DNA from: Planotetraspora kaengkrachanensis
GTDB taxonomy: Bacteria; Actinomycetota; Actinomycetes; Streptosporangiales; Streptosporangiaceae
Length of the DNA stretch: 54,999 bases
Direction: 5' to 3'
Assembly: GCF_016862895.1 (NCBI RefSeq)
Contig: NZ_BONV01000057.1
Location: 1 to 54,999 of the forward strand
A model generated the notes under the pieces. That model had not been told where the DNA came from, searched no databases, and saw nothing but the letters and a program-made list of their open reading frames with translations. Made by a program: the position numbers and the translations under genes. How positions within the stretch are numbered: the stretch's first letter is position 1; each line of letters starts with the position of its first letter. Below, piece after piece: positions 1 to 54,999 of the stretch.

Positions 1-22
1 CACGACATTTTCACGACAGATG

Positions 23-985
23 TCATTCCTCCGGAAGAACACCGGAGAGCGCGTCAGTTCGCGTCCGCAACGCGGGAACGGCCCAGTCGAACACCGGTGC
101 CAGGCTCTCCGGGGCCGGCCAGCCGTTGACCACCGCGAGCAGGCGGAGGTACAGCTCCCTGCGGGGGTCGCTCGCCGCCTCCAGACGTAGCAGCAGGCGA
201 TGCCGGAGGCCGTCGTAGTCGGGACGACCGGTGACGAGCGCGTACTGGGTCATCATCGCCTCGACGACCGGATCCGCCTCAGGAGACACCGGGTCGATAC
301 CGGCCGCCAGTGCCGGCCTCACCACTTCACGGACCACCGCGACGCCGTGCCTGCGCACTCCCGCGGCCTCACCGTGGGCACGCTCGTCGGCATGCAGCTC
401 CGCGAGGTGCCGCATGACCTCACGGAACCGCGGGTCCTGAGAGAGCTCGGCCAGCTCCACCCACGCTTCGATCTGCGCGGGCTCGGCGTCGTCGGGCAGC
501 TCTGGGGTCATCGAACGCATGATGCCCGCGAATCCGGGCTCGCCGTCGAGGTCTCCGAAGACCGCGTCGAGGAAGTCACCGGTGAGACGCCGGCGTTCGT
601 CTTCGGACAGCTTGGCCAGTTTGTGCATGAGATCCGTCTCCTCAGGGGTCGATCCGCGCCTGGCCACCGCCGTGAGCACCGCGCGCCGCAGGCTCAACAC
701 TCTGATCTGCACCGCCAGTGCCTCGGCGTGGGCCTTGGCGACCTCGGCGAGGGAGACCTCCTGCTCCACGACCTTCTTGATCGTGGGCAGGTCCACGCCC
801 AGATCGCGGAGCGTCCGTACGAGATCGAGGCGGGCCACGGCGTCGACGTCGTAGAGGCGGTAGCCGGCCGGACTGCGGTCGGCGGGCGGCACGATCCCGC
901 GGTCGGAGTAGAACCGGATGGTCTTGACCGTGAGCCCGGTCCTCCGGGCCAGATCGCCGATCGAGTAGAGCGTGTCGCCGTCCAT
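23..985 (-). CDS. MerR-family transcriptional regulator
   Basis: A 320-residue DNA-binding regulator. Residues about 7-75 are a MerR winged helix-turn-helix: the run YSIGDLARRTG followed by TIRFYSDRGIVPP and GYRLYD is the classic recognition-helix and wing signature. A dimerisation helix (about 75-115) follows. The C-terminal 200 residues are alpha-helical and acidic and match no ligand domain I recognise, so the inducer is unknown. It is longer than metal-type MerR proteins (about 130-150 aa), more like TipA-type multidrug or small-molecule sensors. It is transcribed away from the phosphate operon and has a 19-bp palindrome just upstream, consistent with autoregulation. The family call is firm; the effector is unknown. 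Confidence 0.9.
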   Translation of the reverse strand: MDGDTLYSIGDLARRTGLTVKTIRFYSDRGIVPPADRSPAGYRLYDVDAVARLDLVRTLRDLGVDLPTIKKVVEQEVSLAEVAKAHAEALAVQIRVLSLRRAVLTAVARRGSTPEETDLMHKLAKLSEDERRRLTGDFLDAVFGDLDGEPGFAGIMRSMTPELPDDAEPAQIEAWVELAELSQDPRFREVMRHLAELHADERAHGEAAGVRRHGVAVVREVVRPALAAGIDPVSPEADPVVEAMMTQYALVTGRPDYDGLRHRLLLRLEAASDPRRELYLRLLAVVNGWPAPESLAPVFDWAVPALRTRTDALSGVLPEE

Positions 986-999
986 GCCTCCACCCTCGC

Positions 1000-1018
1000 G
1001 TCTCCCCCTGAGGGAGAC
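1000..1018. promoter_or_regulatory. Palindrome upstream of merR-like gene (candidate operator)
   Basis: GTCTCCC and GGGAGAC form an inverted repeat with a 5-nt centre, 15 bp upstream of the MerR start codon. A TTGAGT hexamer (minus strand, 1022-1017) at one edge could be the -35. A palindrome inside an elongated 19-bp spacer is how MerR proteins bind, so autoregulation is likely. The -10 element is not clear. Confidence 0.55.
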
Positions 1019-1052
1019 TCAAGCCGCCCCCTGGGCGTACAGCGAAGCAGAA

Positions 1053-1095
1053 ACCGGCGACGCCGGACCCGATGAGCGGGTCCGGCGTCGCCGGT
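1053..1095 (-). terminator. Hairpin terminator after the pst operon
   Basis: Two perfectly complementary 19-nt arms (1053-1071 and 1077-1095) enclose a 5-nt loop, starting 20 nt beyond the stop codon of the last operon gene. There is no long T tract, which is usual for high-GC actinobacterial terminators. Confidence 0.8.
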
Positions 1096-1114
1096 GTGAC
1101 CGAGCAAGAGGAGA

Positions 1115-1777
1115 TCAGGTGGAGACCAGGCGGTAGCCCACTCCACGAACGGTCTGAATCATCCTGTCCTCGTCGTCACCGAGTCTGGCGCGCAGCCGTT
1201 TCACATGGACGGCGATCGTGTTGGTGGACATCGCGTCCGCGGAATGCCACACGTGCCGCATGATCTGCTCGCGTGTGACGGTCCGATCGGCGTTGCGCAT
1301 CAGATAGTGGAGCAACTCGAACTCTCGAAGGGGCAGATGCACGACATGTCCCGCGACCTTCACCTGGTAGGCCGTGACGTCCAGCTCGACGTCGCCGATC
1401 GTGAGCACGATCCGGTGATCGCCCTGGCGCCGGAAGGCCGCCTGGACGAGCGGAAGCAGCTCGTGTACTCGGTAGGGACGGGCCACGCATGCCGTCGCCC
1501 CGGCCGCGAGGGCCTGCAGGGCCTGCTCGGTATCGCTCCCGAAATCGATACCGAGCAGGACCGGCACGGCCCGCGCGAGCCGTACGGCCCGGACGAAGTC
1601 GACCGGGCCGACGACCGGCAGGGAAGAGCTGATCAGTACCGCGTCCGGCTGGAGTGCGCCTGCCTGGAGCAGTGCCTGCGCACCGTCCATTACGCCGGTG
1701 ACATCGATCCCTTCGGGTTCCAGGGCCGCCACCAACTGCTGGATGAGGCCCGCGTCCGGATCGGCCACCAAAAGCAT
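1115..1777 (-). CDS. OmpR-type response regulator with degenerate receiver
   Basis: About 220 aa. Residues 1-120 have the receiver fold with the acidic pair DPD near residue 6. The phospho-acceptor position (PDAVLISSSLP) has Ser where Asp is expected, and the conserved switch Lys (normally KP) is Arg in VARPYR. The C-terminal 95 residues are an intact OmpR winged helix, ending RMIQTVRGVGYRLVST. It is therefore probably not controlled by ordinary phosphotransfer. I chose the ATG at 1777 because the receiver starts right there (MLLVADPD); the open frame continues upstream without a convincing ribosome site. It lies 58 nt after pstB on the same strand, and a strong hairpin follows it, so it looks like the last gene of the pst operon. 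GlnR-like orphan regulators are the closest concept I know, but this is not GlnR by sequence. Confidence 0.85.
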   Translation of the reverse strand: MLLVADPDAGLIQQLVAALEPEGIDVTGVMDGAQALLQAGALQPDAVLISSSLPVVGPVDFVRAVRLARAVPVLLGIDFGSDTEQALQALAAGATACVARPYRVHELLPLVQAAFRRQGDHRIVLTIGDVELDVTAYQVKVAGHVVHLPLREFELLHYLMRNADRTVTREQIMRHVWHSADAMSTNTIAVHVKRLRARLGDDEDRMIQTVRGVGYRLVST

Positions 1778-1835
1778 GGGTGCCGACCGAGTGTCCCCCT
1801 CCACTACGGGTGCCGCCACCCAGGTCCTCCAATGC

Positions 1836-2612
1836 TCAGCCGAAGCGGCCGGTGATGTAGTCCTCGGTCGCCTTCTGCGTCGGGTTGGTGAAGATCCGCG
1901 AGGTCTCATCCATCTCGATGAGCTTGCCCGGCTGACCCTGCGCCGCGAGGTTGAAGAAGGCGGTCCGGTCGCTGACGCGAGCCGCCTGCTGCATGTTGTG
2001 GGTCACGATGACGATCGTGAACTCCTGCTTGAGCTGGGAGATCAGATCCTCGATCGCGAGAGTCGAGATCGGGTCGAGGGCCGAGCACGGCTCGTCCATG
2101 AGCAGGACCTGCGGCCGCACCGCGATCGCTCGCGCGATGCACAGACGCTGCTGCTGTCCGCCGGACAGACCGGCACCCGGCTTGTTGAGCCGGGTCTTGA
2201 CCTCGTTCCAGAGGTTGGCTCCCTTGAGGGACTCCTCGACGATGCCGTCGAGCTGCGACCTGGAGAAACGACCGTTCAGCCGGAGGCCGGCGGCCACGTT
2301 GTCGAAGATCGACATCGTGGGGAACGGGTTGGGCCGCTGGAACACCATGCCGATGGTCCGCCGTACGGACACGGGGTCGACATTGGCGCCGTACAGGTCC
2401 TGGTCCTCCAGGCGGACCTTGCCTTCGACGCGCGCGCCGGGGATGACCTCGTGCATGCGGTTCAGGGTCCGCAGGAACGTCGACTTGCCGCAACCGGAGG
2501 GACCGATGAACGCCGTGACGGAACGCGGCTCGATGGTCATCGAGATGCCCTCGATCGCCTTGTGCGATCCGTAGTAGGCATCGAGGTCGGAGACCTCGAT
2601 CTGCTTAGCCAT
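1836..2612 (-). CDS. pstB: Phosphate ABC transporter ATP-binding protein PstB
   Basis: A 258-aa ATPase that powers high-affinity phosphate import through PstC/PstA. The Walker A motif GPSGCGKS is near residue 34, the ABC signature LSGGQQQRL near 150, and Walker [14 protein letters not shown] follows, with the switch His in VTHNMQQA. Length and motif spacing are standard for PstB. It starts 3 nt after pstA, so translation is probably coupled. It is the last transporter gene; a response-regulator gene follows. No phoU is seen in the window. Confidence 0.98.
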
Positions 2613-2615
2613 CTC

Positions 2616-3500
2616 TTATCCCCTCTTTGCAGGCGAACGCCACCACGAGATGAGGCGTGCGACCAGGTTCAGCAGCATGACGATCAGGATCAGAGTGAGT
2701 GCTCCGGTCCAGGCGCGGTCGATGGCGACGTCCTGGGGCAGACCCGACTGACCGAAGACGTACAGCGGAAGACCCATCTGCGGCCCGTTGAACGGGTCTT
2801 CGTTGATGGAGTCGGTGAAGAACACGGTGAGCAGCAGCGGCGCCGTCTCACCCGCGACACGGGCGACTGCCAGCATGACGCCCGTGACTATGCCGGTGAA
2901 GGCGGTCGGCAGGACGACCTTGGCGATCGTGCGCCACTTCGGCACGCCGAGCGCGAACGACGCCTCTCGCAGCTCGTTCGGCACGAGCCGCAACATCTCC
3001 TCCGTCGATCTGACCACCACGGGCATCATCAGGATCGACAGAGCCAGCGCGCCGGCGAAGCCCGAGAACGGCATCCCGAGCACGAGGATCCAGAACGCCA
3101 GGACGAAGAGGCCGGCGACGATGGACGGGACACCGGTCATGATGTCCACGAAGAAGCTGATCATCCGCGACAGCCGGCCGCCGTTGCCGTACTCCACGAG
3201 GTAGACGGCGGTCAGCAGCCCGATCGGCACCGCGATCAGTGAGGCGAGGAGCACCTGCTCCAGCGTGCCGATGATCGCGTGGTAGGCGCCGCCTCCGGCG
3301 TCCCGTGCACCGATGTTGCGCATCGAGTGGGTGAGGAACTCGATGTCGAACCGCTTGAGGCCGTTGCTGATGACCATCCACAGCACCGACACGAGCGGGA
3401 CGACGGCGATGGCGAAGGCCAGGTAGACCAGGCCCTGGACCGCGCGGTCCTTGACCCGCCTGCCGACGGAGAGGGGTCGAATTCCGGTTTGCACGGTCAC
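2616..3500 (-). CDS. pstA: Phosphate ABC transporter permease PstA
   Basis: A 294-aa inner-membrane permease with about six hydrophobic segments, the first near residues 23-45. The cytoplasmic coupling loop near residues 190-210 reads LREASFALGVPKWRT, the EAA-type motif that contacts PstB. The GTG start overlaps the pstC stop as GTGA, so the two permease genes are translationally coupled. It forms the membrane channel with PstC. Confidence 0.97.
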   Translation of the reverse strand: MTVQTGIRPLSVGRRVKDRAVQGLVYLAFAIAVVPLVSVLWMVISNGLKRFDIEFLTHSMRNIGARDAGGGAYHAIIGTLEQVLLASLIAVPIGLLTAVYLVEYGNGGRLSRMISFFVDIMTGVPSIVAGLFVLAFWILVLGMPFSGFAGALALSILMMPVVVRSTEEMLRLVPNELREASFALGVPKWRTIAKVVLPTAFTGIVTGVMLAVARVAGETAPLLLTVFFTDSINEDPFNGPQMGLPLYVFGQSGLPQDVAIDRAWTGALTLILIVMLLNLVARLISWWRSPAKRG

Positions 3501-4477
3501 GCTGCGGCCCTCGCGTATTCCTTACGGCGGGCGATGATGAGGCGGGCGGCCGTGTTCACCACGAGTGTGATCACGAACAGCACCAGGCCGGACGCGATGA
3601 GCGCGCCTCGGCCGACGTCCGTGGCCTCGCCGAATCCGTTGGCGATGTTGGCGGCGATGCTGTTGCCGTTCGGGCTGAGGATGCGGAACGAGATGGTGAA
3701 CGTCGCAGGGAAGATCAGGGCGACGGCGATCGTCTCGCCCATGGCCCGGCCGAGACCGAGCAGCGCCGCGGTGATGACGCCGGGACGGCCGAACGGCAGG
3801 ACCGCCATCCGGATCATCTCCCAGCGGGTGGCGCCGAGGGCGAGCGCGGCCTCCTCCTGGATCTTCGGGGCCTGGAGGAAGACCTCACGGGAGATCGCGG
3901 CAATGATCGGAAGGATCATGATCGCCAGCACCAGCGAGGCTGTGAGCATGCTCTTGCCGACGACCGAGTCCCCGCCGAAGATCGGGATCCACCCGAGGTA
4001 GTCGTTCAGGAACGTGGACGGCCCCAGCATGAAGGGGACGAGGAAGGTCACGCCCCACAGGCCGTACACGACGCTGGGGACGGCGGCGAGAAGGTCGATC
4101 ACGTAGCCCAGCACCGAGGCCAGGCGACGGGGGGCGTAGTGGGAGATGAACAGGGCGACGCCGACGGCCACCGGGGTGGCGACGACGAGCGCGATGAACG
4201 AGCTGATGACGGTGCCGAAGGCCAGTGCGCCGATTCCGAAGACGGGCTCGGTGGCGTTGGGCACCCAGGTCAGTTCGGTCAGGAAGTGCGACGTGTTCGC
4301 CTGAAGGGCGGGGATCGCCTTCACGACGAGGAAGACCGCGATCGCCGCCATGATCGCCAGCAGGACCACACCTGAGGCGGTGGACAGGAAGCGGAAGGGA
4401 ACGTCGCCGCGGCTGCGCCGATAGGCGGACCGGCTAAGAGCCGGCCCGCCTTCGGTCTTGGGAAGAGACGTGGCCAT
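3497..4477 (-). CDS. pstC: Phosphate ABC transporter permease PstC
   Basis: A 326-aa permease partner of PstA. After a polar N-terminal tail (about 30 residues) there are six membrane segments, with a long periplasmic loop after the first. The coupling-loop motif QEEAALALGATRWEM lies near residue 225. It begins 5 nt after the pstS stop, in the usual pstS-C-A-B order. Confidence 0.97.
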   Translation of the reverse strand: MATSLPKTEGGPALSRSAYRRSRGDVPFRFLSTASGVVLLAIMAAIAVFLVVKAIPALQANTSHFLTELTWVPNATEPVFGIGALAFGTVISSFIALVVATPVAVGVALFISHYAPRRLASVLGYVIDLLAAVPSVVYGLWGVTFLVPFMLGPSTFLNDYLGWIPIFGGDSVVGKSMLTASLVLAIMILPIIAAISREVFLQAPKIQEEAALALGATRWEMIRMAVLPFGRPGVITAALLGLGRAMGETIAVALIFPATFTISFRILSPNGNSIAANIANGFGEATDVGRGALIASGLVLFVITLVVNTAARLIIARRKEYARAAA

Positions 4478-4482
4478 AAGGG

Positions 4483-5589
4483 CTAGGAGATCGCCTCGAC
4501 GGCGGTCCGAACCTTGGTGATGAGGCTGGCCGGCAGCGGGGCGTAGCCCAGGCCGGTCAGGGCCTGCTGGCCGGCGTCGCTGGCCGTGTAGGTGAGGAAG
4601 GACTTGACCAGCGGAAGGTCCGTGGCCGACAGGCCCTTCTCACAGGTGATCTCGTAGGTCACCAGGACGATCGGGTAGGCACCCGCGGCGCTGGTGGCGT
4701 AGTCGATCTTGAGCTTGAGGTCGTTGCCGGTGCCCGCGACCTGGGCGGCCTCGACCGTCTTGCCCGCGCTCTCCGGGGTGAGCTCGACGAACTCGCCGGA
4801 GCCGTTGGCGACCTTGGCCTTCTGGAGGCTCGAGTTCTCGGCGAAGGAGAGCTCGACGTAGCTGATCGCGCCCTCGGTGCTCTTCACCGAAGCGGCGATC
4901 TGGTCGGAGCCCTTGGCGCCCTGACCCTTGGCCTCGGCCGGCCACGCCTTGCCCGGCTCGTACGGCCAGTCGGCGGTCGCCTTGAGGAACTTGGTGAAGT
5001 TGTCGCTGGTGCCCGACTCGTCCGAGCGGTGGAACGCCTGGATCGCGGTCGAGGGGAGCGTGGCGTCGGGGTTGTCGGCCTTGATGGCCGGGTCGTCCCA
5101 CTTGGTGATCTTGCTGTTGAAGATGCCGCCGATGGTCTTCGGCGACAGCTGCAGGCCGTCCACACCGGGGACGTTGTAGACGACGGCGACGGGGCCGATC
5201 ACCATGGGCAGGTTGATCGCCTTGCCGGTCTTGCAGCGGGCGTCGGCCTGAGCCGGCTCGCCCTTCTCGTCGTTGAGCGCCGAGTCAGAGCCGGCGAACG
5301 CGACGGTGCCCTGGATGAAGGACTGGACACCCGCGCCGGAGCCGGCGGGGTTGTAGTTGATGCTCACACCGGTGTTGGCCGACTGGAAGCCCTTCTTCCA
5401 CTCGTCCATCGCGTTGGCCTGGGCCGAGGAACCCGCGGCGTTGATCGTGCCCGAGAGGCTGCTGCCGGTGGCAGCGCCCGTCGGGGCGGTCGAGGTGCCA
5501 GTGTCGCCGCTGTTGTCGTCGGTGCCGCATGCGGCGAGCGAAAACACGCCGATAATGGCGGCCGCGGCAAGCCGGCCTGCATACTTCAC
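4483..5589 (-). CDS. pstS: Phosphate-binding lipoprotein PstS
   Basis: Extracellular phosphate receptor, 368 aa from the GTG at 5589. I prefer that start to the upstream ATG at 5628 because GGGAGGA lies 7 nt before it and a normal lipoprotein signal follows: KYAGR, a hydrophobic stretch, then the lipobox LAAC with Cys near residue 20. A Ser/Thr/Gly linker follows, then the periplasmic-binding fold. AGSSAQANAM and NYNPAGSGAGVQSF are phosphate-contact regions, and FHRSDESGTSDNFTKFL is the PstS signature. It heads the operon, and PHO-box-like repeats lie 50 nt upstream. Confidence 0.97.
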   Translation of the reverse strand: MKYAGRLAAAAIIGVFSLAACGTDDNSGDTGTSTAPTGAATGSSLSGTINAAGSSAQANAMDEWKKGFQSANTGVSINYNPAGSGAGVQSFIQGTVAFAGSDSALNDEKGEPAQADARCKTGKAINLPMVIGPVAVVYNVPGVDGLQLSPKTIGGIFNSKITKWDDPAIKADNPDATLPSTAIQAFHRSDESGTSDNFTKFLKATADWPYEPGKAWPAEAKGQGAKGSDQIAASVKSTEGAISYVELSFAENSSLQKAKVANGSGEFVELTPESAGKTVEAAQVAGTGNDLKLKIDYATSAAGAYPIVLVTYEITCEKGLSATDLPLVKSFLTYTASDAGQQALTGLGYAPLPASLITKVRTAVEAIS

Positions 5590-5639
5590 GGTGATTCCTC
5601 CCGCTTGTCTTCTCGTCGCCGAGGACACTAGGGATCGAA

Positions 5640-5679
5640 GGTGACCGGATCCCTTGGTAAAGGTGAACGAGTAGTGAAC
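5640..5679 (-). promoter_or_regulatory. PHO-box-like direct repeats upstream of pstS
   Basis: Read on the minus strand, two 7-mers, GTTCACT (5679-5673) and GTTCACC (5668-5662), lie exactly 11 nt apart. A third, GGTCACC (5646-5640), is 22 nt further on in the same register. Actinomycete PhoP binds 11-nt direct repeats whose first 7 nt resemble GTTCACC. The site lies 50-90 nt before the pstS GTG and about 70-110 nt before the divergent phosphatase gene, so it may serve both. phoR/phoP are not in the window. Confidence 0.8.
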
Positions 5680-5750
5680 GCGCTTGGTCTCTTGTGGTGA
5701 TCGATGGAGATAACGAGCAGGTCACGGCGGGTGTGCGGGACCATTGGTTC

Positions 5751-6209
5751 ATGAAGCGCATATGTCTGGTCTGCATGGGGAACATCTGCCGGTCGCCCAT
5801 GGCCGAGGTCGTCTTGCGACGCACGCTCGAGGAAAGGGGCCTTGACGTGCTCGTGGACAGCGCGGGCACCGGCGGCTGGCACGCGGGGGAGCCCATGGAC
5901 GAGCGAGCTCTGGCGACGCTCGCCGAGCACGGTTACGACGGAGACGCTCATCGTGCCCGGCAGTTCGACCCCGCCTGGTTCGCCGAGCGCGACCTCGTCC
6001 TCGTCATGGACCGGGACAATCTCCGGGCCGTGCGGCGGATGGCCCCGCCCGGAGCCGATGTGCGGCTGTTCCGCTCGTTCGACCCCGACGCTCCCGACGG
6101 GGCCGAGGTGCCCGACCCCTACTACGGCGGGAAGCAGGGCTTCACCGACGTGCTCGTCATGGTCGAGGCCGCGTCCGAGGGGTTGGCGAAGCACCTTGAA
6201 GATCACTAA
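5751..6209 (+). CDS. Low-molecular-weight protein-tyrosine phosphatase
   Basis: About 152 aa, cytoplasmic. The start at 5751 places the catalytic loop at the N-terminus as the family requires: CMGNICRS (C-X5-R-S) has nucleophile Cys8 and Arg14. The general-acid loop VPDPYYGG, with Asp and the two Tyr, lies near residue 117. The next gene, a fructosamine-kinase-family enzyme, starts 14 nt before this stop, so the two are translationally coupled. That pairing is known in bacteria and has been linked to repair of protein-bound sugar adducts, so the substrate may be a glycated or phosphorylated adduct rather than phosphotyrosine. Confidence 0.93.
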   Translation: MKRICLVCMGNICRSPMAEVVLRRTLEERGLDVLVDSAGTGGWHAGEPMDERALATLAEHGYDGDAHRARQFDPAWFAERDLVLVMDRDNLRAVRRMAPPGADVRLFRSFDPDAPDGAEVPDPYYGGKQGFTDVLVMVEAASEGLAKHLEDH

Positions 6210-7017
6210 AGACCTCGGCGCGAGCCACGCCTGGACCCTTCACGAAGCCGTCGACGGTGACGGGCGGCGGCTCTTCGTCAAGAAGGGCGCCGACTTCACC
6301 GCCGAGGCCGCCGGGCTCCGCTGGCTCGCCGAGCCTGCGGCCGTGGTCGTGCCCGAAGTCGTCGAGGCGGACGGCGACACCCTGGTGCTGGAGTGGATCG
6401 AGACGGCGCCGGCGACGGCGGCGGCGGCCGAACGTTTCGGCCATGAGCTCGCCGCTCTCCACGCCGCCGGTGCGGAGGGCTTCGGCGCCCCGTGGCCCGG
6501 CTCGATCGCCGAGCTGCCGATGGGCAACGGGCCGGCTCCCGACTGGCCCACCTTCTACACCTCCCAGCGGGTGCTCCCGTTCGTACGGCAGGCCCGCGAC
6601 GCCGGGGGGTTGTCGGCGGCCGACGTCGACCTGGTCGAGGAGGCCTGCGACCGCGTGAAGGAGGTGTCGGGCCCGGCGGAACCGCCCGCCCGCATCCACG
6701 GCGACCTCTGGAACGGCAACCTGCTGTGGACCGCTCCTTCGGGCCGGGGAGACTCGGGCCCCGGGCGTGTCGCGCTGGTCGACCCGGCGGCGCACGGAGG
6801 CCACCGGGAGACCGACCTCGCCATGCTCGCGCTCTTCGGCGCCCCGCACCTCGCCACGATCCTGGGCGCCTACCGGGAGGCCGCCCCGCCCGCCGACGGC
6901 TGGCGGGAGCGGGTGCCGCTGCATCAGCTTCACCCGCTCGCGGTGCACGTCTGCCTGTACGGCGACGCCTACCGGGGCAGCCTGCTCACGGCCGCGGCCG
7001 AGGTGCTCGCGATGTGA
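6196..7017 (+). CDS. Fructosamine/ketosamine-3-kinase family protein
   Basis: About 273 aa from TTG at 6196. No ATG or GTG lies at the right place, and the start overlaps the phosphatase stop by 14 nt. Family members phosphorylate ketoamine (Amadori) adducts on proteins so that the sugar falls off. Visible features: the ATP-binding Lys in LFVKKGADF, catalytic-loop HGDLWNGNLL near residue 175, and metal-binding VDPAAHGGHRETDLAML, which is diagnostic for the fructosamine-kinase branch of the aminoglycoside-phosphotransferase fold. Bacterial members often prefer ribulosamine or erythrulosamine. The start codon is the least certain part. Confidence 0.88.
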   Translation: MKITKDLGASHAWTLHEAVDGDGRRLFVKKGADFTAEAAGLRWLAEPAAVVVPEVVEADGDTLVLEWIETAPATAAAAERFGHELAALHAAGAEGFGAPWPGSIAELPMGNGPAPDWPTFYTSQRVLPFVRQARDAGGLSAADVDLVEEACDRVKEVSGPAEPPARIHGDLWNGNLLWTAPSGRGDSGPGRVALVDPAAHGGHRETDLAMLALFGAPHLATILGAYREAAPPADGWRERVPLHQLHPLAVHVCLYGDAYRGSLLTAAAEVLAM

Positions 7018-7092
7018 CGGCCACAGAGACGATCGCAGAGACGGCCATGGGAATGATCGCTGTGCTGACGGCCGCGCCGGTCGCCGTGGCGG

Positions 7093-7878
7093 TCAGGAGC
7101 GGGAGAGGCGCTTGAGCACCTCACCGTGGAGCAGTCCGTTGGTGCAGACCATGCTGCCGCTGTCGAGAGGCTGAGTCCCGTCCAGGGCGGTGCAGGTGCC
7201 GCCCGCCTCCTCGACGATCACGGTGAGCGCCGCCATGTCCCAGGGGGACAGCTCGGGCTCGGCGGAGATGTCCACCGATCCTTCCGCGACCATCATGTGC
7301 GACCAGAAGTCGCCGTAGCCGCGGCTGCGCCAGACCTGTCTGGTGAGGTCGAGGAATCCGTCGAGCCGGTTGTCCTTCTCCCATTCCTCCAGGTCGGAGA
7401 AGGCGAAGGAGGCGTCGCCGATGCGGCCGACCTCCGACACGCGGCAGCGGGAGGCCTTGGTCAGGCTGCGCCCGGTCCAGGAGCCGCCGTCCCTGGCGGC
7501 CCACCAGCGCCGTCCGAGAGCGGGGGCGGAGACCACGCCGACGACGACCTTGCCCTCCTCCATCAGCGAGATGAGGGTGGCCCACACCGGGACGCCGCGC
7601 ACGTAGTTCTTCGTGCCGTCGATGGGGTCGATGACCCATGACCGCATGCCGTACCCGGTGCGGCCGAACTCCTCGCCGACGACCGCGTCACGGGGGCGGG
7701 CCCGCCGCAGCGTGCCGCGGATGGCCTCCTCGACGGCCCTGTCGGCGTCGCTGACCGGGGTGAGGTCGGGCTTGGTGTCGACCTTCAGGTCCACAGCCTT
7801 GAAGCGGCGCATGGTGATGTCGTCGGCGGCGTCCGCCATCACATGCGCGAGTCGCAGGTCGTCACTGTATGCCGTCAC
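7093..7878 (-). CDS. hisN: Histidinol-phosphatase, inositol-monophosphatase family
   Basis: About 261 aa from GTG at 7878 (reading VTAYSDDLRLAHVMADAA, the usual N-terminus of actinobacterial HisN). The metal and phosphate motifs are complete: GEEFG, WVIDPIDGTKNYVRG, and SPWDMAALTVIVEEAGG. HisN removes phosphate from histidinol phosphate, the penultimate step of histidine synthesis. The IMPase fold also includes inositol phosphatases, but the KNYVRG and YGDFWSH pattern suits the HisN branch. The open frame continues 18 codons upstream; no strong ribosome site decides the start. Confidence 0.88.
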   Translation of the reverse strand: MTAYSDDLRLAHVMADAADDITMRRFKAVDLKVDTKPDLTPVSDADRAVEEAIRGTLRRARPRDAVVGEEFGRTGYGMRSWVIDPIDGTKNYVRGVPVWATLISLMEEGKVVVGVVSAPALGRRWWAARDGGSWTGRSLTKASRCRVSEVGRIGDASFAFSDLEEWEKDNRLDGFLDLTRQVWRSRGYGDFWSHMMVAEGSVDISAEPELSPWDMAALTVIVEEAGGTCTALDGTQPLDSGSMVCTNGLLHGEVLKRLSRS

Positions 7879-7958
7879 AGGGGCCAAGTTATCGTGCCGG
7901 ACCCCGATTACATCAGGCCCGGATCGCTCCAAAACATACTCATCGGTAACATCCGATC

Positions 7959-8396
7959 ATGGACATCGCCGCATTCTTCCTCGACAGCGTCCCGTTCGCG
8001 CGCCTGCTCGGCGTCACCTTCGACTCGGTCGGAACCGGCACCGCCGTGGCTCGCATGCCCGACCGCGACGACCTCCACAACCACGTGGGCGGCCCGCACG
8101 CCGGCGCCCTGTTCTCGCTCGCGGAGTCGGCCTCGGGGGCCGCCATGCTCTCGGCGTTCGCCGACCAGCTCTCGCGCGCCGTGCCGCTGGCGACGGTGGC
8201 CTCGGTCCGCTACCTCAAGCTCGCCATGGGCGAGGTGACGGCGTCGGCGACCCTGCGGGCCGACCGTGACGAGGTCGTCGCCCGGCTCGACGCCGGAGAG
8301 CGGCCGGAGTTCGACGTCGTGGTCGACATCCGTGACGCGGCGGGGACCGTCGTGTCCGAGGTGACCGTCTCCTGGACGCTCCGCCCCAACCGCTGA
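7959..8396 (+). CDS. Hotdog-fold thioesterase-like protein (DUF4442/PaaI-like)
   Basis: 145 aa with one hotdog domain: the N-terminal FARLLGVTFDSV leads into the central helix HNHVGGPHAGALFSLAESASGAAM, split here by family-conserved Gly and Glu. The strand VASVRYLKLAMGEVTASATL follows. It probably hydrolyses an acyl-CoA thioester, but the acyl group cannot be told. It is divergent from hisN, with an 80-nt promoter region between. Confidence 0.8.
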   Translation: MDIAAFFLDSVPFARLLGVTFDSVGTGTAVARMPDRDDLHNHVGGPHAGALFSLAESASGAAMLSAFADQLSRAVPLATVASVRYLKLAMGEVTASATLRADRDEVVARLDAGERPEFDVVVDIRDAAGTVVSEVTVSWTLRPNR

Positions 8397-8415
8397 CCGG
8401 CCGCGGGCCGGTCAG
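8393..8415. terminator. Bidirectional hairpin across two convergent stop codons
   Basis: Perfect 10-bp arms CTGACCGGCC and GGCCGGTCAG surround a 3-nt loop. The left arm contains the stop codon of the thioesterase-like gene and the right arm that of rsgA, so one hairpin serves both convergent genes. Confidence 0.8.
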
Positions 8416-9506
8416 TCGTCGTCCGGGGACCCTTCGCGACTGGCGAGCAGCCGCCTGAGCGACTCCAGGCGCGCGGGGTCCCCGCCGCCCTCCGCGACGA
8501 AGCGGTCCAGTGCGCATCCGTCCCCGAGATGGGTGCAGCCCTTGGGACAGTCGACCGCGGCCTCGTTGAAGTCGGGAAAGGAGGCGAGCACGGTCTCCAT
8601 GGCGACGTGGGCGAGGCCGAAGCTGCGGACCCCGGGCGTGTCGATGATCCAGCCTCCCTCGGGAAGCTCGAGCGCGACCGCCGACGTGGAGGTGTGCCGG
8701 CCTCTGCCGGTCACGGCGTTGACGTGCGACACCGCGCGGCGGGCGTCCGGCACCAAGGCGTTGACCAGCGTCGACTTCCCCACGCCTGAGTGGCCGACGA
8801 GCACGCTGATCCGGTCGGTCACACGGTCGCGCAGCTCGCCGAGCGGGCTGCCCTTCTCGACCACCACGTACGGCACGCCGAGCGGCTCATAGAGGGACAC
8901 CAGTTCGTCGGGCGCGGCGAGGTCGGCCTTGGTGAGGCAGAGCAGCGGATCGATGTCGGCGTCGAAGGCGGCGACGAGCATCCGGTCGATCATCCGGGGG
9001 CGCGGCGGCGGGTCGGCCAGCGCCGTGACGATGACGAGCTGGTCGGCGTTGGCCACGATCGGCCGCTCGATGTCGTCGGTGTCGTCGGCGCTGCGCCGCA
9101 ACATCGAGTCGCGCTCCTCCACGCGCACGATCCGCGCGAGCGTGTCGGGACGGCCCGACACGTCGCCCACGATCGCGACGCGGTCTCCGACGACGATGCC
9201 CTTACGGCCGAGTTCCCTGGCCTTCATCGCGACGACGAGGATCCTGTCCGTCTTCCCCGCGCGGCGGGCGGCGGCCTTCGTTTGGGGACGCGCGGCCGGG
9301 GCGTCCCCGTTCACCCGGGGGATGCCGTCCCCGACGAGGCAGGTGTAACGGCCGCGGTCGACGGCGACGACGAAGCCCTCGACGGCCTCCTCATGGGCAG
9401 GGCGCGTCCGCGTCCGGGGCCGGGATCCCTTGCCCGGTCTCACCCTGACGTCGTCCTCGTCGTACTGCCGTCTTTTCAGCGCCCGCGCCCCGATCGTGTC
9501 GCGCAC
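8412..9506 (-). CDS. rsgA: Ribosome small-subunit-dependent GTPase RsgA
   Basis: 364 aa. Circularly permuted GTPase that aids late 30S assembly. In order: a basic N-terminus (KRRQYDEDDVRVRPGKG), an OB-like domain (VEGFVVAVDRGRYTCLV), permuted G-motifs with the G4-like LTKADL preceding P-loop GHSGVGKSTLVN, G3 DTPGVRSFGL, and a C-terminal zinc knuckle with Cys/His ligands in DCPKGCTHLGDGC. It is next to aroA on the same strand with 43 nt between, a common actinobacterial arrangement. The GTG at 9506 is used; a slightly later start cannot be excluded. Confidence 0.95.
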   Translation of the reverse strand: MRDTIGARALKRRQYDEDDVRVRPGKGSRPRTRTRPAHEEAVEGFVVAVDRGRYTCLVGDGIPRVNGDAPAARPQTKAAARRAGKTDRILVVAMKARELGRKGIVVGDRVAIVGDVSGRPDTLARIVRVEERDSMLRRSADDTDDIERPIVANADQLVIVTALADPPPRPRMIDRMLVAAFDADIDPLLCLTKADLAAPDELVSLYEPLGVPYVVVEKGSPLGELRDRVTDRISVLVGHSGVGKSTLVNALVPDARRAVSHVNAVTGRGRHTSTSAVALELPEGGWIIDTPGVRSFGLAHVAMETVLASFPDFNEAAVDCPKGCTHLGDGCALDRFVAEGGGDPARLESLRRLLASREGSPDDD

Positions 9507-9549
9507 CGGTGAGCGCCGCTCACGGGGCGGGTCGCCGGCCGAGGCCCTC

Positions 9550-10854
9550 TCATCGCGCGCCGCCCAGCATGGCGGCCCACATGTCCGGGAACTCCGGGAG
9601 GGTCTTGCCCGTGGTCGCGATGTTCTCCACCTGGACGCCGGGTACGGCCAGCCCGATCACGGCGCCCGCCGTGGCCATCCGGTGGTCGTCGTAGGAGTGG
9701 AAGACCCCGCCCGACAGCGGCCGGGGGTGGATCTCCAGCCCGTCGGGCGTCTCGCGGGCGTCGCCTCCGAGCCTGTTGATCTCCGTGGCGAGCGCGGCGA
9801 TGCGGTCGGTCTCGTGTCCGCGGATGTGGGCCACGCCGCCGATGCGGGAGGGGGAGTCGGCGAGGGCCGCCAGCGCGGCGATGGTCGGCGTCAGCTCGCT
9901 CACATCGTGCAGGTCGGCCTCGATGCCCCGCACCCGACCGGAGCCCGTCACCTGGAGGCCATCAGGGACGCGGGTCACCGTCGCGCCCATCCGCTCCAGC
10001 AGGGGGCGGAGCCGGTCGCCGCCCTGCGTGGTCTCCTCCGGCCAGCCGGGGACCACGACCGTGCCGCCGGCGACGAGTGCTCCTGCGAGGAACGGCGCCG
10101 CGTTGGACAGGTCTGGCTCGACGTCGACGTCGTGCGCCCTGATCGGCCCGGGCTCCACCCGCCACACGTCGGCTCCGGAGTCGTCCACCTCGACGCCGGC
10201 CTGCCGCAGCATGTGGACGGTCATCTCGATGTGGGGCATCGAAGGGACGGGGGGTCCGCTGTGCCGTACGGTCACGCCCTTTTCGAAGCGGGCGCCCGCC
10301 AGCAGCAGGCCCGAGACCATCTGGGACGAGGTGGAGGCGTCGAGGACCACCTCCCCGCCCGAGATGGGGCCGCGGACGGTGAACGGCAGGGCGTCGGCGT
10401 CGACGGAAGCCCCCAGGGCGCGCAGCGCCCCCAGGATCGGTCCCATGGGCCGCTTGCGCGCCGCCGGGTCGCCGTCGAAGCGCACCGGGCCGTCCGCGAG
10501 CGCGGCCACCGCGGGCACGAACCGCATCACAGTGCCCGCCAGGCCCACGTCGATCGACACGCCGCCCCTGACGGGCCGCGGGGTGATCGCCCAGTCCACA
10601 CTCGACCGGCTCTCCCCGGAAGGCGTCATCTCCGCGCCGAGGGACCGCAGGGCGGCCACCATCAGATCCGCGTCCCGGCTGCGCAACGCCCGCCGTACCC
10701 TGCTGGGCGCGTCGGCCAGCGCGGCGAGTAGCAGCGCACGGTTGGTCACCGACTTGGATCCGGGCAGGCGGACGGTCGCGTTGACCGGCCCGGCGGCTGC
10801 CGGGGCCGTCCAGAGCGCCTCTGGGCCCGTGGAGGCGGAGTGCGGTGTGGCCAT
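9550..10854 (-). CDS. aroA: 3-phosphoshikimate 1-carboxyvinyltransferase (EPSP synthase)
   Basis: 434 aa. Transfers enolpyruvate from PEP to shikimate-3-phosphate in aromatic amino acid synthesis. The N-terminal substrate motif [12 protein letters not shown] lies near residue 29. Further conserved elements are [14 protein letters not shown], a catalytic region with [15 protein letters not shown], and the C-terminal [16 protein letters not shown]. Length is normal. It is divergent from the SRAP gene and upstream of rsgA. Confidence 0.97.
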
Positions 10855-10928
10855 GCCAGAAGCCTATCGTCGCGCCCCCACGAGCCCGTACGGCGCGCGC
10901 ATGGGCCGGAAATGGCAGTCTGGGAGGC

Positions 10929-11699
10929 ATGTGCGGGAGATACGCGTCGGCGCGCAAGAAGCATGACCTTCTCGAGGAGTTCGAGGTCGAGCTCGACGGC
11001 GCCCCCGACCAGGAGCTCGGGCCCGACTACAACGTGGCTCCCACCAAAGGGGTCTACGCGGTCATGAGCCGCGTGCCCAGGGACGACGACGGGAGCCGCT
11101 CGGGACGACCGGTGCGGCAGTTGCGCGTGGTCCGGTGGGGGCTGGTGCCGAGCTGGGCGAAGGATCCGTCGATCGGCTCGCGGCTCATCAACGCGCGGAT
11201 CGAGACCGTGGGGGACAAACCCGCGTTTCGCACGGCTTTCGCCTCGAGACGGTGTCTCCTGCCCGCGGACGGCTATTTCGAGTGGATGCCGACGGAGGAC
11301 AAGAAGAAGCAGCCCTATTTCATCCATCCGTCGGACGGCGGCGTGCTCGCGATGGCCGGGCTGTACGAGTTCTGGAAGGACCCGGGCCGGGCGGACGACG
11401 ATCCCCTGAAATGGTTGTGCACCTGCACGGTGATCACCACGTCGGCCGAGGACGAGCTGGGCCGCATTCACGACCGCATGCCGATGATGGTCGAGCGCGA
11501 CCGCTGGGCGGAATGGCTCGACCCCCGGCTGAAGGACCCGGCGAAACTGCTGGTCCCCGCAAGCCCCGACAGGCTCGAGGCGTATCCCGTCTCGACCGAG
11601 GTGAACAACGTGCGCAACAACGGCCCCGCTCTGGTCGAGCCGGCGGAGCCGGTCGGCAAGGAAACGGGAAACGGCGCGGATGCGGACGCGCTTTTCTAG
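10929..11699 (+). CDS. SRAP (SOS-response-associated peptidase) family, YedK/HMCES-like
   Basis: 256 aa. These proteins form a covalent thiazolidine link with abasic sites in single-stranded DNA through Cys2. The start is fixed by chemistry: Met-Cys-Gly-Arg-Tyr places the catalytic Cys at position 2. The GGGAGG just before ATG is closer than an ideal ribosome site. Other active-site elements are all present: LINARIETV (Asn), LLPADGYFEW (Glu) and IHDRMPMMV (His). It is divergent from aroA. A homologue sits beside aroA in M. tuberculosis as I remember it. Confidence 0.95.
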   Translation: MCGRYASARKKHDLLEEFEVELDGAPDQELGPDYNVAPTKGVYAVMSRVPRDDDGSRSGRPVRQLRVVRWGLVPSWAKDPSIGSRLINARIETVGDKPAFRTAFASRRCLLPADGYFEWMPTEDKKKQPYFIHPSDGGVLAMAGLYEFWKDPGRADDDPLKWLCTCTVITTSAEDELGRIHDRMPMMVERDRWAEWLDPRLKDPAKLLVPASPDRLEAYPVSTEVNNVRNNGPALVEPAEPVGKETGNGADADALF

Positions 11700-11836
11700 A
11701 AATCCATTGGTGTAAGTCGGACGCCGAACGGGCATCCGGTAACGAAAGCGGTTCACCACGCCGTAATAAATGCCGACCTGTCGGGAGACCGGGGCTCCTC
11801 GGCGGGTGTTCCCCACGCTCCCGGAGGTGCGGATTC

Positions 11837-12169
11837 GTGGATGTCGCGACCGCGCGTATGCGCTTGGAAATCATGCTCGAAGAGCTCGACCGTTCGATCA
11901 GGGTGCTGAAGGGCGACCCGGTCGCCGTGCCGGAACGATCGGCCGCCGACGCCGGGGCCGATCTCACCGACGCCGACCGCACGCGGGCCATGCTGGACGT
12001 CGCGTCGCGGCAGCGCAAGGAGGTTCAGGACGCTCTCGTCCGGCTCGACCAGGGCGGCTACGGGCGGTGCGTGGACTGCGCCGCCCCCGTCCCCGAGGGC
12101 AGGCTGGAGGCGCGGCCGGAAGCGGCCCGCTGCGTCCAGTGCCAGTCGAAGCGGGAGCGCCGCCGCTAG
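11837..12169 (+). CDS. DksA/TraR-family C4 zinc-finger protein
   Basis: 110 aa. Start GTG 11837 is backed by GGAGGTG 8 nt upstream. The N-terminal 70 residues are a helical hairpin ([18 protein letters not shown], then [19 protein letters not shown]). The C-terminus is a DksA-type zinc finger with Cys pairs in GRCVDCAAP and ARCVQCQS. DksA relatives insert into the RNA polymerase secondary channel, and a similar role is plausible. Its stop shares a CTAG with the convergent methyltransferase stop. Confidence 0.88.
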
Positions 12170-12939
12170 GTCGTGTGTCCCTGGGTCCGCGCCGCCGCCC
12201 GGAGCGGCTTGCGGGCGCTGGCCACCAGGTGGATGCCCACGGTGTCGTCGTCGTCCGGCTGGGTCGCGAGTTCGGTGCGGACCAGCCAGGCGAGCGACCG
12301 CCCGCCGGAGCCGAGCACGCGATCGACCATGGACGGGGACAGAACCGTCCGCGGCCGGATCCACTCCACCTCGAGCCCGGCGCCGGTGACCAGTTCGCGG
12401 ACCTGCGCGCTGGTGAAGCACCGGGTGATGCTGCCGTCCGGCCACGGGATGAGCATGACCTCGCCCGTCTGGCACAGATGGGCCCAGTAGTTCTGCTCGG
12501 CGAGGATCGCCATGCCCAGGACGAGCGAGTCGACGCACAACAGGGCGCGGCCGCCGGGCTTCAGCACGCGGGCCATGTCCTCGATCACCGACTCGGCCAT
12601 GAGGTCGACCGACAACATGCGCTCCTCGGCGATCACCGCGTCGACGCTGGCGTCGGGGAGGAACGCGAGGTTGTCGGCGCGGACCTTCTGGGTCAGGTCG
12701 GAGGCGTCCCTGAGCCACGGCTCGAACGGCCTGCGGAAGTCCATGACCTCGATCACCCGGTGGCCGGCGCGGGCGGCCTGGGCCGGCCACCTGCCCCGGC
12801 CTCCGGAAAGGTCGACCAGCAGGGACGGGCCTCCGGGCAGCCATTGGCGCAACTGCTCGGCGACGACCGCGTGGTAAAAGTTCCAGTACGGCCCGAGCGT
12901 GCCCGAGCCATTGAGTTCGTTGGCCGGAATAGGCAGCAC
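12166..12939 (-). CDS. Class I SAM-dependent methyltransferase
   Basis: 257 aa. The Rossmann motif I is [18 protein letters not shown], with motif II VIEVMDF and a later [15 protein letters not shown] (motif post-III), all in the right order, so SAM binding is likely. The C-terminal part has [11 protein letters not shown] and gives no clue to the methyl acceptor. It is divergent from sigR, sharing a 126-nt upstream region. Similar methyltransferases neighbour sigR in Streptomyces as I recall, but no function is established. Confidence 0.85.
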
Positions 12940-13028
12940 GAGCAGCTCCTGGACGTCGAATTTCCGGGCTACCAGCCGGTACGTATGTATTTCCCCTTGC
13001 GGAGGCGTTCATCACCTCAAACCGCACC

Positions 13029-13055
13029 GGGAACAGACTCTACGCCCCACCTGTT
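13029..13055 (+). promoter_or_regulatory. SigR-type promoter upstream of sigR
   Basis: GGGAAC at 13029-13034, an 18-nt spacer, then GTT at 13053-13055. The Streptomyces SigR / mycobacterial SigH consensus is GGAAT - 18/19 nt - GTT, so only one base differs. Transcription would start near 13062, a few nt before an in-frame ATG at 13066. Positive autoregulation of sigR from such a promoter is well known. Confidence 0.8.
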
Positions 13056-13152
13056 ACAGGTGGGCATGAACACGTTGGTGCTGCCGGAAGCCCCCGGCAG
13101 GAGCGCCGCGACCCGGCCGGTATTCTCGGCTGGGTACGGTGTTCCGAAGGGG

Positions 13153-13794
13153 GTGGGTCCGGTCTCCAAGACAGCTGAGGAGACTCTGGGGCAGCGCAGT
13201 GAGCGGTTCGAGCGCGACGTCATGCCGTATCTCGACCAGCTCTACTCCGCCGCGCTCCGGATGACCCGTAATCCCGCGGATGCGGAAGACCTCCTGCAGG
13301 AGACCTTCGCCAAGGCTTTCGCCTCCTTCCACCAGTTCCAAGAGGGAACGAACCTCAAGGCCTGGCTCTACCGCATCCTGACCAACACATTCATCAACAG
13401 TTATCGCAAGAAGCAGCGCGAGCCGAAGCAGTCGGGCACGGAGGAGATCGAGGACTGGCAGCTCGCCCGTGCCGAGTCGCACACGTCCAGCGGCCTCAAG
13501 TCCGCCGAGATCGAGGCGCTCGAGCACCTGCCCGACAGCGACGTGAAGAACGCGCTGGCGGCTCTTCCCGAGGAGTTCCGCATCGCGGTCTATCTGGCCG
13601 ACGTCGAGGGCTTCCCGTACAAGGAAATCGCCGACATCATGGGCACGCCGATCGGCACCGTGATGTCCCGCCTGCATCGTGGCCGCCGCCAGCTGCGGAC
13701 GCTGCTGCAGGACTACGCACGTGACCGCGGGCTCGCGCGGTCGGACTCCCGTGGCGGGGCCGACGACGATTTGCTTGGCCAGGAGGAGCGATGA
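13153..13794 (+). CDS. sigR: ECF sigma factor SigR (thiol-oxidative stress)
   Basis: About 213 aa from GTG 13153, or about 242 from ATG 13066. Region 2 spans [27 protein letters not shown] in outline, with the -10 recognition helix [19 protein letters not shown]. Region 4 has [17 protein letters not shown] and [23 protein letters not shown]. The next gene is its zinc anti-sigma RsrA, overlapping by 4 nt (ATGA), which confirms identity. Neither start is perfect: 13153 has GAAGGGG directly against it, while 13066 lies only a few nt after a predicted transcription start. Two isoforms are possible (see findings). Confidence 0.93.
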
Positions 13795-14057
13795 GCTGCG
13801 GGAACCACCACGACACCCCGTGTAGTGACGTTCTCGACCGGATCTACAGCTACCTCGACGGCGAGCTGGACGAGAACGGTTGCGCCGACATCAGGCAGCA
13901 CCTCGACGAGTGCCACTCCTGCCTCGACGAGTACGGCCTGGAGAAGGCGGTCAAGCAGCTTGTCGCCAAGCACTGCGGGTGCGACCCCGTGCCCGACGAC
14001 CTGCGCGCGAAGGTCATGACTCGGATCGAACAGGTGCGCGCCCAGCTTCCCGATTAG
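13791..14057 (+). CDS. rsrA: Zinc-containing redox anti-sigma factor RsrA
   Basis: 88 aa. Holds SigR inactive while reduced and zinc-bound, and releases it on disulfide formation. The ZAS motif H-X3-C-X2-C is present as HLDECHSC (near residues 37-44), with the additional redox Cys near residue 11 (TPCSD) and a C-terminal KHCGC. It is coupled to sigR by ATGA overlap. A perfect hairpin begins in its stop codon. Confidence 0.95.
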
Positions 14058-14076
14058 GATCTCCCCCCGGAGATCC
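14057..14076 (+). terminator. Short perfect hairpin after rsrA (attenuator or terminator)
   Basis: GGATCTCC and GGAGATCC form an 8-bp stem with a CCCC loop, starting in the last base of the rsrA stop codon. There is no T tract, and the ribosome site of the next gene follows at once. It may be a partial terminator or an mRNA-stabilising end rather than a full stop. Confidence 0.5.
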
Positions 14077-14091
14077 TGGAGGGGCGACGGC

Positions 14092-15003
14092 ATGCGGATA
14101 GTGGTCACGGGCGGAGCCGGGTTCATCGGGTCCACGCTGGTCGATCGGCTGGTGCGGGACGGGCACGAGGTGACGGTCCTTGACGACCTGTCGTCGGGGC
14201 GCAATCGGAACTCCGAGGCGCGCCTGCACGTGATGGACGTGCGCGACCCTGCCGTGGGCGCGGTGATCGAGGAGTCGCGGCCGGAGGTCGTCTGCCATCT
14301 GGCCGCGCAGATCAGCGTCAGGAAGAGCGTCGCAGACCCCGTCCACGACGCCAGGCTGAACGTCGAGGGCACCGTCAACGTGATCGAGGCGGCCAGGCGC
14401 GCGGGCGCGCGCAAGGTCGTCTACGCCTCGTCGGTCGCCGTGTACGGCAGGCCCTCGATCATCCCCGTTCCGGCGGGAGCGGCCACCGACCCGCGCTCGC
14501 CGTACGCCGCGTCCAAACTCAGCGGTGAGATCTACCTGTCCGCCTTCAGCGGACTGTACGGCCTGGAGTACACCACGCTGGTGTTGTCCAACGTGTACGG
14601 CCCGCGGCAGTCGCCCGAGGGCGAGGCGGGCGTCGTCTCGATCTTCACGGACGCCCTGCTGTCCGGCAGGCGCACGGTCGTGTACGGCGACGGGTCCCAG
14701 ACACGCGACTACGTCTACGTCGACGACGTGGTGGACGGCTTCGCCCGGGCGTGCGGGCCTGACGGGAACGGCAGCCGGTTCAATCTCGGGACGGGCGTGC
14801 AGACGACCGACCGGCGGTTGCACACGCTCGTCGCCGCCGCGGCGGGAGTCCCCGACGAACCCGACTTCGAGCCTGCCCGGCTGGGAGATCTCCCGGCCAT
14901 GGCCGTCGATCCGGCGCCCGCGTTCGAGGGTCTCGGGTGGCGGCCCGCGTACGACCTCGCCGCCGGCCTCAAGGCCACCGTCGCGTGGGCCATGGGTGCG
15001 TGA
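14092..15003 (+). CDS. NAD-dependent epimerase/dehydratase (GalE-like extended SDR)
   Basis: 303 aa. Rossmann motif TGGAGFIGSTLVDRL begins at residue 6 and VLDDLSSG binds NAD ribose. The catalytic Ser is in YASSVAVYG and the active-site Tyr-Lys in SPYAASKLSGE. The sugar-nucleotide end has YGDGSQTRDYVYVDDVV. It is UDP-glucose-4-epimerase-like, but the nucleotide sugar cannot be told. A GGAGGGG ribosome site precedes the ATG. It follows rsrA by 34 nt, possibly in the same transcript. Confidence 0.88.
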   Translation: MRIVVTGGAGFIGSTLVDRLVRDGHEVTVLDDLSSGRNRNSEARLHVMDVRDPAVGAVIEESRPEVVCHLAAQISVRKSVADPVHDARLNVEGTVNVIEAARRAGARKVVYASSVAVYGRPSIIPVPAGAATDPRSPYAASKLSGEIYLSAFSGLYGLEYTTLVLSNVYGPRQSPEGEAGVVSIFTDALLSGRRTVVYGDGSQTRDYVYVDDVVDGFARACGPDGNGSRFNLGTGVQTTDRRLHTLVAAAAGVPDEPDFEPARLGDLPAMAVDPAPAFEGLGWRPAYDLAAGLKATVAWAMGA

Positions 15004-15152
15004 GCGATACGGGTCGATTCGGGCGCGATAAATCGGGATAATTCAACACAGCGTGATTGCTTGATTACGTTTTGGCCGCGAAGCCCCGACATCCCCGATC
15101 GCCGGTGTCGCGTTCTGTAGCCTGAGTGGCGAATCGATGTGGAGGCGGCACC

Positions 15153-15260
15153 ATGCTTGGGAAGACCATCGTCCGACTACTGGCGGCAATGACGCTGCTG
15201 ACCCCTGTGGTTGTGCTCGTCGGCACCGTCGCGGGGACTCCGGGGATCTCCTGGACGTAG
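15153..15260 (+). CDS. 35-aa single-pass membrane peptide
   Basis: ATG with GGAGG 7 nt upstream; 35 residues with a basic start (MLGKTIVR) and a hydrophobic run of about 20 (LLAAMTLLTPVVVLVGTVAG), ending PGISWT. One membrane helix is expected. It precedes the HD-GYP gene by 63 nt on the same strand. I do not recognise a family. The ribosome site and composition favour a real gene; conservation is untested. Confidence 0.65.
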   Translation: MLGKTIVRLLAAMTLLTPVVVLVGTVAGTPGISWT

Positions 15261-15323
15261 TTCCTGCCTGTGGATCCACTTCCTTCACATGATCCATAGG
15301 CTTCTCTCACCCGAGGTGGCGTC

Positions 15324-16676
15324 ATGCGGGAACTACCGTGGCCTGCCAGGATCTATTTCGTCGCGATCATCGGGGCCGCGGTCTACCTGCTCGTCCACTG
15401 CATCCTCGCGCCGGAGTGGACGAGCGAGATCCACTGGCCGACGCTCCTCGTCCTCGCGCTGCTGTTTCTGGTCTGCGAGTCCGTTCCGACGTTGCTCAAC
15501 GTGCCGCAGGCCGCCGTTTCCGTCAGCTACTCCGCCGCCCTGGCGGCCGTGGTCCTCGTCGGGCCAGAAGGCGCGGCGCTCGTCGGCCTGATGGCCGTCC
15601 TGAGCGTCCGGCCGGGCCTCGCCGTCGTCAAGCGCCTGTTCAACGGCGCGCAATTCGTGATCTGCGGGTACGCGGCCGGCCGGGCGTTCGAGCTCACGGG
15701 CGGCGTGCCGGGCCTGCCCAAGATCACCGACTTCCCCGGCATCCTCGTCCCGTACGGCGCGGCCACCGCGGCCTTCGTCGCCATCAACTTCGTCCTGACC
15801 GCCCTGATCATCCTGCTCGTGGCGGGGGTGGGCAAGCACCAGGTCGCGCTGCGCGGCACCGTTCAGTTCCTCGGGTCCTACGTGGGGTACGCCACGTTCG
15901 GCCTGCTGATCGCCGGGCTGTGGGCCACCGTGGAGTCGATCTCGACCGTGCTCGTGCTGCTGCCCCTGTTCGTCGCCCGCTGGGCGCTGGGCCACTACCA
16001 CGCCGAGCAGCGCTCGTACGACGCGACGATCGCGGCCCTGTGCCAGGCGGTGGAGACCAAGGACTACTACACCCGGGGCCACTGCACCCGGGTCTCCGCC
16101 GCCTCCGGCATGATCGCCGAAGAGATCGGGATGGGCGCCGAGCGCCTCCAGGCCATCCGCTACGCCGGGATGCTCCACGACGTGGGCAAGCTGGGCGTGC
16201 CGACGAAGGTCCTGCAGAAGGACGGAGACCTCACCGAGGAGGAGTACGCCGCGATCCAGCTGCATCCCATGCGCGGTCTGGAGATCGTGCGGGGGATCGA
16301 CTTCCTGGACGAGGCGTTCGCCGGGATCATGCACCACCACGAACGGCACGACGGGAAGGGTTACCCGATGGGCCTGGCCGGGATGGAGATCCCGGAGTTC
16401 GCCCGGATCATCGCGGTGGCGGACGCGTTCGACTCCATGACCTCCGACCGGGCCTACCGCAAGGCGAAGCCGATCGACGTCGCCGTGGGCGAGTTGCTCA
16501 AGAACGCGGGAACGCAGTTCGATCCGATCATGGTCAGCACCTTCATCAAGGCCCTGAGCCGGGACGGCTGGCATCCGCCGCAGACCGCTCCGGCTCCGTC
16601 GGACGACGTGGTCGAGACGACCGCCAAGGATCACGACGACCCGACGACGCCCATCCAGGTGGTGTCGGAGCGATGA
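15324..16676 (+). CDS. Membrane HD-GYP phosphohydrolase (likely c-di-GMP phosphodiesterase)
   Basis: 450 aa. Residues 1-220 hold about seven hydrophobic segments (a putative membrane sensor). Residues about 235-415 are an HD-GYP domain. All hallmark residues are visible: His in TRGHCTRVS, His-Asp and Lys in MLHDVGKLG, His in QLHPMRGLEIV, His-His in MHHHERHDGKGYP (including the GYP triad), and Asp in VADAFDSMTSDRAYR. HD-GYP enzymes linearise cyclic-di-GMP. The GAGGTG site supports the ATG at 15324. It is ATGA-coupled to the next HD gene. Confidence 0.92.
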   Translation: MRELPWPARIYFVAIIGAAVYLLVHCILAPEWTSEIHWPTLLVLALLFLVCESVPTLLNVPQAAVSVSYSAALAAVVLVGPEGAALVGLMAVLSVRPGLAVVKRLFNGAQFVICGYAAGRAFELTGGVPGLPKITDFPGILVPYGAATAAFVAINFVLTALIILLVAGVGKHQVALRGTVQFLGSYVGYATFGLLIAGLWATVESISTVLVLLPLFVARWALGHYHAEQRSYDATIAALCQAVETKDYYTRGHCTRVSAASGMIAEEIGMGAERLQAIRYAGMLHDVGKLGVPTKVLQKDGDLTEEEYAAIQLHPMRGLEIVRGIDFLDEAFAGIMHHHERHDGKGYPMGLAGMEIPEFARIIAVADAFDSMTSDRAYRKAKPIDVAVGELLKNAGTQFDPIMVSTFIKALSRDGWHPPQTAPAPSDDVVETTAKDHDDPTTPIQVVSER

Positions 16677-17947
16677 GCGAGCGGCGGACGGCGGCGACCC
16701 GGTCGCCGGGGCTCGACTCCGGCCAACTCCTGCTCATCTGCGCGGCCGGCATGCTGACCGTCGCGGGCGTCGCCCACACAGCCGCGGCCGGGCTGGTCGA
16801 CTCGCACGTGGCGATCGGGTTCGGCTTGCTGATCGCCGCGGGTGAGCTCGCCCGGCTGACCATGCCGGGCAACCGCGAGGTGGCGCCGGTCTCCACGGCC
16901 GCGTCCCTCGGATACGCGCTCCTGCTCGACGTCGGCGGCCGTGAGGCGACCCAGTCGGCGTTGCAGGTCGTCGCCGTGATGTCGGTCGGCATGATCGCCG
17001 GCGCCCTGCCGCATGTCGCCGTCGGCCGTCCGCCGCGTCTGGACGCGATGGCGAGGCGGCTCCTCGCGGGCTCGCTGCTGGCCTTCGCCTACCGTCCGGT
17101 CGCGCACCCGCTCTACGAGATCGCCGCGGCGGGGGACTGGTGGCCCGCCCTCGGCGTGATGGCTCTTCTCATCACCGTGATGTTGTCGGTCGACGTCATG
17201 ATCGCCGCGATGCTCCGCGCAGAGCAGGTCAGGACCGTGTTCGGCGTGGCCGTACGGGACGAGATCAGGATGGCGGCGCCGCTGGGCGCCGCGGTGGCCG
17301 CGTCCGGGATGTTGCTCGCCCTCGCGTCGCACAGCATGGACCTGACCGCGCTGCCCGCCTTCGCGGCGCCGCTGCTGGTCACGCAGGTGGCCTTCCGCAA
17401 GTACGCCGGGATCAGGGCCACCTACCTGCAGACCGTCCGGGCGCTGAGCAGGGTCACCGAGGTGGGCGGTTACGTCGAGCCCGGCCACTCCCGCCGGGTC
17501 AGCCAGCTGTCCGTCGCCATCGGCAGGGAGCTCGGCATGGCCGAGCCGCAGCTGCTCGAGCTCGAGTACGCCGCACTCATGCACGACATCGGCCAGCTCT
17601 CCCTTCGCGATCCGATCCCGGGCGGCGCCACCGTGCTGACCGATCCCGCGCAGGCCCGGCGCATCGCGGAACTGGGTGCCGAGGTGATCAGGAAGACCGG
17701 TGTGCTGCACGCGGTCGCCGAGATCGTCCGCAGGCAGTGCGATCCGGTCGCCGACTCGCCGCCCATGGCCAGCCGGATCATCAAGGCGGCCAACGCGTAC
17801 GACGACCTGGTGGGCGCGTCGACGGACAGGGACCGCGCCGCCGCGGCGTTGGAGCGGCTCCGCCTCGACGGCGGGACCGAGTACGACCCGACGGTCGTGG
17901 AGGCGATGGCCCGGGTGGTCGATCGGCTGACGATGTCGCGCATGTAG
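16673..17947 (+). CDS. Membrane protein with degenerate HD(-GYP) domain
   Basis: 424 aa with the same plan as the upstream gene: several membrane helices up to about residue 240, then an HD-type domain. His-Asp survives in LMHDIGQLSL and an upstream His in PGHSRRVS. The following Lys is Gln, the HP-type His is missing (IAELGAEVIRKTG), and the HHHERHDGKGYP segment is replaced by IVRRQCDPVADSPP, so no GYP remains. It is probably catalytically weak or dead and may regulate or partner the intact enzyme. The ATGA overlap with that gene indicates coupled translation. Confidence 0.85.
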   Translation: MSERRTAATRSPGLDSGQLLLICAAGMLTVAGVAHTAAAGLVDSHVAIGFGLLIAAGELARLTMPGNREVAPVSTAASLGYALLLDVGGREATQSALQVVAVMSVGMIAGALPHVAVGRPPRLDAMARRLLAGSLLAFAYRPVAHPLYEIAAAGDWWPALGVMALLITVMLSVDVMIAAMLRAEQVRTVFGVAVRDEIRMAAPLGAAVAASGMLLALASHSMDLTALPAFAAPLLVTQVAFRKYAGIRATYLQTVRALSRVTEVGGYVEPGHSRRVSQLSVAIGRELGMAEPQLLELEYAALMHDIGQLSLRDPIPGGATVLTDPAQARRIAELGAEVIRKTGVLHAVAEIVRRQCDPVADSPPMASRIIKAANAYDDLVGASTDRDRAAAALERLRLDGGTEYDPTVVEAMARVVDRLTMSRM

Positions 17948-18252
17948 GAGTCGCGCTTGTAGAAGACGTCCCACCGGAGCCCGTCCGGGGCCGTGCTCAG
18001 GATCTTTCCTTGTGCCGGCCCTACAGATTCGCCTGTGGAGGTTCCGTCGGAACGACCGGGAAGCCGATCGTGGGAATGGCCATAGGGTGGCAGCGTGTGC
18101 GATCTCGGCCGAAGCGGACGCAGACCAAGAACAATCTGCCGTTCTGTGCCGAGCTCCTGGACGACCCCGAGTCCATGAGCGGGGACTACGACACCGGGCC
18201 GGTTTGCCGGATGAGGAAAGCCCGACAGTTGACCATGATGAAGGGAGTCCCC
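17948..18252. other. 305-nt intergenic stretch before the biotin-carrier gene
   Basis: An open frame runs through it in phase with the biotin-carrier gene, with an ATG near 18079. The predicted extension has no family resemblance, and carriers of this type are about 70 aa, so I read it as untranslated. A TAGGGT hexamer at 18083-18088 could be a -10, and GGGAAT at 18072 loosely resembles a SigR -35, but its matching -10 is not GTT. I find no RNA gene here. Confidence 0.4.
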
Positions 18253-18465
18253 GTGGCCGAGGTGCGCGCCGAGATGGTGGCGAACGTGTGGAAGATCGTC
18301 GTCGAGGAGGGCGACACGGTCGAGGAGGGCGACACGCTCGTCATCCTGGAGTCGATGAAGATGGAGATCCCGGTCCTCGCCGAGGAATCCGGGGTGGTCG
18401 CCCAGCTGAAGGTCGCCGAGGGCGACGTCATCCAGGGCGGCGACCTGATCGCCGTGATCGAGTAA
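18253..18465 (+). CDS. Small biotinyl/lipoyl carrier protein (BCCP-like)
   Basis: 70 aa, a single biotinyl-lipoyl domain. The acceptor Lys is in ILESMKMEIPV (M-K-M). The GTG start with GGGAG 6 nt upstream gives the usual N-terminus VAEVRAEMVANVW. Such stand-alone carriers (TB7.3 in mycobacteria) sit beside the sigR/rsrA locus as here. The partner carboxylase is not in the window. It lies near the biotin-synthesis genes. No ligase gene is seen. Confidence 0.93.
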   Translation: MAEVRAEMVANVWKIVVEEGDTVEEGDTLVILESMKMEIPVLAEESGVVAQLKVAEGDVIQGGDLIAVIE

Positions 18466-18494
18466 CGACCCAGGGCCCCGCACACCCTCAGGTT

Positions 18495-18614
18495 GTGATC
18501 ATGCACAGATTCGTGGATCGCCCGCCTGGTCAGCGAAAACATCAATCGTGATCATGCGCGGATTCGCCCGGACGCCCTGTGAACAGGGGAAACGCCGTCC
18601 GTGATCATGCATGC
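18495..18614 (+). repeat. 53-nt repeat array A (three cores)
   Basis: Core GTGATCATGC starts at 18495, 18548 and 18601, exactly 53 nt apart. The first two continue as ACAGATTCG and GCGGATTCG. The array fills the gap between the convergent biotin-carrier and thioesterase genes. The third core ends 4 nt before the thioesterase stop codon (18617-18615). See arrays B, C and D. Confidence 0.9.
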
Positions 18615-18992
18615 TCACAGCCGGGCGAGGAACCTCTCGCGGTCCACGACGACCCGTTCGATCCTGCCGGTGCCCACCAGGACGCCCCTCTTGTCGACGG
18701 CCATGATCGAGAAGACCAGTCGCCGGCCGTCCACCTCGACCAGCTCGGCGGCGATCTCCACGTGCATCCCGACCGGGCTGGGCGCGATGTGCTCCAACTG
18801 GACCTTCGTGCCGACCGATGTCTGGCCGGGCGCGAGGTAGTGCTGGACCGCCTTCACCGTGGCGCTCTCGGCGAACGAGAGCAGCCGGGGTGTGCCCAGC
18901 ACCGGTACGTCGCCGCTGCCCACCCGGATCGCGGTGTCGGACCGCTCCACCATGATGAGGACCTCGGCGCGCAGGCCAGGAGCCAGTGTCAT
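18615..18992 (-). CDS. Thioesterase-family hotdog protein (FlK-like)
   Basis: 125 aa hotdog protein. The order VGSGDVPVLGTPRL, then SFAESATVKAV (central helix with Glu), then GTKVQLEHIAPSPVGM matches the FlK-type (fluoroacetyl-CoA thioesterase-like) family, which is widespread in actinobacteria and not limited to fluoroacetate. It is probably an acyl-CoA thioesterase. Its 3' end abuts repeat array A. Confidence 0.82.
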   Translation of the reverse strand: MTLAPGLRAEVLIMVERSDTAIRVGSGDVPVLGTPRLLSFAESATVKAVQHYLAPGQTSVGTKVQLEHIAPSPVGMHVEIAAELVEVDGRRLVFSIMAVDKRGVLVGTGRIERVVVDRERFLARL

Positions 18993-19030
18993 ACGTGCCA
19001 GCCTATTAGTGCCCGATTAGGGTGAGGACC

Positions 19031-19213
19031 GTGGACCCCTTCTGCGATCACTGCGGCCGCCCGGCCGACGAGGGCGATCACGCCGCGTGCCTCGCCGCCC
19101 GGGTTATGGAGCCGCCGCGCTACTGCCCGCGATGCCGCCGCCGCATGGTGGTGCAGGTCACCCCGCGCAGCTGGTCGGCGCGCTGCTCCGAGCACGGCGG
19201 TGCGGCGAGCTGA
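19031..19213 (+). CDS. bsaP: Biotin synthase auxiliary protein BsaP-like
   Basis: About 60 aa with six Cys and two conserved pairs: PFCDHCGRP near the N-terminus and [15 protein letters not shown] in the middle, then SARCSEHG. The spacing and the run [17 protein letters not shown] are what I remember of BsaP, a small cysteine-rich protein that actinobacterial BioB needs to make biotin. bioB lies 1.9 kb away. GTG 19031 follows GGTGAGG; GTG 19022 would add three residues. Identity is from memory, hence moderate certainty. Confidence 0.72.
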
Positions 19214-19227
19214 GCCACCGCACCACG

Positions 19228-19344
19228 ATGACGCCGTACCGCCCGCCGCCGTACCGCCCGCCGCCGTACCGCCCGCCGCCGTACCGCCCGCCGCCGTACC
19301 GCCCGCCGCCGTACCGCGACGACGAGCCCGCGGCCCTGACCTGA
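19228..19344 (+). CDS. Possible 38-aa Tyr-Arg-Pro repeat peptide
   Basis: An ATG 14 nt after the bsaP-like stop opens a frame coding for MTP, then six YR units separated by PPP (Y-R-P-P-P five times), then DDEPAALT. It is encoded by a 15-nt tandem repeat, so the frame is kept by unit length alone. There is no clear ribosome site. It may be coupled to bsaP or simply be a microsatellite. Confidence 0.35.
   Translation: MTPYRPPPYRPPPYRPPPYRPPPYRPPPYRDDEPAALT
19236..19315 (+). repeat. 15-nt tandem repeat, five full units plus part
   Basis: Units GTACCGCCCGCCGCC begin at 19236, 19251, 19266, 19281 and 19296, with a partial sixth at 19311. All copies are identical, which suggests recent slippage. 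Fifteen is a multiple of three, so copy-number changes would not shift the YRPPP frame. Confidence 0.95.
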
Positions 19345-19366
19345 CGGCGGGCCGGGGCTCGCACGG

Positions 19367-21013
19367 TCACACCCCGGTGGTGTTCCGCGGGTAGGCGATC
19401 TCCGGGTCGGTGGCGATGTTCACCAGGTACGGCACGCCGGAGTCGAAGGCCCTCTGCAATGCGGGACCGATCTCCGCCGGTGACGTCACCAGCTCGCCGG
19501 CGCCGTCGAGGGCGGTGACCACCTGGTCGTACCGCGTCTGCGGCTGAAGCTCGGCGGCCACGTCGTAGCCGTACAACATCTGCATGGGGTGCTTCTCCAG
19601 GCCCCACATGCCGTTGTTGCCGCAGATCATGACGACGGGCAGCTTGTGCCGGACCAGGGTGTCGACGTCCATCAGCGAGAACCCGGCGGCGCCGTCTCCG
19701 AGGAGCAGCACGACCTGTGAGGACGGCCGCGCGATGCGGGCCGCGATGGAGTAGCCGAGCCCGGTGCCGAGGCAGCCGTACGGACCAGGGTCGAGCCAGT
19801 TTCCGGCCTTGCGGGGCTCGACGTACTTGCCCGCGTAGGACACGAAGTCGCCGCCGTCGCCGATCACGACGGCGTCGTCGGCCAGCAGTTTGCCGAGCTC
19901 GCCGTAGATGCGCATGGGGTGGATCGGGTCGGAGTCCGACTCCAGCAGGGGCGTGTCCGCCGCGATCGCCGCCGCGGCCGTCTCGGCCAGCTTGGCCAGC
20001 CACGGGGCGTAGCCCTTGGGGTTCACGCCGGCGGCCTCACATGCCGAGGAGAGGCCCCAGAAGAGCACCGACAGGTCGCCCGCCGCCGACCCGGACAGGC
20101 CGGTGTGCGTGGCGATCTGGGAGGGCGCGTCGCCGATGTGGACGACCTTGGCGAGCGGGGCGCCGTCCTTGCCGCCGAACCAGCCGTAGCCGAGGCGGAA
20201 GTCGAGCGGGGTGCCGACGACGATCACGAGGTCCGCCTGCCCGAAGGCGGCGCCGCGCGCCCGCGTGACGAGCAGCTCGTGGCCCGCGGGCAGGATGCCC
20301 CGGCCCTGGCCGTTCGGGATGACGGGGAGACGGTATGCCTCGGCGAAGTCGCGCGCGGCCTCCTCGGCCCGTTCCATCCAGACGTCCGAGCCGAGCACGA
20401 GCACGGGCCGCTCGGCCTCGGAGATCAGCCGGGCGATCTGGGCCAGTGCCTCCTCGTCGGGCTCGAGCGGCGACGGGCTGAGCGTCTCGGTGGTGTGCGC
20501 GGCCGAGGGGGAGAACAGGTCGTCCATGTAGAAGTCCAGGAACACCGGCCCTCGGTGGGGGGCGACGGCCGTACGGAAGGCCATCTCGACGTCCTGCCCG
20601 ATGGAGTCTGCGCCCGACCCGGTGAAGGCGAGCTTGGTGATGGGCTCCAGCAAGGGGGGATGGTCCATCTCCTGCAGCGCGCCCGATCCCCACCGGGACC
20701 GTGGAGCCCGGCCGCCGAGCACGACCACGGGTGACCCGTTGAAGTGGGCGGTGGCCATTCCGGAGACGCCGTTGGTGATGCCCGGGCCGGCGGTGAGGAC
20801 CGCCAGACCCGGTTTTCTCGTCAGACGCGCGGTCGCCTCGGCGGCGAAGACCGCGCTCTGCTCATGGCGGACGTCGAGAATGCGCATGCCTTCGTGCACG
20901 GCCCCGTCGTAGAGGGGGAAGACGTGCCCGCCGGACAAGGTGAACATCGTCTCGACGCCGTAGGCCTGAGAAACGGCGACCGCGATGTCGCCTGCGTGCT
21001 TGGGGGACTCCAT
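19367..21013 (-). CDS. Thiamine-diphosphate enzyme, acetolactate synthase-like (IlvG-type)
   Basis: 548 aa. N-terminal PYR domain with catalytic Glu in VRHEQSAVFAAEA (near residue 51) and LTAGPGITNG; central domain (FAD/Rossmann-like) about 190-330; C-terminal PP domain with TPP motif LGDGAAGFSLMD ending in ICGNNGMWGLEKHP. It closely resembles mycobacterial IlvG, a second acetolactate-synthase-like protein whose real reaction is uncertain. No small regulatory subunit is next to it. It is on the same strand as bioB but 88 nt downstream, possibly read through. Confidence 0.88.
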   Translation of the reverse strand: MESPKHAGDIAVAVSQAYGVETMFTLSGGHVFPLYDGAVHEGMRILDVRHEQSAVFAAEATARLTRKPGLAVLTAGPGITNGVSGMATAHFNGSPVVVLGGRAPRSRWGSGALQEMDHPPLLEPITKLAFTGSGADSIGQDVEMAFRTAVAPHRGPVFLDFYMDDLFSPSAAHTTETLSPSPLEPDEEALAQIARLISEAERPVLVLGSDVWMERAEEAARDFAEAYRLPVIPNGQGRGILPAGHELLVTRARGAAFGQADLVIVVGTPLDFRLGYGWFGGKDGAPLAKVVHIGDAPSQIATHTGLSGSAAGDLSVLFWGLSSACEAAGVNPKGYAPWLAKLAETAAAAIAADTPLLESDSDPIHPMRIYGELGKLLADDAVVIGDGGDFVSYAGKYVEPRKAGNWLDPGPYGCLGTGLGYSIAARIARPSSQVVLLLGDGAAGFSLMDVDTLVRHKLPVVMICGNNGMWGLEKHPMQMLYGYDVAAELQPQTRYDQVVTALDGAGELVTSPAEIGPALQRAFDSGVPYLVNIATDPEIAYPRNTTGV

Positions 21014-21101
21014 GCGGTGAACCTACCAGTCAGTCACTTAGCCGGTCTGGGCTCTTGGTCTGGCAGAACTTCCCCGAATCGCGGCGTTGACACCCTGACC
21101 G

Positions 21102-22142
21102 CTAGAGGGTCTGGGACAGCGCCTTGATCGGCATCTTCAGGTCGGCGAGGAGCCCGAGGTCGTCCTCGGGCGACCGGCCGAGGGTGGTCAGGTAGTTGCC
21201 CACGATGATCGCGTTGATGCCGCCGAGCATGCCGTCGCGCGTGCCGAGGTCGCCGAGCGTCAGCTCCCGCCCTCCCGCGTAGCGCAGGATCGTGCGCGGC
21301 AGGGCGAGGCGGAACGTGGCGATCGTCTTGAGCGCCTCCGTGCCCGCCACGAGCGGGTAGTCGGAGAACGGCGTGCCGGGGCGCGGGTTGAGGAAGTTGA
21401 GCGGCACCTCGTCGGGCGCCAGCTCGCCGAGCTGGGCGGCGAACTCCGCCCGCTGCTCCAGCGTTTCGCCCATGCCGACGATGCCGCCGCAGCACAGCTC
21501 CATGCCGGCGTCGCGGACCATCAGGCAGGTGTCCCAGCGCTCCTGCCAGGTGTGGGTCGTGACCACGTGGGAGAAGTGGGAGCGCGCGGTCTCGAGGTTG
21601 TGGTTGTACCGATGGACCCCCATCTCGGCGAGCTCGTCGACCTGGGCCTGGGTCAGCATGCCCAGCGAGCAGGCGACGTTGATGTCCACGGCCTCGCGGA
21701 TGGCCTTCACGCCCTCGCGCACCTGGTCCATGAGCCGCCGGTCGGGGCCGCGCACGGCCGCAACGATGCAGAACTCCGTCGCCCCGGTCTGCGCGGTCTC
21801 AACCGCCGCCTGGACCAGGGAAGGAATGTCCAGCCAGGCGGCCCTGACGGGCGAGGAGAACTGGCCCGACTGCGAGCAGAAGTGGCAGTCCTCCGGGCAG
21901 CCGCCGGTCTTCAGGGAGATGATCCCCTCCACCTCGACCTCGGGACCGCACCACTTCATCCGCACCTCGTGCGCCAGCGCGAGCAACTCGGGCAGGCGCT
22001 CGTCGGGCAGGGTCAGGCAGGCCAGCGCCTGTGCCGCGTCCAGCCCCCTGCCCTGCTCCAGCACCTGGGCGCGGGCGACTTCCACGATGTCGGTCTCCAA
22101 GGGACTCCGTTCCGCTTCGGGCGACTGCGGGGTTTCGGTCAC
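21102..22142 (-). CDS. bioB: Biotin synthase BioB
   Basis: 346-aa radical-SAM enzyme that inserts sulfur into dethiobiotin. The SAM-cluster motif is [14 protein letters not shown] (C-X3-C-X2-C) near residue 75, and [10 protein letters not shown] and LNPRPGTPF are conserved biotin-synthase blocks. GTG 22142 overlaps the bioD stop as GTGA. Operon order is bioF - gntR - bioD - bioB. Confidence 0.97.
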
Positions 22143-22861
22143 GACGAAAGCTTAAAGGTCGAGCGGAATGCGGCGGGATCGAACACACCCCCGAGGGTGG
22201 GGGCGAGTCCCGCTCGGGCGACGTCCGCGAACTCCTCCCTGGTCAGCGCGCCTGCGCCGGCCGGCAACGCGCCGGCGAGCGGTCGCGCGGCGAGCGTCTC
22301 CAGGTCGGCGACGTTGCACCGTTCGGCGAGGTCGGGCTCGGCGGGCCACGAGCCGATCACCACTCCGGCCGGCTCCAGGCCCCGGCCCGCCATGGCTTCC
22401 AGCGTGAGCGCGGTGTGGTTGAGCGTGCCCAGGGAGGGCCTCGCCACCACCACGACCAGCGCGTGGAGCTCCCTGGCCAGGTCGGCGAGCGTCCCGCCGT
22501 CTTCGTCGAAGCGGACGAGGAGGCCGCCCGCGCCTTCGACGATCACGAGCCGGTGCGACTCGGCGAGCTCACGGATGCGCGCCGCCGCCGCGGACAGCGA
22601 CAACGGCGGCAGGCCCGCGGTCCGGGCAGCGGCAGCGGGAGAGAGCGGGTCGGGGAACCTGGCGAACTCGAACGTCGTCGTGACCCCCGACAGCCGGATC
22701 ACCTCGTCGAGGTCGCCGGCCTCGCCCGGCGCCACACCCGTCTGCGCGGGCTTCACGACCGCGACGGCGGCGCCCCTGTCCCTTGCGAGGGCCGCGACGG
22801 CGGCCGTCACCACCGTCTTGCCGACGCCGGTGTCCGTGCCGGTGACAACGAGAATGCTCAT
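22139..22861 (-). CDS. bioD: Dethiobiotin synthetase BioD
   Basis: About 240 aa. ATP-dependent closure of the ureido ring of diaminopelargonic acid. The P-loop is [15 protein letters not shown] at the N-terminus. The substrate Lys is in VVKPAQTG, and [18 protein letters not shown] is the second conserved block. ATG 22861 is used; GTG 22864 would add one residue. It is 16 nt after the GntR-family gene and overlaps bioB. Confidence 0.95.
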
Positions 22862-22877
22862 CACCGCAGCGTAGGAC

Positions 22878-23606
22878 CTACGGCCGCCTGAGGCGCGTCA
22901 CGAACTTGTAGCGGTCGCCCCGGTAGAGGGACTGGGCGAACTCGACCGGGTTACCGTCCGCGTCGAAGGCGTGCCGGGTCAGCATGAGCATCGGCAGGCC
23001 GACGTCCACGCCGAGGATCTGCGCGTCGTACGGCGTGGCGAGCACCGTCTCGATGACCTCCTCGGCGTCGGTGAGCCGCACGTTGTACGCGGTGTGGAGC
23101 GTCTCGTAGAGCGAGGAGTGGCCTTCGAGCTCGCGCCGGAGGCGCGGGAAGCGCCGCGCGGACAGGTGGGTCGTGTCGATCGACATCGGCTCTCCGTTGG
23201 CCAGCCGCAGGCGGTGGACCCGCAGCACGCGGCCGCCCGGGTTGATCGCGAGCCGCCGACCCAGGGCCTCGTCGGCCGTGACGTAGCTGATGTCGAGGAT
23301 CTTGGTGTCGGGCTCGAGGCCGACCGTCCGCAGATCGCCGGTGTACGACGTGAGCTGGAGGACCTGGGCCACCTTGGGCTGGGCGACGAACGTGCCCTTG
23401 CCCTGGATCCGCAGCAGCCGGCCCTCGACCACGAGCTCGGACAGAGCCTGGCGGACCGTCGTCCTTGAGGTCTCGAAACGCACGGCGAGGGTCCGCTCCG
23501 GCGGCAGGGCGCTGCCGGGGGGCAGGCTCTTGGTGAGCTCCAGCAGGTTCCGCTTGACGTCGTAGTACTTGGGAACCCTGGGAGAGTCCTCGCTGTGCTC
23601 CGTCAC
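22878..23606 (-). CDS. DasR-like GntR/HutC-family regulator inside the bio operon
   Basis: 242 aa. N-terminal GntR winged helix ([20 protein letters not shown], then [16 protein letters not shown]). The C-terminal 150 residues are a UTRA effector domain, ending [13 protein letters not shown]. It resembles DasR of Streptomyces closely throughout ([34 protein letters not shown]), the N-acetylglucosamine/amino-sugar regulator. Its place is unexpected: it overlaps the bioF stop (GTGA) and lies just before bioD. It may be the DasR orthologue in a new place, or a paralogue for biotin control. Confidence 0.88.
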
Positions 23607-24763
23607 GTGTCCACCTTCAGTTCGGCCACAGCGGTGAGCGCGCCCCTGACCGCCGCGAGATCATCGGACCTCAGATCGGCCCTGGCGGTCAACCTGAGGC
23701 TGGACCGGCCACGGGGAACCGATGGTGGACGGAAGCATCCCACGCGTATGCCGCGTTCCGCACACAGGTTCGCCGCCGCGAGCGCGAGGTGCGGCGAGCC
23801 GAGCACCACGGGGACGACCGCCGCAGCGGGTTCGCTGGTCTCCAGCCCGGCCTCCCGGGCCATGCCGGCCAGGGCGCGGGCCCGGGACCGTGCCTGTCGG
23901 GGCAGGTCGGGCGACTCTTCGAGGATGTCGAGCGCGGCCAGCGCCGCTCCCGCGCAGGCGGGAGCGAGGCCGGTGTCGAAGATGAACGAACGGCCTGTGT
24001 CGACGAGCGTCTCGATCACTTCGGTGGCCCCCAGCACGGCGCCTCCCTGGGACCCCAGCGACTTGGAGAGCGTGACAGTTCTCACAATATGAGAATCCCC
24101 CGAAAGGCCCGCTTCGTGAACCGCTCCTCGGCCCTGATCGCCGACGACGCCCAGCGCGTGCGCCTCGTCCACGATCAGGAACGCGCCGTGCCGTACGGCC
24201 AGGGCGTGGAGGCGGCGCAGCGGCGCGAGGTCGCCGTCGACGGAGAAGACGGCGTCGGTCACGATGATCGCGTGCTCCTCCGAGCGCTCGGAGAGGACCT
24301 TGGCGACGGCGTCGGCGTCCCCGTGGGGGGTCACCTCCACCCGCGACCGCGACAGGCGGCAGGCGTCGACGATCGAGGCGTGGTTGCCGGAGTCCGAGAC
24401 CACGAGCCCGCCCCGCGCCAAAGCGGCGACCGCGCCCAGGTTGGCGAGATATCCAGAGGAGAAGACGAGGGCGCGGTCGGCCTGGGTGAAGGCGGCCAGC
24501 CGCTCCTCCAGATCGGCGTGAAGCCGGGTCGTCCCCGTGACCAGCCGTGAGCCGGTCGAGCCCGTGCCCCATTCGCGGGTCGCCCGCACGGAGGCCTCCA
24601 CCAGGCGCTCGTCCCTGGAAAGGCCCAGGTAGTCGTTGGAGGCCAGGTCCAGCAGGCCGTCGTGATCGGGGGTCCGCGGACGCAGGACCCGCCGCAGGCC
24701 CGCGGTCTCCCGCTCGGCGGCGGCCATGCGCAATCTGTCGAGCGGTCGCGTCATGGAGTGCAT
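23603..24763 (-). CDS. bioF: 8-amino-7-oxononanoate synthase BioF
   Basis: 386-aa PLP enzyme condensing pimeloyl thioester with L-alanine, first step of the biotin ring pathway. N-terminal [44 protein letters not shown] (PLP Asp/His); PLP Lys in [16 protein letters not shown]. It heads the operon and is divergent from the sensor kinase, with 59 nt between. bioA, which acts next, is not in the window. Confidence 0.95.
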
Positions 24764-24822
24764 ACTGCCAGGTGACAGAGGTCGATTCGCTTTCAGGCCG
24801 CTTCACGTCGCATCATGCACAC

Positions 24823-26313
24823 GTGCCGACTCTCAGCGACCTGGTGTGCCGTCACACCGCGCTCGAACCAGCCGACCTCGACTGGATCCACTCTCTGGTC
24901 TCCGACTGGCAGCTGCTCGCCGACCTGTCCTTCGCCGACCTGATCCTGTGGATCCCGCACAGGGACGGTTCCGGTTGGGTGGCGGTGGCGCAGATGCGGC
25001 CGACGACCGGGCCCACCGTGTACCACGACGACGTCGTGGGCGCGATCTCCGGCAAGGGGGAGCGGCCGCTGATCGACATCGCGTGGACCGAGCACCGGAT
25101 CTGCAGGGAGGGCGACCCCGACTGGTCCAGCGGTGTGCCGGTCAGGGAGGAGACCATCCCGGTACGGCGGGGCCGCGGCGGCCACTTCATCGGGGTCATC
25201 CAGCGCTCGACGAACCTGTCGTCGGCCCGCACGCCGTCCCGGCTGGAGCTGACCTACCTGCAGAGCGCCTCAGACCTCGCCCAGATGGTCGCCGAGGGCC
25301 GGTTCCCCTTCAAGGAGGAGGAGCCGCTTCTGGTCCGCTCGCCGCGCGTGGGCGACGGCCTGCTGCGCCTCGACCGGGCAGGACGGGTGACCTACGCCTC
25401 CCCGAACGCGCTGTCGGCCTACCGGCGTCTCGGCCTCCACGCCGACCTCGTCGGCGCGGACCTCGGGAAGACGACCGCCGACCTGTGCTACTCGGACGAG
25501 CCGATCAACGAGGACCTGATGCTCGTCGCCAGTGGCAAGGAGCCCCGGGAGACCGAGGTGGAGCACGGCGGCACGGTGGTCCAGTTGCGGGCGATCCCGC
25601 TGATCGTAGGTGGGGGACGGATCGGCGCCCTCGTGCTGATCCGCGACGTGACCGAGCTGCGGCGGCGGGAGCGCGAGCTGCTGACCAAGGACGCCACGAT
25701 CCGCGAGATCCATCACCGCGTCAAGAACAACCTGCAGACGGTGGCGGCGTTGCTGCGGCTCCAGGCGCGCCGGCTCAACAACCCGGAGGGTCAGGAGGCC
25801 CTCAACGAGGCGGTCCGGCGGGTCGGCTCGATCGCGATCGTCCACGAGATCCTCGCGCAGATGCCCGAGGAGATGGTCGAGTTCGACGACATCGCGGACC
25901 GGGTCATCACGATGACGGCGGAGGTGTCACTGGCCCACGTGCTGCCTCGGCGGATCGGGAGTTTCGGGGTGCTGCCCGCCGCTGTGGCCACCCCGATCGC
26001 GATGGTCCTCACAGAGCTGTTGCAGAATGCCGTTGAGCACGGTTTCTCGCACAAGTCGGGGAATGTGCAGGTGATCGCACATCGCGATTCCGACCGGCTG
26101 GAGGTGGTGGTGGCGGACGACGGGAAGGGCCTGCCGCCGGATTTCGACCTCGAGGCGACCGGCAGTCTGGGGCTGCAGATCGTGCGCACGCTGGTCGTCG
26201 GCGAGCTGTCGGGCCGCCTGGCCGTCGAACGAAGGAAAGGCGGGGGTACCGAGGTCATCCTGAGCATTCCAGTGCAGCCCGAAATCAGGGGCGAGGCTGG
26301 AAGTCCTCGGTGA
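24823..26313 (+). CDS. pdtaS: Sensor histidine kinase PdtaS-like
   Basis: About 496 aa from GTG 24823 (VPTLSDLVCRHTALEPADLD). Residues 1-165 are a GAF-like domain (WQLLADLSFADLILWI), about 175-290 PAS (YASPNALSAYRRLGL, then VLIRDVTELRRRE), and 295-496 an HWE/HisKA_2 kinase: H-box IHHRVKNNLQTVAALLRLQ, N-box ELLQNAVEHGFS, G-boxes DDGKGLPPDF and SLGLQIVRTLV. It is soluble, with no membrane segments. In mycobacteria PdtaS phosphorylates the RNA-binding antiterminator PdtaR. It lies tail-to-tail with whiB, as in M. tuberculosis. No clear ribosome site is seen, so it may be leaderless. Confidence 0.92.
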   Translation: MPTLSDLVCRHTALEPADLDWIHSLVSDWQLLADLSFADLILWIPHRDGSGWVAVAQMRPTTGPTVYHDDVVGAISGKGERPLIDIAWTEHRICREGDPDWSSGVPVREETIPVRRGRGGHFIGVIQRSTNLSSARTPSRLELTYLQSASDLAQMVAEGRFPFKEEEPLLVRSPRVGDGLLRLDRAGRVTYASPNALSAYRRLGLHADLVGADLGKTTADLCYSDEPINEDLMLVASGKEPRETEVEHGGTVVQLRAIPLIVGGGRIGALVLIRDVTELRRRERELLTKDATIREIHHRVKNNLQTVAALLRLQARRLNNPEGQEALNEAVRRVGSIAIVHEILAQMPEEMVEFDDIADRVITMTAEVSLAHVLPRRIGSFGVLPAAVATPIAMVLTELLQNAVEHGFSHKSGNVQVIAHRDSDRLEVVVADDGKGLPPDFDLEATGSLGLQIVRTLVVGELSGRLAVERRKGGGTEVILSIPVQPEIRGEAGSPR

Positions 26314-26325
26314 TCAGGCGGCCGG

Positions 26326-26580
26326 TCAGACGCCGGCCCGGGCACGAGCGCGAGCGGTACGGCGCTTGAGGGCGCGTCGCTCGTCCTCGCTGAGTCCGCC
26401 CCAGACACCGGCGTCCTGGCCGGACTCCAGAGCCCACTTGAGGCATGACTCGGTGACCGAGCACTGCCGGCACACCTGCTTGGCCTCTTCGATCTGCATC
26501 AGCGCGGGACCCGTGTTCCCGATGGGGAAGAACAGCTCCGGATCCACGTCACGGCAGGCAGCGCGGTGGCGCCAGTCCAT
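26326..26580 (-). CDS. whiB1: WhiB1/WblE-type iron-sulfur regulator
   Basis: 84 aa from ATG 26580, which has AAGGAG 8 nt upstream; an in-frame GTG at 26589 is too close to that site. Four Cys ligands for a [4Fe-4S] cluster: ACRDVD, then VCRQCSVTESC. GVWGGLSEDERRALKRR is the sigma-binding and DNA-binding tail. Sequence and neighbours (pdtaS and a lipid kinase) match WhiB1, an essential NO-sensitive regulator that binds the primary sigma factor. A CRP-type site lies upstream. Confidence 0.95.
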   Translation of the reverse strand: MDWRHRAACRDVDPELFFPIGNTGPALMQIEEAKQVCRQCSVTESCLKWALESGQDAGVWGGLSEDERRALKRRTARARARAGV

Positions 26581-26635
26581 GCGTTCCACTCCTTCGTCAA
26601 GTGGAGCCTCGTGGCTCCGCTGGCCGTCGAAACTT

Positions 26636-26651
26636 TGTGAACACTTTCACT
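26636..26651 (-). promoter_or_regulatory. CRP-type binding site upstream of whiB1
   Basis: TGTGA-N6-TCACT; the GTGA (26637-26640) and TCAC (26647-26650) half-sites are perfect. It lies about 56-71 nt before the whiB ATG. In M. tuberculosis whiB1 is controlled by CRP (Rv3676) and cAMP through sites of this form. Between it and the gene, a 6-bp hairpin (26603-26618, loop TCGT) sits in the 5' untranslated region. Confidence 0.75.
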
Positions 26652-26662
26652 AGCTAATGCGT

Positions 26663-26700
26663 GGACTTGCCCGGCGCTGAGGTTCGGGCCGGGCTTGTCC
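26663..26700. terminator. Hairpin upstream of whiB1
   Basis: Arms 26663-26675 and 26688-26700 pair at 11 of 13 positions (GGACTTGCCCGGC with GCCGGGCTTGTCC) around a 12-nt loop. It lies about 170 nt past the lipid-kinase stop and just upstream of the CRP-type site. It could end lipid-kinase transcription and insulate whiB. The rest of 26581-26867 holds no gene I can support. Confidence 0.5.
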
Positions 26701-26867
26701 ACATGATCGCCGGAGTCCTTGAGGGAAGCTGTGGCTTCCGTAAAGGTCCTACGTTCCGACGTCGTACTTCAGCTTTTCAGCCGGGACTAGACCACACAAG
26801 AGGTTTGGGACAAGGTTTTGCCCGGCATGGCTGTCGGATGCGTCACACTATGACTACATGTGACAGG

Positions 26868-27860
26868 CTAGACCAGGACTTGTAATGCGTCCGGGATGGA
26901 CCGGAATTCCACCCATTCACGTTCTCCCAGGTAGTCGCCGTCGAGTTGGAAGGCGACCGGACGGGCCGCCACCAACGTGAACTTTTGTTCGTCATGGACT
27001 TGAACGAGGTGCTTACCCCTTGGTAATCCCGAGTGGTCTCCGACGATCTGCCGGACGAAGGAGAGGAACGAGGGCAGTCCCAGCTTCCGCAGCCCGAGCA
27101 CGTCGAGCCCCGTCTCGAAGCCGGCCCACGGCGTCGGGGTGATCGGACGGGACCCCGCGTAGGTCCAGGGCGAGACGTTGGAGACGATCGCCAGGAAGAT
27201 CCCAGGAGTGTCGGGCACGCGTGGCCGTACCAGCCGCAGGGCGGGGTGGCGGCGGTCGGTCACGAAGAAGTGCCGCACCGCGGTGTTCACGTAGAGGGTC
27301 GGGCGTGCCCGGTAGCCCGCGCTGCGCAGGCCCTCAACCGCTCTGACGACCTCCGCGTCGTACCCGAGCCCCGCACAGAAGGTGAAATATCGCGACATGC
27401 GGTGCTCGGCTGAGCCTGTGGGGCCGGGATCCAGCCCCGCCGCCTCGTCATGCCAGATCGCCTGGCCGAGCCCGATGGTCCGGCTGCGCCCGTCGCGGAG
27501 CGCCTCGAGCACGGCGCCGGTCGCCTCGACCGGGTCGTTGGGCAGGCCGAGCGCGCGGGCGAAGACGTTGGCGCTGCCGCCGGGGATGACGATGAGACGG
27601 GGGCGGCGGCTCGCATCCTCGCCGGGCTGGCCGTCGAGCATTCCGTTGACGGTCTCGTTGATCGTGCCGTCGCCGCCGAGGACGGCGACCGCGTCGAATC
27701 CCTTGGCGTGAGCCTCGCCCGCGAGTACGGCCGCATGGCCCCGGTAGGCGGTCTCCTCGACGGAAAGATCCACGGCTGCTCCGAGCGCACGGATGAGCAC
27801 GTCCCGGGTGCGCTGGTTCGTGGAGGTCGCCTTCGGATTGATGACGAGAAGAGCCCGCAT
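26868..27860 (-). CDS. Diacylglycerol/lipid kinase family protein
   Basis: 330 aa. The catalytic nucleotide motif GGDGTINETVNGML lies near residue 62, preceded by N-terminal LLVINPKAT and followed by VIPGGSANVFARALGLP, all typical of the DagK/YegS fold. CAGLGYDAEVVRAVE is the second domain's signature. It phosphorylates a lipid or sphingoid-like alcohol at the membrane; the substrate is not defined. Same strand and order with whiB1 as in M. tuberculosis (Rv3218/Rv3219). Confidence 0.9.
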   Translation of the reverse strand: MRALLVINPKATSTNQRTRDVLIRALGAAVDLSVEETAYRGHAAVLAGEAHAKGFDAVAVLGGDGTINETVNGMLDGQPGEDASRRPRLIVIPGGSANVFARALGLPNDPVEATGAVLEALRDGRSRTIGLGQAIWHDEAAGLDPGPTGSAEHRMSRYFTFCAGLGYDAEVVRAVEGLRSAGYRARPTLYVNTAVRHFFVTDRRHPALRLVRPRVPDTPGIFLAIVSNVSPWTYAGSRPITPTPWAGFETGLDVLGLRKLGLPSFLSFVRQIVGDHSGLPRGKHLVQVHDEQKFTLVAARPVAFQLDGDYLGEREWVEFRSIPDALQVLV

Positions 27861-27968
27861 GCCTGAAGGTTAGACGACGTTTTGCCGCCCCCGCCGGGGA
27901 CTTCCCGCACGTACGCGGCGACGACGCCCCGATCGGGCCGAATGGCCGTACGGGTAGGGTTGGGCACT

Positions 27969-28394
27969 GTGATCAGCCACACCGCCGGTCGCCCGGCGAC
28001 CCTGACCGTCGCGGCGGCCGTACTGGCCGCCGAGGGCGTGTTCGCCCTGGTACTCGGAGGCTACGTCGGCGTCGAGACCGTGGTCGGCCGGCCCGCTGAT
28101 CTGATCAGCGCCCTGATCGTCGCGGCGTTCGGCGTGCTGCTCGGCCTGGCCCTGCTCTGGGTGGCCTGGGGCGTGTGGCAGGCGCTGCGCTGGAGCAGGG
28201 GGCCGGGCGTGGTGACCCAGATTTTCATCGTGCCGGTGGCGATCTCCCTGATCGGCGCCGGCCAGCACATGTACGGCTGGCCGCTCGTCGTCCTGGCGGT
28301 GATCGCACTGGTCGCACTGCTTGCGCCGCCGTCGACGCAGGCACTGATGGGCGAAGAGGGCTCCCCGGAGGATTCCCAGGGGCCGCGGGGCTGA
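27969..28394 (+). CDS. Small four-helix membrane protein
   Basis: About 141 aa from GTG 27969 (ATG 27942 is possible and would add nine residues). Four hydrophobic segments: about 9-35, 48-70, 85-102 and 106-122. No catalytic motifs. The C-terminus is acidic (GEEGSPEDSQ). An equivalent integral membrane protein (Rv3217c) lies at the same place in M. tuberculosis as I remember it. Function unknown. Confidence 0.8.
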   Translation: MISHTAGRPATLTVAAAVLAAEGVFALVLGGYVGVETVVGRPADLISALIVAAFGVLLGLALLWVAWGVWQALRWSRGPGVVTQIFIVPVAISLIGAGQHMYGWPLVVLAVIALVALLAPPSTQALMGEEGSPEDSQGPRG

Positions 28395-28405
28395 TCCCGC
28401 GGCCC
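28380..28405. terminator. Bidirectional hairpin between membrane protein and sigma factor
   Basis: GGGCCGCGGG and CCCGCGGCCC pair perfectly over 10 bp with a 6-nt loop that contains the membrane-protein stop codon. It ends 2 nt before the sigma-factor stop. The genes converge. Confidence 0.8.
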
Positions 28406-28406
28406 T

Positions 28407-29186
28407 CTAGTCTTCGGCGGTCAGGCCTTCGCGCAGCTGGGCCAGGGTCCTGGCCAGCAGGCGGGAGACGTGCATCTGCGAGATGCCCAGCTCGGTCGCG
28501 ATCTGCGACTGGGTCATGTTCCCGAAGAAGCGGAGCAGCAGGATGCGCTTCTCCCGCGGAGGCAGGCGCTCAAGCAGCGGCTTCAGGGACTCGCGATACT
28601 CGACGCCCTCGAGCGACTCGTCGACGATGCCCAGCGAGTCGGACACGGCGGGCGCGTCGTCGTCACCCGAGTCGGGGGCGTCGAGGGAGACCGTCGAGTA
28701 GGCGTTCGCCGACTCCAGGCCCTCCAGCACCTCTTCCTCGGTCATCTGCAGGTGCGCGGCGAGCTCGGCGACCGTGGGCGCGCGGCTCTCCCGTTGGGAC
28801 AGCTCGCTTATCGCCTTCGTCAGCGAGAGCTTGAGCTCCTGCAGGCGGCGCGGCACCCGGACGGCCCAGCCCTTGTCGCGGAAGTGACGCTTGATCTCAC
28901 CGACGATCGTCGGCGTCGCATAGGTGGAGAACTCGACGCCACGAGCCAGGTCGAACCGGTCGATCGACTTGATGAGGCCGATCGTGGCGACCTGCGTGAG
29001 GTCGTCGAGCCACTCGCCGCGGTTGCGGAAGCGCCGGGCGAGGTACTCCACCAGCGGCAGGTGCAGCTCCACGAGCTCGTCGCGGATACGCTGCCGCCGC
29101 GGGTCGTCTGCCGGCAACTCCGACAGCTCGCCGAACAGCGTGCGAGCCCGCACGCGGTCGGGAACCGCCGAGTCGCCGGAGGCCAT
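28407..29186 (-). CDS. SigF/SigB-type stress sigma factor
   Basis: About 259 aa from ATG 29186 (AAAGGA 9 nt upstream); GTG 29207 overlaps the upstream stop as GTGA and would give 266. Region 2 includes LVEYLARRFRNRGEWLDDLTQVATIGL and FSTYATPTIVGEIKRHFRDKGW in outline; region 3 PRRLQELKLSLTKAI; region 4 LPPREKRILLLRFFGNMTQ and SQIATELGISQMHVSRLLAR. It is the SigB/F/G family of general-stress or developmental sigma factors. The gene just upstream is an RsbW-like kinase, its probable antagonist. Many paralogues exist, so no single name is given. Confidence 0.92.
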   Translation of the reverse strand: MASGDSAVPDRVRARTLFGELSELPADDPRRQRIRDELVELHLPLVEYLARRFRNRGEWLDDLTQVATIGLIKSIDRFDLARGVEFSTYATPTIVGEIKRHFRDKGWAVRVPRRLQELKLSLTKAISELSQRESRAPTVAELAAHLQMTEEEVLEGLESANAYSTVSLDAPDSGDDDAPAVSDSLGIVDESLEGVEYRESLKPLLERLPPREKRILLLRFFGNMTQSQIATELGISQMHVSRLLARTLAQLREGLTAED

Positions 29187-29203
29187 GGCACGGGTCCTTT
29201 CGG

Positions 29204-29629
29204 TCACGCCGGCCTCGCCGCGCCTCGCCGCTTGCGCAGCATGATCGCCATGTGATCGGGATGATCGGAGATGGCGTCCACATCGTCGGCCAGGGCGGTC
29301 AGCACCATCCAGGCGAAGTCGTCTCGCTTGGGGCTGCTGACTCCGACCGTGTCGACCTCCACACGGACCGTCATCTCCTGTCCCGTGAGCTCGAACTCGG
29401 CCCGGAGATCGGTGCCCGGCACCGCATGCCGCAGAAGCATGGCGCACGCCTCGTCGACCGCGATGCGGAGATCCTCGATCTGGTCCAGGGTGAAGTCGAG
29501 CCGCGCCGCGAGCCCGGCCGTGGCCGTGCGCAGCACAGACAGATAGGCGCTCACGGCGGGCAGTCGAACGCTCACAGCGTCCCGGATCCCGGTCACATCC
29601 ACCGCAGGCGTCTCGGTTTCCTCGGTCAC
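29204..29629 (-). CDS. RsbW-like anti-sigma serine kinase / ATPase-fold protein
   Basis: About 141 aa from GTG 29629 with GGAGG close upstream. HATPase fold: helix DFTLDQIEDLRIAVDEACAMLLRHA carries the N-box region, and the C-terminal WMVLTALADDVDAI follows. The glycine-rich ATP lid is weak, so kinase activity is not assured. It overlaps or abuts the sigma-factor start, the usual anti-sigma/sigma layout. No anti-anti-sigma (STAS) gene is adjacent. Confidence 0.8.
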   Translation of the reverse strand: MTEETETPAVDVTGIRDAVSVRLPAVSAYLSVLRTATAGLAARLDFTLDQIEDLRIAVDEACAMLLRHAVPGTDLRAEFELTGQEMTVRVEVDTVGVSSPKRDDFAWMVLTALADDVDAISDHPDHMAIMLRKRRGAARPA

Positions 29630-29803
29630 GTTCCTCCTCGCCCATTCGAGCCGGCGCAGTGCCGTTGTCTGCAACTTACCGCCACTCACTCCATGTTGCT
29701 TCGCTCGGACGCGCCGATTGTGGTGATCTTGGGGGTAACTCCTCGTAAATTCCCTGGGGTTTCTCTGCCCGTGACCGGAGCCTCACCTGGGCCCGGAAAT
29801 GAT

Positions 29804-29839
29804 CAGGCCCCGCGCGGTCGAACGACCGTGCGGGGCCTG
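29804..29839 (-). terminator. sodN terminator hairpin
   Basis: Arms of 17 nt (CAGGCCCCGCGCGGTCG with its near-perfect complement, one G-T pair) around a 2-nt loop. It lies 14 nt beyond the sodN stop. The remaining 29630-29803 region upstream of the RsbW-like gene should hold its promoter, but I cannot place it with confidence. Confidence 0.8.
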
Positions 29840-29852
29840 GTGATCGCCTGGC

Positions 29853-30257
29853 TCAGGCGGCCGCCTTCGTCTCCCAGAAGATCTTGGCGATTTCGTCGAT
29901 CTTCGCGAGAAGCTCGTCGGCCTGCGCGGGGTCGACCGTTCCCTTGCCGCCGGCCGCGCCGGCGAGCTTGGTCGCGTCCCAGAACAGCTGGTGAAGCTGC
30001 GGGTACTGCTCCAGGTGCGGGGGCTTGAAGTAGTCGGTCCACAGCACCCACAGGTGATGCTTCACCAGTTCGGCGCGCTGTTCCTTGATGATGAGGGCGC
30101 GGGTCCTGAAGACCGGGTCGTCACTGTCGGCGTACTTCTTCATGATCGCCTTGACGGACTCGGCCTCGATGCGGGCCTGGGCCGGGTCGTAGACCCCGCA
30201 CGGCAGGTCGCAGTGGGCGGACGCCTCGTGCTTGGGCCGCAGCAGTCGTGCGAGCAT
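29853..30257 (-). CDS. sodN: Nickel superoxide dismutase
   Basis: 134 aa from ATG 30257 (AAGGA 7 nt upstream). A 14-residue propeptide (MLARLLRPKHEASA) precedes the nickel hook HCDLPCGVYDP. Removal of the propeptide frees His1, which binds Ni with Cys2 and Cys6. The rest is the four-helix NiSOD subunit (ARIEAESVKAIMKKY, KHHLWVLWTDYFKP). The divergent gene encodes the processing protease. Usually nickel-induced; I see no clear Nur palindrome in the 80-nt shared promoter region. Confidence 0.97.
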   Translation of the reverse strand: MLARLLRPKHEASAHCDLPCGVYDPAQARIEAESVKAIMKKYADSDDPVFRTRALIIKEQRAELVKHHLWVLWTDYFKPPHLEQYPQLHQLFWDATKLAGAAGGKGTVDPAQADELLAKIDEIAKIFWETKAAA

Positions 30258-30337
30258 CTGAATCCTTCCGTAGGAATGCAGCACTGTCCAAGCCCGACCT
30301 TACTCGTACCGGAAACAACTAGTCCGTGGAGGGGGAT

Positions 30338-30649
30338 GTGATCACAGCCGTCCGTGTCACGGGGGACTCGATGATCCCCGCACTGCGCCCCGGAGACTGG
30401 CTCCTGGTACGGCGGGGCGCCGCGATCAGGCCGGGAGATGTCGTGGTCGCCAGGCGGCCGCACGGCCTGATCGTCAAGCGGGCCTTCCGGCTCACGGACG
30501 AGGGCTGGTGGGTGGAGAGCGACAACCAGCGGGCCCCAGGGCGACAGGACAGCTGGAACTTCGGCGCCGTCCCCGCCGATGACGTCGTGGGCCGGGTCGT
30601 CGCGCGCTACTGGCCCTGGCCGTTGCGCTTGTTCTGGCGGGCGCGGTAG
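30338..30649 (+). CDS. sodX: NiSOD maturation protease (S26 signal-peptidase-like)
   Basis: 103 aa from GTG 30338, with GGAGGGGG just upstream. The catalytic Ser is in VTGDSMIPALRPGD and the general-base Lys in IVKRAFRL, the minimal Ser-Lys dyad of S26 peptidases. It has no membrane anchor, unlike signal peptidases. It cleaves the NiSOD propeptide. Its last 43 nt overlap the 3' end of the convergent CGNR gene. Confidence 0.92.
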   Translation: MITAVRVTGDSMIPALRPGDWLLVRRGAAIRPGDVVVARRPHGLIVKRAFRLTDEGWWVESDNQRAPGRQDSWNFGAVPADDVVGRVVARYWPWPLRLFWRAR

Positions 30650-31149
30650 GCCGCGACGTTGGCCCGGCTCGCGCACCGCTCCGAGCAGTAGCGCCGGGAC
30701 CGGTTGGAGGACGTGTCCAGATAGGCGTTGCGGCACGGCGTGGCCTGGCAGATGCCCAGTCGGTCGGCGCCGAGGCTCGTGACCACGCTGGCGAGGCCCA
30801 TGACCGACCCGACGGCGAGGGCGTCGGCGACCCGGCCGCCCTCCGTCAGGTGCATGTGCCAGGCCTGCCCGTCGTGGCCGGAGATCTGCGGATGCACGGG
30901 ATGGCGGACGAGAAGGCCGTTGAGCCGCTCGACCACGTCCGCCTCGTCGCCCGCGGCCGCGGACTCGAACACGCCCCTGAGTTCTTCGCGCAGTTCACGC
31001 AGGGCGTCGAGGTCCCGCCGCGTGACGCGGGCGGCCGACTCGGTCCGGCCGGTCTCCTCCAGGAGGGCGCGCAGCGTGTCGAGACTGTTCAGGTCCTCGG
31101 TGCGGTTGACCAGGAGGACGGCCAGTTCTGCATATGACGTCAGGTCCAC
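30607..31149 (-). CDS. CGNR zinc-finger protein (ABATE domain)
   Basis: 180 aa. N-terminal helical ABATE domain (LAVLLVNRTEDLN). The C-terminal zinc finger has Cys in LGICQATPCRNAYLD and YCSERCASRANVAAYRARQ, the latter a variant of the CGNR motif (CASR instead of CGNR). A putative DNA-binding stress regulator. Convergent with sodX; the coding regions overlap by 43 nt at their basic C-terminal tails. Confidence 0.85.
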   Translation of the reverse strand: MDLTSYAELAVLLVNRTEDLNSLDTLRALLEETGRTESAARVTRRDLDALRELREELRGVFESAAAGDEADVVERLNGLLVRHPVHPQISGHDGQAWHMHLTEGGRVADALAVGSVMGLASVVTSLGADRLGICQATPCRNAYLDTSSNRSRRYCSERCASRANVAAYRARQNKRNGQGQ

Positions 31150-31418
31150 TGGGACGACCTAGGGATGTAAGGGACGACTCCGTTCATCGAGTATTACACG
31201 GCAGGGGTTCGCACGGAACTCCCCAGGTCACGGATGATCTCTTCCTCATCCCGATCCTTCGGCTCCCAGGCGTGTGGCACAATCGGAAAACGGGTGACCC
31301 CCGTACCCCCTCAAGAGACGACCGTCAACGACGACGGCCTCCGGCGGCTACCGAAGCCTGGGCTTTCGTTCTCTTGCGGCGTCTAGAAGGAACTCGTCCT
31401 TTCGACACTGGGGTCGCT

Positions 31419-32603
31419 GTGACCGTCTCACCTGTTTCCTTGGCATCGCTGGATCTGGATCCGGCCTTCGCGCTCCATCGCGGAGGCAAGCTGGAGGTCC
31501 GCTCCACCGTTCCGGTCCGCGACGCGGACGACCTGTCGCTCGCCTACACGCCGGGTGTCGCCCGCGTCTGCTCGGCGATCGCCGACAACCCCGAACTGGC
31601 CAACGACTACACCTGGGTCTCCAACGTCGTCGCCGTGGTCTCCGACGGCACGGCGGTGCTCGGGCTCGGCGACATCGGGCCCTCGGCCGCCATGCCCGTG
31701 ATGGAGGGCAAGGCGTTGCTGTTCAAGCAGTTCGCCGGCGTCGACGCCGTCCCGATCTGCCTCGACTGCACCGATGTGGACGCCCTGGTCGAGACCGTGA
31801 CCAGGCTCGCGCCGTCGTTCGGCGGCATCAACCTCGAGGACATCAGCGCGCCGCGGTGCTTCGAGGTCGAGGACCGGCTGCGCGAGGCGCTCGCCGTCCC
31901 CGTCTTCCACGACGACCAGCACGGCACCGCGATCGTCGTGCTGGCCGCCCTGCGGAACGCGGCCCGCCTCACCGGCAGGCCGCTGGGCGATCTCCGGGCG
32001 GTGGTCGCAGGCGCCGGCGCCTCGGGTGTCGCCGTGACCCGGATCCTGCTCAACGCCGGCATCGGCGACATCGCGGTCAGCGACTCCAAGGGCATCGTGC
32101 ACTCCGGGCGCGAGAACCTGCACCCGGTCAAGGAGGCGCTCGCCCGCGAGACCAACAAGCTCGGCCTGACCGGCTCGACCGAGCAGGCCCTCACGGGCGC
32201 CGACGTGTTCATCGGCCTGTCGGGCTCGACGGTCTCCGAGGCCGCCGTGGCGGCGATGGCGCCCGAGGCGATGGTCTTCGCGCTGTCCAACCCGACCCCC
32301 GAGATCGAGCCGTCGGTGGCGGCCCGCCACGCCAGGGTCGTCGCGACCGGCCGTTCCGACTTCCCGAACCAGATCAACAACGTGCTCGCCTTCCCCGGCG
32401 TCTTCCGCGGGGCGCTCGACGTACGGGCTCGGACGATCACGGAGAACATGAAGGTGGCGGCCGCGACGGCGCTCGCCGACGTGGTGGGGGACGCGGTTTC
32501 CGAGGAGTACGTCATCCCCTCGCCGTTCGACGACCGGGTCGCCCCCGCCGTGGCCGCGGCGGTCTCCGCCCAAGCCCGCCTCGACGGCGTCGCCCGCGCA
32601 TAA
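31419..32603 (+). CDS. Malic enzyme (NAD(P)-dependent, short type)
   Basis: 394 aa from GTG 31419. Oxidative decarboxylation of malate to pyruvate. Conserved blocks: LAYTPGVARVC, NVVAVVSDGTAVLGLGDIGP, catalytic Lys in VMEGKALLFKQFAGVDA, INLEDISAPRCFEVE, VFHDDQHGTAIVV (metal Asp), and Rossmann VAGAGASGVAVTRILL. No PTA extension, so this is the small bacterial form. The ribosome site is weak (GGGG 6 nt upstream). A CACAAT hexamer near 31279 could be the -10, giving a leader of about 130 nt. Confidence 0.94.
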   Translation: MTVSPVSLASLDLDPAFALHRGGKLEVRSTVPVRDADDLSLAYTPGVARVCSAIADNPELANDYTWVSNVVAVVSDGTAVLGLGDIGPSAAMPVMEGKALLFKQFAGVDAVPICLDCTDVDALVETVTRLAPSFGGINLEDISAPRCFEVEDRLREALAVPVFHDDQHGTAIVVLAALRNAARLTGRPLGDLRAVVAGAGASGVAVTRILLNAGIGDIAVSDSKGIVHSGRENLHPVKEALARETNKLGLTGSTEQALTGADVFIGLSGSTVSEAAVAAMAPEAMVFALSNPTPEIEPSVAARHARVVATGRSDFPNQINNVLAFPGVFRGALDVRARTITENMKVAAATALADVVGDAVSEEYVIPSPFDDRVAPAVAAAVSAQARLDGVARA

Positions 32604-32614
32604 CCCCTTCCCCC

Positions 32615-32817
32615 GTGATCATGCACCCCTTCGGGCGTGTGCCCAGTCACCTGCGCCTCCTCGCGCCGTGATCATGCACACGTTCGGGGGTGTACGGCGC
32701 CACCTGCGAAGACCTCGTTCGTGATCATGCGCGGATTCGTGCGCGTGCGGCCCCACCTGTGAAGCCTCGAGTCGTGATCATGCATCGCCTGATGCGTGTT
32801 CCGACTCGAGGCTTTTC
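32615..32817 (+). repeat. 53-nt repeat array B (four cores)
   Basis: Core GTGATCATGC starts at 32615, 32668, 32721 and 32774, each exactly 53 nt apart. The second and third units share CACCTG at unit positions 34-39. The first core lies 11 nt after the malic-enzyme stop codon. The last unit differs after its core and forms a terminator. With the promoter region to 32927 it fills this 324-nt gap. Confidence 0.93.
32762..32816 (+). terminator. Intrinsic-type terminator built around the last repeat
   Basis: AAGCCTCGAGTC (32762-32773) and GACTCGAGGCTT (32803-32814) pair perfectly, plus one more G-C pair, and end in TTTT. The loop contains the repeat core and an inner GCATC/GATGC hairpin. It is the best rho-independent-like terminator in the window and ends the malic-enzyme transcript. 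Confidence 0.85.
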
Positions 32818-32927
32818 GTCTGGAAGGCCCGGGGAAACTTGGGAATCCCTTGGGGGTTTCACGCTACGTGCTATAAAGAGAGCTCTCCGTTACCTATCGG
32901 CTATGCCTGTCCTGGGTGAGGAGAGCG

Positions 32928-34280
32928 ATGCGACGCGAACCCAACCGGCTGCTCCAGCAGCACCTGGCCGAGGCGGGCCTGTCCCGCAAGGCGCTGGCCG
33001 GCCGGCTGAACGATCTCGGCTCCGCCCGCGGGCTGACCGGGATGAGATATGACCATGGTTCGGTGCTGCGCTGGGTGGGTGGTCAGCGCCCGCGCGATCC
33101 GGTGCCGAGCCTCCTGGCGGAGATCTTTTCGCTGCGGCTCGGGAGGCCGGTGTCCGCGGAGGACATCGGCATGCCACGCGGAGCAGTCCCTCTCGATCTC
33201 GGACAGGAGTTCCCCCATTCGTGGGAGGAGGGTGTGGCAGGCGTGACAGCACTGTGGAAGGCCGACGTCGAGCGGCGCAGGTTCCTGCTCGATTCCACCT
33301 TCGCTCTGGGAGCGGGTTCCGCCGGGATCGCCCGCTGGCTGACGGTCCCGGCCCAGGACCGGCTCTCCGCGAACGGCCCGCGCAAGGTGGGCGTCTCCGA
33401 CGTGACCGCGATCCATGAGGTCACCCGTTCGTTCAGCGAACTGGACAACCGGTTCGGTGGTGGCAGCATTCGTGGACCGGTCGTGAAATATCTGGATACG
33501 GCGGTTACGCCTCTCCTGCGTGACGGCTCGTACGGCGACGCAACCGGGAGGGCGCTCGCCACCGCGGCGGCCGAGCTCACCAGGCTCGCCGGCTGGATGG
33601 CCTACGACCTCGAACAGCACGGCCTGGCTCAGCGGTACCTGATCCAGGCGCTCGGGCTGGCCCGCGGCGCGGGGGATCACGGCCTCGGCGGGGAGATCCT
33701 CGCGGGGTTGAGCCATCAGGCTCTCTACATCGGGCAGCCCCGGCACGGTCTCGATCTCGCGCGGGCGGCCACGATGGCGGCCACCCGGTCGGGGATCTTC
33801 TCCCTGCTGGCCGAGGCCCACGTGCAGGAGGCGCACGCGTTCGCCCAGCTCGGCGATGGTCCGTCGTGCGCCGCCTCGCTCCACCAGGCCGAGAAGGCCT
33901 TCGACCGGCGTTCGCCGCAGGACGAGCCCCGATGGATCTCCTACTTCGACGAGGCCTATCTCGCGGCCAAGTCGGCTCACTGCCTCCGCGACCTCGGCGA
34001 CGGGGCGGCCGCCGTACGGCATGCCCGGCGGTCGCTGCGGATGGACGGGCGGTTCGTGCGTGGCCGCATGTTCAACCTCTCGCTCCTGGCGTCGGCGCTG
34101 GTGCAGCAGGGCGAGCTGGAGGAGGCGTGCCTAGCCGCCGGCTCCGCCTTCGATCTCGCCAGGAGCCTCCAGTCTGTACGGACCAGGTCGTACGTGGACG
34201 ACTTACGCAAACGGCTTGAGCCGTACGCGGGGGAGCCGCAGGTGGCGGACCTGCTCGCCCGCAACGGTGTCCCCGTCTGA
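32928..34280 (+). CDS. NsdA-like regulator (N-terminal HTH, C-terminal repeat helices)
   Basis: 450 aa. GAGGAG 5 nt before ATG 32928. Residues 1-80 resemble the N-terminal region of Streptomyces NsdA/NsdB-type proteins (LAEAGLSRKALAGRLN, VLRWVGGQRPRDPVP, GRPVSAEDIGM), a degenerate helix-turn-helix. The rest is helical TPR-like (LGLARGAGDHGLGGEILAGL, QEAHAFAQLGDGPS). NsdA-type proteins repress sporulation and antibiotic production, but the family is large and this member's target is unknown. It begins 111 nt after the terminator. Confidence 0.82.
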   Translation: MRREPNRLLQQHLAEAGLSRKALAGRLNDLGSARGLTGMRYDHGSVLRWVGGQRPRDPVPSLLAEIFSLRLGRPVSAEDIGMPRGAVPLDLGQEFPHSWEEGVAGVTALWKADVERRRFLLDSTFALGAGSAGIARWLTVPAQDRLSANGPRKVGVSDVTAIHEVTRSFSELDNRFGGGSIRGPVVKYLDTAVTPLLRDGSYGDATGRALATAAAELTRLAGWMAYDLEQHGLAQRYLIQALGLARGAGDHGLGGEILAGLSHQALYIGQPRHGLDLARAATMAATRSGIFSLLAEAHVQEAHAFAQLGDGPSCAASLHQAEKAFDRRSPQDEPRWISYFDEAYLAAKSAHCLRDLGDGAAAVRHARRSLRMDGRFVRGRMFNLSLLASALVQQGELEEACLAAGSAFDLARSLQSVRTRSYVDDLRKRLEPYAGEPQVADLLARNGVPV

Positions 34281-34430
34281 CCTCCCTGGGCGGGCAACCG
34301 GGGTAGTCCGCTTTCGCCTGGTTGGGGGGTTAACGAGTTGCCAGATTTACCCAAGCGGGCGGAGTGGAGGCTTGAGCGGGGGCGGTCCGCCGGAGAGGCT
34401 GTCGGCCAGCCGACATTCGGGGGGAACGAC

Positions 34431-35063
34431 ATGAAGACACTTGCTGTACTGCTGGCCGGCACCGCCATCGTCGCGGGCCCCACGGCCGCCTTCGCCGGAA
34501 CGCTGCCACCGCCGCCGCAACCGTCCGGCGTGACGGCGGCCAAGCCCGCCGCCCCGATTGCCCCGGCTGTTTCGGCCGCGAAGGTCCCTCCGGCCGCGAA
34601 GAGTCTTCCGGGCGCCCCGGTGGCCAAGGTTCCCCCGGTTCCTCCGGCGGCGCCGGCCGTGAAGGTGCCTCCCTTCGTCCCGGATATGCCGGGCACGAAG
34701 CTCCCTCCGGCCTCGACCACGCCGGTCTCGAAGATCCGTCCGATCGCGAACCGCACACGGGCGCTGATCCTCACCTACGCCAACGGAGAGACGGCCAAGC
34801 CCGAGCGCTACGCGGTCCTGAACTGCCCGGCGTCGTCCGCACCGCTGCGCAGGCGGGATGAGGAGGCGTGCGGCGTCGTGAACCGGGTGAGGGGCGACCT
34901 GACCCAGCTCAAGCCGAGCCAGAACACCTTCTGCCCGATGATGTTCAGCCCGGTCACGGTGACCGCCCACGGGATCTGGGACGGTCGTTACGTCGACTTC
35001 AGGCACACGTTCGGCAACGCCTGCGAGATGCACTCGGCGACGGGCAGCGTCTTCGACATCTGA
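34431..35063 (+). CDS. Secreted subtilisin-inhibitor (SSI) family protein with proline-rich linker
   Basis: 210 aa. Signal peptide MKTLAVLLAGTAIVAG with AFA cleavage near residue 22. Residues about 23-105 are a Pro/Ala/Lys linker with several AKVPP or VKVPP units. Residues about 105-210 are an SSI domain: ALILTYANGE, Cys in LNCPAS, reactive loop FCPMMFSPV (P1 Met as in classic SSI), GIWDGRYVDF and the C-terminal CEMHSATGSVF. Four Cys give the two usual disulfides. It inhibits extracellular serine proteases. Most SSI proteins lack such a linker, so wall anchoring or spacing is a possible role. Confidence 0.9.
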   Translation: MKTLAVLLAGTAIVAGPTAAFAGTLPPPPQPSGVTAAKPAAPIAPAVSAAKVPPAAKSLPGAPVAKVPPVPPAAPAVKVPPFVPDMPGTKLPPASTTPVSKIRPIANRTRALILTYANGETAKPERYAVLNCPASSAPLRRRDEEACGVVNRVRGDLTQLKPSQNTFCPMMFSPVTVTAHGIWDGRYVDFRHTFGNACEMHSATGSVFDI

Positions 35064-35119
35064 TCGCGCCGGCCGTGGGGGGCCGTGATCTCGCCGGGCG
35101 GGCAGAGTAATGTTCGGGC

Positions 35120-36082
35120 ATGTTCGCCGTGACCGCTACACAGACAGACCCGGATAACCCGCTCAAAGGGCTGACGCTGGGCGACCGGCCCGAGCCGACG
35201 GTCCCCGAGGGCTGGACGACGATCACCGTCAAGGCCGCCGCGCTGAACCACCACGACCTGTGGACGCTCAAGGGGGTGGGAATCAGCCAGGATCGGCTGC
35301 CCATCATCCTCGGGTGCGACGCCGCGGGCGTGGACGAGAACGGCGACGAGGTCATCGTCCACTCGGTGATCGGCACCCCGGTCAACGGAGACGAGACGCT
35401 GGATCCGAAGCGCTCGCTCCTGTCGGAGACCTACGACGGAACGTTCGCGGAGAAGGTGGCGGTCCCCGCGGGGAACGTGGTGCCCAAGCCCGCCGCGATC
35501 TCGTTCGAAGAGGCGGCCTGCCTGCCCACCGCCTGGCTGACGGCCTACCGCATGCTCTTCGACAAGGCGGCCCTCGAGCCGGGCTCGACGGTGCTCGTCC
35601 AGGGCGCTGGCGGCGGCGTCGCCACCGCCCTCATCGCGCTCGGCCGGGCCGGGGGATTCCGGATGTGGGCGACGAGCCGTTCGGAGGAGAAGCGGGCCAG
35701 GGCGCTCGAACTCGGCGCCGACCGGGCCTTCGAGACCGGTGCCCGGCTGCCCGAACGCGTCGACGCGGTGATGGAGACCGTGGGCGAGGCGACCTGGGCG
35801 CACTCCCTGAGCTCGCTTCGCCCGGGCGGCAAGGTCGTCACCTGCGGGGCCACGAGCGGGATGGTGGCCCCCACGCAGTTGGCCCAGGTGTTCTTCCTGC
35901 AGAAGTCGATCATCGGGTCCACCATGGGGACCCGGGACCAGCTCGCCAGACTCGCCGTCTTCCTGGAGCAGACCGGAGTGCGGCCGGTGATCGACCGCGT
36001 GCTCCCGCTGACCGAGGCCGAGGACGGGTTCGCCGCGATGCACCACGGCGACGTCTTCGGGAAGATCGTATTCACCGTGTGA
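35120..36082 (+). CDS. Zinc-free MDR oxidoreductase (quinone-reductase-like)
   Basis: 320 aa. Medium-chain dehydrogenase fold: AAALNHHDLWTLKG, ILGCDAAGVDENGDEVIV, then the NAD(P) motif VLVQGAGGGVATALIALG near residue 158 and VVTCGATSG. The catalytic-zinc Cys/His set of alcohol dehydrogenases and the structural-zinc Cys cluster are missing, so it groups with quinone oxidoreductase and enoyl reductase types. Substrate unknown. Monocistronic. Confidence 0.88.
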   Translation: MFAVTATQTDPDNPLKGLTLGDRPEPTVPEGWTTITVKAAALNHHDLWTLKGVGISQDRLPIILGCDAAGVDENGDEVIVHSVIGTPVNGDETLDPKRSLLSETYDGTFAEKVAVPAGNVVPKPAAISFEEAACLPTAWLTAYRMLFDKAALEPGSTVLVQGAGGGVATALIALGRAGGFRMWATSRSEEKRARALELGADRAFETGARLPERVDAVMETVGEATWAHSLSSLRPGGKVVTCGATSGMVAPTQLAQVFFLQKSIIGSTMGTRDQLARLAVFLEQTGVRPVIDRVLPLTEAEDGFAAMHHGDVFGKIVFTV

Positions 36083-36121
36083 CCGAGCAGCTCGCCGCTC
36101 GCGGCCGCCCCTGTGCGTTCG

Positions 36122-36262
36122 CTACTCGTGGCCGCCGGTGGCGAGCGTGTCCGGCCGACGGCCCCCGCCGTCGCGCGGATCGGGGTGGTCCTCCGGCGGG
36201 GCCTCGCGCCGCGGCGGAGGCGCCTGCCTGAGGAACGGGTTGCGCCAGCCGTACGGACTCAT
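36122..36262 (-). CDS. 46-aa proline-rich small protein
   Basis: ATG 36262 has a near-ideal ribosome site (AAGGAGG, 6 nt spacing). The product begins MSPYGWRNPFLRQAPPPRRE and is rich in Pro, Arg, Asp and Gly, with no hydrophobic segment. It follows the PadR-family gene by 28 nt on the same strand, so it is likely the last gene of that operon. No family recognised. The strong ribosome site is the main support. Confidence 0.65.
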   Translation of the reverse strand: MSPYGWRNPFLRQAPPPRREAPPEDHPDPRDGGGRRPDTLATGGHE

Positions 36263-36289
36263 CGTCGCCTCCTTCCGCGAGACGCCTGA

Positions 36290-37081
36290 TCAGGGCCGCA
36301 GTACGTCGCGGATCCGGTCGGCAGCCTCGTCGAGGATGGCTTCGCAGCGGGCGACGGCGTCGTCGGTGAGCACGCCCTCGCCGGCCTCGCGGCGCACCCG
36401 TCCGATGAAGTCGGCCAGCGCGCGCCCCAGTTCGGCGTCCTGGGCGGCGCCGCCAGGCCTGGCGAAGGACCTGCCCGTGATCGACCAGGCCTCCTCCCAG
36501 GTCCGCCGCCATTCACGCTGCCAGCGGTCGGTCTCATTGCGCCACTGCTGGCGCTGGTGGCGCCACTCCTCTTTGTGCTGGCGCCACTCCTCCTTCGCCT
36601 GCTGGCGTTGCCGCTTCCACTCCTCCTTCTGCTCCCGCCAGGCGTCGCGGGACTCGTGCGAGTGCGGGGCGCGGGGCTCGCGTGCGGAGTCGTTGCCGAT
36701 GTCCCTGGCCATCTGGGTGAGCTCCTGGCGGAGGGACCGCACGGTCTGCCGCACGTCCTCCTTGACCTCACGCGCGATGTCCTGGACGGAGGCGGTGATC
36801 TCCCGCTCCAGTTCGGCGAGCTCGTCCATCCGGTCGTTGAGCTCGCTCCTGCCTTGATCGGTCAGGGTGAAGACCTTCTTGCCGTCCACGACCTCATGGG
36901 TGACCAGGCCCTCCTCCTCCAGGCGGGCCAGGCGCGGATAGATCGTGCCCGGAGAGGGGGAGTAGACGCCGAGGAAGCGGTCCTGCAGAAGGCGGATCAC
37001 CTCATAGCCGTGCCGCGGACTCTCCTCGAGCAGTTTCAGCAGGTACAGCCGGAGCCGACCGTGACCGAACACCGGGCTCAT
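36290..37081 (-). CDS. PadR-family regulator with long charged coiled coil
   Basis: 263 aa. Residues 1-80 are the PadR winged helix (LLKLLEESPRHGYEVIRLL, PSPGTIYPRLARLEEEGLV). Residues about 85-200 are a very charged helix with repeated EEWR, QQWR and RWQREWR units, an unusual Trp- and Arg-rich coiled coil. Helical bundle to the end. ATG 37081 overlaps the stop of the DUF4097 gene (ATGA), so the two are co-translated and probably functionally linked. Likely autorepressor of this operon. Confidence 0.9.
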   Translation of the reverse strand: MSPVFGHGRLRLYLLKLLEESPRHGYEVIRLLQDRFLGVYSPSPGTIYPRLARLEEEGLVTHEVVDGKKVFTLTDQGRSELNDRMDELAELEREITASVQDIAREVKEDVRQTVRSLRQELTQMARDIGNDSAREPRAPHSHESRDAWREQKEEWKRQRQQAKEEWRQHKEEWRHQRQQWRNETDRWQREWRRTWEEAWSITGRSFARPGGAAQDAELGRALADFIGRVRREAGEGVLTDDAVARCEAILDEAADRIRDVLRP

Positions 37082-37899
37082 GATCTCTCCTCGTTCGCCG
37101 TGCCGGCGGACTGCCTGCTCAGCAGGGTCACGTCGCCGGACACCGTGTTGGCCGACAGGTGGGCCATGCCACCGCCGAGCCGTCCCGAGAGCGACCTCAC
37201 TCCCGGACGCTTCTGATGATCGAGCTCGGGGAAGGCCGACTCGACGCGGCCCGAACTCGAGCGCATGGACACGTCGCTGTCCACCGCCTGCTGGAGCCGT
37301 ACGACCACGGAACCGGACACGCTGTTCAGCGTGACATGGGAGGTCGGGTCGAGCTCCAGATCCGCGGTGATCCTCCCGGAGACGGTGTTGGCGCGCAGGT
37401 GGTGCGGCGCCCCCTCGGCGACGGTCAGCTCGCCGGAGATGCTGTTGAAGGACAGGTCGCCCGCGAGCCCGCGGCTCTCCACGGATCCGGAGACGGTCTC
37501 GGCGTGGACGTCGCCGCTCACGCCGTCGAGGACGAGGTCGCCGGAGACGCTCTTGACGTTCGTCCGGCCTTCGAAGCCCGCCACCACGGCGGAGGCGGAG
37601 ATGACCCCCACCTGCACCGGGCAATCCTTCGGGACGGTGAGCGTGAGCGTCGTGTTCCGCGGGCCCGGGCGGAGCCAGCCGAGGACTCCGTCCCAGGTCA
37701 GGTCCTTATAGGTGACGACGAGCCTGCCGTCGTCCTCGTGGGTGACCAGCAGGGGCGGCGCGCCGATGTCGGTCACCTCGAGACTGGGTGGCCCGTCACT
37801 GGCGAGCACCGCCAGCCGTCCGGCCACGATTCGGACGCTCAACTGGCTGACGGGGGCGAACGTGAGCTGTTCGGGCTTCCCGATCGTCCATTGGGGCAT
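37078..37899 (-). CDS. DUF4097-family beta-repeat protein
   Basis: 273 aa. About ten short beta repeats of the type NVKSVSGDLVLDGVSGDVHA, with SVSG, TVSG and SISG recurring about every 20 residues: a right-handed beta-helix/solenoid pattern. No signal peptide, so it is cytoplasmic or membrane-associated. DUF4097 proteins pair with PadR or stress regulators and are often envelope-stress-linked, but no biochemical role is established. First gene of the operon. Confidence 0.9.
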   Translation of the reverse strand: MPQWTIGKPEQLTFAPVSQLSVRIVAGRLAVLASDGPPSLEVTDIGAPPLLVTHEDDGRLVVTYKDLTWDGVLGWLRPGPRNTTLTLTVPKDCPVQVGVISASAVVAGFEGRTNVKSVSGDLVLDGVSGDVHAETVSGSVESRGLAGDLSFNSISGELTVAEGAPHHLRANTVSGRITADLELDPTSHVTLNSVSGSVVVRLQQAVDSDVSMRSSSGRVESAFPELDHQKRPGVRSLSGRLGGGMAHLSANTVSGDVTLLSRQSAGTANEERS

Positions 37900-37982
37900 G
37901 GCTCGGCCCTTCCAACGCGAGGTCGCCGATCTCGAGGGACGCCGGGGACGTCGAGAGGCCGGCAGCAGTGCTGTCTATAAAC

Positions 37983-38010
37983 ACGATATGTCGCGTCTTG
38001 GAAAAGTCAA
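37983..38010 (-). promoter_or_regulatory. Promoter of the DUF4097-padR operon with candidate operator
   Basis: On the minus strand a TTGACT -35 (38010-38005), 16-nt spacer and TATCGT -10 (37988-37983). CGATACAT-like and ATGTCGCG/ATATCG-like sequences flank and overlap both hexamers (37981-37996 and 38011-38025), as an imperfect inverted or direct repeat. This is where a PadR repressor would bind. Confidence 0.65.
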
Positions 38011-38036
38011 GATGTATCGCGTTTTGCCCGTCGGTG

Positions 38037-38210
38037 TCAGTCGTCCTCGTCGAGCCGGGCCAGCCACGTGGCCAGCCGTTCCACGGGGATCTCGAACTCG
38101 GGGTTGAGGTCGACGAACTCGCGCAGCCGCTCGGCCAGCCAGCTCACGCTGACCTCCTCGTCGCCGCGCCGGTCGACGAGTTCCTCGATGCCCCTGTCCG
38201 TGAAGTACAT
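38037..38210 (-). CDS. 57-aa conserved small protein (DUF6104-like)
   Basis: 57 residues beginning MYFTDRGIEELVDRRGDEE and ending LATWLARLDEDD. GGAG 7 nt before the ATG. Acidic, helical, no membrane segment. I recognise this as the small protein commonly encoded just downstream of the sucA/kgd gene in actinomycetes. Function unknown. It follows kgd by 72 nt, past that gene's hairpin. Confidence 0.85.
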   Translation of the reverse strand: MYFTDRGIEELVDRRGDEEVSVSWLAERLREFVDLNPEFEIPVERLATWLARLDEDD

Positions 38211-38229
38211 GGTGGTGCTCCATTTACGG

Positions 38230-38263
38230 GGAAGTCCCCCACAGCGGACCGTGGGGGACTTCC
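38230..38263 (-). terminator. kgd terminator hairpin
   Basis: Perfect 13-bp arms GGAAGTCCCCCAC and GTGGGGGACTTCC with an 8-nt loop, 20 nt beyond the kgd stop and just upstream of the small downstream gene. The small gene may use leaky read-through or its own promoter. Confidence 0.8.
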
Positions 38264-38282
38264 GTGTGTGTACGCCTTCGGA

Positions 38283-41200
38283 CTAGCCGAAGATGTCGTC
38301 GACCATGCTGCCCAGCTCGCTGTCGTGCTTGGAGTGGGAGCCGGTGGCCGGCGAGGAGTTGGGCGTGCGGGAGACCCGGCGCAGGGTGTGACCCCCGAGC
38401 AGGTCGGGCCGCTCGGTCGTCTTGAGCGCAAGGTACGGCCACGGGCCCATGTTGACCGGCTCGTCCTGAGCCCAGATGACCTCGATGTCGCTGCCGTACC
38501 TGGCCAGCTCGGCCTTGAGCGGGTTCTCCGGGAACGGGTAGATCCGCTCCAGGCGGACCAGCGCCACGTCGTTCCGCTCGGCCTTGGTCCGGGCGGCCAG
38601 CAGGTCGTAGTAGATCCTGCCCGAGGAGATCACGACCTTGCGGACGGCCGACGGGACCACCGTGTTGTCGCCGATGACCGGCTGGAAGGAGCCGGAGGTG
38701 AACTCCGCCGTCGCCGACGCCGCGGCCTTGAGGCGCAGCAGCGACTTGGGCGTGAACACGATCAGCGGCTTGCGCCGGCTGGACAGCACCTGCCAGCGCA
38801 GCAGGTGGAAGTAGTTCGCCGGCGTGCTCGGCTGGGCGACCGTCATGTTGTCCAGCGCGCACATCTGCAGGTAGCGCTCGATGCGGGCGGAGGAGTGATC
38901 AGGGCCCTGACCCTCGTAGCCGTGCGGCAGCAGCAGCACGACCGACGAGCGCTGGCCCCACTTCTGCTCACCCGACGAGATGAACTCGTCGATGATCGAC
39001 TGGGCGCCGTTGGCGAAGTCGCCGAACTGGGCCTCCCAGGCCACCAGGGCGTCCGGCCTGACCACGCTGTAGCCGTACTCGAAGCCCATCGCGGCGAACT
39101 CGCTGAGCAGCGAGTCGTAGACGTAGAACTTCGTGGTGCCGTGGTTGAAGGCCTTGAGCGGGGTGTGCTCCTCGCCGGTCACCCGGTCGACGATCACGGC
39201 GTGCCGCTGGCCGAACGTGCCTCGGCGGGAGTCCTGGCCGACCAGCCGCACCGGGTGACCGTCGATGAGCAGCGAGCCGAAGGCCAGCGCCTCCCCGGTC
39301 GCCCAGTCGATGGTGTTGTCGGCGACCATGGCGCCCCGCCGCTGCAGCACCGGCGCGAGGCGCGGGTGGACGGTGAAGCCCTCGGGCAGGCTGAGCTGGG
39401 TCTCGATGACCCGCTTGACCGTCTCGTCCGAGATCGCCGACGCCGTGTCCTCGTGCGACCACGGGATCAGCTCGTCGGGCTCCGGCGCGACGACCGCGCC
39501 CGGCTCGAGCGGCCGCTTGGTGGCCTCGCGGGTCTCGGTGAAGGCCCGCTCGAGCTGCTCCTGGTAGTCGCGCAGGGCCTGCTCGGCCTCCTCGACCGTG
39601 ATGTCGCCCCGGCCGATGAGCGCCTCGGTGAAGAGCTTGCGGGTGGACCGCTTCGCGTCGATGAGGTCGTACATCAGCGGCTGGGTGAACGCCGGGTTGT
39701 CGGTCTCGTTGTGCCCGCGGCGGCGGTAGCAGACGAGGTCGATGACGACGTCCTTGAGGAATGACTTGCGGTACTCGTAGGCCAGCCGGCCGACGCGGAC
39801 GACGGCCTCGGGGTCGTCGCCGTTCACGTGGAAGATCGGCGCCTGGATCATCCGGGCGACGTCCGTCGCGTAGACCGAGGAGCGGGAGCTCGCCGGGCTC
39901 GTCGTGAAGCCGACCTGGTTGTTGACCACGATGTGGACGGTGCCGCCGGTGCGGTAGCCGCGCAGCTGGGACAGGTGCAGGGTCTCGGCGACCACGCCCT
40001 GGCCGGCGAAGGCCGCGTCACCGTGGACGAGCACGGGCAGGACGGTGAAGCCCTCCTCGCCGCGCTCGAGCAGGTCCTGCTTGGCCCGGACCACGCCCTC
40101 GAGGACGGGGTCGACGGCCTCCAGGTGCGACGGGTTGGCCACCACCGAAGTGGCGATCTTGGAGCCGTCGGGCGCCACGAAGTCGCCGCTCGCGCCCAGG
40201 TGGTACTTCACGTCGCCGGAGCCGTGCGCGCTGCGCGGGTCGATGTTGCCCTCGAACTCGCCGAACACCTGTCCGTAGGACTTGCCCACGGTGTTGGCCA
40301 GCACGTTGAGCCGGCCCCGGTGCGCCATGCCGATGACGACCTCGTCGAGCTTCTCCTTGGCCGCCTCGCTGATCACCGAGTCGAGCAGCGGGATCAGCGA
40401 CTCGCCGCCTTCGAGGGAGAAGCGCTTCTGGCCGACGTACTTGGTCTGCAGGAAGGTCTCGAACGCCTCGGCCGTGTTGAGCCGCCGCAGGATGTAGAGC
40501 TGCTCCTCGCGGTCGGACTTGGCGTGCGGCTTCTCCACCCGCGCCTGGATCCAGGCCCGCTCCTCGGGGTTCTGGATGTGCATGTACTCGATGCCGACGG
40601 TCCGGCAGTACGAGTCGCGCAGGACGCCCAGGATGTCGCGCAGCTTCATCAGCGGCCGGCCGCCGAAGCCGCCGGTCGCGAACTCCCGCTCGAGGTCCCA
40701 CAGGGTCAGGCCGTGGGACTTTATGTCGAGGTCGGGGTGCTTGCGCTGGTGGTAGTCCAGCGGGTCGGTGTCGGCCATGAGGTGGCCGCGCACCCGGTAC
40801 GCGTGGATGAGCTCGAGCACGCGGGCGGACTTGGCCACGTCGTCGTCGTGAGTGGCCGAGATGTCCGGGACCCAGCGGACCGGCTCGTAGGGGATGCGCA
40901 GCGACTCGAAGATCTCGTCGTAGAAACCGTCGGCGCCGAGCAGGAGCTCGTGGATCCGGCGCAGGAAGTCGCCCGACTGGGCGCCCTGGATGATCCGGTG
41001 GTCGTAGGTGGAGGTCAGCGTCATGACCTTGCTGATCGCCAGGCGCGAGAGCGTCTCGGCGGAGGCGCCCTGGTACTCCGCCGGGTATTCCATCGCCCCG
41101 ACGCCGATGATCGTGCCCTGGCCGGGCATCAGGCGCGGCACCGAGTGCACCGTGCCGATGGTGCCGGGGTTGGTCAGCGAGATCGTGGTGCCCTGGAAGT

Positions 41201-41987
41201 CGTCCACGCCGAGCTTTCCTGCGCGGGCCTTGCGGACGATGTCCTCGTAGGCCACCCAGAACTGGCGGAAGTCCAGCGTCTCCGCGGCCTTGATCGACGG
41301 CACCAGGAGCTGACGGGTGCCGTCGCTCTTCTGGACGTCGATGGCCAGGCCGAGCCCGACGTGCTCGGGCTTGACCAGGGTCGGCTTGCCGTCCACCTCC
41401 GTGTAGGAGTGGTTCATGTCCGGCATCGCCTGGAGCGCCCGGACGATGGCGTAGCCGATCACGTGGGTGAAGGAGATCTTGCCGCCACGGCCGCGCGACA
41501 GGTGGTTGTTGATGACGATCCGGTTGTCGACCAGCAGCTTCGCGGGAACCGCGCGCACGCTCGTCGCCGTCGGCACCGTCAGCGAGGCTTCCATGTTGAG
41601 GGCCGTGCGGGCCGCCGCGCCCCTGATCTTCTCCTCGGTCGCGCCGGCCGGGACGGGCGTGGCGCTCTTCGGCTTCTCAGCCGGAGCGGCCTTCGTCGGT
41701 ACCGGAGCGGCCTTCGCTGGTGCGGCAGGAGCCGCCTGTGGCGCGGGAGGAGTCGGGGTGGGAGGCGCTGGGGTGGCCGCGGCCGTTCCGTTCGCGGCAG
41801 GAGCCTGGGAAGGCGCGGCAGCGGTGGCTGAGGCCTTTCCCGTCCCGTTGTAGTCAGCGAAGAAGTGCCACCAGGCCTTGTCCACTGACTCGGGATCCTC
41901 TAGGTACTTCTGATATAGCTCGTCGACAAGCCATTCGTTTTGTCCGAAGCTTGCCAGTGGGTTTGTCCGCGACGACTCAGACGACAC
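38283..41987 (-). CDS. kgd: Multifunctional 2-oxoglutarate metabolism enzyme (KGD/SucA type)
   Basis: 1234 aa, actinobacterial fused form that acts as 2-oxoglutarate dehydrogenase E1, decarboxylase and carboligase and carries an E2-like acyltransferase. N-terminal helix ([16 protein letters not shown]), Ala/Pro linker about 50-115, acyltransferase domain about 116-370 with [16 protein letters not shown], and E1 domain to the end: [20 protein letters not shown]-binding [27 protein letters not shown], and [15 protein letters not shown]. No lipoyl domain. Central TCA-cycle enzyme; GarA-type control is usual in the family but not visible here. Confidence 0.97.
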
Positions 41988-42272
41988 GGCGGAAATCGCC
42001 TTCTTCCGCAGATGGGCGTTGTTGTTTTAGAACCGGTCCAAGGCTACTCGCCCTGGACGGTGTGGTGCGCCCGTCGGGGCCAGGTCCTGGCTCATCGTCC
42101 CAGGATCGATCAAAGAGGTCAGGCGCGAGTAGTCCGTCTGGGTGGTGAGGCAGTGCTTACTGAATGGTCATGTCTCAGCCGGGACGGGTGTTTTCGACCG
42201 AAATGATTGCATGGCCCCGGGATCCGGCCCTCCCGAACGTGATGTTTCGCGCGGGCCGGTCGTCCCGGACAT

Positions 42273-42914
42273 TCAGTCGATCAGCCGTCGCTCGATCCGT
42301 ACCGCCGGCGTGATGGCGGTGAGCAGGGCCGTGAGCTCGTCTCCGGCCGCGGCCAGTTCGTCGGAGGACAGCGGCTCCAGCCGTTCGAGAAGGAACAGGG
42401 CGTCCACGGTCTCCTCGGTGATCCGGGTGCGGACGCACTGCCGCCAGTTCCACCTCCGGCAGGTGACGCCCGTGTCGTCCCGCCAGATCACTTCGCCGAT
42501 CTCCGGCTCGCCGAGCGCCTCCTCGGACGGTTCGTCGCCGGCGGCGCGGACGAGACGCGCGGCGCCGTCGTAGCGGCGCAGGTCCTCGCCGCCGATCGGC
42601 AGGCCGTGCCGTACGGACACGGCGTTGTAGGCGTCGACGACCAGGTTGATCTCCGGGAGGGGCATCCGGCGGACGAGGGCGTCGACGGACGGCCGGGTCC
42701 GCTGCGGCTTGGCGCCGAAGGCGCGGTAGGCCGTGCGCCACGCCTCGACCTTCTCGTGGTCGGTCGGTACGGCGTCGGCCGCCGCGGCAGCCAGCCATTC
42801 GCGCGACCTGTCGTCGGTCGGGCCGTTGGCCAGGCCGTAGGCGCAGATGGCGAGCACGGCGAAGTCGGGACGCAGTCGTCGGACCGCCTCGTCAATCCGG
42901 ATTTCCTCGATCAC
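42273..42914 (-). CDS. B3/B4-domain protein (PheRS-beta tRNA-binding-like)
   Basis: 213 aa from GTG 42914. Features of the B3/B4 domain seen in phenylalanyl-tRNA synthetase beta and stand-alone proteins: PLPEINLVVDAYNAVSVRHGLPIGGEDLRRYDG (in outline), and IWRDDTGVTCRRWNWRQCVRTRITEET. Stand-alone members may edit misacylated tRNA or act as small ligand-binding proteins; this is not settled. Divergent from the ArsR-family gene across a palindromic operator. Upstream of kgd, 41988-42272 holds no gene I can support. Confidence 0.8.
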   Translation of the reverse strand: MIEEIRIDEAVRRLRPDFAVLAICAYGLANGPTDDRSREWLAAAAADAVPTDHEKVEAWRTAYRAFGAKPQRTRPSVDALVRRMPLPEINLVVDAYNAVSVRHGLPIGGEDLRRYDGAARLVRAAGDEPSEEALGEPEIGEVIWRDDTGVTCRRWNWRQCVRTRITEETVDALFLLERLEPLSSDELAAAGDELTALLTAITPAVRIERRLID

Positions 42915-42952
42915 GCGGCCCAGCCTAGGGGCGGGGCGGTGTTGTCCGCTCA

Positions 42953-42986
42953 TCGCAAACAAAAGTTTGCAAACTTATCTTTGCGA
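42953..42986. promoter_or_regulatory. Nested concentric palindrome between divergent genes
   Basis: An inner perfect palindrome AAGTTTGCAAACTT (42963-42976) and an outer pair TCGCAAA (42953-42959) / TTTGCGA (42980-42986) share the same centre at 42969/42970. The site is AT-rich in a GC-rich context and 17 bp before the ArsR-type start. It is a probable double operator for that regulator, possibly covering the divergent B3/B4 gene. Confidence 0.8.
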
Positions 42987-43002
42987 AGTTAGGCTCGGTG
43001 GC

Positions 43003-43563
43003 ATGAGCGATGAGGTCTTCCATGTGAGTGATCCGCGGACGCTCAAAGCGGTGGCGCACCCCCTCCGGGTGCGCCTGCTGGGGGCGCTCCGGTCGGACGG
43101 GCCCGCGACCGCCACCGAACTGGGCGCCAGGTTCGGGGAGAGCTCGGGATCGACGAGCTATCACCTGAGGCAGCTCGCCCGGTACGGGTTCGTCGAGGAG
43201 GACAGGGAGCAACGTGATCGCCGCGAGCGGCGATGGCGGGCCGTCCACCGGATGACCTCGTGGAGCAACGCCGAGATGTCGGCGACCCCCGAGGGCCGGG
43301 AGGCCGCGGACCTCCTGCGCCGCCGCCAGGTCGAGGTGCTGACGGACACCGTGGAGGCCTTCGAGCGGGACAGGGACTCGTGGAGCACCGAGTGGATCGA
43401 GGTCGCCGGGATGTCCGACGACGTCGTACGGCTGTCGCCGGCGTCGGTGGCCTCGTTGACGGAACAGCTGTGGGTCATGCTCAGGGAGGCCGCCGACCGG
43501 GACAGGGGCGCTCCCGACGCCCGTCCCGTGTCCGTGTTCTTCGCCGCCCACCCCCGCGCGTGA
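43003..43563 (+). CDS. ArsR-type winged-helix regulator
   Basis: 186 aa. N-terminal winged helix: DPRTLKAVAHPLRVRLLGAL, ATATELGARFGESSGSTSYHLRQL, YGFVEED. No CXC metal site, so it is not a metal sensor of the classic kind. C-terminal 100 residues helical (YjhU/HTH_20 type). It precedes an MFS efflux gene and is therefore probably its local repressor. The stop codon TGA is part of a 53-nt repeat core (array C). Confidence 0.9.
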   Translation: MSDEVFHVSDPRTLKAVAHPLRVRLLGALRSDGPATATELGARFGESSGSTSYHLRQLARYGFVEEDREQRDRRERRWRAVHRMTSWSNAEMSATPEGREAADLLRRRQVEVLTDTVEAFERDRDSWSTEWIEVAGMSDDVVRLSPASVASLTEQLWVMLREAADRDRGAPDARPVSVFFAAHPRA

Positions 43564-43866
43564 TCATGCACAGGTTCGGCGAGATGTGCTGTGAGCTGGG
43601 CGAAAGCCGTACGTGATCATGCACGGATTCGGCCGGACCATGGGTGACCTGCGCCGACTTCCTTCGTGATCATGCAATCCGGCGGCCGGCCGCGGGCGCA
43701 TGATCACGAACCGGGAAATGGCAGGCCGGAGGGCCGCGCGCCGAAGGCGTGCATGATCACGAACCGTGAAACCGCAGATCAGCCGGGTCGCCGCCGAAGG
43801 CGTGCATGATCACGGCGAGAGTCGTCGCAGGTGAAGGACCATGATCAAGAAGGTGAGCATGATCAC
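43560..43866. repeat. 53-nt repeat array C (seven cores, orientation flips)
   Basis: Plus-strand cores GTGATCATGC start at 43560, 43613 and 43666. Minus-strand cores end at 43707, 43760, 43813 and 43866. All neighbouring same-strand cores are exactly 53 nt apart. The flip lies at 43666-43707, where two cores face each other across GC-rich palindromic sequence. The first core contains the stop codon of the ArsR-type gene; the last contains ATG 43859 of the MFS gene. Unit positions 36-40 again read CCTGC in most copies. Confidence 0.93.
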
Positions 43867-45121
43867 GCCGAGTACGCGCAAGTATGCGCTTGTGGAGTTC
43901 CTCACCTGGTTGCCGGTGGGGTTGATGATCGCGCCGATGGTTCTGCTCATGTCGGTGCGCGGGCTCGATATCGCCCAGATCGGCCTGGTCACGGCCGCGT
44001 ACTCGATCACCGTCGTGGTCCTGGAACTCCCCACGGGCGGGCTGGCCGACGTCATCGGCCGACGGACCGTCCTCGCCGCCTCGGCCGTCTTCAGCGTGGC
44101 GGGGTTCACCATGACGGCGCTGGCGGGCACGTTCTGGGCGTTCCTGGCCGCCTCGCTCCTCAAGGGCGTCGCCCGGGCCCTGTCGAGCGGCCCGGCCCAG
44201 GCCTGGTACGTCGACGGGCTCCATGCGCTCGAAGGCCCGGACGCCGACCTCAAGCCCGGCCTCGCGGCGGGCGGGGCCGCCGGGTCCGTCGCCCTCGCCA
44301 TCGGAACGCTGACAGGCGGTGTGCTCCCGTTGCTCGTCAGCGGCGAGTCGCTCGCCGTGCCGGTCTGGGCGGGCGGGGGTGCCGCCCTGGTCCTGCTGTT
44401 CACGGTCCTCCTCGTGATGCGGGAGCCGGCCAAGCCGGTCCGGCCGCGCTTCGCGGACGTGATGCGCGACGTCCCGGTGACCATCGGGGGAGGGTTCAGG
44501 CTCGCCGTGCTCGACCGTGGCCTCGGGCGCCTGCTGCTCGTCGCGGTGACCGTGGGCGTGCTGCTCAACAGCATCGAACTGCTGACGCCCGGCCGTCTGG
44601 CCGCGCTCACGGGACGACCCGAGACGGCCGGCACGATCTACGCGGTCGTGGCCGCCGCCGGGTTCGCGGCGAACGCCGTGGGCAGCTCCATCGCTCCTGC
44701 CGTGGCCAGGCTCGCCCGGGGGTCGATGCGCGCCGTCATGCTGGCCACCGTCGTCACGGCGGCGTCCGTGGGCGCCCTCGCGGCGTCGGTGGCCCTCGAC
44801 GGCGTGGCGGGAATGGCCGCCGCCGGAGCCGCCTATGTCGTGCTGTTCACGGGCCTCGCCGTCAGTTCGCTGTTCAGGACCGAGCTGATCCACCAGCGGG
44901 TCGCCTCGACGCAGCGGGCGACCGTGATGTCGGTCGACTCGCTCCAGTTGCAGCTCGGCGGGATGGTCTCCTCGCTCGTGCTGGTCCCGATCTCGGCGCA
45001 GGTGGGCACGGGCGGATCGTGGGCCGTGAGCGCCGTGATCACGCTGTCCGCGGCCCTCCTCTATGTACGGCTCCCCGCCGCCCGCCCGGCCGTCGCCGTG
45101 CCTGTACGGCAACCCCAGTAG
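43841..45121 (+). CDS. MFS transporter
   Basis: 426 aa (421 from ATG 43859), about 12 membrane helices. MFS motif A variant GGLADVIGRRTVLAAS between helices 2 and 3, and VVLELPTGG before it, typical of the drug/proton antiporter-like branch. It follows an ArsR-type regulator, a standard repressor-efflux layout. Two starts are possible: 43841 (AAGGA 3-4 nt upstream) and 43859 (AAGGTG upstream), the second lying inside the last repeat core. Confidence 0.9.
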   Translation: MIKKVSMITPSTRKYALVEFLTWLPVGLMIAPMVLLMSVRGLDIAQIGLVTAAYSITVVVLELPTGGLADVIGRRTVLAASAVFSVAGFTMTALAGTFWAFLAASLLKGVARALSSGPAQAWYVDGLHALEGPDADLKPGLAAGGAAGSVALAIGTLTGGVLPLLVSGESLAVPVWAGGGAALVLLFTVLLVMREPAKPVRPRFADVMRDVPVTIGGGFRLAVLDRGLGRLLLVAVTVGVLLNSIELLTPGRLAALTGRPETAGTIYAVVAAAGFAANAVGSSIAPAVARLARGSMRAVMLATVVTAASVGALAASVALDGVAGMAAAGAAYVVLFTGLAVSSLFRTELIHQRVASTQRATVMSVDSLQLQLGGMVSSLVLVPISAQVGTGGSWAVSAVITLSAALLYVRLPAARPAVAVPVRQPQ

Positions 45122-45174
45122 AACGATGTTCGGGTGACAGGGCAGAATCGGGGGGTGCGAAAGGGGTGCGGCCG

Positions 45175-46242
45175 ATGAGCAAGCCGACCGTTACGGCGGC
45201 CAACGAGGAACAGCGCGCGGCCTGGCTCGCCCGGGTCGTCCCGGAGGTCGAGCGTGTGCGGCCGGGGTTGTGGTCGATCCCGGTGCCGATTCCCATCAAT
45301 CCGCTCCGCTACGTCCTCGTGTACGCGCTGGAGATCCCGGACGGCGTGGCGATCATCGACGCGGGATGGAACACCGACGAGGCCTACGACGCCCTCGTGG
45401 CCGGGCTGCGGACGGCCGGATACGAGATCACCGATGTCAAGGCGGTGCTGGTCACCCACATCCATCCGGACCACTACGGCCTGGCCGGGCGCATCCGGGA
45501 GGTCTCGGGGGCCTGGATCGGCCTGCATCCGGAGGACGCCCGGCTGGTCCACGAGCGCTACGACGACTCCGCCATCCAGGCGCTGATCGCCCGGGAGCGG
45601 AGTCTGCTGCTGCGATGCGGCGTGCCGGAGATGACCGCCCAGGAACTGGCCGGCGCGTCCATGATGTTGCGCAGTTTCGTGACGATGGCCGTTCCGGACC
45701 GGCTGATCGAGGACGGCGACCGGATGGACCTCCCCGGATGGGACCTGCGGGCCATCTGGACCCCGGGGCACTCGCCCGGCCATCTCTGCTTCGTGGAGCC
45801 CGACCGGCGGCTCCTGTTCTCCGGCGACCACGTGCTGGCGAAGATCACGCCGATGGTGGCGGTGCACCCCCAGTCGACGGCGAATCCGCTCGCCGACTAT
45901 CTCGACGCCCTCAGGAGTGTCGGGAAACTCGACGTTGACGAGGTGCTTCCCGCCCACGAGTTCCGGTTCCTCGAGCTGGGTGAGCGCGTGGACTACGTGG
46001 TCAAGCACCACGAGGAGCGGCTCGCGGAGGTGGAGCGTGTCCTCGCCGAGACGGGCGGCAGCACGTGCTGGGACCTCGCGACCCGGCTGACCTGGTCGAG
46101 GCCGTGGGAGAGCATCGCTCCCCACATGCGGCGCGGCGCCAACAACGAGACGCTGGCCCATCTCGTGTGGCTGGAGGCGCGCGGTCTGGTCTCGCGCGTG
46201 CCCGGAGAGCCGGATCTGTGGCTCTCCGCAAGTTCTATGTAA
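45175..46242 (+). CDS. MBL-fold metallo-hydrolase (glyoxalase-II/LACTB2-like)
   Basis: 355 aa. Metal motif THIHPDHYGLAG (HxHxDH) near residue 94, then PGHSPGHLCF (second His), SGDHVLAKITP (bridging Asp) and LPAHEF (last His), so the dinuclear zinc site is complete. The C-terminal 90 residues include HHEERLAEVERVL, as in LACTB2-type proteins, with a winged-helix-like tail. Probably a thioesterase or lactonase-type hydrolase on an unknown substrate. It follows the MFS gene by 53 nt and may share its transcript. Confidence 0.88.
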   Translation: MSKPTVTAANEEQRAAWLARVVPEVERVRPGLWSIPVPIPINPLRYVLVYALEIPDGVAIIDAGWNTDEAYDALVAGLRTAGYEITDVKAVLVTHIHPDHYGLAGRIREVSGAWIGLHPEDARLVHERYDDSAIQALIARERSLLLRCGVPEMTAQELAGASMMLRSFVTMAVPDRLIEDGDRMDLPGWDLRAIWTPGHSPGHLCFVEPDRRLLFSGDHVLAKITPMVAVHPQSTANPLADYLDALRSVGKLDVDEVLPAHEFRFLELGERVDYVVKHHEERLAEVERVLAETGGSTCWDLATRLTWSRPWESIAPHMRRGANNETLAHLVWLEARGLVSRVPGEPDLWLSASSM

Positions 46243-46257
46243 ACCAAGTAGGAAATG

Positions 46258-46286
46258 TTGACTATATGCGCCGATGCGTTTAGCGT
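46258..46286 (+). promoter_or_regulatory. Sigma-70-type promoter giving a leaderless upstream ORF
   Basis: TTGACT (46258-46263), 17-nt spacer, TAGCGT (46281-46286). Transcription should begin about 7 nt on, at or within 1 nt of the ATG at 46294, so the first ORF would be leaderless. Confidence 0.75.
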
Positions 46287-46293
46287 CGGCGGC

Positions 46294-46374
46294 ATGAGTC
46301 AGGACGCGTTCACGGCCCGGCCCGCTCGCGGAGACGTCGGCCGCTCCGGCGGCCGCCGATGTCGATCTCGGTGA
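46294..46374 (+). CDS. 26-aa leaderless upstream ORF (candidate leader peptide)
   Basis: Starts at the predicted transcription start and encodes a 26-residue peptide ending GRRCRSR, with its only Cys four residues from the end. Upstream of sulfur- or flavin-related operons, actinobacteria often carry short leaderless ORFs with a terminal Cys that sense cysteine supply. Position and Cys placement suggest that role here; this is inference. Confidence 0.55.
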   Translation: MSQDAFTARPARGDVGRSGGRRCRSR

Positions 46375-46438
46375 GAAGCCCGCGATCGGACCGGCTCCGG
46401 GTCCCGCTGGAGCGTCGCTCTCCCCCGTGGAGGACCGC

Positions 46439-46546
46439 ATGTCCAAGAAACCGCACCTCGAGGCCATTTTGACCACCATGCCGCCCGTCCTCCTGGGCGG
46501 CCCGGGTCCCGCGGGGGACCACGCACGACTGAGGAGGACGCGATGA
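46439..46546 (+). CDS. 35-aa ORF coupled to the FMN-reductase gene
   Basis: ATG with GGAGG 5 nt upstream; begins MSKKPHLEAILTTMPP and ends RLRRTR. Its TGA overlaps the next ATG (ATGA), so the reductase is likely translated by coupling. There is no better ribosome site for it except GAGGAGG just before, which can serve it too. The peptide is unlike any family I know. Confidence 0.55.
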   Translation: MSKKPHLEAILTTMPPVLLGGPGPAGDHARLRRTR

Positions 46547-47169
46547 GCATCGTGACCCTGGTGGGCAACCCGCGGGAAGGGTCCAGGACGCTCGCCATCG
46601 CGGTACGCGCCGCCGAGGCTGTGGCCGGACGGCTGCGACCCGCCGCCGGGCTCGCGGACGCGGCAGGCGCCTCGGAGGGGAGCAGTCCCGCCGCCGGCGG
46701 CTCAGGGGAGTACGGCCGAGCGGGAGACGTGGTGGACCTGGCCGCTCTCGCGCCGGACCTGCTCGCCCGCGAGCCGGGGCCCGGTGTGGAGTCTGCGCTG
46801 AAACTGGTCCTGGACGCCGAGGTCCTGGTGGTGGCCAGTCCCACCTACAAGGGGACGTACACGGGGCTGCTCAAGGTGTTCCTCGACAGGCTTCCGCACC
46901 AGGCGCTGGCAGGGAAGACGGCGTTGCCGCTGCTGGTCATGGGCGATCCCAAGCACTCCCTCGCGGTCGAGGTGCACCTGAGGCCGCTGCTGGTCGAGCT
47001 CGGCGCCTTCGTCCCCACGCCCGGGCTGGTGGTGCTGGACTCGGTGGTCCCGCGTGATTTCGGCCCCGATTCCGGCGCGACGGCCGTACCCGAACTCGAC
47101 GATCTGCTGGACCGCTGGGCCGGGCAGGTGGTTCCCCGCCCGCCGTCGTCCCAGGAGGTTCCGGAATGA
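46543..47169 (+). CDS. NAD(P)H-dependent FMN reductase (SsuE/MsuE-like)
   Basis: 208 aa flavodoxin-like fold. N-terminal VTLVGNPREGSRT is the FMN phosphate loop; SPTYKGTYTGLLKVFLDRLP is the family signature; LLVMGDPKHSLAVEVHLRPLL is in the C-terminal half. Such reductases feed FMNH2 to two-component monooxygenases, often for sulfonate desulfonation. An odd Gly/Ser-rich insert (about residues 40-60) is unusual. No monooxygenase partner follows. Confidence 0.88.
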   Translation: MSIVTLVGNPREGSRTLAIAVRAAEAVAGRLRPAAGLADAAGASEGSSPAAGGSGEYGRAGDVVDLAALAPDLLAREPGPGVESALKLVLDAEVLVVASPTYKGTYTGLLKVFLDRLPHQALAGKTALPLLVMGDPKHSLAVEVHLRPLLVELGAFVPTPGLVVLDSVVPRDFGPDSGATAVPELDDLLDRWAGQVVPRPPSSQEVPE

Positions 47170-47197
47170 CACGCGGACCGGCTCGGAGGTCCAGCTG

Positions 47198-47857
47198 ATG
47201 ACCGCCATGCACGACTCGCCCCCCGACGCTCACGTCCCGACGCACCTCCGGCTCGTGCCCTCAGAGGGCGACCGATCAGAAAATTACGACCGATCAGAAA
47301 ACCCCGACCCCGCCGAGGACGTGGACCCGGCCGAGAGGACCTCCGCGCGGAACGGATCGTCGGCGGCGCAGGCCGGTCCGGTCAGCGGCGAGGAGTTCCG
47401 CCGGGCCCTCGCCGTGCACGCCGCCGGGGTGGTGGTGGTGACCGCCCGGCCGGAGGGCGTGCCGGTGGGACTGACCGCCACCTCGTTCTCGTCGGTCAGC
47501 CTGGAGCCGCCCCTGGTGTCGTTCTACGTGGCGCAGTCGTCGACGACCTGGCCGGCGCTGCGGCGGGCCGATCACTTCGCGGTGAACGTCCTCGCAGGCG
47601 ACCAGGCGGAGGTCGCGGCCAGGTTCGCGAAGAAGGACATCGACCGCTTCGCCCATCCGACCAGGTGGAGCGGGGGCCCGCAGGACGCGCCGCTGCTGCA
47701 CGACGTGTCGGCGCACCTGATCTGCCGTCCCCACCACACGGTCGAGGTCGGCGACCACATCCTCGTCGTCGGCCTGGTCACCTCGACCACCGTGAGCTCG
47801 GCGGGGCGTCCCCTCCTCTACCACAAGGGCAGATTCGGGCGGTTCCTGCCCTACTGA
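47198..47857 (+). CDS. Flavin reductase family protein
   Basis: 219 aa from ATG 47198 (GGAGG about 9 nt upstream). A low-complexity acidic N-terminus (about 1-60, including a repeated DRSEN from a duplicated 14-nt segment) precedes the split-barrel flavin reductase domain: HAAGVVVVTARPEGVPVGLT, TSFSSVSLEPPLVSFY, and GDHILVVGLV, then PLLYHKGRFGRF. It reduces FMN/FAD for a partner oxygenase. It lies 28 nt after the FMN reductase, so one transcript makes two flavin-reducing proteins. Confidence 0.88.
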   Translation: MTAMHDSPPDAHVPTHLRLVPSEGDRSENYDRSENPDPAEDVDPAERTSARNGSSAAQAGPVSGEEFRRALAVHAAGVVVVTARPEGVPVGLTATSFSSVSLEPPLVSFYVAQSSTTWPALRRADHFAVNVLAGDQAEVAARFAKKDIDRFAHPTRWSGGPQDAPLLHDVSAHLICRPHHTVEVGDHILVVGLVTSTTVSSAGRPLLYHKGRFGRFLPY

Positions 47858-47888
47858 CCGGACTGCTCGCCGTACTCGATCAGCCGGA

Positions 47889-47920
47889 GGACGGGCCGTT
47901 CCGAGGGGGACGGCCCGTCC
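47889..47920. terminator. Bidirectional hairpin between convergent genes
   Basis: Perfect 11-bp arms GGACGGGCCGT and ACGGCCCGTCC with a 10-nt loop, ending 6 nt before the stop of the DapB-like gene on the minus strand and 31 nt after the flavin reductase. Confidence 0.8.
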
Positions 47921-47925
47921 TGCGG

Positions 47926-48984
47926 TCAGGCCAGGCGGACGGCGCCGCGTCCCGTCGCGAGCGGCAGGTCGAGGATCGTCCGGATGCCCGGGGGCGCCGC
48001 GCACACGGCGGCGATCGAGTTGACCGCGTGCGCGGCCGCGCCCGCCAGGCCGTGCGACACCTCGTCGATGGTGACGGCCATGGTGGGCCTGCCTTCGATG
48101 TGGATGGCGAACCCGGGCCGAGCCCACCGCGGCGCCTTGTCCGCGTCCGCCTTATAGACGCATTCGACGGTCATGAACGGCATGTTCTTCACCAGGCCGG
48201 TGAAAACCCATCGGGACGCGCAGACCGTGCCGGGCCGCACCACTCCCGCGGCGATCTCGAACTCCTCCGTGGCCAGTTCGAACTCGTCGCTCTCCTCGAT
48301 CTCATCGAGCGCGACGCCGAGGGTGGACGCCACGAGCTGGACGCTCTCCGCGAACAGCGACCGCTGATAGGCGCGGAAGGGGCGGATCGCGTCCGCGTAG
48401 TCCTTGGGCGCGCGTGAGAAGCCGATCAGGTCGGTGACGATCTGCCGGGACGGATGACCGCGGTAGTCGGAGGACTCGCGTACGTAGATGTGGTCGAGCC
48501 GGTCGGACAGCCCGGTCAGCGCGAGCGGCAGCAGGTCGCTCATGAAGCCGGGGTTGATGCCGGTCCCGTGCAGGGAGGTCCCGCCGCGGGCGCAGGCCGT
48601 CTCGATCCGCTCGACGACGCCGGGGCCGTACGCCTGGGGATAGACGAATCCGGTGGTGGTGATGACGTTCTTGCCCGACGACAACAGCGCGCAGATCGTC
48701 TCGAGGTCGGTCGATGGATCGCCGCCGAAGTACGACGCCGGTAACGGCATGTGGAGGACGCAGTCGGCCTCCATGGCCAGCACCTGGTCGACGTCGTCGG
48801 TGCACACGACACCCGCCGTGCCCAGGCCCACCAGCTCACCCGCGTCGAGCCCGACCTTGTCGGGGTCGTAGACGAGAGCTCCCACCAGCTCGAACTCCGG
48901 ACGATTGATCACATTCCGCAGCGCGTATCCCCCGACTGCGCCGGTGGCCCACTGGACCACGCGCAGGGGTGGAGTAAAGGGCAT
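47926..48984 (-). CDS. DapB-like NAD(P)-dependent dehydrogenase
   Basis: 352 aa. N-terminal Rossmann fold with VVQWATGAVGGYALRN (a variant of GxxGxxG) and VLHMPLPASYFGG. The middle has GTGINPGFMSDLLPL, and the C-terminal half is the dimerisation/catalytic domain of dihydrodipicolinate-reductase-like enzymes (2,4-diaminopentanoate-dehydrogenase type). The real DapB catalytic His/Lys motif is not seen, so it is probably not lysine synthesis. In actinobacteria such genes often lie near lipid or steroid catabolism. Divergent from an SDR. Confidence 0.8.
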   Translation of the reverse strand: MPFTPPLRVVQWATGAVGGYALRNVINRPEFELVGALVYDPDKVGLDAGELVGLGTAGVVCTDDVDQVLAMEADCVLHMPLPASYFGGDPSTDLETICALLSSGKNVITTTGFVYPQAYGPGVVERIETACARGGTSLHGTGINPGFMSDLLPLALTGLSDRLDHIYVRESSDYRGHPSRQIVTDLIGFSRAPKDYADAIRPFRAYQRSLFAESVQLVASTLGVALDEIEESDEFELATEEFEIAAGVVRPGTVCASRWVFTGLVKNMPFMTVECVYKADADKAPRWARPGFAIHIEGRPTMAVTIDEVSHGLAGAAAHAVNSIAAVCAAPPGIRTILDLPLATGRGAVRLA

Positions 48985-49164
48985 GCGTGGCCTCCAGCCA
49001 GGTCAGCTCTGGGCGGGGGCCGTGCTGGGAGGGGTGTCGTCGTTGACCCACGCCCGTCCGGGGGCCAGAAACTATAGCAGAAATCACCGGATTGATCACA
49101 GTACGCGGTGATCTGCTGTTGGTCGCCGTCGCTTTCAGGTGGGAGAGCTATTGTTCAGGCAACT

Positions 49165-49177
49165 AGAACCTTGTTCT
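49165..49177. promoter_or_regulatory. Inverted repeat upstream of the SDR gene (candidate TetR operator)
   Basis: AGAAC-CTT-GTTCT, 19 bp before the ATG at 49197. It resembles KstR-type sites (AAC-nn-GTT), but the spacer is 3, not 2, nt. Position suits a repressor of the SDR gene. The rest of the 48985-49196 region is AT-richer and likely holds both divergent promoters. Confidence 0.5.
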
Positions 49178-49196
49178 CCTCCGAAAGGTGGGCGTC

Positions 49197-50093
49197 ATGC
49201 CGGATCTCAGGTTCGACGGACAGGTGGCGGTCGTGACGGGTGCGGGACATGGTCTCGGCCGCTCGCACGCGCTCCTGCTCGCGGAGCGCGGGGCCAAGGT
49301 CGTCGTCAACGACCTCGGCGGCGCCCTCGACGGCACGGGCCCGTCCTCCGGGCCCGCCGCGGACGTGGCCGAGCTGATCGTCAAGAACGGCGGCGAGGCG
49401 GTGGCCAACGGGGACAACGTCGCGACACCCGAAGGTGCCCAGGCCGTCGTCCAGACCGCGATCGACACGTTCGGCCGGGTGGACATCGTGGTCAACAACG
49501 CCGGGATCCTGCGGGACAAGTCGCTGGGCAAGATGACCGTCGAGGAGTTCGACGCCGTGCTGGCCGTCCACGTGCGCGGCTCGTTCCTGGTCACCCGGGC
49601 GGCGTTCCCGCACATGAAGGAGCAGGCGTACGGGAGGATCGTCAACACCTCCTCGCCCGCCGGTCTGTTCGGCAACTTCGGCCAGGTCAACTACTCGACC
49701 GCGAAGATGGGCCTGGTCGGCCTCACCAAGTCGGTCGCCATCGAGGGCGCGCGCGCCAACATCAGGGCCAACGCGATCGCGCCGATCGCCTGGACCCGGA
49801 TGACCGAGGCGTTGTTCCCCGCCGAGTTCGAGGAGAAGCTGACGCCCGAGCGGATCAGCCCGCTGGTCGCCTACCTCGCGCACGAGAGTTGCGAGACGAC
49901 CGGCGAGGTGTTCTCCGTGGGCGGTGGCCGCGTCGCCCGCGTGTTCGTCGCCGAGGGCCCGGGCTGGCGTACGGACGACCTCACGATCGAGGCGATCCAC
50001 GACAACTGGGACGCCGTGATGACCGAGGAGCCCCACCTTCAGCCCACCACGCTGGGGGGACAGGCCACCGCGTCCATGCAGGCCATGCTGTAA
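49197..50093 (+). CDS. SDR oxidoreductase, MFE-2/17-beta-HSD4-type
   Basis: 298 aa from ATG 49197 (GAAAGGTGG upstream). Rossmann VVTGAGHGLGRSHALLL and NDLGG, then NNAGILRDKSLGKM. Catalytic Ser in IVNTSSPAGLFGNFGQ and Tyr-Lys in VNYSTAKMGLVGL. NDLGGALDGTG is characteristic of the dehydrogenase part of peroxisomal multifunctional enzyme 2, which oxidises 3-hydroxyacyl-CoA in beta-oxidation. C-terminal 60 residues match the same subfamily. Partner hydratase not present. Confidence 0.9.
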   Translation: MPDLRFDGQVAVVTGAGHGLGRSHALLLAERGAKVVVNDLGGALDGTGPSSGPAADVAELIVKNGGEAVANGDNVATPEGAQAVVQTAIDTFGRVDIVVNNAGILRDKSLGKMTVEEFDAVLAVHVRGSFLVTRAAFPHMKEQAYGRIVNTSSPAGLFGNFGQVNYSTAKMGLVGLTKSVAIEGARANIRANAIAPIAWTRMTEALFPAEFEEKLTPERISPLVAYLAHESCETTGEVFSVGGGRVARVFVAEGPGWRTDDLTIEAIHDNWDAVMTEEPHLQPTTLGGQATASMQAML

Positions 50094-50120
50094 CCACGCC
50101 GCTGCGGTCACGTCCATCGA

Positions 50121-50160
50121 TCGCGGGCCGGCGCCGGGTGTGTCCCGGTGCCGGCCGCGA
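50121..50160 (+). terminator. Long hairpin after the SDR gene
   Basis: About 17 paired bases between TCGCGGGCCGGCGCCGGG and CCCGGTGCCGGCCGCGA, with one bulge and one G-T pair, and a 5-nt loop. It lies 28 nt after the SDR stop and just before the first core of array D. Confidence 0.8.
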
Positions 50161-50168
50161 TGCGGCGT

Positions 50169-50349
50169 GCATGATCACGTCTGGTGTTCTCGCAGGTCGC
50201 GAGGCGCGCCTGCGAATCTGTGCATGATCACGGCGAGGGTTTGGCCAGGCCGTACGGCGTGGCGCCGAACCTGTGCATGATCACGGCGAGGGGTTGGGCA
50301 GGTCGTGCGGCGTGGCGCCGAACCTGTGCATGATCACGGCGAGGGGGGG
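50169..50349 (-). repeat. 53-nt repeat array D (four cores)
   Basis: On the minus strand, GTGATCATGC cores begin at 50337, 50284, 50231 and 50178, each 53 nt apart. Three of the units read ACAGGTTCGG or ACAGATTCG next, and GACCTGC or GGCCTGG at unit positions 34-40. The two units nearest the GH65 gene are almost identical, so this is the youngest array. The stop codon of the GH65 gene lies in CCTGA at the unit-tail position just before the first core. Confidence 0.93.
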
Positions 50350-52716
50350 TCAGGCGGGGGAGGGGCCGGGGTGGCGGGGGGCGGGTTCGCGGCCGGGCGG
50401 CTGGCGGAGCCGCTGGTCGGGCACCGGCGTGATCGGCGTGGTGTGCTCGACCGGCTCGCGGCCGAGCGTGAACGCCTCCCCGTGGTGGTGCAGGGTCAGC
50501 GAGTGCCCGTGCACCAGCGTGTACGTCGTCGTGGTCGCGGTGATGTCGACGCACAGCAGCCGGCCCCGGTAACGAATCCGGAAGCAGAGCCGGGTGATGC
50601 CGTCGGGCAGCCGCGGGGAGAAGCACATCCGGCCTGAACACGCTCGCATGCCGCCGAATCCCGCGACCAGAGCCGTCCACGCGCCGGCCAGCGAGGCCAT
50701 GTGCACGCCGTCCCTGGTGTTCTTCTCCAGGTCGTGCAGGTCCATCAGCGCGGCCTCGCCGAGGTAGTCGTAGGCGAGCTCCAGCTGGCCCACCTCGGCC
50801 GCCATCACGGACTGCGTGCACGCGGACAACGACGAGTCCCTGACCGTCAGGCGCTCGTAGTAGGCGAAGTCACGGGCCTTCTCCTCGGGCGTGAACGCGT
50901 CGCCGCGCAAATGGAGCGCGAGCACGAGATCGGCCTGCTTGACCACCTGCTTGCGGTAGAGGTCGAAGTACGGGAAGTTCAGCAGCAGCGGATACTGCTC
51001 CGGCTTGGTCGTCTCGAAATCCCAGATCGCATGGCGGGTGAACCCCTCGCTCTGGGGGTGGACGCCCAGGCGCTCGTCGTACGGGATGTACATCGCGGAC
51101 GCGGCGTCACGCCAGATCGCGATCTCCTCCAGCCCGACGCCGAGCTCCTGTGCGCGGTCCGCGTGGCGGACGGCGGCGTCGGCGGCGGCGCGCAGGTTCA
51201 TCTGCGCCATGAGGTTCGTGTAGATGTTGTTGTCGGCCACCGCGCTGTACTCGTCCGGGCCGGTGACGCCGTCGATCCGGTACTTGCCCTCGACGTCGTG
51301 GTGGCCGAGGCTGCACCACAGCCTGGCGGTCGCGACGAGCAGCGGCATGCCGGCCTCGCGCTCGAAGTCCATGTCCTCCGTGGCGTCGACGTACCGCACG
51401 GCCGCGTCGGCGATGTCGGCGTTGACGTGGAACGCCGCCGTGCCGGCCGGCCAGTAGCCCGAGCACTCCTCGCCGTTGATGGTCCGCCAGGGGAACGCGG
51501 CTCCGTGCAGGCCCAGCTGGTCGGCACGGTCCTCTGCCTGGGGCAGGATCGACTCCCGCCACTGCAGGGCGTCCGCCGCCGACCTCGGATGCGTGTAGGT
51601 GAGGACGGGCAGCACGAAACTCTCCGTGTCCCAGAACGCGTGCCCGTCGTAGCCGGACCCGGTGAGGCCCTTGCCGGGGATCGGCCGCCGTTCCAGCCGC
51701 GCGCCGGCCTGGAGCAGGTGGAACAGTCCGAAGCGGACGGCCTGCTGGATCTCGGCGTCGCCCTCGACCTCGACGTCGGCCCCCGCCCAGAACTCGTCGA
51801 GATACTTGCGCTGCTTGGCGAGCAGGCCGTCCCATCCGGTGAGGCGGGCGGCGGCGAGGGCGGCGACCACCTGGTCGTGCAGGGCGGGGCGGGACCGCTG
51901 GGCCGACCAGCCGTAGGCGAACAGCTTGATGAGGCGAAGCCGCTGCCCGGGCTTGAGCTGGGTCGCCACCGTCAGGCGGCTGACGTCGTCGCCTCCGTCG
52001 GCCTCGGCGCGCGTCCCCGAGGGCCCGTCGATCTGGTGCCGCATGGCGGCGGCGACGCGCAGGTTGCTCGTCCGGGTGGAGTGGACCATGACCGCCACGC
52101 CCGACGTCCCCGGGGTGTTCTCCTCCAGCACCAGAGGTGCCTCGAGTACCGCGGCCGCACGGGGGTCGCGGCCCGTGTCGGGCAGGGTCTCGTTGGCCAC
52201 AAGTTCGGACTGCACGACCACGCCGAGCGTGTCGTCCACGGCCTCGACCTCGTAGTGCACGGCGGCGACGGCCCGGTGCGTGAACGACACCAGCCGGGTC
52301 GACCTGATGCGGACCGTGGCGCCGGCCGGCGACGTCCAGTGGACCGTGCGGGTGAGGGTGCCGGCCCGCAGGTCGAGGACCCGCTCGTGCTCGTGGAGCG
52401 TGCCGTACCTGACGTCGAAGGGCTCGTCGTCGACGAGCAGCCGGATGAGCTTGCCGTTGGTGACGTTGACCACCGTCTGGCCGGACTCGGGGAAGCCGTA
52501 GCCGGCCTCGGCGTACGGCAGGGGCCGCAACTCGTAGACGGAGTTGAGATAGGTGCCGGGCAGGCCGTGGGGCTCGCCCTCGTCGAGGTTGCCGCGCAGG
52601 CCGATGTGCCCGTTGGACAGCGCGAACACCGACTCGGTCTGCGGCAGCACGTCGAGGTGCAGGCGGCACTCGCGGATCCACCAGGGCTCCACGGTGAAGG
52701 CGGGATGCTGGATCAT
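50350..52716 (-). CDS. GH65 family disaccharide phosphorylase
   Basis: 788 aa. Inverting alpha-glucoside phosphorylase (maltose, trehalose or kojibiose type) that releases beta-glucose 1-phosphate. N-terminal beta-sandwich (LSNGHIGLRGNLDEGEPHG), (alpha/alpha)6 barrel with GHAFWDTESFVLP, and the general acid Glu in VTGPDEYSAVADNNIYTN. Phosphate-site region TKPEQYPLLLNFPYFD. C-terminal beta-domain. ATG 52716 overlaps the stop of the HAD gene (TGATG), so the two are coupled. HAD partner and GH65 form the classic phosphorolysis pair. Specificity not determined. Confidence 0.92.
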   Translation of the reverse strand: MIQHPAFTVEPWWIRECRLHLDVLPQTESVFALSNGHIGLRGNLDEGEPHGLPGTYLNSVYELRPLPYAEAGYGFPESGQTVVNVTNGKLIRLLVDDEPFDVRYGTLHEHERVLDLRAGTLTRTVHWTSPAGATVRIRSTRLVSFTHRAVAAVHYEVEAVDDTLGVVVQSELVANETLPDTGRDPRAAAVLEAPLVLEENTPGTSGVAVMVHSTRTSNLRVAAAMRHQIDGPSGTRAEADGGDDVSRLTVATQLKPGQRLRLIKLFAYGWSAQRSRPALHDQVVAALAAARLTGWDGLLAKQRKYLDEFWAGADVEVEGDAEIQQAVRFGLFHLLQAGARLERRPIPGKGLTGSGYDGHAFWDTESFVLPVLTYTHPRSAADALQWRESILPQAEDRADQLGLHGAAFPWRTINGEECSGYWPAGTAAFHVNADIADAAVRYVDATEDMDFEREAGMPLLVATARLWCSLGHHDVEGKYRIDGVTGPDEYSAVADNNIYTNLMAQMNLRAAADAAVRHADRAQELGVGLEEIAIWRDAASAMYIPYDERLGVHPQSEGFTRHAIWDFETTKPEQYPLLLNFPYFDLYRKQVVKQADLVLALHLRGDAFTPEEKARDFAYYERLTVRDSSLSACTQSVMAAEVGQLELAYDYLGEAALMDLHDLEKNTRDGVHMASLAGAWTALVAGFGGMRACSGRMCFSPRLPDGITRLCFRIRYRGRLLCVDITATTTTYTLVHGHSLTLHHHGEAFTLGREPVEHTTPITPVPDQRLRQPPGREPAPRHPGPSPA

Positions 52717-53456
52717 CACTGCTCCAGGAGATCGGCGAGGTCGGTGACGACGGTGTCGGCGCCATGATCGCGGAGCGCGGCCGCCTGCCCCACCCGGTCG
52801 ACCCCGACGACCAGGGCGAACCGGCCGGCCCTGCCCGCCTCGACTCCGGCGAGGGCGTCCTCGAAGACCGCCGCCTCCGACGGCTTCAGGCCGAGCGCCC
52901 GCGCTCCCTCCACGTACATGTCCGGTGCCGGCTTGCCGGCGAGTTTCCGCGTCTGGGCGACGGCGCCGTCGATCCGCGCCTCGAACAGGCCGGCGATGCC
53001 GGCGGCGTCCAGGACCCGCTCGGTGTTGGCGCTCGACGAGACGACCGCCGTGCTCAGCCCGGCGTCCCGGACCGCGCGGACGTACCGCACGGATCCGTCG
53101 AAGACCTCGACGCCCTTCTCGTCGAGGACGTGCTGCACGAGTTCGTTCTTGTGGTTGCTCACGCCGTTGACGGTCAGGGCGTCCGGCGGGTCGCCGGGGT
53201 CTCCTTCGGGGAGGTCGATTCCTCGCGAGTCCAGGAACGACCGGGTGCCGTCGAGCCGTTTCTTGCCGTCGACGTACCTGTCGTAGTCGGCCACCTCGTC
53301 GAACGGCTCGAACGGCGTCCCCGTGCGGTCGGCCCACGTACGGAGGAACTCGTCGAAGGCCCGTTTCCATGCGGCCGCGTGGACGGTGGCCGTCCGGGTC
53401 AGCACCCCGTCCATGTCGAACAGGCAGCCGCGGACTCCGTCGGGCAACCCCAGCAT
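52716..53456 (-). CDS. Beta-phosphoglucomutase-like HAD phosphatase
   Basis: 246 aa from ATG 53456 (AGGGGG 4 nt upstream). Nucleophile and acid Asp in CLFDMDGVLTRTA, Ser in VVSSSANTERVLDAAG, Lys in RKLAGKPAPDMYVEGAR, and metal Asp in VFEDALAGVEAG. It converts beta-glucose 1-phosphate to glucose 6-phosphate, which fits coupling with GH65. Operon head; divergent from the ROK regulator. Confidence 0.92.
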   Translation of the reverse strand: MLGLPDGVRGCLFDMDGVLTRTATVHAAAWKRAFDEFLRTWADRTGTPFEPFDEVADYDRYVDGKKRLDGTRSFLDSRGIDLPEGDPGDPPDALTVNGVSNHKNELVQHVLDEKGVEVFDGSVRYVRAVRDAGLSTAVVSSSANTERVLDAAGIAGLFEARIDGAVAQTRKLAGKPAPDMYVEGARALGLKPSEAAVFEDALAGVEAGRAGRFALVVGVDRVGQAAALRDHGADTVVTDLADLLEQ

Positions 53457-53531
53457 GAGACCCCCTGAGCATGACATTCCGGAAATGGAAGGCCTTCTTA
53501 CCTCGGGTCTCTACCCAGCCGGGAAGCACGC

Positions 53532-53564
53532 GTACATCCGTACTTTTGCCGTTTTCGGCGAAAG
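53532..53564. promoter_or_regulatory. Palindromes in the divergent sugar-gene promoter region
   Basis: GTAC-ATCC-GTAC (53532-53543) and CTTTTGCCG-TTTT-CGGCGAAAG (53543-53564, 8 of 9 pairs) lie next to each other between the HAD and ROK genes. They are candidate binding sites for the ROK repressor encoded here. The rest of 53457-53649 contains no gene. Confidence 0.55.
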
Positions 53565-53649
53565 ATTGCATCAGATCGATAAAAGACCTTCCCCTCGGCG
53601 GGGGACGGGAGGTACGTTCGCCGCAATCACCTTGACGCGGAGGCGCGTT

Positions 53650-54837
53650 GTGAAGCGGAGCACCATGCGGCCGGAGAACGTGCATCAAGCGACCCTTCTG
53701 AGGCTTCTCCGGGACGGGGGTCGTTCGCGGGCCGAGCTCGCGGACGTCGTCGACCTGTCACGCTCCAAACTCAACGTGGAGCTGGACGGGCTGATCGAGC
53801 TCGGCCTGGTCGAGTCCGCCGGTCTCGCCGCCTCCCGCGGGGGCAGGCGGTCGGGCAAGGTACGGCTCTCGCCGCACACCCGTTTCGCCGGGATCGACAT
53901 CGGGGCGACGTCGATCGACGTCGCGGTCACCAACGGCGAGCTGGAGGTTCTCGGGCACGTCAGCGAGCCGTGCGACATTCGGGAGGGACCCGCCGCCGTG
54001 CTCGACCGGGCCGTCGACCTGCTGGGCAAGTTCCGGGAGAACGGGCTGTTCACCCAGCTGCACGGCGCGGGGATCGGGGTCCCCGGCCCGGTGAGCTTCC
54101 CCGAGGGCGTCCCGGTGGTGCCGCCGATCATGCCGGGCTGGGACCGCTACCCGGTGCGCGAGGCGATCGGGCAGGAGCTCGGGTGTCCCGCGATGGTCGA
54201 CAACGACGTGAACATCATGGCCCTCGGCGAACTGCACGCGGGCCTGGCGCGCAACGTCGACGACTTCCTCCTGGTGAAGATCGGCACCGGCGTCGGCTGC
54301 GGCATCGTGGTCGACGGCAAGATCTACCGGGGTGTCTCCGGAAGCGCCGGCGACATCGGGCACATCCGGGTGGACGATCTCGGGCCGGTCTGCGCGTGCG
54401 GCAACTCCGGCTGCCTGGAGGCCTACTTCGGCGGCGCCGCCCTGGCGAGGGAGGCAACCAACCTCGCCCGCTCGGGCAGGTCGCCGTACCTCGCGGAACG
54501 GCTGGCCGCGACCGGCGAGCTGCGCGCCGAGGACGTGGCCGCCGCGGCGGCGCAGGGGGACGCCGAGGCGATCAGGCTCATCCGCGACGGAGGTCACCGG
54601 GTCGGTCAGGTGCTGGCCAGCCTGGTCAGCTTCTTCAATCCCGGGCTCGTGATCATCGCCGGTGGGGTCGCCCGGCTCGGCCACGTCCTGCTCGCGGAGA
54701 TCAGAAGCGTCGTATATCGCCGGTCGTTGCCGCTGGCCACCGGCAACATGCCGATCGTGCTCTCCGAACTCGGGGAGATCGCGGGCGTCGTCGGGGCCGC
54801 CCGCCTCATCAGCGACCACGTCTATTCGGCCAAGTAG
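53650..54837 (+). CDS. ROK-family transcriptional repressor
   Basis: 395 aa from GTG 53650 (GGAGG 6 nt upstream); ATG 53665 is also possible. N-terminal winged helix (LLRLLRDGGRSRAELADVVDLSRS). ROK domain: GIDIGATSIDVAV (ATP-like site), GVPGPVSFPEG, DNDVNIMALGELHAG, KIGTGVGCGIVVDGKIYRG, the zinc motif GPVCACGNSGCLEAY, and the His in GDIGHIRV. Senses a sugar or sugar phosphate and likely controls the GH65 operon and the gene that follows. Confidence 0.93.
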   Translation: MKRSTMRPENVHQATLLRLLRDGGRSRAELADVVDLSRSKLNVELDGLIELGLVESAGLAASRGGRRSGKVRLSPHTRFAGIDIGATSIDVAVTNGELEVLGHVSEPCDIREGPAAVLDRAVDLLGKFRENGLFTQLHGAGIGVPGPVSFPEGVPVVPPIMPGWDRYPVREAIGQELGCPAMVDNDVNIMALGELHAGLARNVDDFLLVKIGTGVGCGIVVDGKIYRGVSGSAGDIGHIRVDDLGPVCACGNSGCLEAYFGGAALAREATNLARSGRSPYLAERLAATGELRAEDVAAAAAQGDAEAIRLIRDGGHRVGQVLASLVSFFNPGLVIIAGGVARLGHVLLAEIRSVVYRRSLPLATGNMPIVLSELGEIAGVVGAARLISDHVYSAK

Positions 54838-54866
54838 CCCGGAGAGTCACCCCCCAGGAGAGCCTC

Positions 54867-54908
54867 ATGGCGACGATCCCCCCGTCCTTCCCCAGGAGCG
54901 CGCGATGA
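54867..54908 (+). CDS. 13-aa mini-ORF overlapping the next start
   Basis: ATG with AGGAG 6 nt upstream encodes MATIPPSFPRSAR and stops in TGA that overlaps the next gene's ATG (ATGA). It may couple translation of the following gene, or be chance. Confidence 0.4.
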   Translation: MATIPPSFPRSAR

Positions 54909-54999
54909 CCGAGGTCGACCCGACCGCCACGCCCGCCACCGCCGGGCGTCCCCCCGGCCGCGACCCGCAGGCTCTTCCCTCCCTCCTCACTCGTCTGTC
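54905..54999 (+). CDS. 5' end of an unidentified gene, cut by the window
   Basis: ATG 54905 follows AGGAG by 7 nt. The visible 31 codons begin MTEVDPTATPATAGRP, a polar, Pro/Thr-rich N-terminal tail such as many actinobacterial membrane transport proteins carry. It follows the ROK repressor in the same direction, so a sugar transporter or enzyme is plausible. Too short to identify. Confidence 0.6.
   Translation, partial: MTEVDPTATPATAGRPPGRDPQALPSLLTRL

Follow-up and report, generated by a model that had tools for sequence, protein, structure and literature searches.

Tandem arrays of a near-invariant 10-mer at gene boundaries in Planotetraspora look like an undescribed signpost that may mark the stop of transcription

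REP, BIME and REPIN elements, with their RAYT transposases, are scattered between genes in many copies at gene 3′ ends, move at a low rate and possibly serve in termination or RNA stability. The arrays described here in Planotetraspora are likewise dispersed, intergenic and near gene 3′ ends, but their units differ in being polar and in having no conserved stem. MIRU (mycobacterial interspersed repetitive units) are tandem direct repeats of ~53–100 bp found between genes in an actinobacterium; they run in the direction of the gene upstream, and many overlap its stop codon. The arrays are alike in being tandem direct repeats, and a TGA stop falls within a core in 19 of the 92 stop-side arrays, while start-facing arrays make up 44 of 136. 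They are set apart from the description of MIRU by a near-invariant 10-mer (the core), convergent-only geometry, dialects, a C-rich leader and the start-facing arrays. The Neisseria DNA uptake sequence (DUS) is presented in PMC3630211 as an abundant 10-mer with dialects between species and inverted pairs at terminators, and intragenic copies as common; the arrays differ in their tandem arrangement and in that none of the 136 lies within a gene. Pol I terminators with the roadblock proteins Reb1, Nsi1 and TTF1, in which a protein site just past the gene stops the polymerase (PMC12366685), are comparable only in how they work, as they serve eukaryotic rRNA genes, while the factor here is putative. 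Finally, an unsupervised genome scan found motif pairs at a fixed distance with a variable spacer, some of them between convergent genes, and the accessible portion of that paper holds none that match this core, period or clade (PMC5217627).

The window, meaning the whole stretch of 54,999 nt from Planotetraspora kaengkrachanensis that was analysed, contains 18 exact copies of the core GTGATCATGC, all where a first-pass annotation had placed them (Table 1). Dinucleotide shuffles of the window (n = 100) give an expectation of 0.06 copies and a maximum of 1, so this is a real, non-random family of repeats, as had been claimed. The reported 53-nt spacing holds throughout, although the same-strand intervals number 13 (two in A, three in B, two in C-forward, three in C-reverse and three in D) rather than 14, and the four arrays are better described as four loci with five same-strand arrays, locus C being two convergent arrays whose last cores are 22 nt apart. 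Genes were predicted with a simple codon-score script. Relative to these predictions the arrays are intergenic, as had been reported, apart from two small overlaps at locus C. One is the 4 nt that the first core of C-forward has in common with the stop of the upstream gene, and the other is a 26-nt overlap of C-reverse with the predicted start of an MFS transporter gene, a start that may be mis-called. The glycosyl hydrolase family 65 gene at array D converges with an SDR gene. The further sequence said to be shared after the core, together with (G)ACCTG at unit positions 33–38, is seen in 66 units from contig C1 and the window and again across 473 units with the GTGATCATGC core. A CRISPR array was rejected as an identity: the repeat is only 10 nt, and the interiors share a consensus, unlike unrelated spacers. 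The Rfam covariance models have 0 matches in the window at the gathering threshold. In the open-access literature, neither the string GTGATCATGC, among the matches listed, nor the string GCATGATCAC retrieves a title on a bacterial repeat, and word searches retrieve nothing recognisable as this element among the matches listed. Within that literature and Rfam (for the window), the view that no named element has this pattern is borne out.

Table 1. Positions of the array features in the window.
Feature	Coordinates	Strand	Description
C-rich leader	18466..18494	+	from the stop codon of the biotinyl-domain gene to array A
Array A	18495..18610	+	3 cores, two 53-nt units; flanked by convergent genes
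Array B	32615..32783	+	4 cores, three 53-nt units; 11 nt past the stop codon of the malic-enzyme gene
Intrinsic-terminator-like hairpin	32764..32816	+	arms 32764–32773 and 32803–32812, then TTTT; read from sequence
Array C-forward	43560..43675	+	3 cores; the first core contains the TGA stop of the winged-helix regulator gene upstream
Array C-reverse	43698..43866	-	4 cores; convergent with C-forward
Array D	50169..50337	-	4 cores; 12 nt downstream of the glycosyl hydrolase family 65 gene (minus strand)

Across the P. kaengkrachanensis genome, the core occurs 946 times (451 forward, 495 reverse) and the reversed control word 0 times, a contrast that is flattered because CTAG, which is infrequent in many bacteria, is part of the control. 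The genome search proposed by the first-pass annotation, for cores 53 nt apart, finds core-N43-core 531 times and the control 0 times. At 3–5 cores per array, a rough estimate is that only a few per cent of the genes can carry an array.

The arrays are tied to gene ends. None of the 136 arrays that have two or more cores and sufficient context is covered by a gene, which confirms the intergenic bias; 6 of 12 lone cores are inside genes. The first core is a median of 16 nt past the stop codon, and start-side arrays are a median of 93 nt from the start codon. Among gaps of at least 30 nt, arrays occupy 42 of 118 convergent, 46 of 358 tandem and 12 of 167 divergent gaps; the sequences were partly selected for carrying arrays, hence only the ratios are meaningful. 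In tandem gaps, antisense-facing arrays nearly match sense-facing ones in number (29 vs. 37); therefore, many arrays are not plain 3′-UTRs. Where both orientations share a gap, the gap is convergent in 42 of 42 cases. The same is true of 10 of 10 such gaps in Microbispora (G186), 8 of 8 in strain A-T 1434, 5 of 5 in P. mira and 2 of 2 in genus g34, those of A-T 1434 and P. mira overlapping partly with the 42. Opposite-strand neighbours within 400 nt are likewise convergent in 13 of 13 cases in G432 (from 100 of 113 pairs) and 5 of 5 in G373 (from the first 45 of 171 pairs). One convergent pair in P. mira is interleaved by 24 nt.

The element consists of a C-rich leader followed by near-invariant 10-mer repeats with a species-specific tail, pointing into the gap. 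The 20 nt ahead of the first core have C at 0.54 and G at 0.19 in 104 stop-side arrays, and the start-side leader is similar (0.52 and 0.20), against C/G of 0.38/0.33 and 0.31/0.32 in controls. The suggestion of a repeated RNA element, taken as a structured unit, is not supported, as 435 units have no helix-like covariation; the top Watson–Crick excess is a single isolated pair (z 3.5). Folding of five units gives z from -1.80 to +1.43, and neither this nor the covariation supports a hairpin within the unit. The last core of array B lies in the loop of the terminator-like hairpin, but this is confined to array B and a few others, and an intrinsic terminator, which consists of a GC hairpin and a U tract after it, was rejected as a general feature: strong stems enclose the last core of 8% of the single arrays and 7% of the paired ones, compared with 2% and 6% of control cores. 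Between convergent arrays, the facing cores do pair (mean z -2.24, 54% below -2, n = 76) and may play an ordinary hairpin role there. The best hairpins in convergent gaps have medians of -20.0 with single-orientation arrays (n = 22), -28.2 without arrays (n = 60) and -25.7 with both orientations (n = 19). Single-orientation array gaps are longer than array-free ones, yet their best hairpins are weaker by median. Perfect stems of at least 8 bp occur in 5 of 22 and 6 of 19 array gaps vs. 15 of 60 array-free gaps, and because this frequency is about alike with or without arrays, the arrays are not clear replacements for intrinsic terminators.

By comparing P. kaengkrachanensis with P. mira, it is possible to observe the arrays in place. 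The compared stretches hold 17 and 19 arrays, respectively, of which the syntenic gaps took in 15 and 15. In both species these occupy the same 11 gaps out of the 287 that are syntenic, and none of the 287 shows a gain or loss between the two. In orthologous arrays, 597 of 611 core positions are identical (97.7%, counting core positions at which either genome has an exact core), while the remainder of the array is identical at 1421 of 2153 (66.0%) and other intergenic sequence at 1114 of 1522. Conservation within the unit, with core positions chosen in the same way, peaks at the core and at positions 15–18 and 33–38. The site of array B is common to five Planotetraspora genomes and A-T 1434. 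In P. phitsanulokensis, whole arrays are vanishing and cores are decaying, so array loss is evidently survivable there. No gene present in P. kaengkrachanensis and P. mira is missing from P. phitsanulokensis in the contig C1 stretches (360 kb of P. kaengkrachanensis), and a candidate trans factor is therefore not found among them. A-T 1434 has 366 exact core pairs and 522 when up to two mismatches are allowed; these many near-misses mean that core variation is not confined to the decaying species. The placement at gene ends, the convergent-only geometry, the constraint on the core in place, the dialects and the loss in a single species all go beyond the first-pass annotation.

We propose, with a probability of roughly 45%, that the arrays are direction-specific transcription-boundary elements read by a putative factor, perhaps together with Rho, a mechanism that we infer from these sequence features. 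RNA polymerase on its way out of a gene, or antisense transcription coming from a promoter region, would enter the array in the 5′-to-3′ direction. The putative dedicated trans-acting factor would recognise the core and tail, on DNA or on nascent RNA, and would stall or release the polymerase, perhaps with help from Rho loaded onto the C-rich leader. A convergent pair would act as an insulator for both sides, and loss of the factor would account for the decay in P. phitsanulokensis. The placement in gaps, the convergent geometry, the constraint on the core and the C-rich, G-poor leader support this model, as do the weaker hairpins in single-orientation array gaps, the loss of arrays in one species and the roadblock and Rho precedents described in PMC4132739 and PMC4337669. 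We count against it the antisense-facing arrays, the similar stem frequency, the structure formed by facing cores, the near-misses in A-T 1434, the survivable loss and the small share of genes that can carry an array.

The main rival, which we consider somewhat unlikely, is a slowly mobile non-autonomous repeat that lands safely at gene ends through a putative moving enzyme and has little or no host function. Array A is a recent gain: its site is occupied in P. kaengkrachanensis only, and in the four other Planotetraspora the same two convergent genes are 7–10 nt apart. The full-length relatives closest to array A reach 83% identity (G104 contig 37, 121 nt) and 80% identity (P. kaengkrachanensis contig 48, 127 nt), the remaining full-length matches being ~69–77% identical. 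Identical units at several sites in G373 (among the matches listed), a patchy range of 8 of 394 genomes of the class, one of them chance-like, and the loss of whole arrays in P. phitsanulokensis also speak for mobility. Against this, the syntenic gaps record neither gain nor loss, and a dead insertion should not hold its core so much better than its remainder. A Y1 transposase (RAYT or IS200/605 type; PF01797, Y1_Tnp) has 0 matches in 8 of 13 array-bearing genomes (P. kaengkrachanensis, G022, G104, G125, G059, G186, G215 and G051), although the other five (G077, which is array-rich, G119, G193, G084 and G034) have one. It is also present in 3 of 7 array-free genomes; being both present and absent on both sides, it does not track the arrays. 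With neither that association nor a palindromic stem-loop, a REP/RAYT identity was rejected, and the possible match to a known REP family, raised at the outset, was not found. Viral contigs have no array match, nor do plasmids and phages with array B as the sole query, so that a phage or plasmid origin is not supported.

An improbable reading is that of a chromosome-organising or nucleoid-protein platform, in which phased sites would bind a DNA-shaping protein, as the first-pass annotation had proposed. It draws on a near-invariant, non-palindromic core, on column couplings that are strongest between bases one or two apart and on spacings of 52–54 nt in 378 of the 404 intervals in Planotetraspora and A-T 1434 (53 nt in 353, 52 in 19, 54 in 6), which fit five helical turns. 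However, the spacing differs in other families, and a platform needs no gene-boundary placement, polarity or C-rich leader. Arrays with the same 10-mer are found in three other families at spacings of 29–59 nt, the limits of the search pattern, and of 22 nt (G371). The idea of helical phasing as a general rule came from G579 and G491, in which spacings lie near 32, 43 and 53 and the resultant at a 10.5-nt period is 0.83 (n = 19) and 0.62 (n = 14). Those values would be high at any nearby period because the spacings mostly form one narrow cluster, and G373 disagrees (0.26, n = 99, among the matches listed); the rule was dropped.

A self-recognition word resembling DUS, spread with its dialects by biased uptake and recombination, is very improbable. 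It fits a 10-mer present in ~1000 copies, with dialects between species and inverted pairs between genes; the absence of arrays from genes and the tandem arrangement of the cores oppose it, and we know of no natural transformation in these genera. Chains of translated mini-ORFs (TGA and ATG both occur in the core, and 53 nt is 16 codons plus TGA plus TC) are hardly credible: the ATG frame has 41 stops where column shuffles expect 66 (sd 6.7), but this depletion is unspecific, with 3-mer z-scores scattering with an sd of 3.2 and TAG depleted in every frame, internal stops interrupt 39 of the 473 units, and the 52- and 54-nt spacings, plus many in other families, break the frame.

Returning to transcription boundaries, the post-core tails are nearly fixed within each species, and the dialect of G077 is that of P. 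thailandica. Searches for the core pattern required near-exact cores and bounded spacing, the G373 pairs are those among the matches listed, with the reverse strand covered to ~1.19 Mb, and the array-bearing species are at least those among the matches listed. A wider version, which we regard as doubtful, would be a class-wide two-part DNA or RNA code in Actinomycetes, made of the near-invariant 10-mer and a species tail. A dedicated factor that co-evolves with it would read the code through two recognition surfaces, one conserved and the other variable. The code would define polar transcription boundaries at the ends of hundreds of genes, and some lineages would have lost it along with the factor. 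To our knowledge, the ending of transcripts and the separation of neighbouring genes are less understood in high-GC actinobacteria than in E. coli. A polar element repeated at the boundaries of hundreds of genes, with P. phitsanulokensis as a natural line of loss beside retaining sisters, makes the question testable. If the boundary reading is true, the near-fixed dialects would be a clean case of one factor co-evolving with hundreds of sites.

The window holds 18 exact copies of the 10-nt core, GTGATCATGC, against 0.06 expected. The first-pass annotation had placed them at four loci with a 53-nt period, and this is borne out by all 13 same-strand core-to-core intervals. The copies form five same-strand arrays, namely A (3 cores), B (4), D (4) and, at locus C, a convergent pair of a forward (3) and a reverse (4) array. 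The flanking genes are ordinary, with Pfam matches to a biotinyl carrier, thioesterase, malic enzyme, winged-helix regulator, MFS transporter, SDR and GH65; one has no Pfam match. The window is one entire contig of an 8.77-Mb genome, congeneric by kinship with P. mira and P. phitsanulokensis, that contains 946 cores and 531 core-N43-core pairs.

A consensus of 473 distinct units agrees with the earlier description of shared sequence after the core, a conserved block further along and an otherwise variable unit. The tail, AcA.gTTCG, directly follows the core (unit positions 10–18); after a variable stretch come GACCTG at 33–38 and a C immediately before the next core. The 170 arrays give 404 same-strand spacings, with 353 of 53 nt, 19 of 52, 6 of 54 and 7 of 106; the six spacings of 30–35 nt in stretches of this genome all lie at the 5' end of an array. 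The leader ahead of the first core is C-rich and G-poor, alike in arrays near stop codons and near start codons.

With genes called by a simple gene caller, no array lies inside a gene among the 136 that have two or more cores and usable context. In arrays next to a stop codon, the first core begins a median of 16 nt past it, and the TGA of the core is itself the stop in 19 of 92 such arrays; the 44 start-side arrays lie at a median distance of 93 nt. Arrays are relatively commonest between convergent genes, fewer in tandem gaps and fewest in divergent ones. Both orientations occur in 42 of 100 array-bearing gaps, always convergently, as in 10/10 such gaps of Microbispora (G186) and 8/8 of strain A-T 1434, the latter partly overlapping the 42. 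Opposite-strand neighbours at most 400 nt apart are convergent in 13/13 cases among the matches listed for genome G432 and in 5/5 among the first 45 listed for G373. Of 26 Microbispora arrays, 23 consist of three cores, and a gap of exactly 4 nt separates the last cores in 6 of 10 convergent pairs. At one locus of G491, arrays follow both convergent genes, and one stop falls inside a core.

Between contig C1 of our genome (360 kb) and C1 of P. mira (380 kb), 11 of the 287 common syntenic gaps carry arrays, the same 11 with equal orientation patterns, often with unequal unit numbers. Identity is 597/611 at core positions, a value somewhat favoured by anchoring alignments on cores and counting positions that are exact in one genome or both, 1421/2153 at other array positions, 1114/1522 at other intergenic positions and 947/1029 at gene ends. 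Despite that bias, the element is constrained in place, since 38 gap-free orthologous unit pairs show conserved blocks outside the core at 15–18 (84–100%) and 33–38 (71–92%), with most other positions at 34–68%.

P. phitsanulokensis is closer to our genome (median protein identity 96.1% versus 94.2% for P. mira). There, no array of two exact cores survives in 5 of the 11 gaps; the arrays of five more have become shorter, and one gap has an unchanged number of cores. One gap between the same convergent genes is down from 530 to 16 nt. Allowing two mismatches raises its phased pairs from 118 to 192 (+63%), versus +9–19% in the four other Planotetraspora, but near-miss cores alone are no mark of decay, since A-T 1434 also gains 43% (366 to 522). 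The array loss fits the loss of a trans-acting factor, a step that we infer.

The malic-enzyme site (array B) has arrays in all five Planotetraspora and A-T 1434 and none in the 12 remaining genomes read; in several of these a plain hairpin can be seen there by eye. At the array A site, 15 of 16 other genomes read have no array; in the four other Planotetraspora the same convergent genes lie 7–10 nt apart, and A-T 1434, with another gene next door, carries its own array. Full-length relatives of array A reach 80–83% identity at best, the rest about 69–77%. Judging from these site histories and identities, arrays move or are copied, but rarely.

Tails come in dialects. P. thailandica has GAA at positions 11–13 in 89% of 88 units and C at position 11 in none, versus 93–99% in our genome, P. 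mira, P. silvatica and P. phitsanulokensis; TTCC at 15–18 marks 92% of 88 A-T 1434 units versus 0–1% in the others. Genome G077 carries the P. thailandica dialect at its ortholog of the malic-enzyme site, so the dialect seems to have switched in situ. In Microbispora the first unit has GTGATCTTGT and later ones have GTGATC[AT]TGC, and genus g34 has GTGATCTTGC.

A loose phased pattern matched 18 of 345 genomes sampled from the order, but four of them (G088, G136, G195, G196) seem to reflect chance or a different element. In a class sample, two exact cores 29–58 nt apart occurred in 8 of 394 genomes: our own (593 pairs), G373 (168), G432 (111), G371 (22), G579 (20), G491 (14), G119 (3) and G637 (1, apparently by chance). 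Outside the family, core spacing varies, tails are genome-specific (AATCCCGCCACCC in G373, ACGTTCGCCCC in G491, ACGCCAGCG in G579), and spacers in these three are 59–71% C and 16% G.

Additional features of the window and compared genomes
Location	Feature	Remark
Window 19232-19317	5.7 perfect tandem copies of the 15-nt unit CGCCGTACCGCCCGC	
Window 43841-43866	Array C-reverse overlaps predicted MFS gene start	True start may lie downstream
Own contigs C1 451-606 kb, C2 1-260 kb	Few lone cores over long stretches, versus ~108 cores per Mb genome mean	Arrays may avoid part of the chromosome
G186 (Microbispora) L280-L299	First unit with own conserved sequence GTGATCTTGTAGTTTGTCGCA, unlike second unit	Array position of a unit may matter
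G088 (genus g46) C5:82497 and 249788 (L187)	Two matches sharing another inverted element (GTGATCTTG... CAAGATCATTTCAGGAC)	
G371 contigs C2, C5, C9	Tandem arrays with a 22-nt unit made of the core GTGATCATGC and 12 nt more	Shortest period seen

The arrays lie at points where transcription is expected to end and face away from the gene, and the strand asymmetry of the C-rich leader, and of the C-rich spacers outside the family, suggests that the transcript itself matters. Rho binds C-rich unstructured RNA (PMC4337669), and bacterial protein roadblocks can lead to termination with Mfd or Rho (PMC4132739). With these precedents, placement, polarity, gap preference and strand asymmetry favour an element at which a putative core-binding factor would act to give polar termination or insulation, to which we tentatively assign a probability of about 45%. 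The main rival, a slowly mobile repeat without host function, we consider less likely.

Several other readings found no support. The window has no Rfam match and no tRNA, no helix-like covariation was found in the units, a mini-ORF signal was not specific and a terminator hairpin at the last cores was not general. Sequence lying between convergent arrays is more stably folded than its shuffled versions (mean z −2.24, n = 76, versus −0.50, n = 59, for single arrays) because facing cores are complementary. A Y1 transposase does not track the arrays, being present in 5 and missing in 8 of 13 array-bearing genomes, and searches for viral, phage and plasmid matches found none.

REP/BIME, MIRU and paired DUS are likewise dispersed repeats at gene ends, a kind already known, but the polarity, strictly convergent geometry, nearly invariant core with tails in dialects and spread over several families seen in these arrays match none of those tested. 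Polar termination or insulation and slow mobility are compatible, as the host may have co-opted a mobile repeat.
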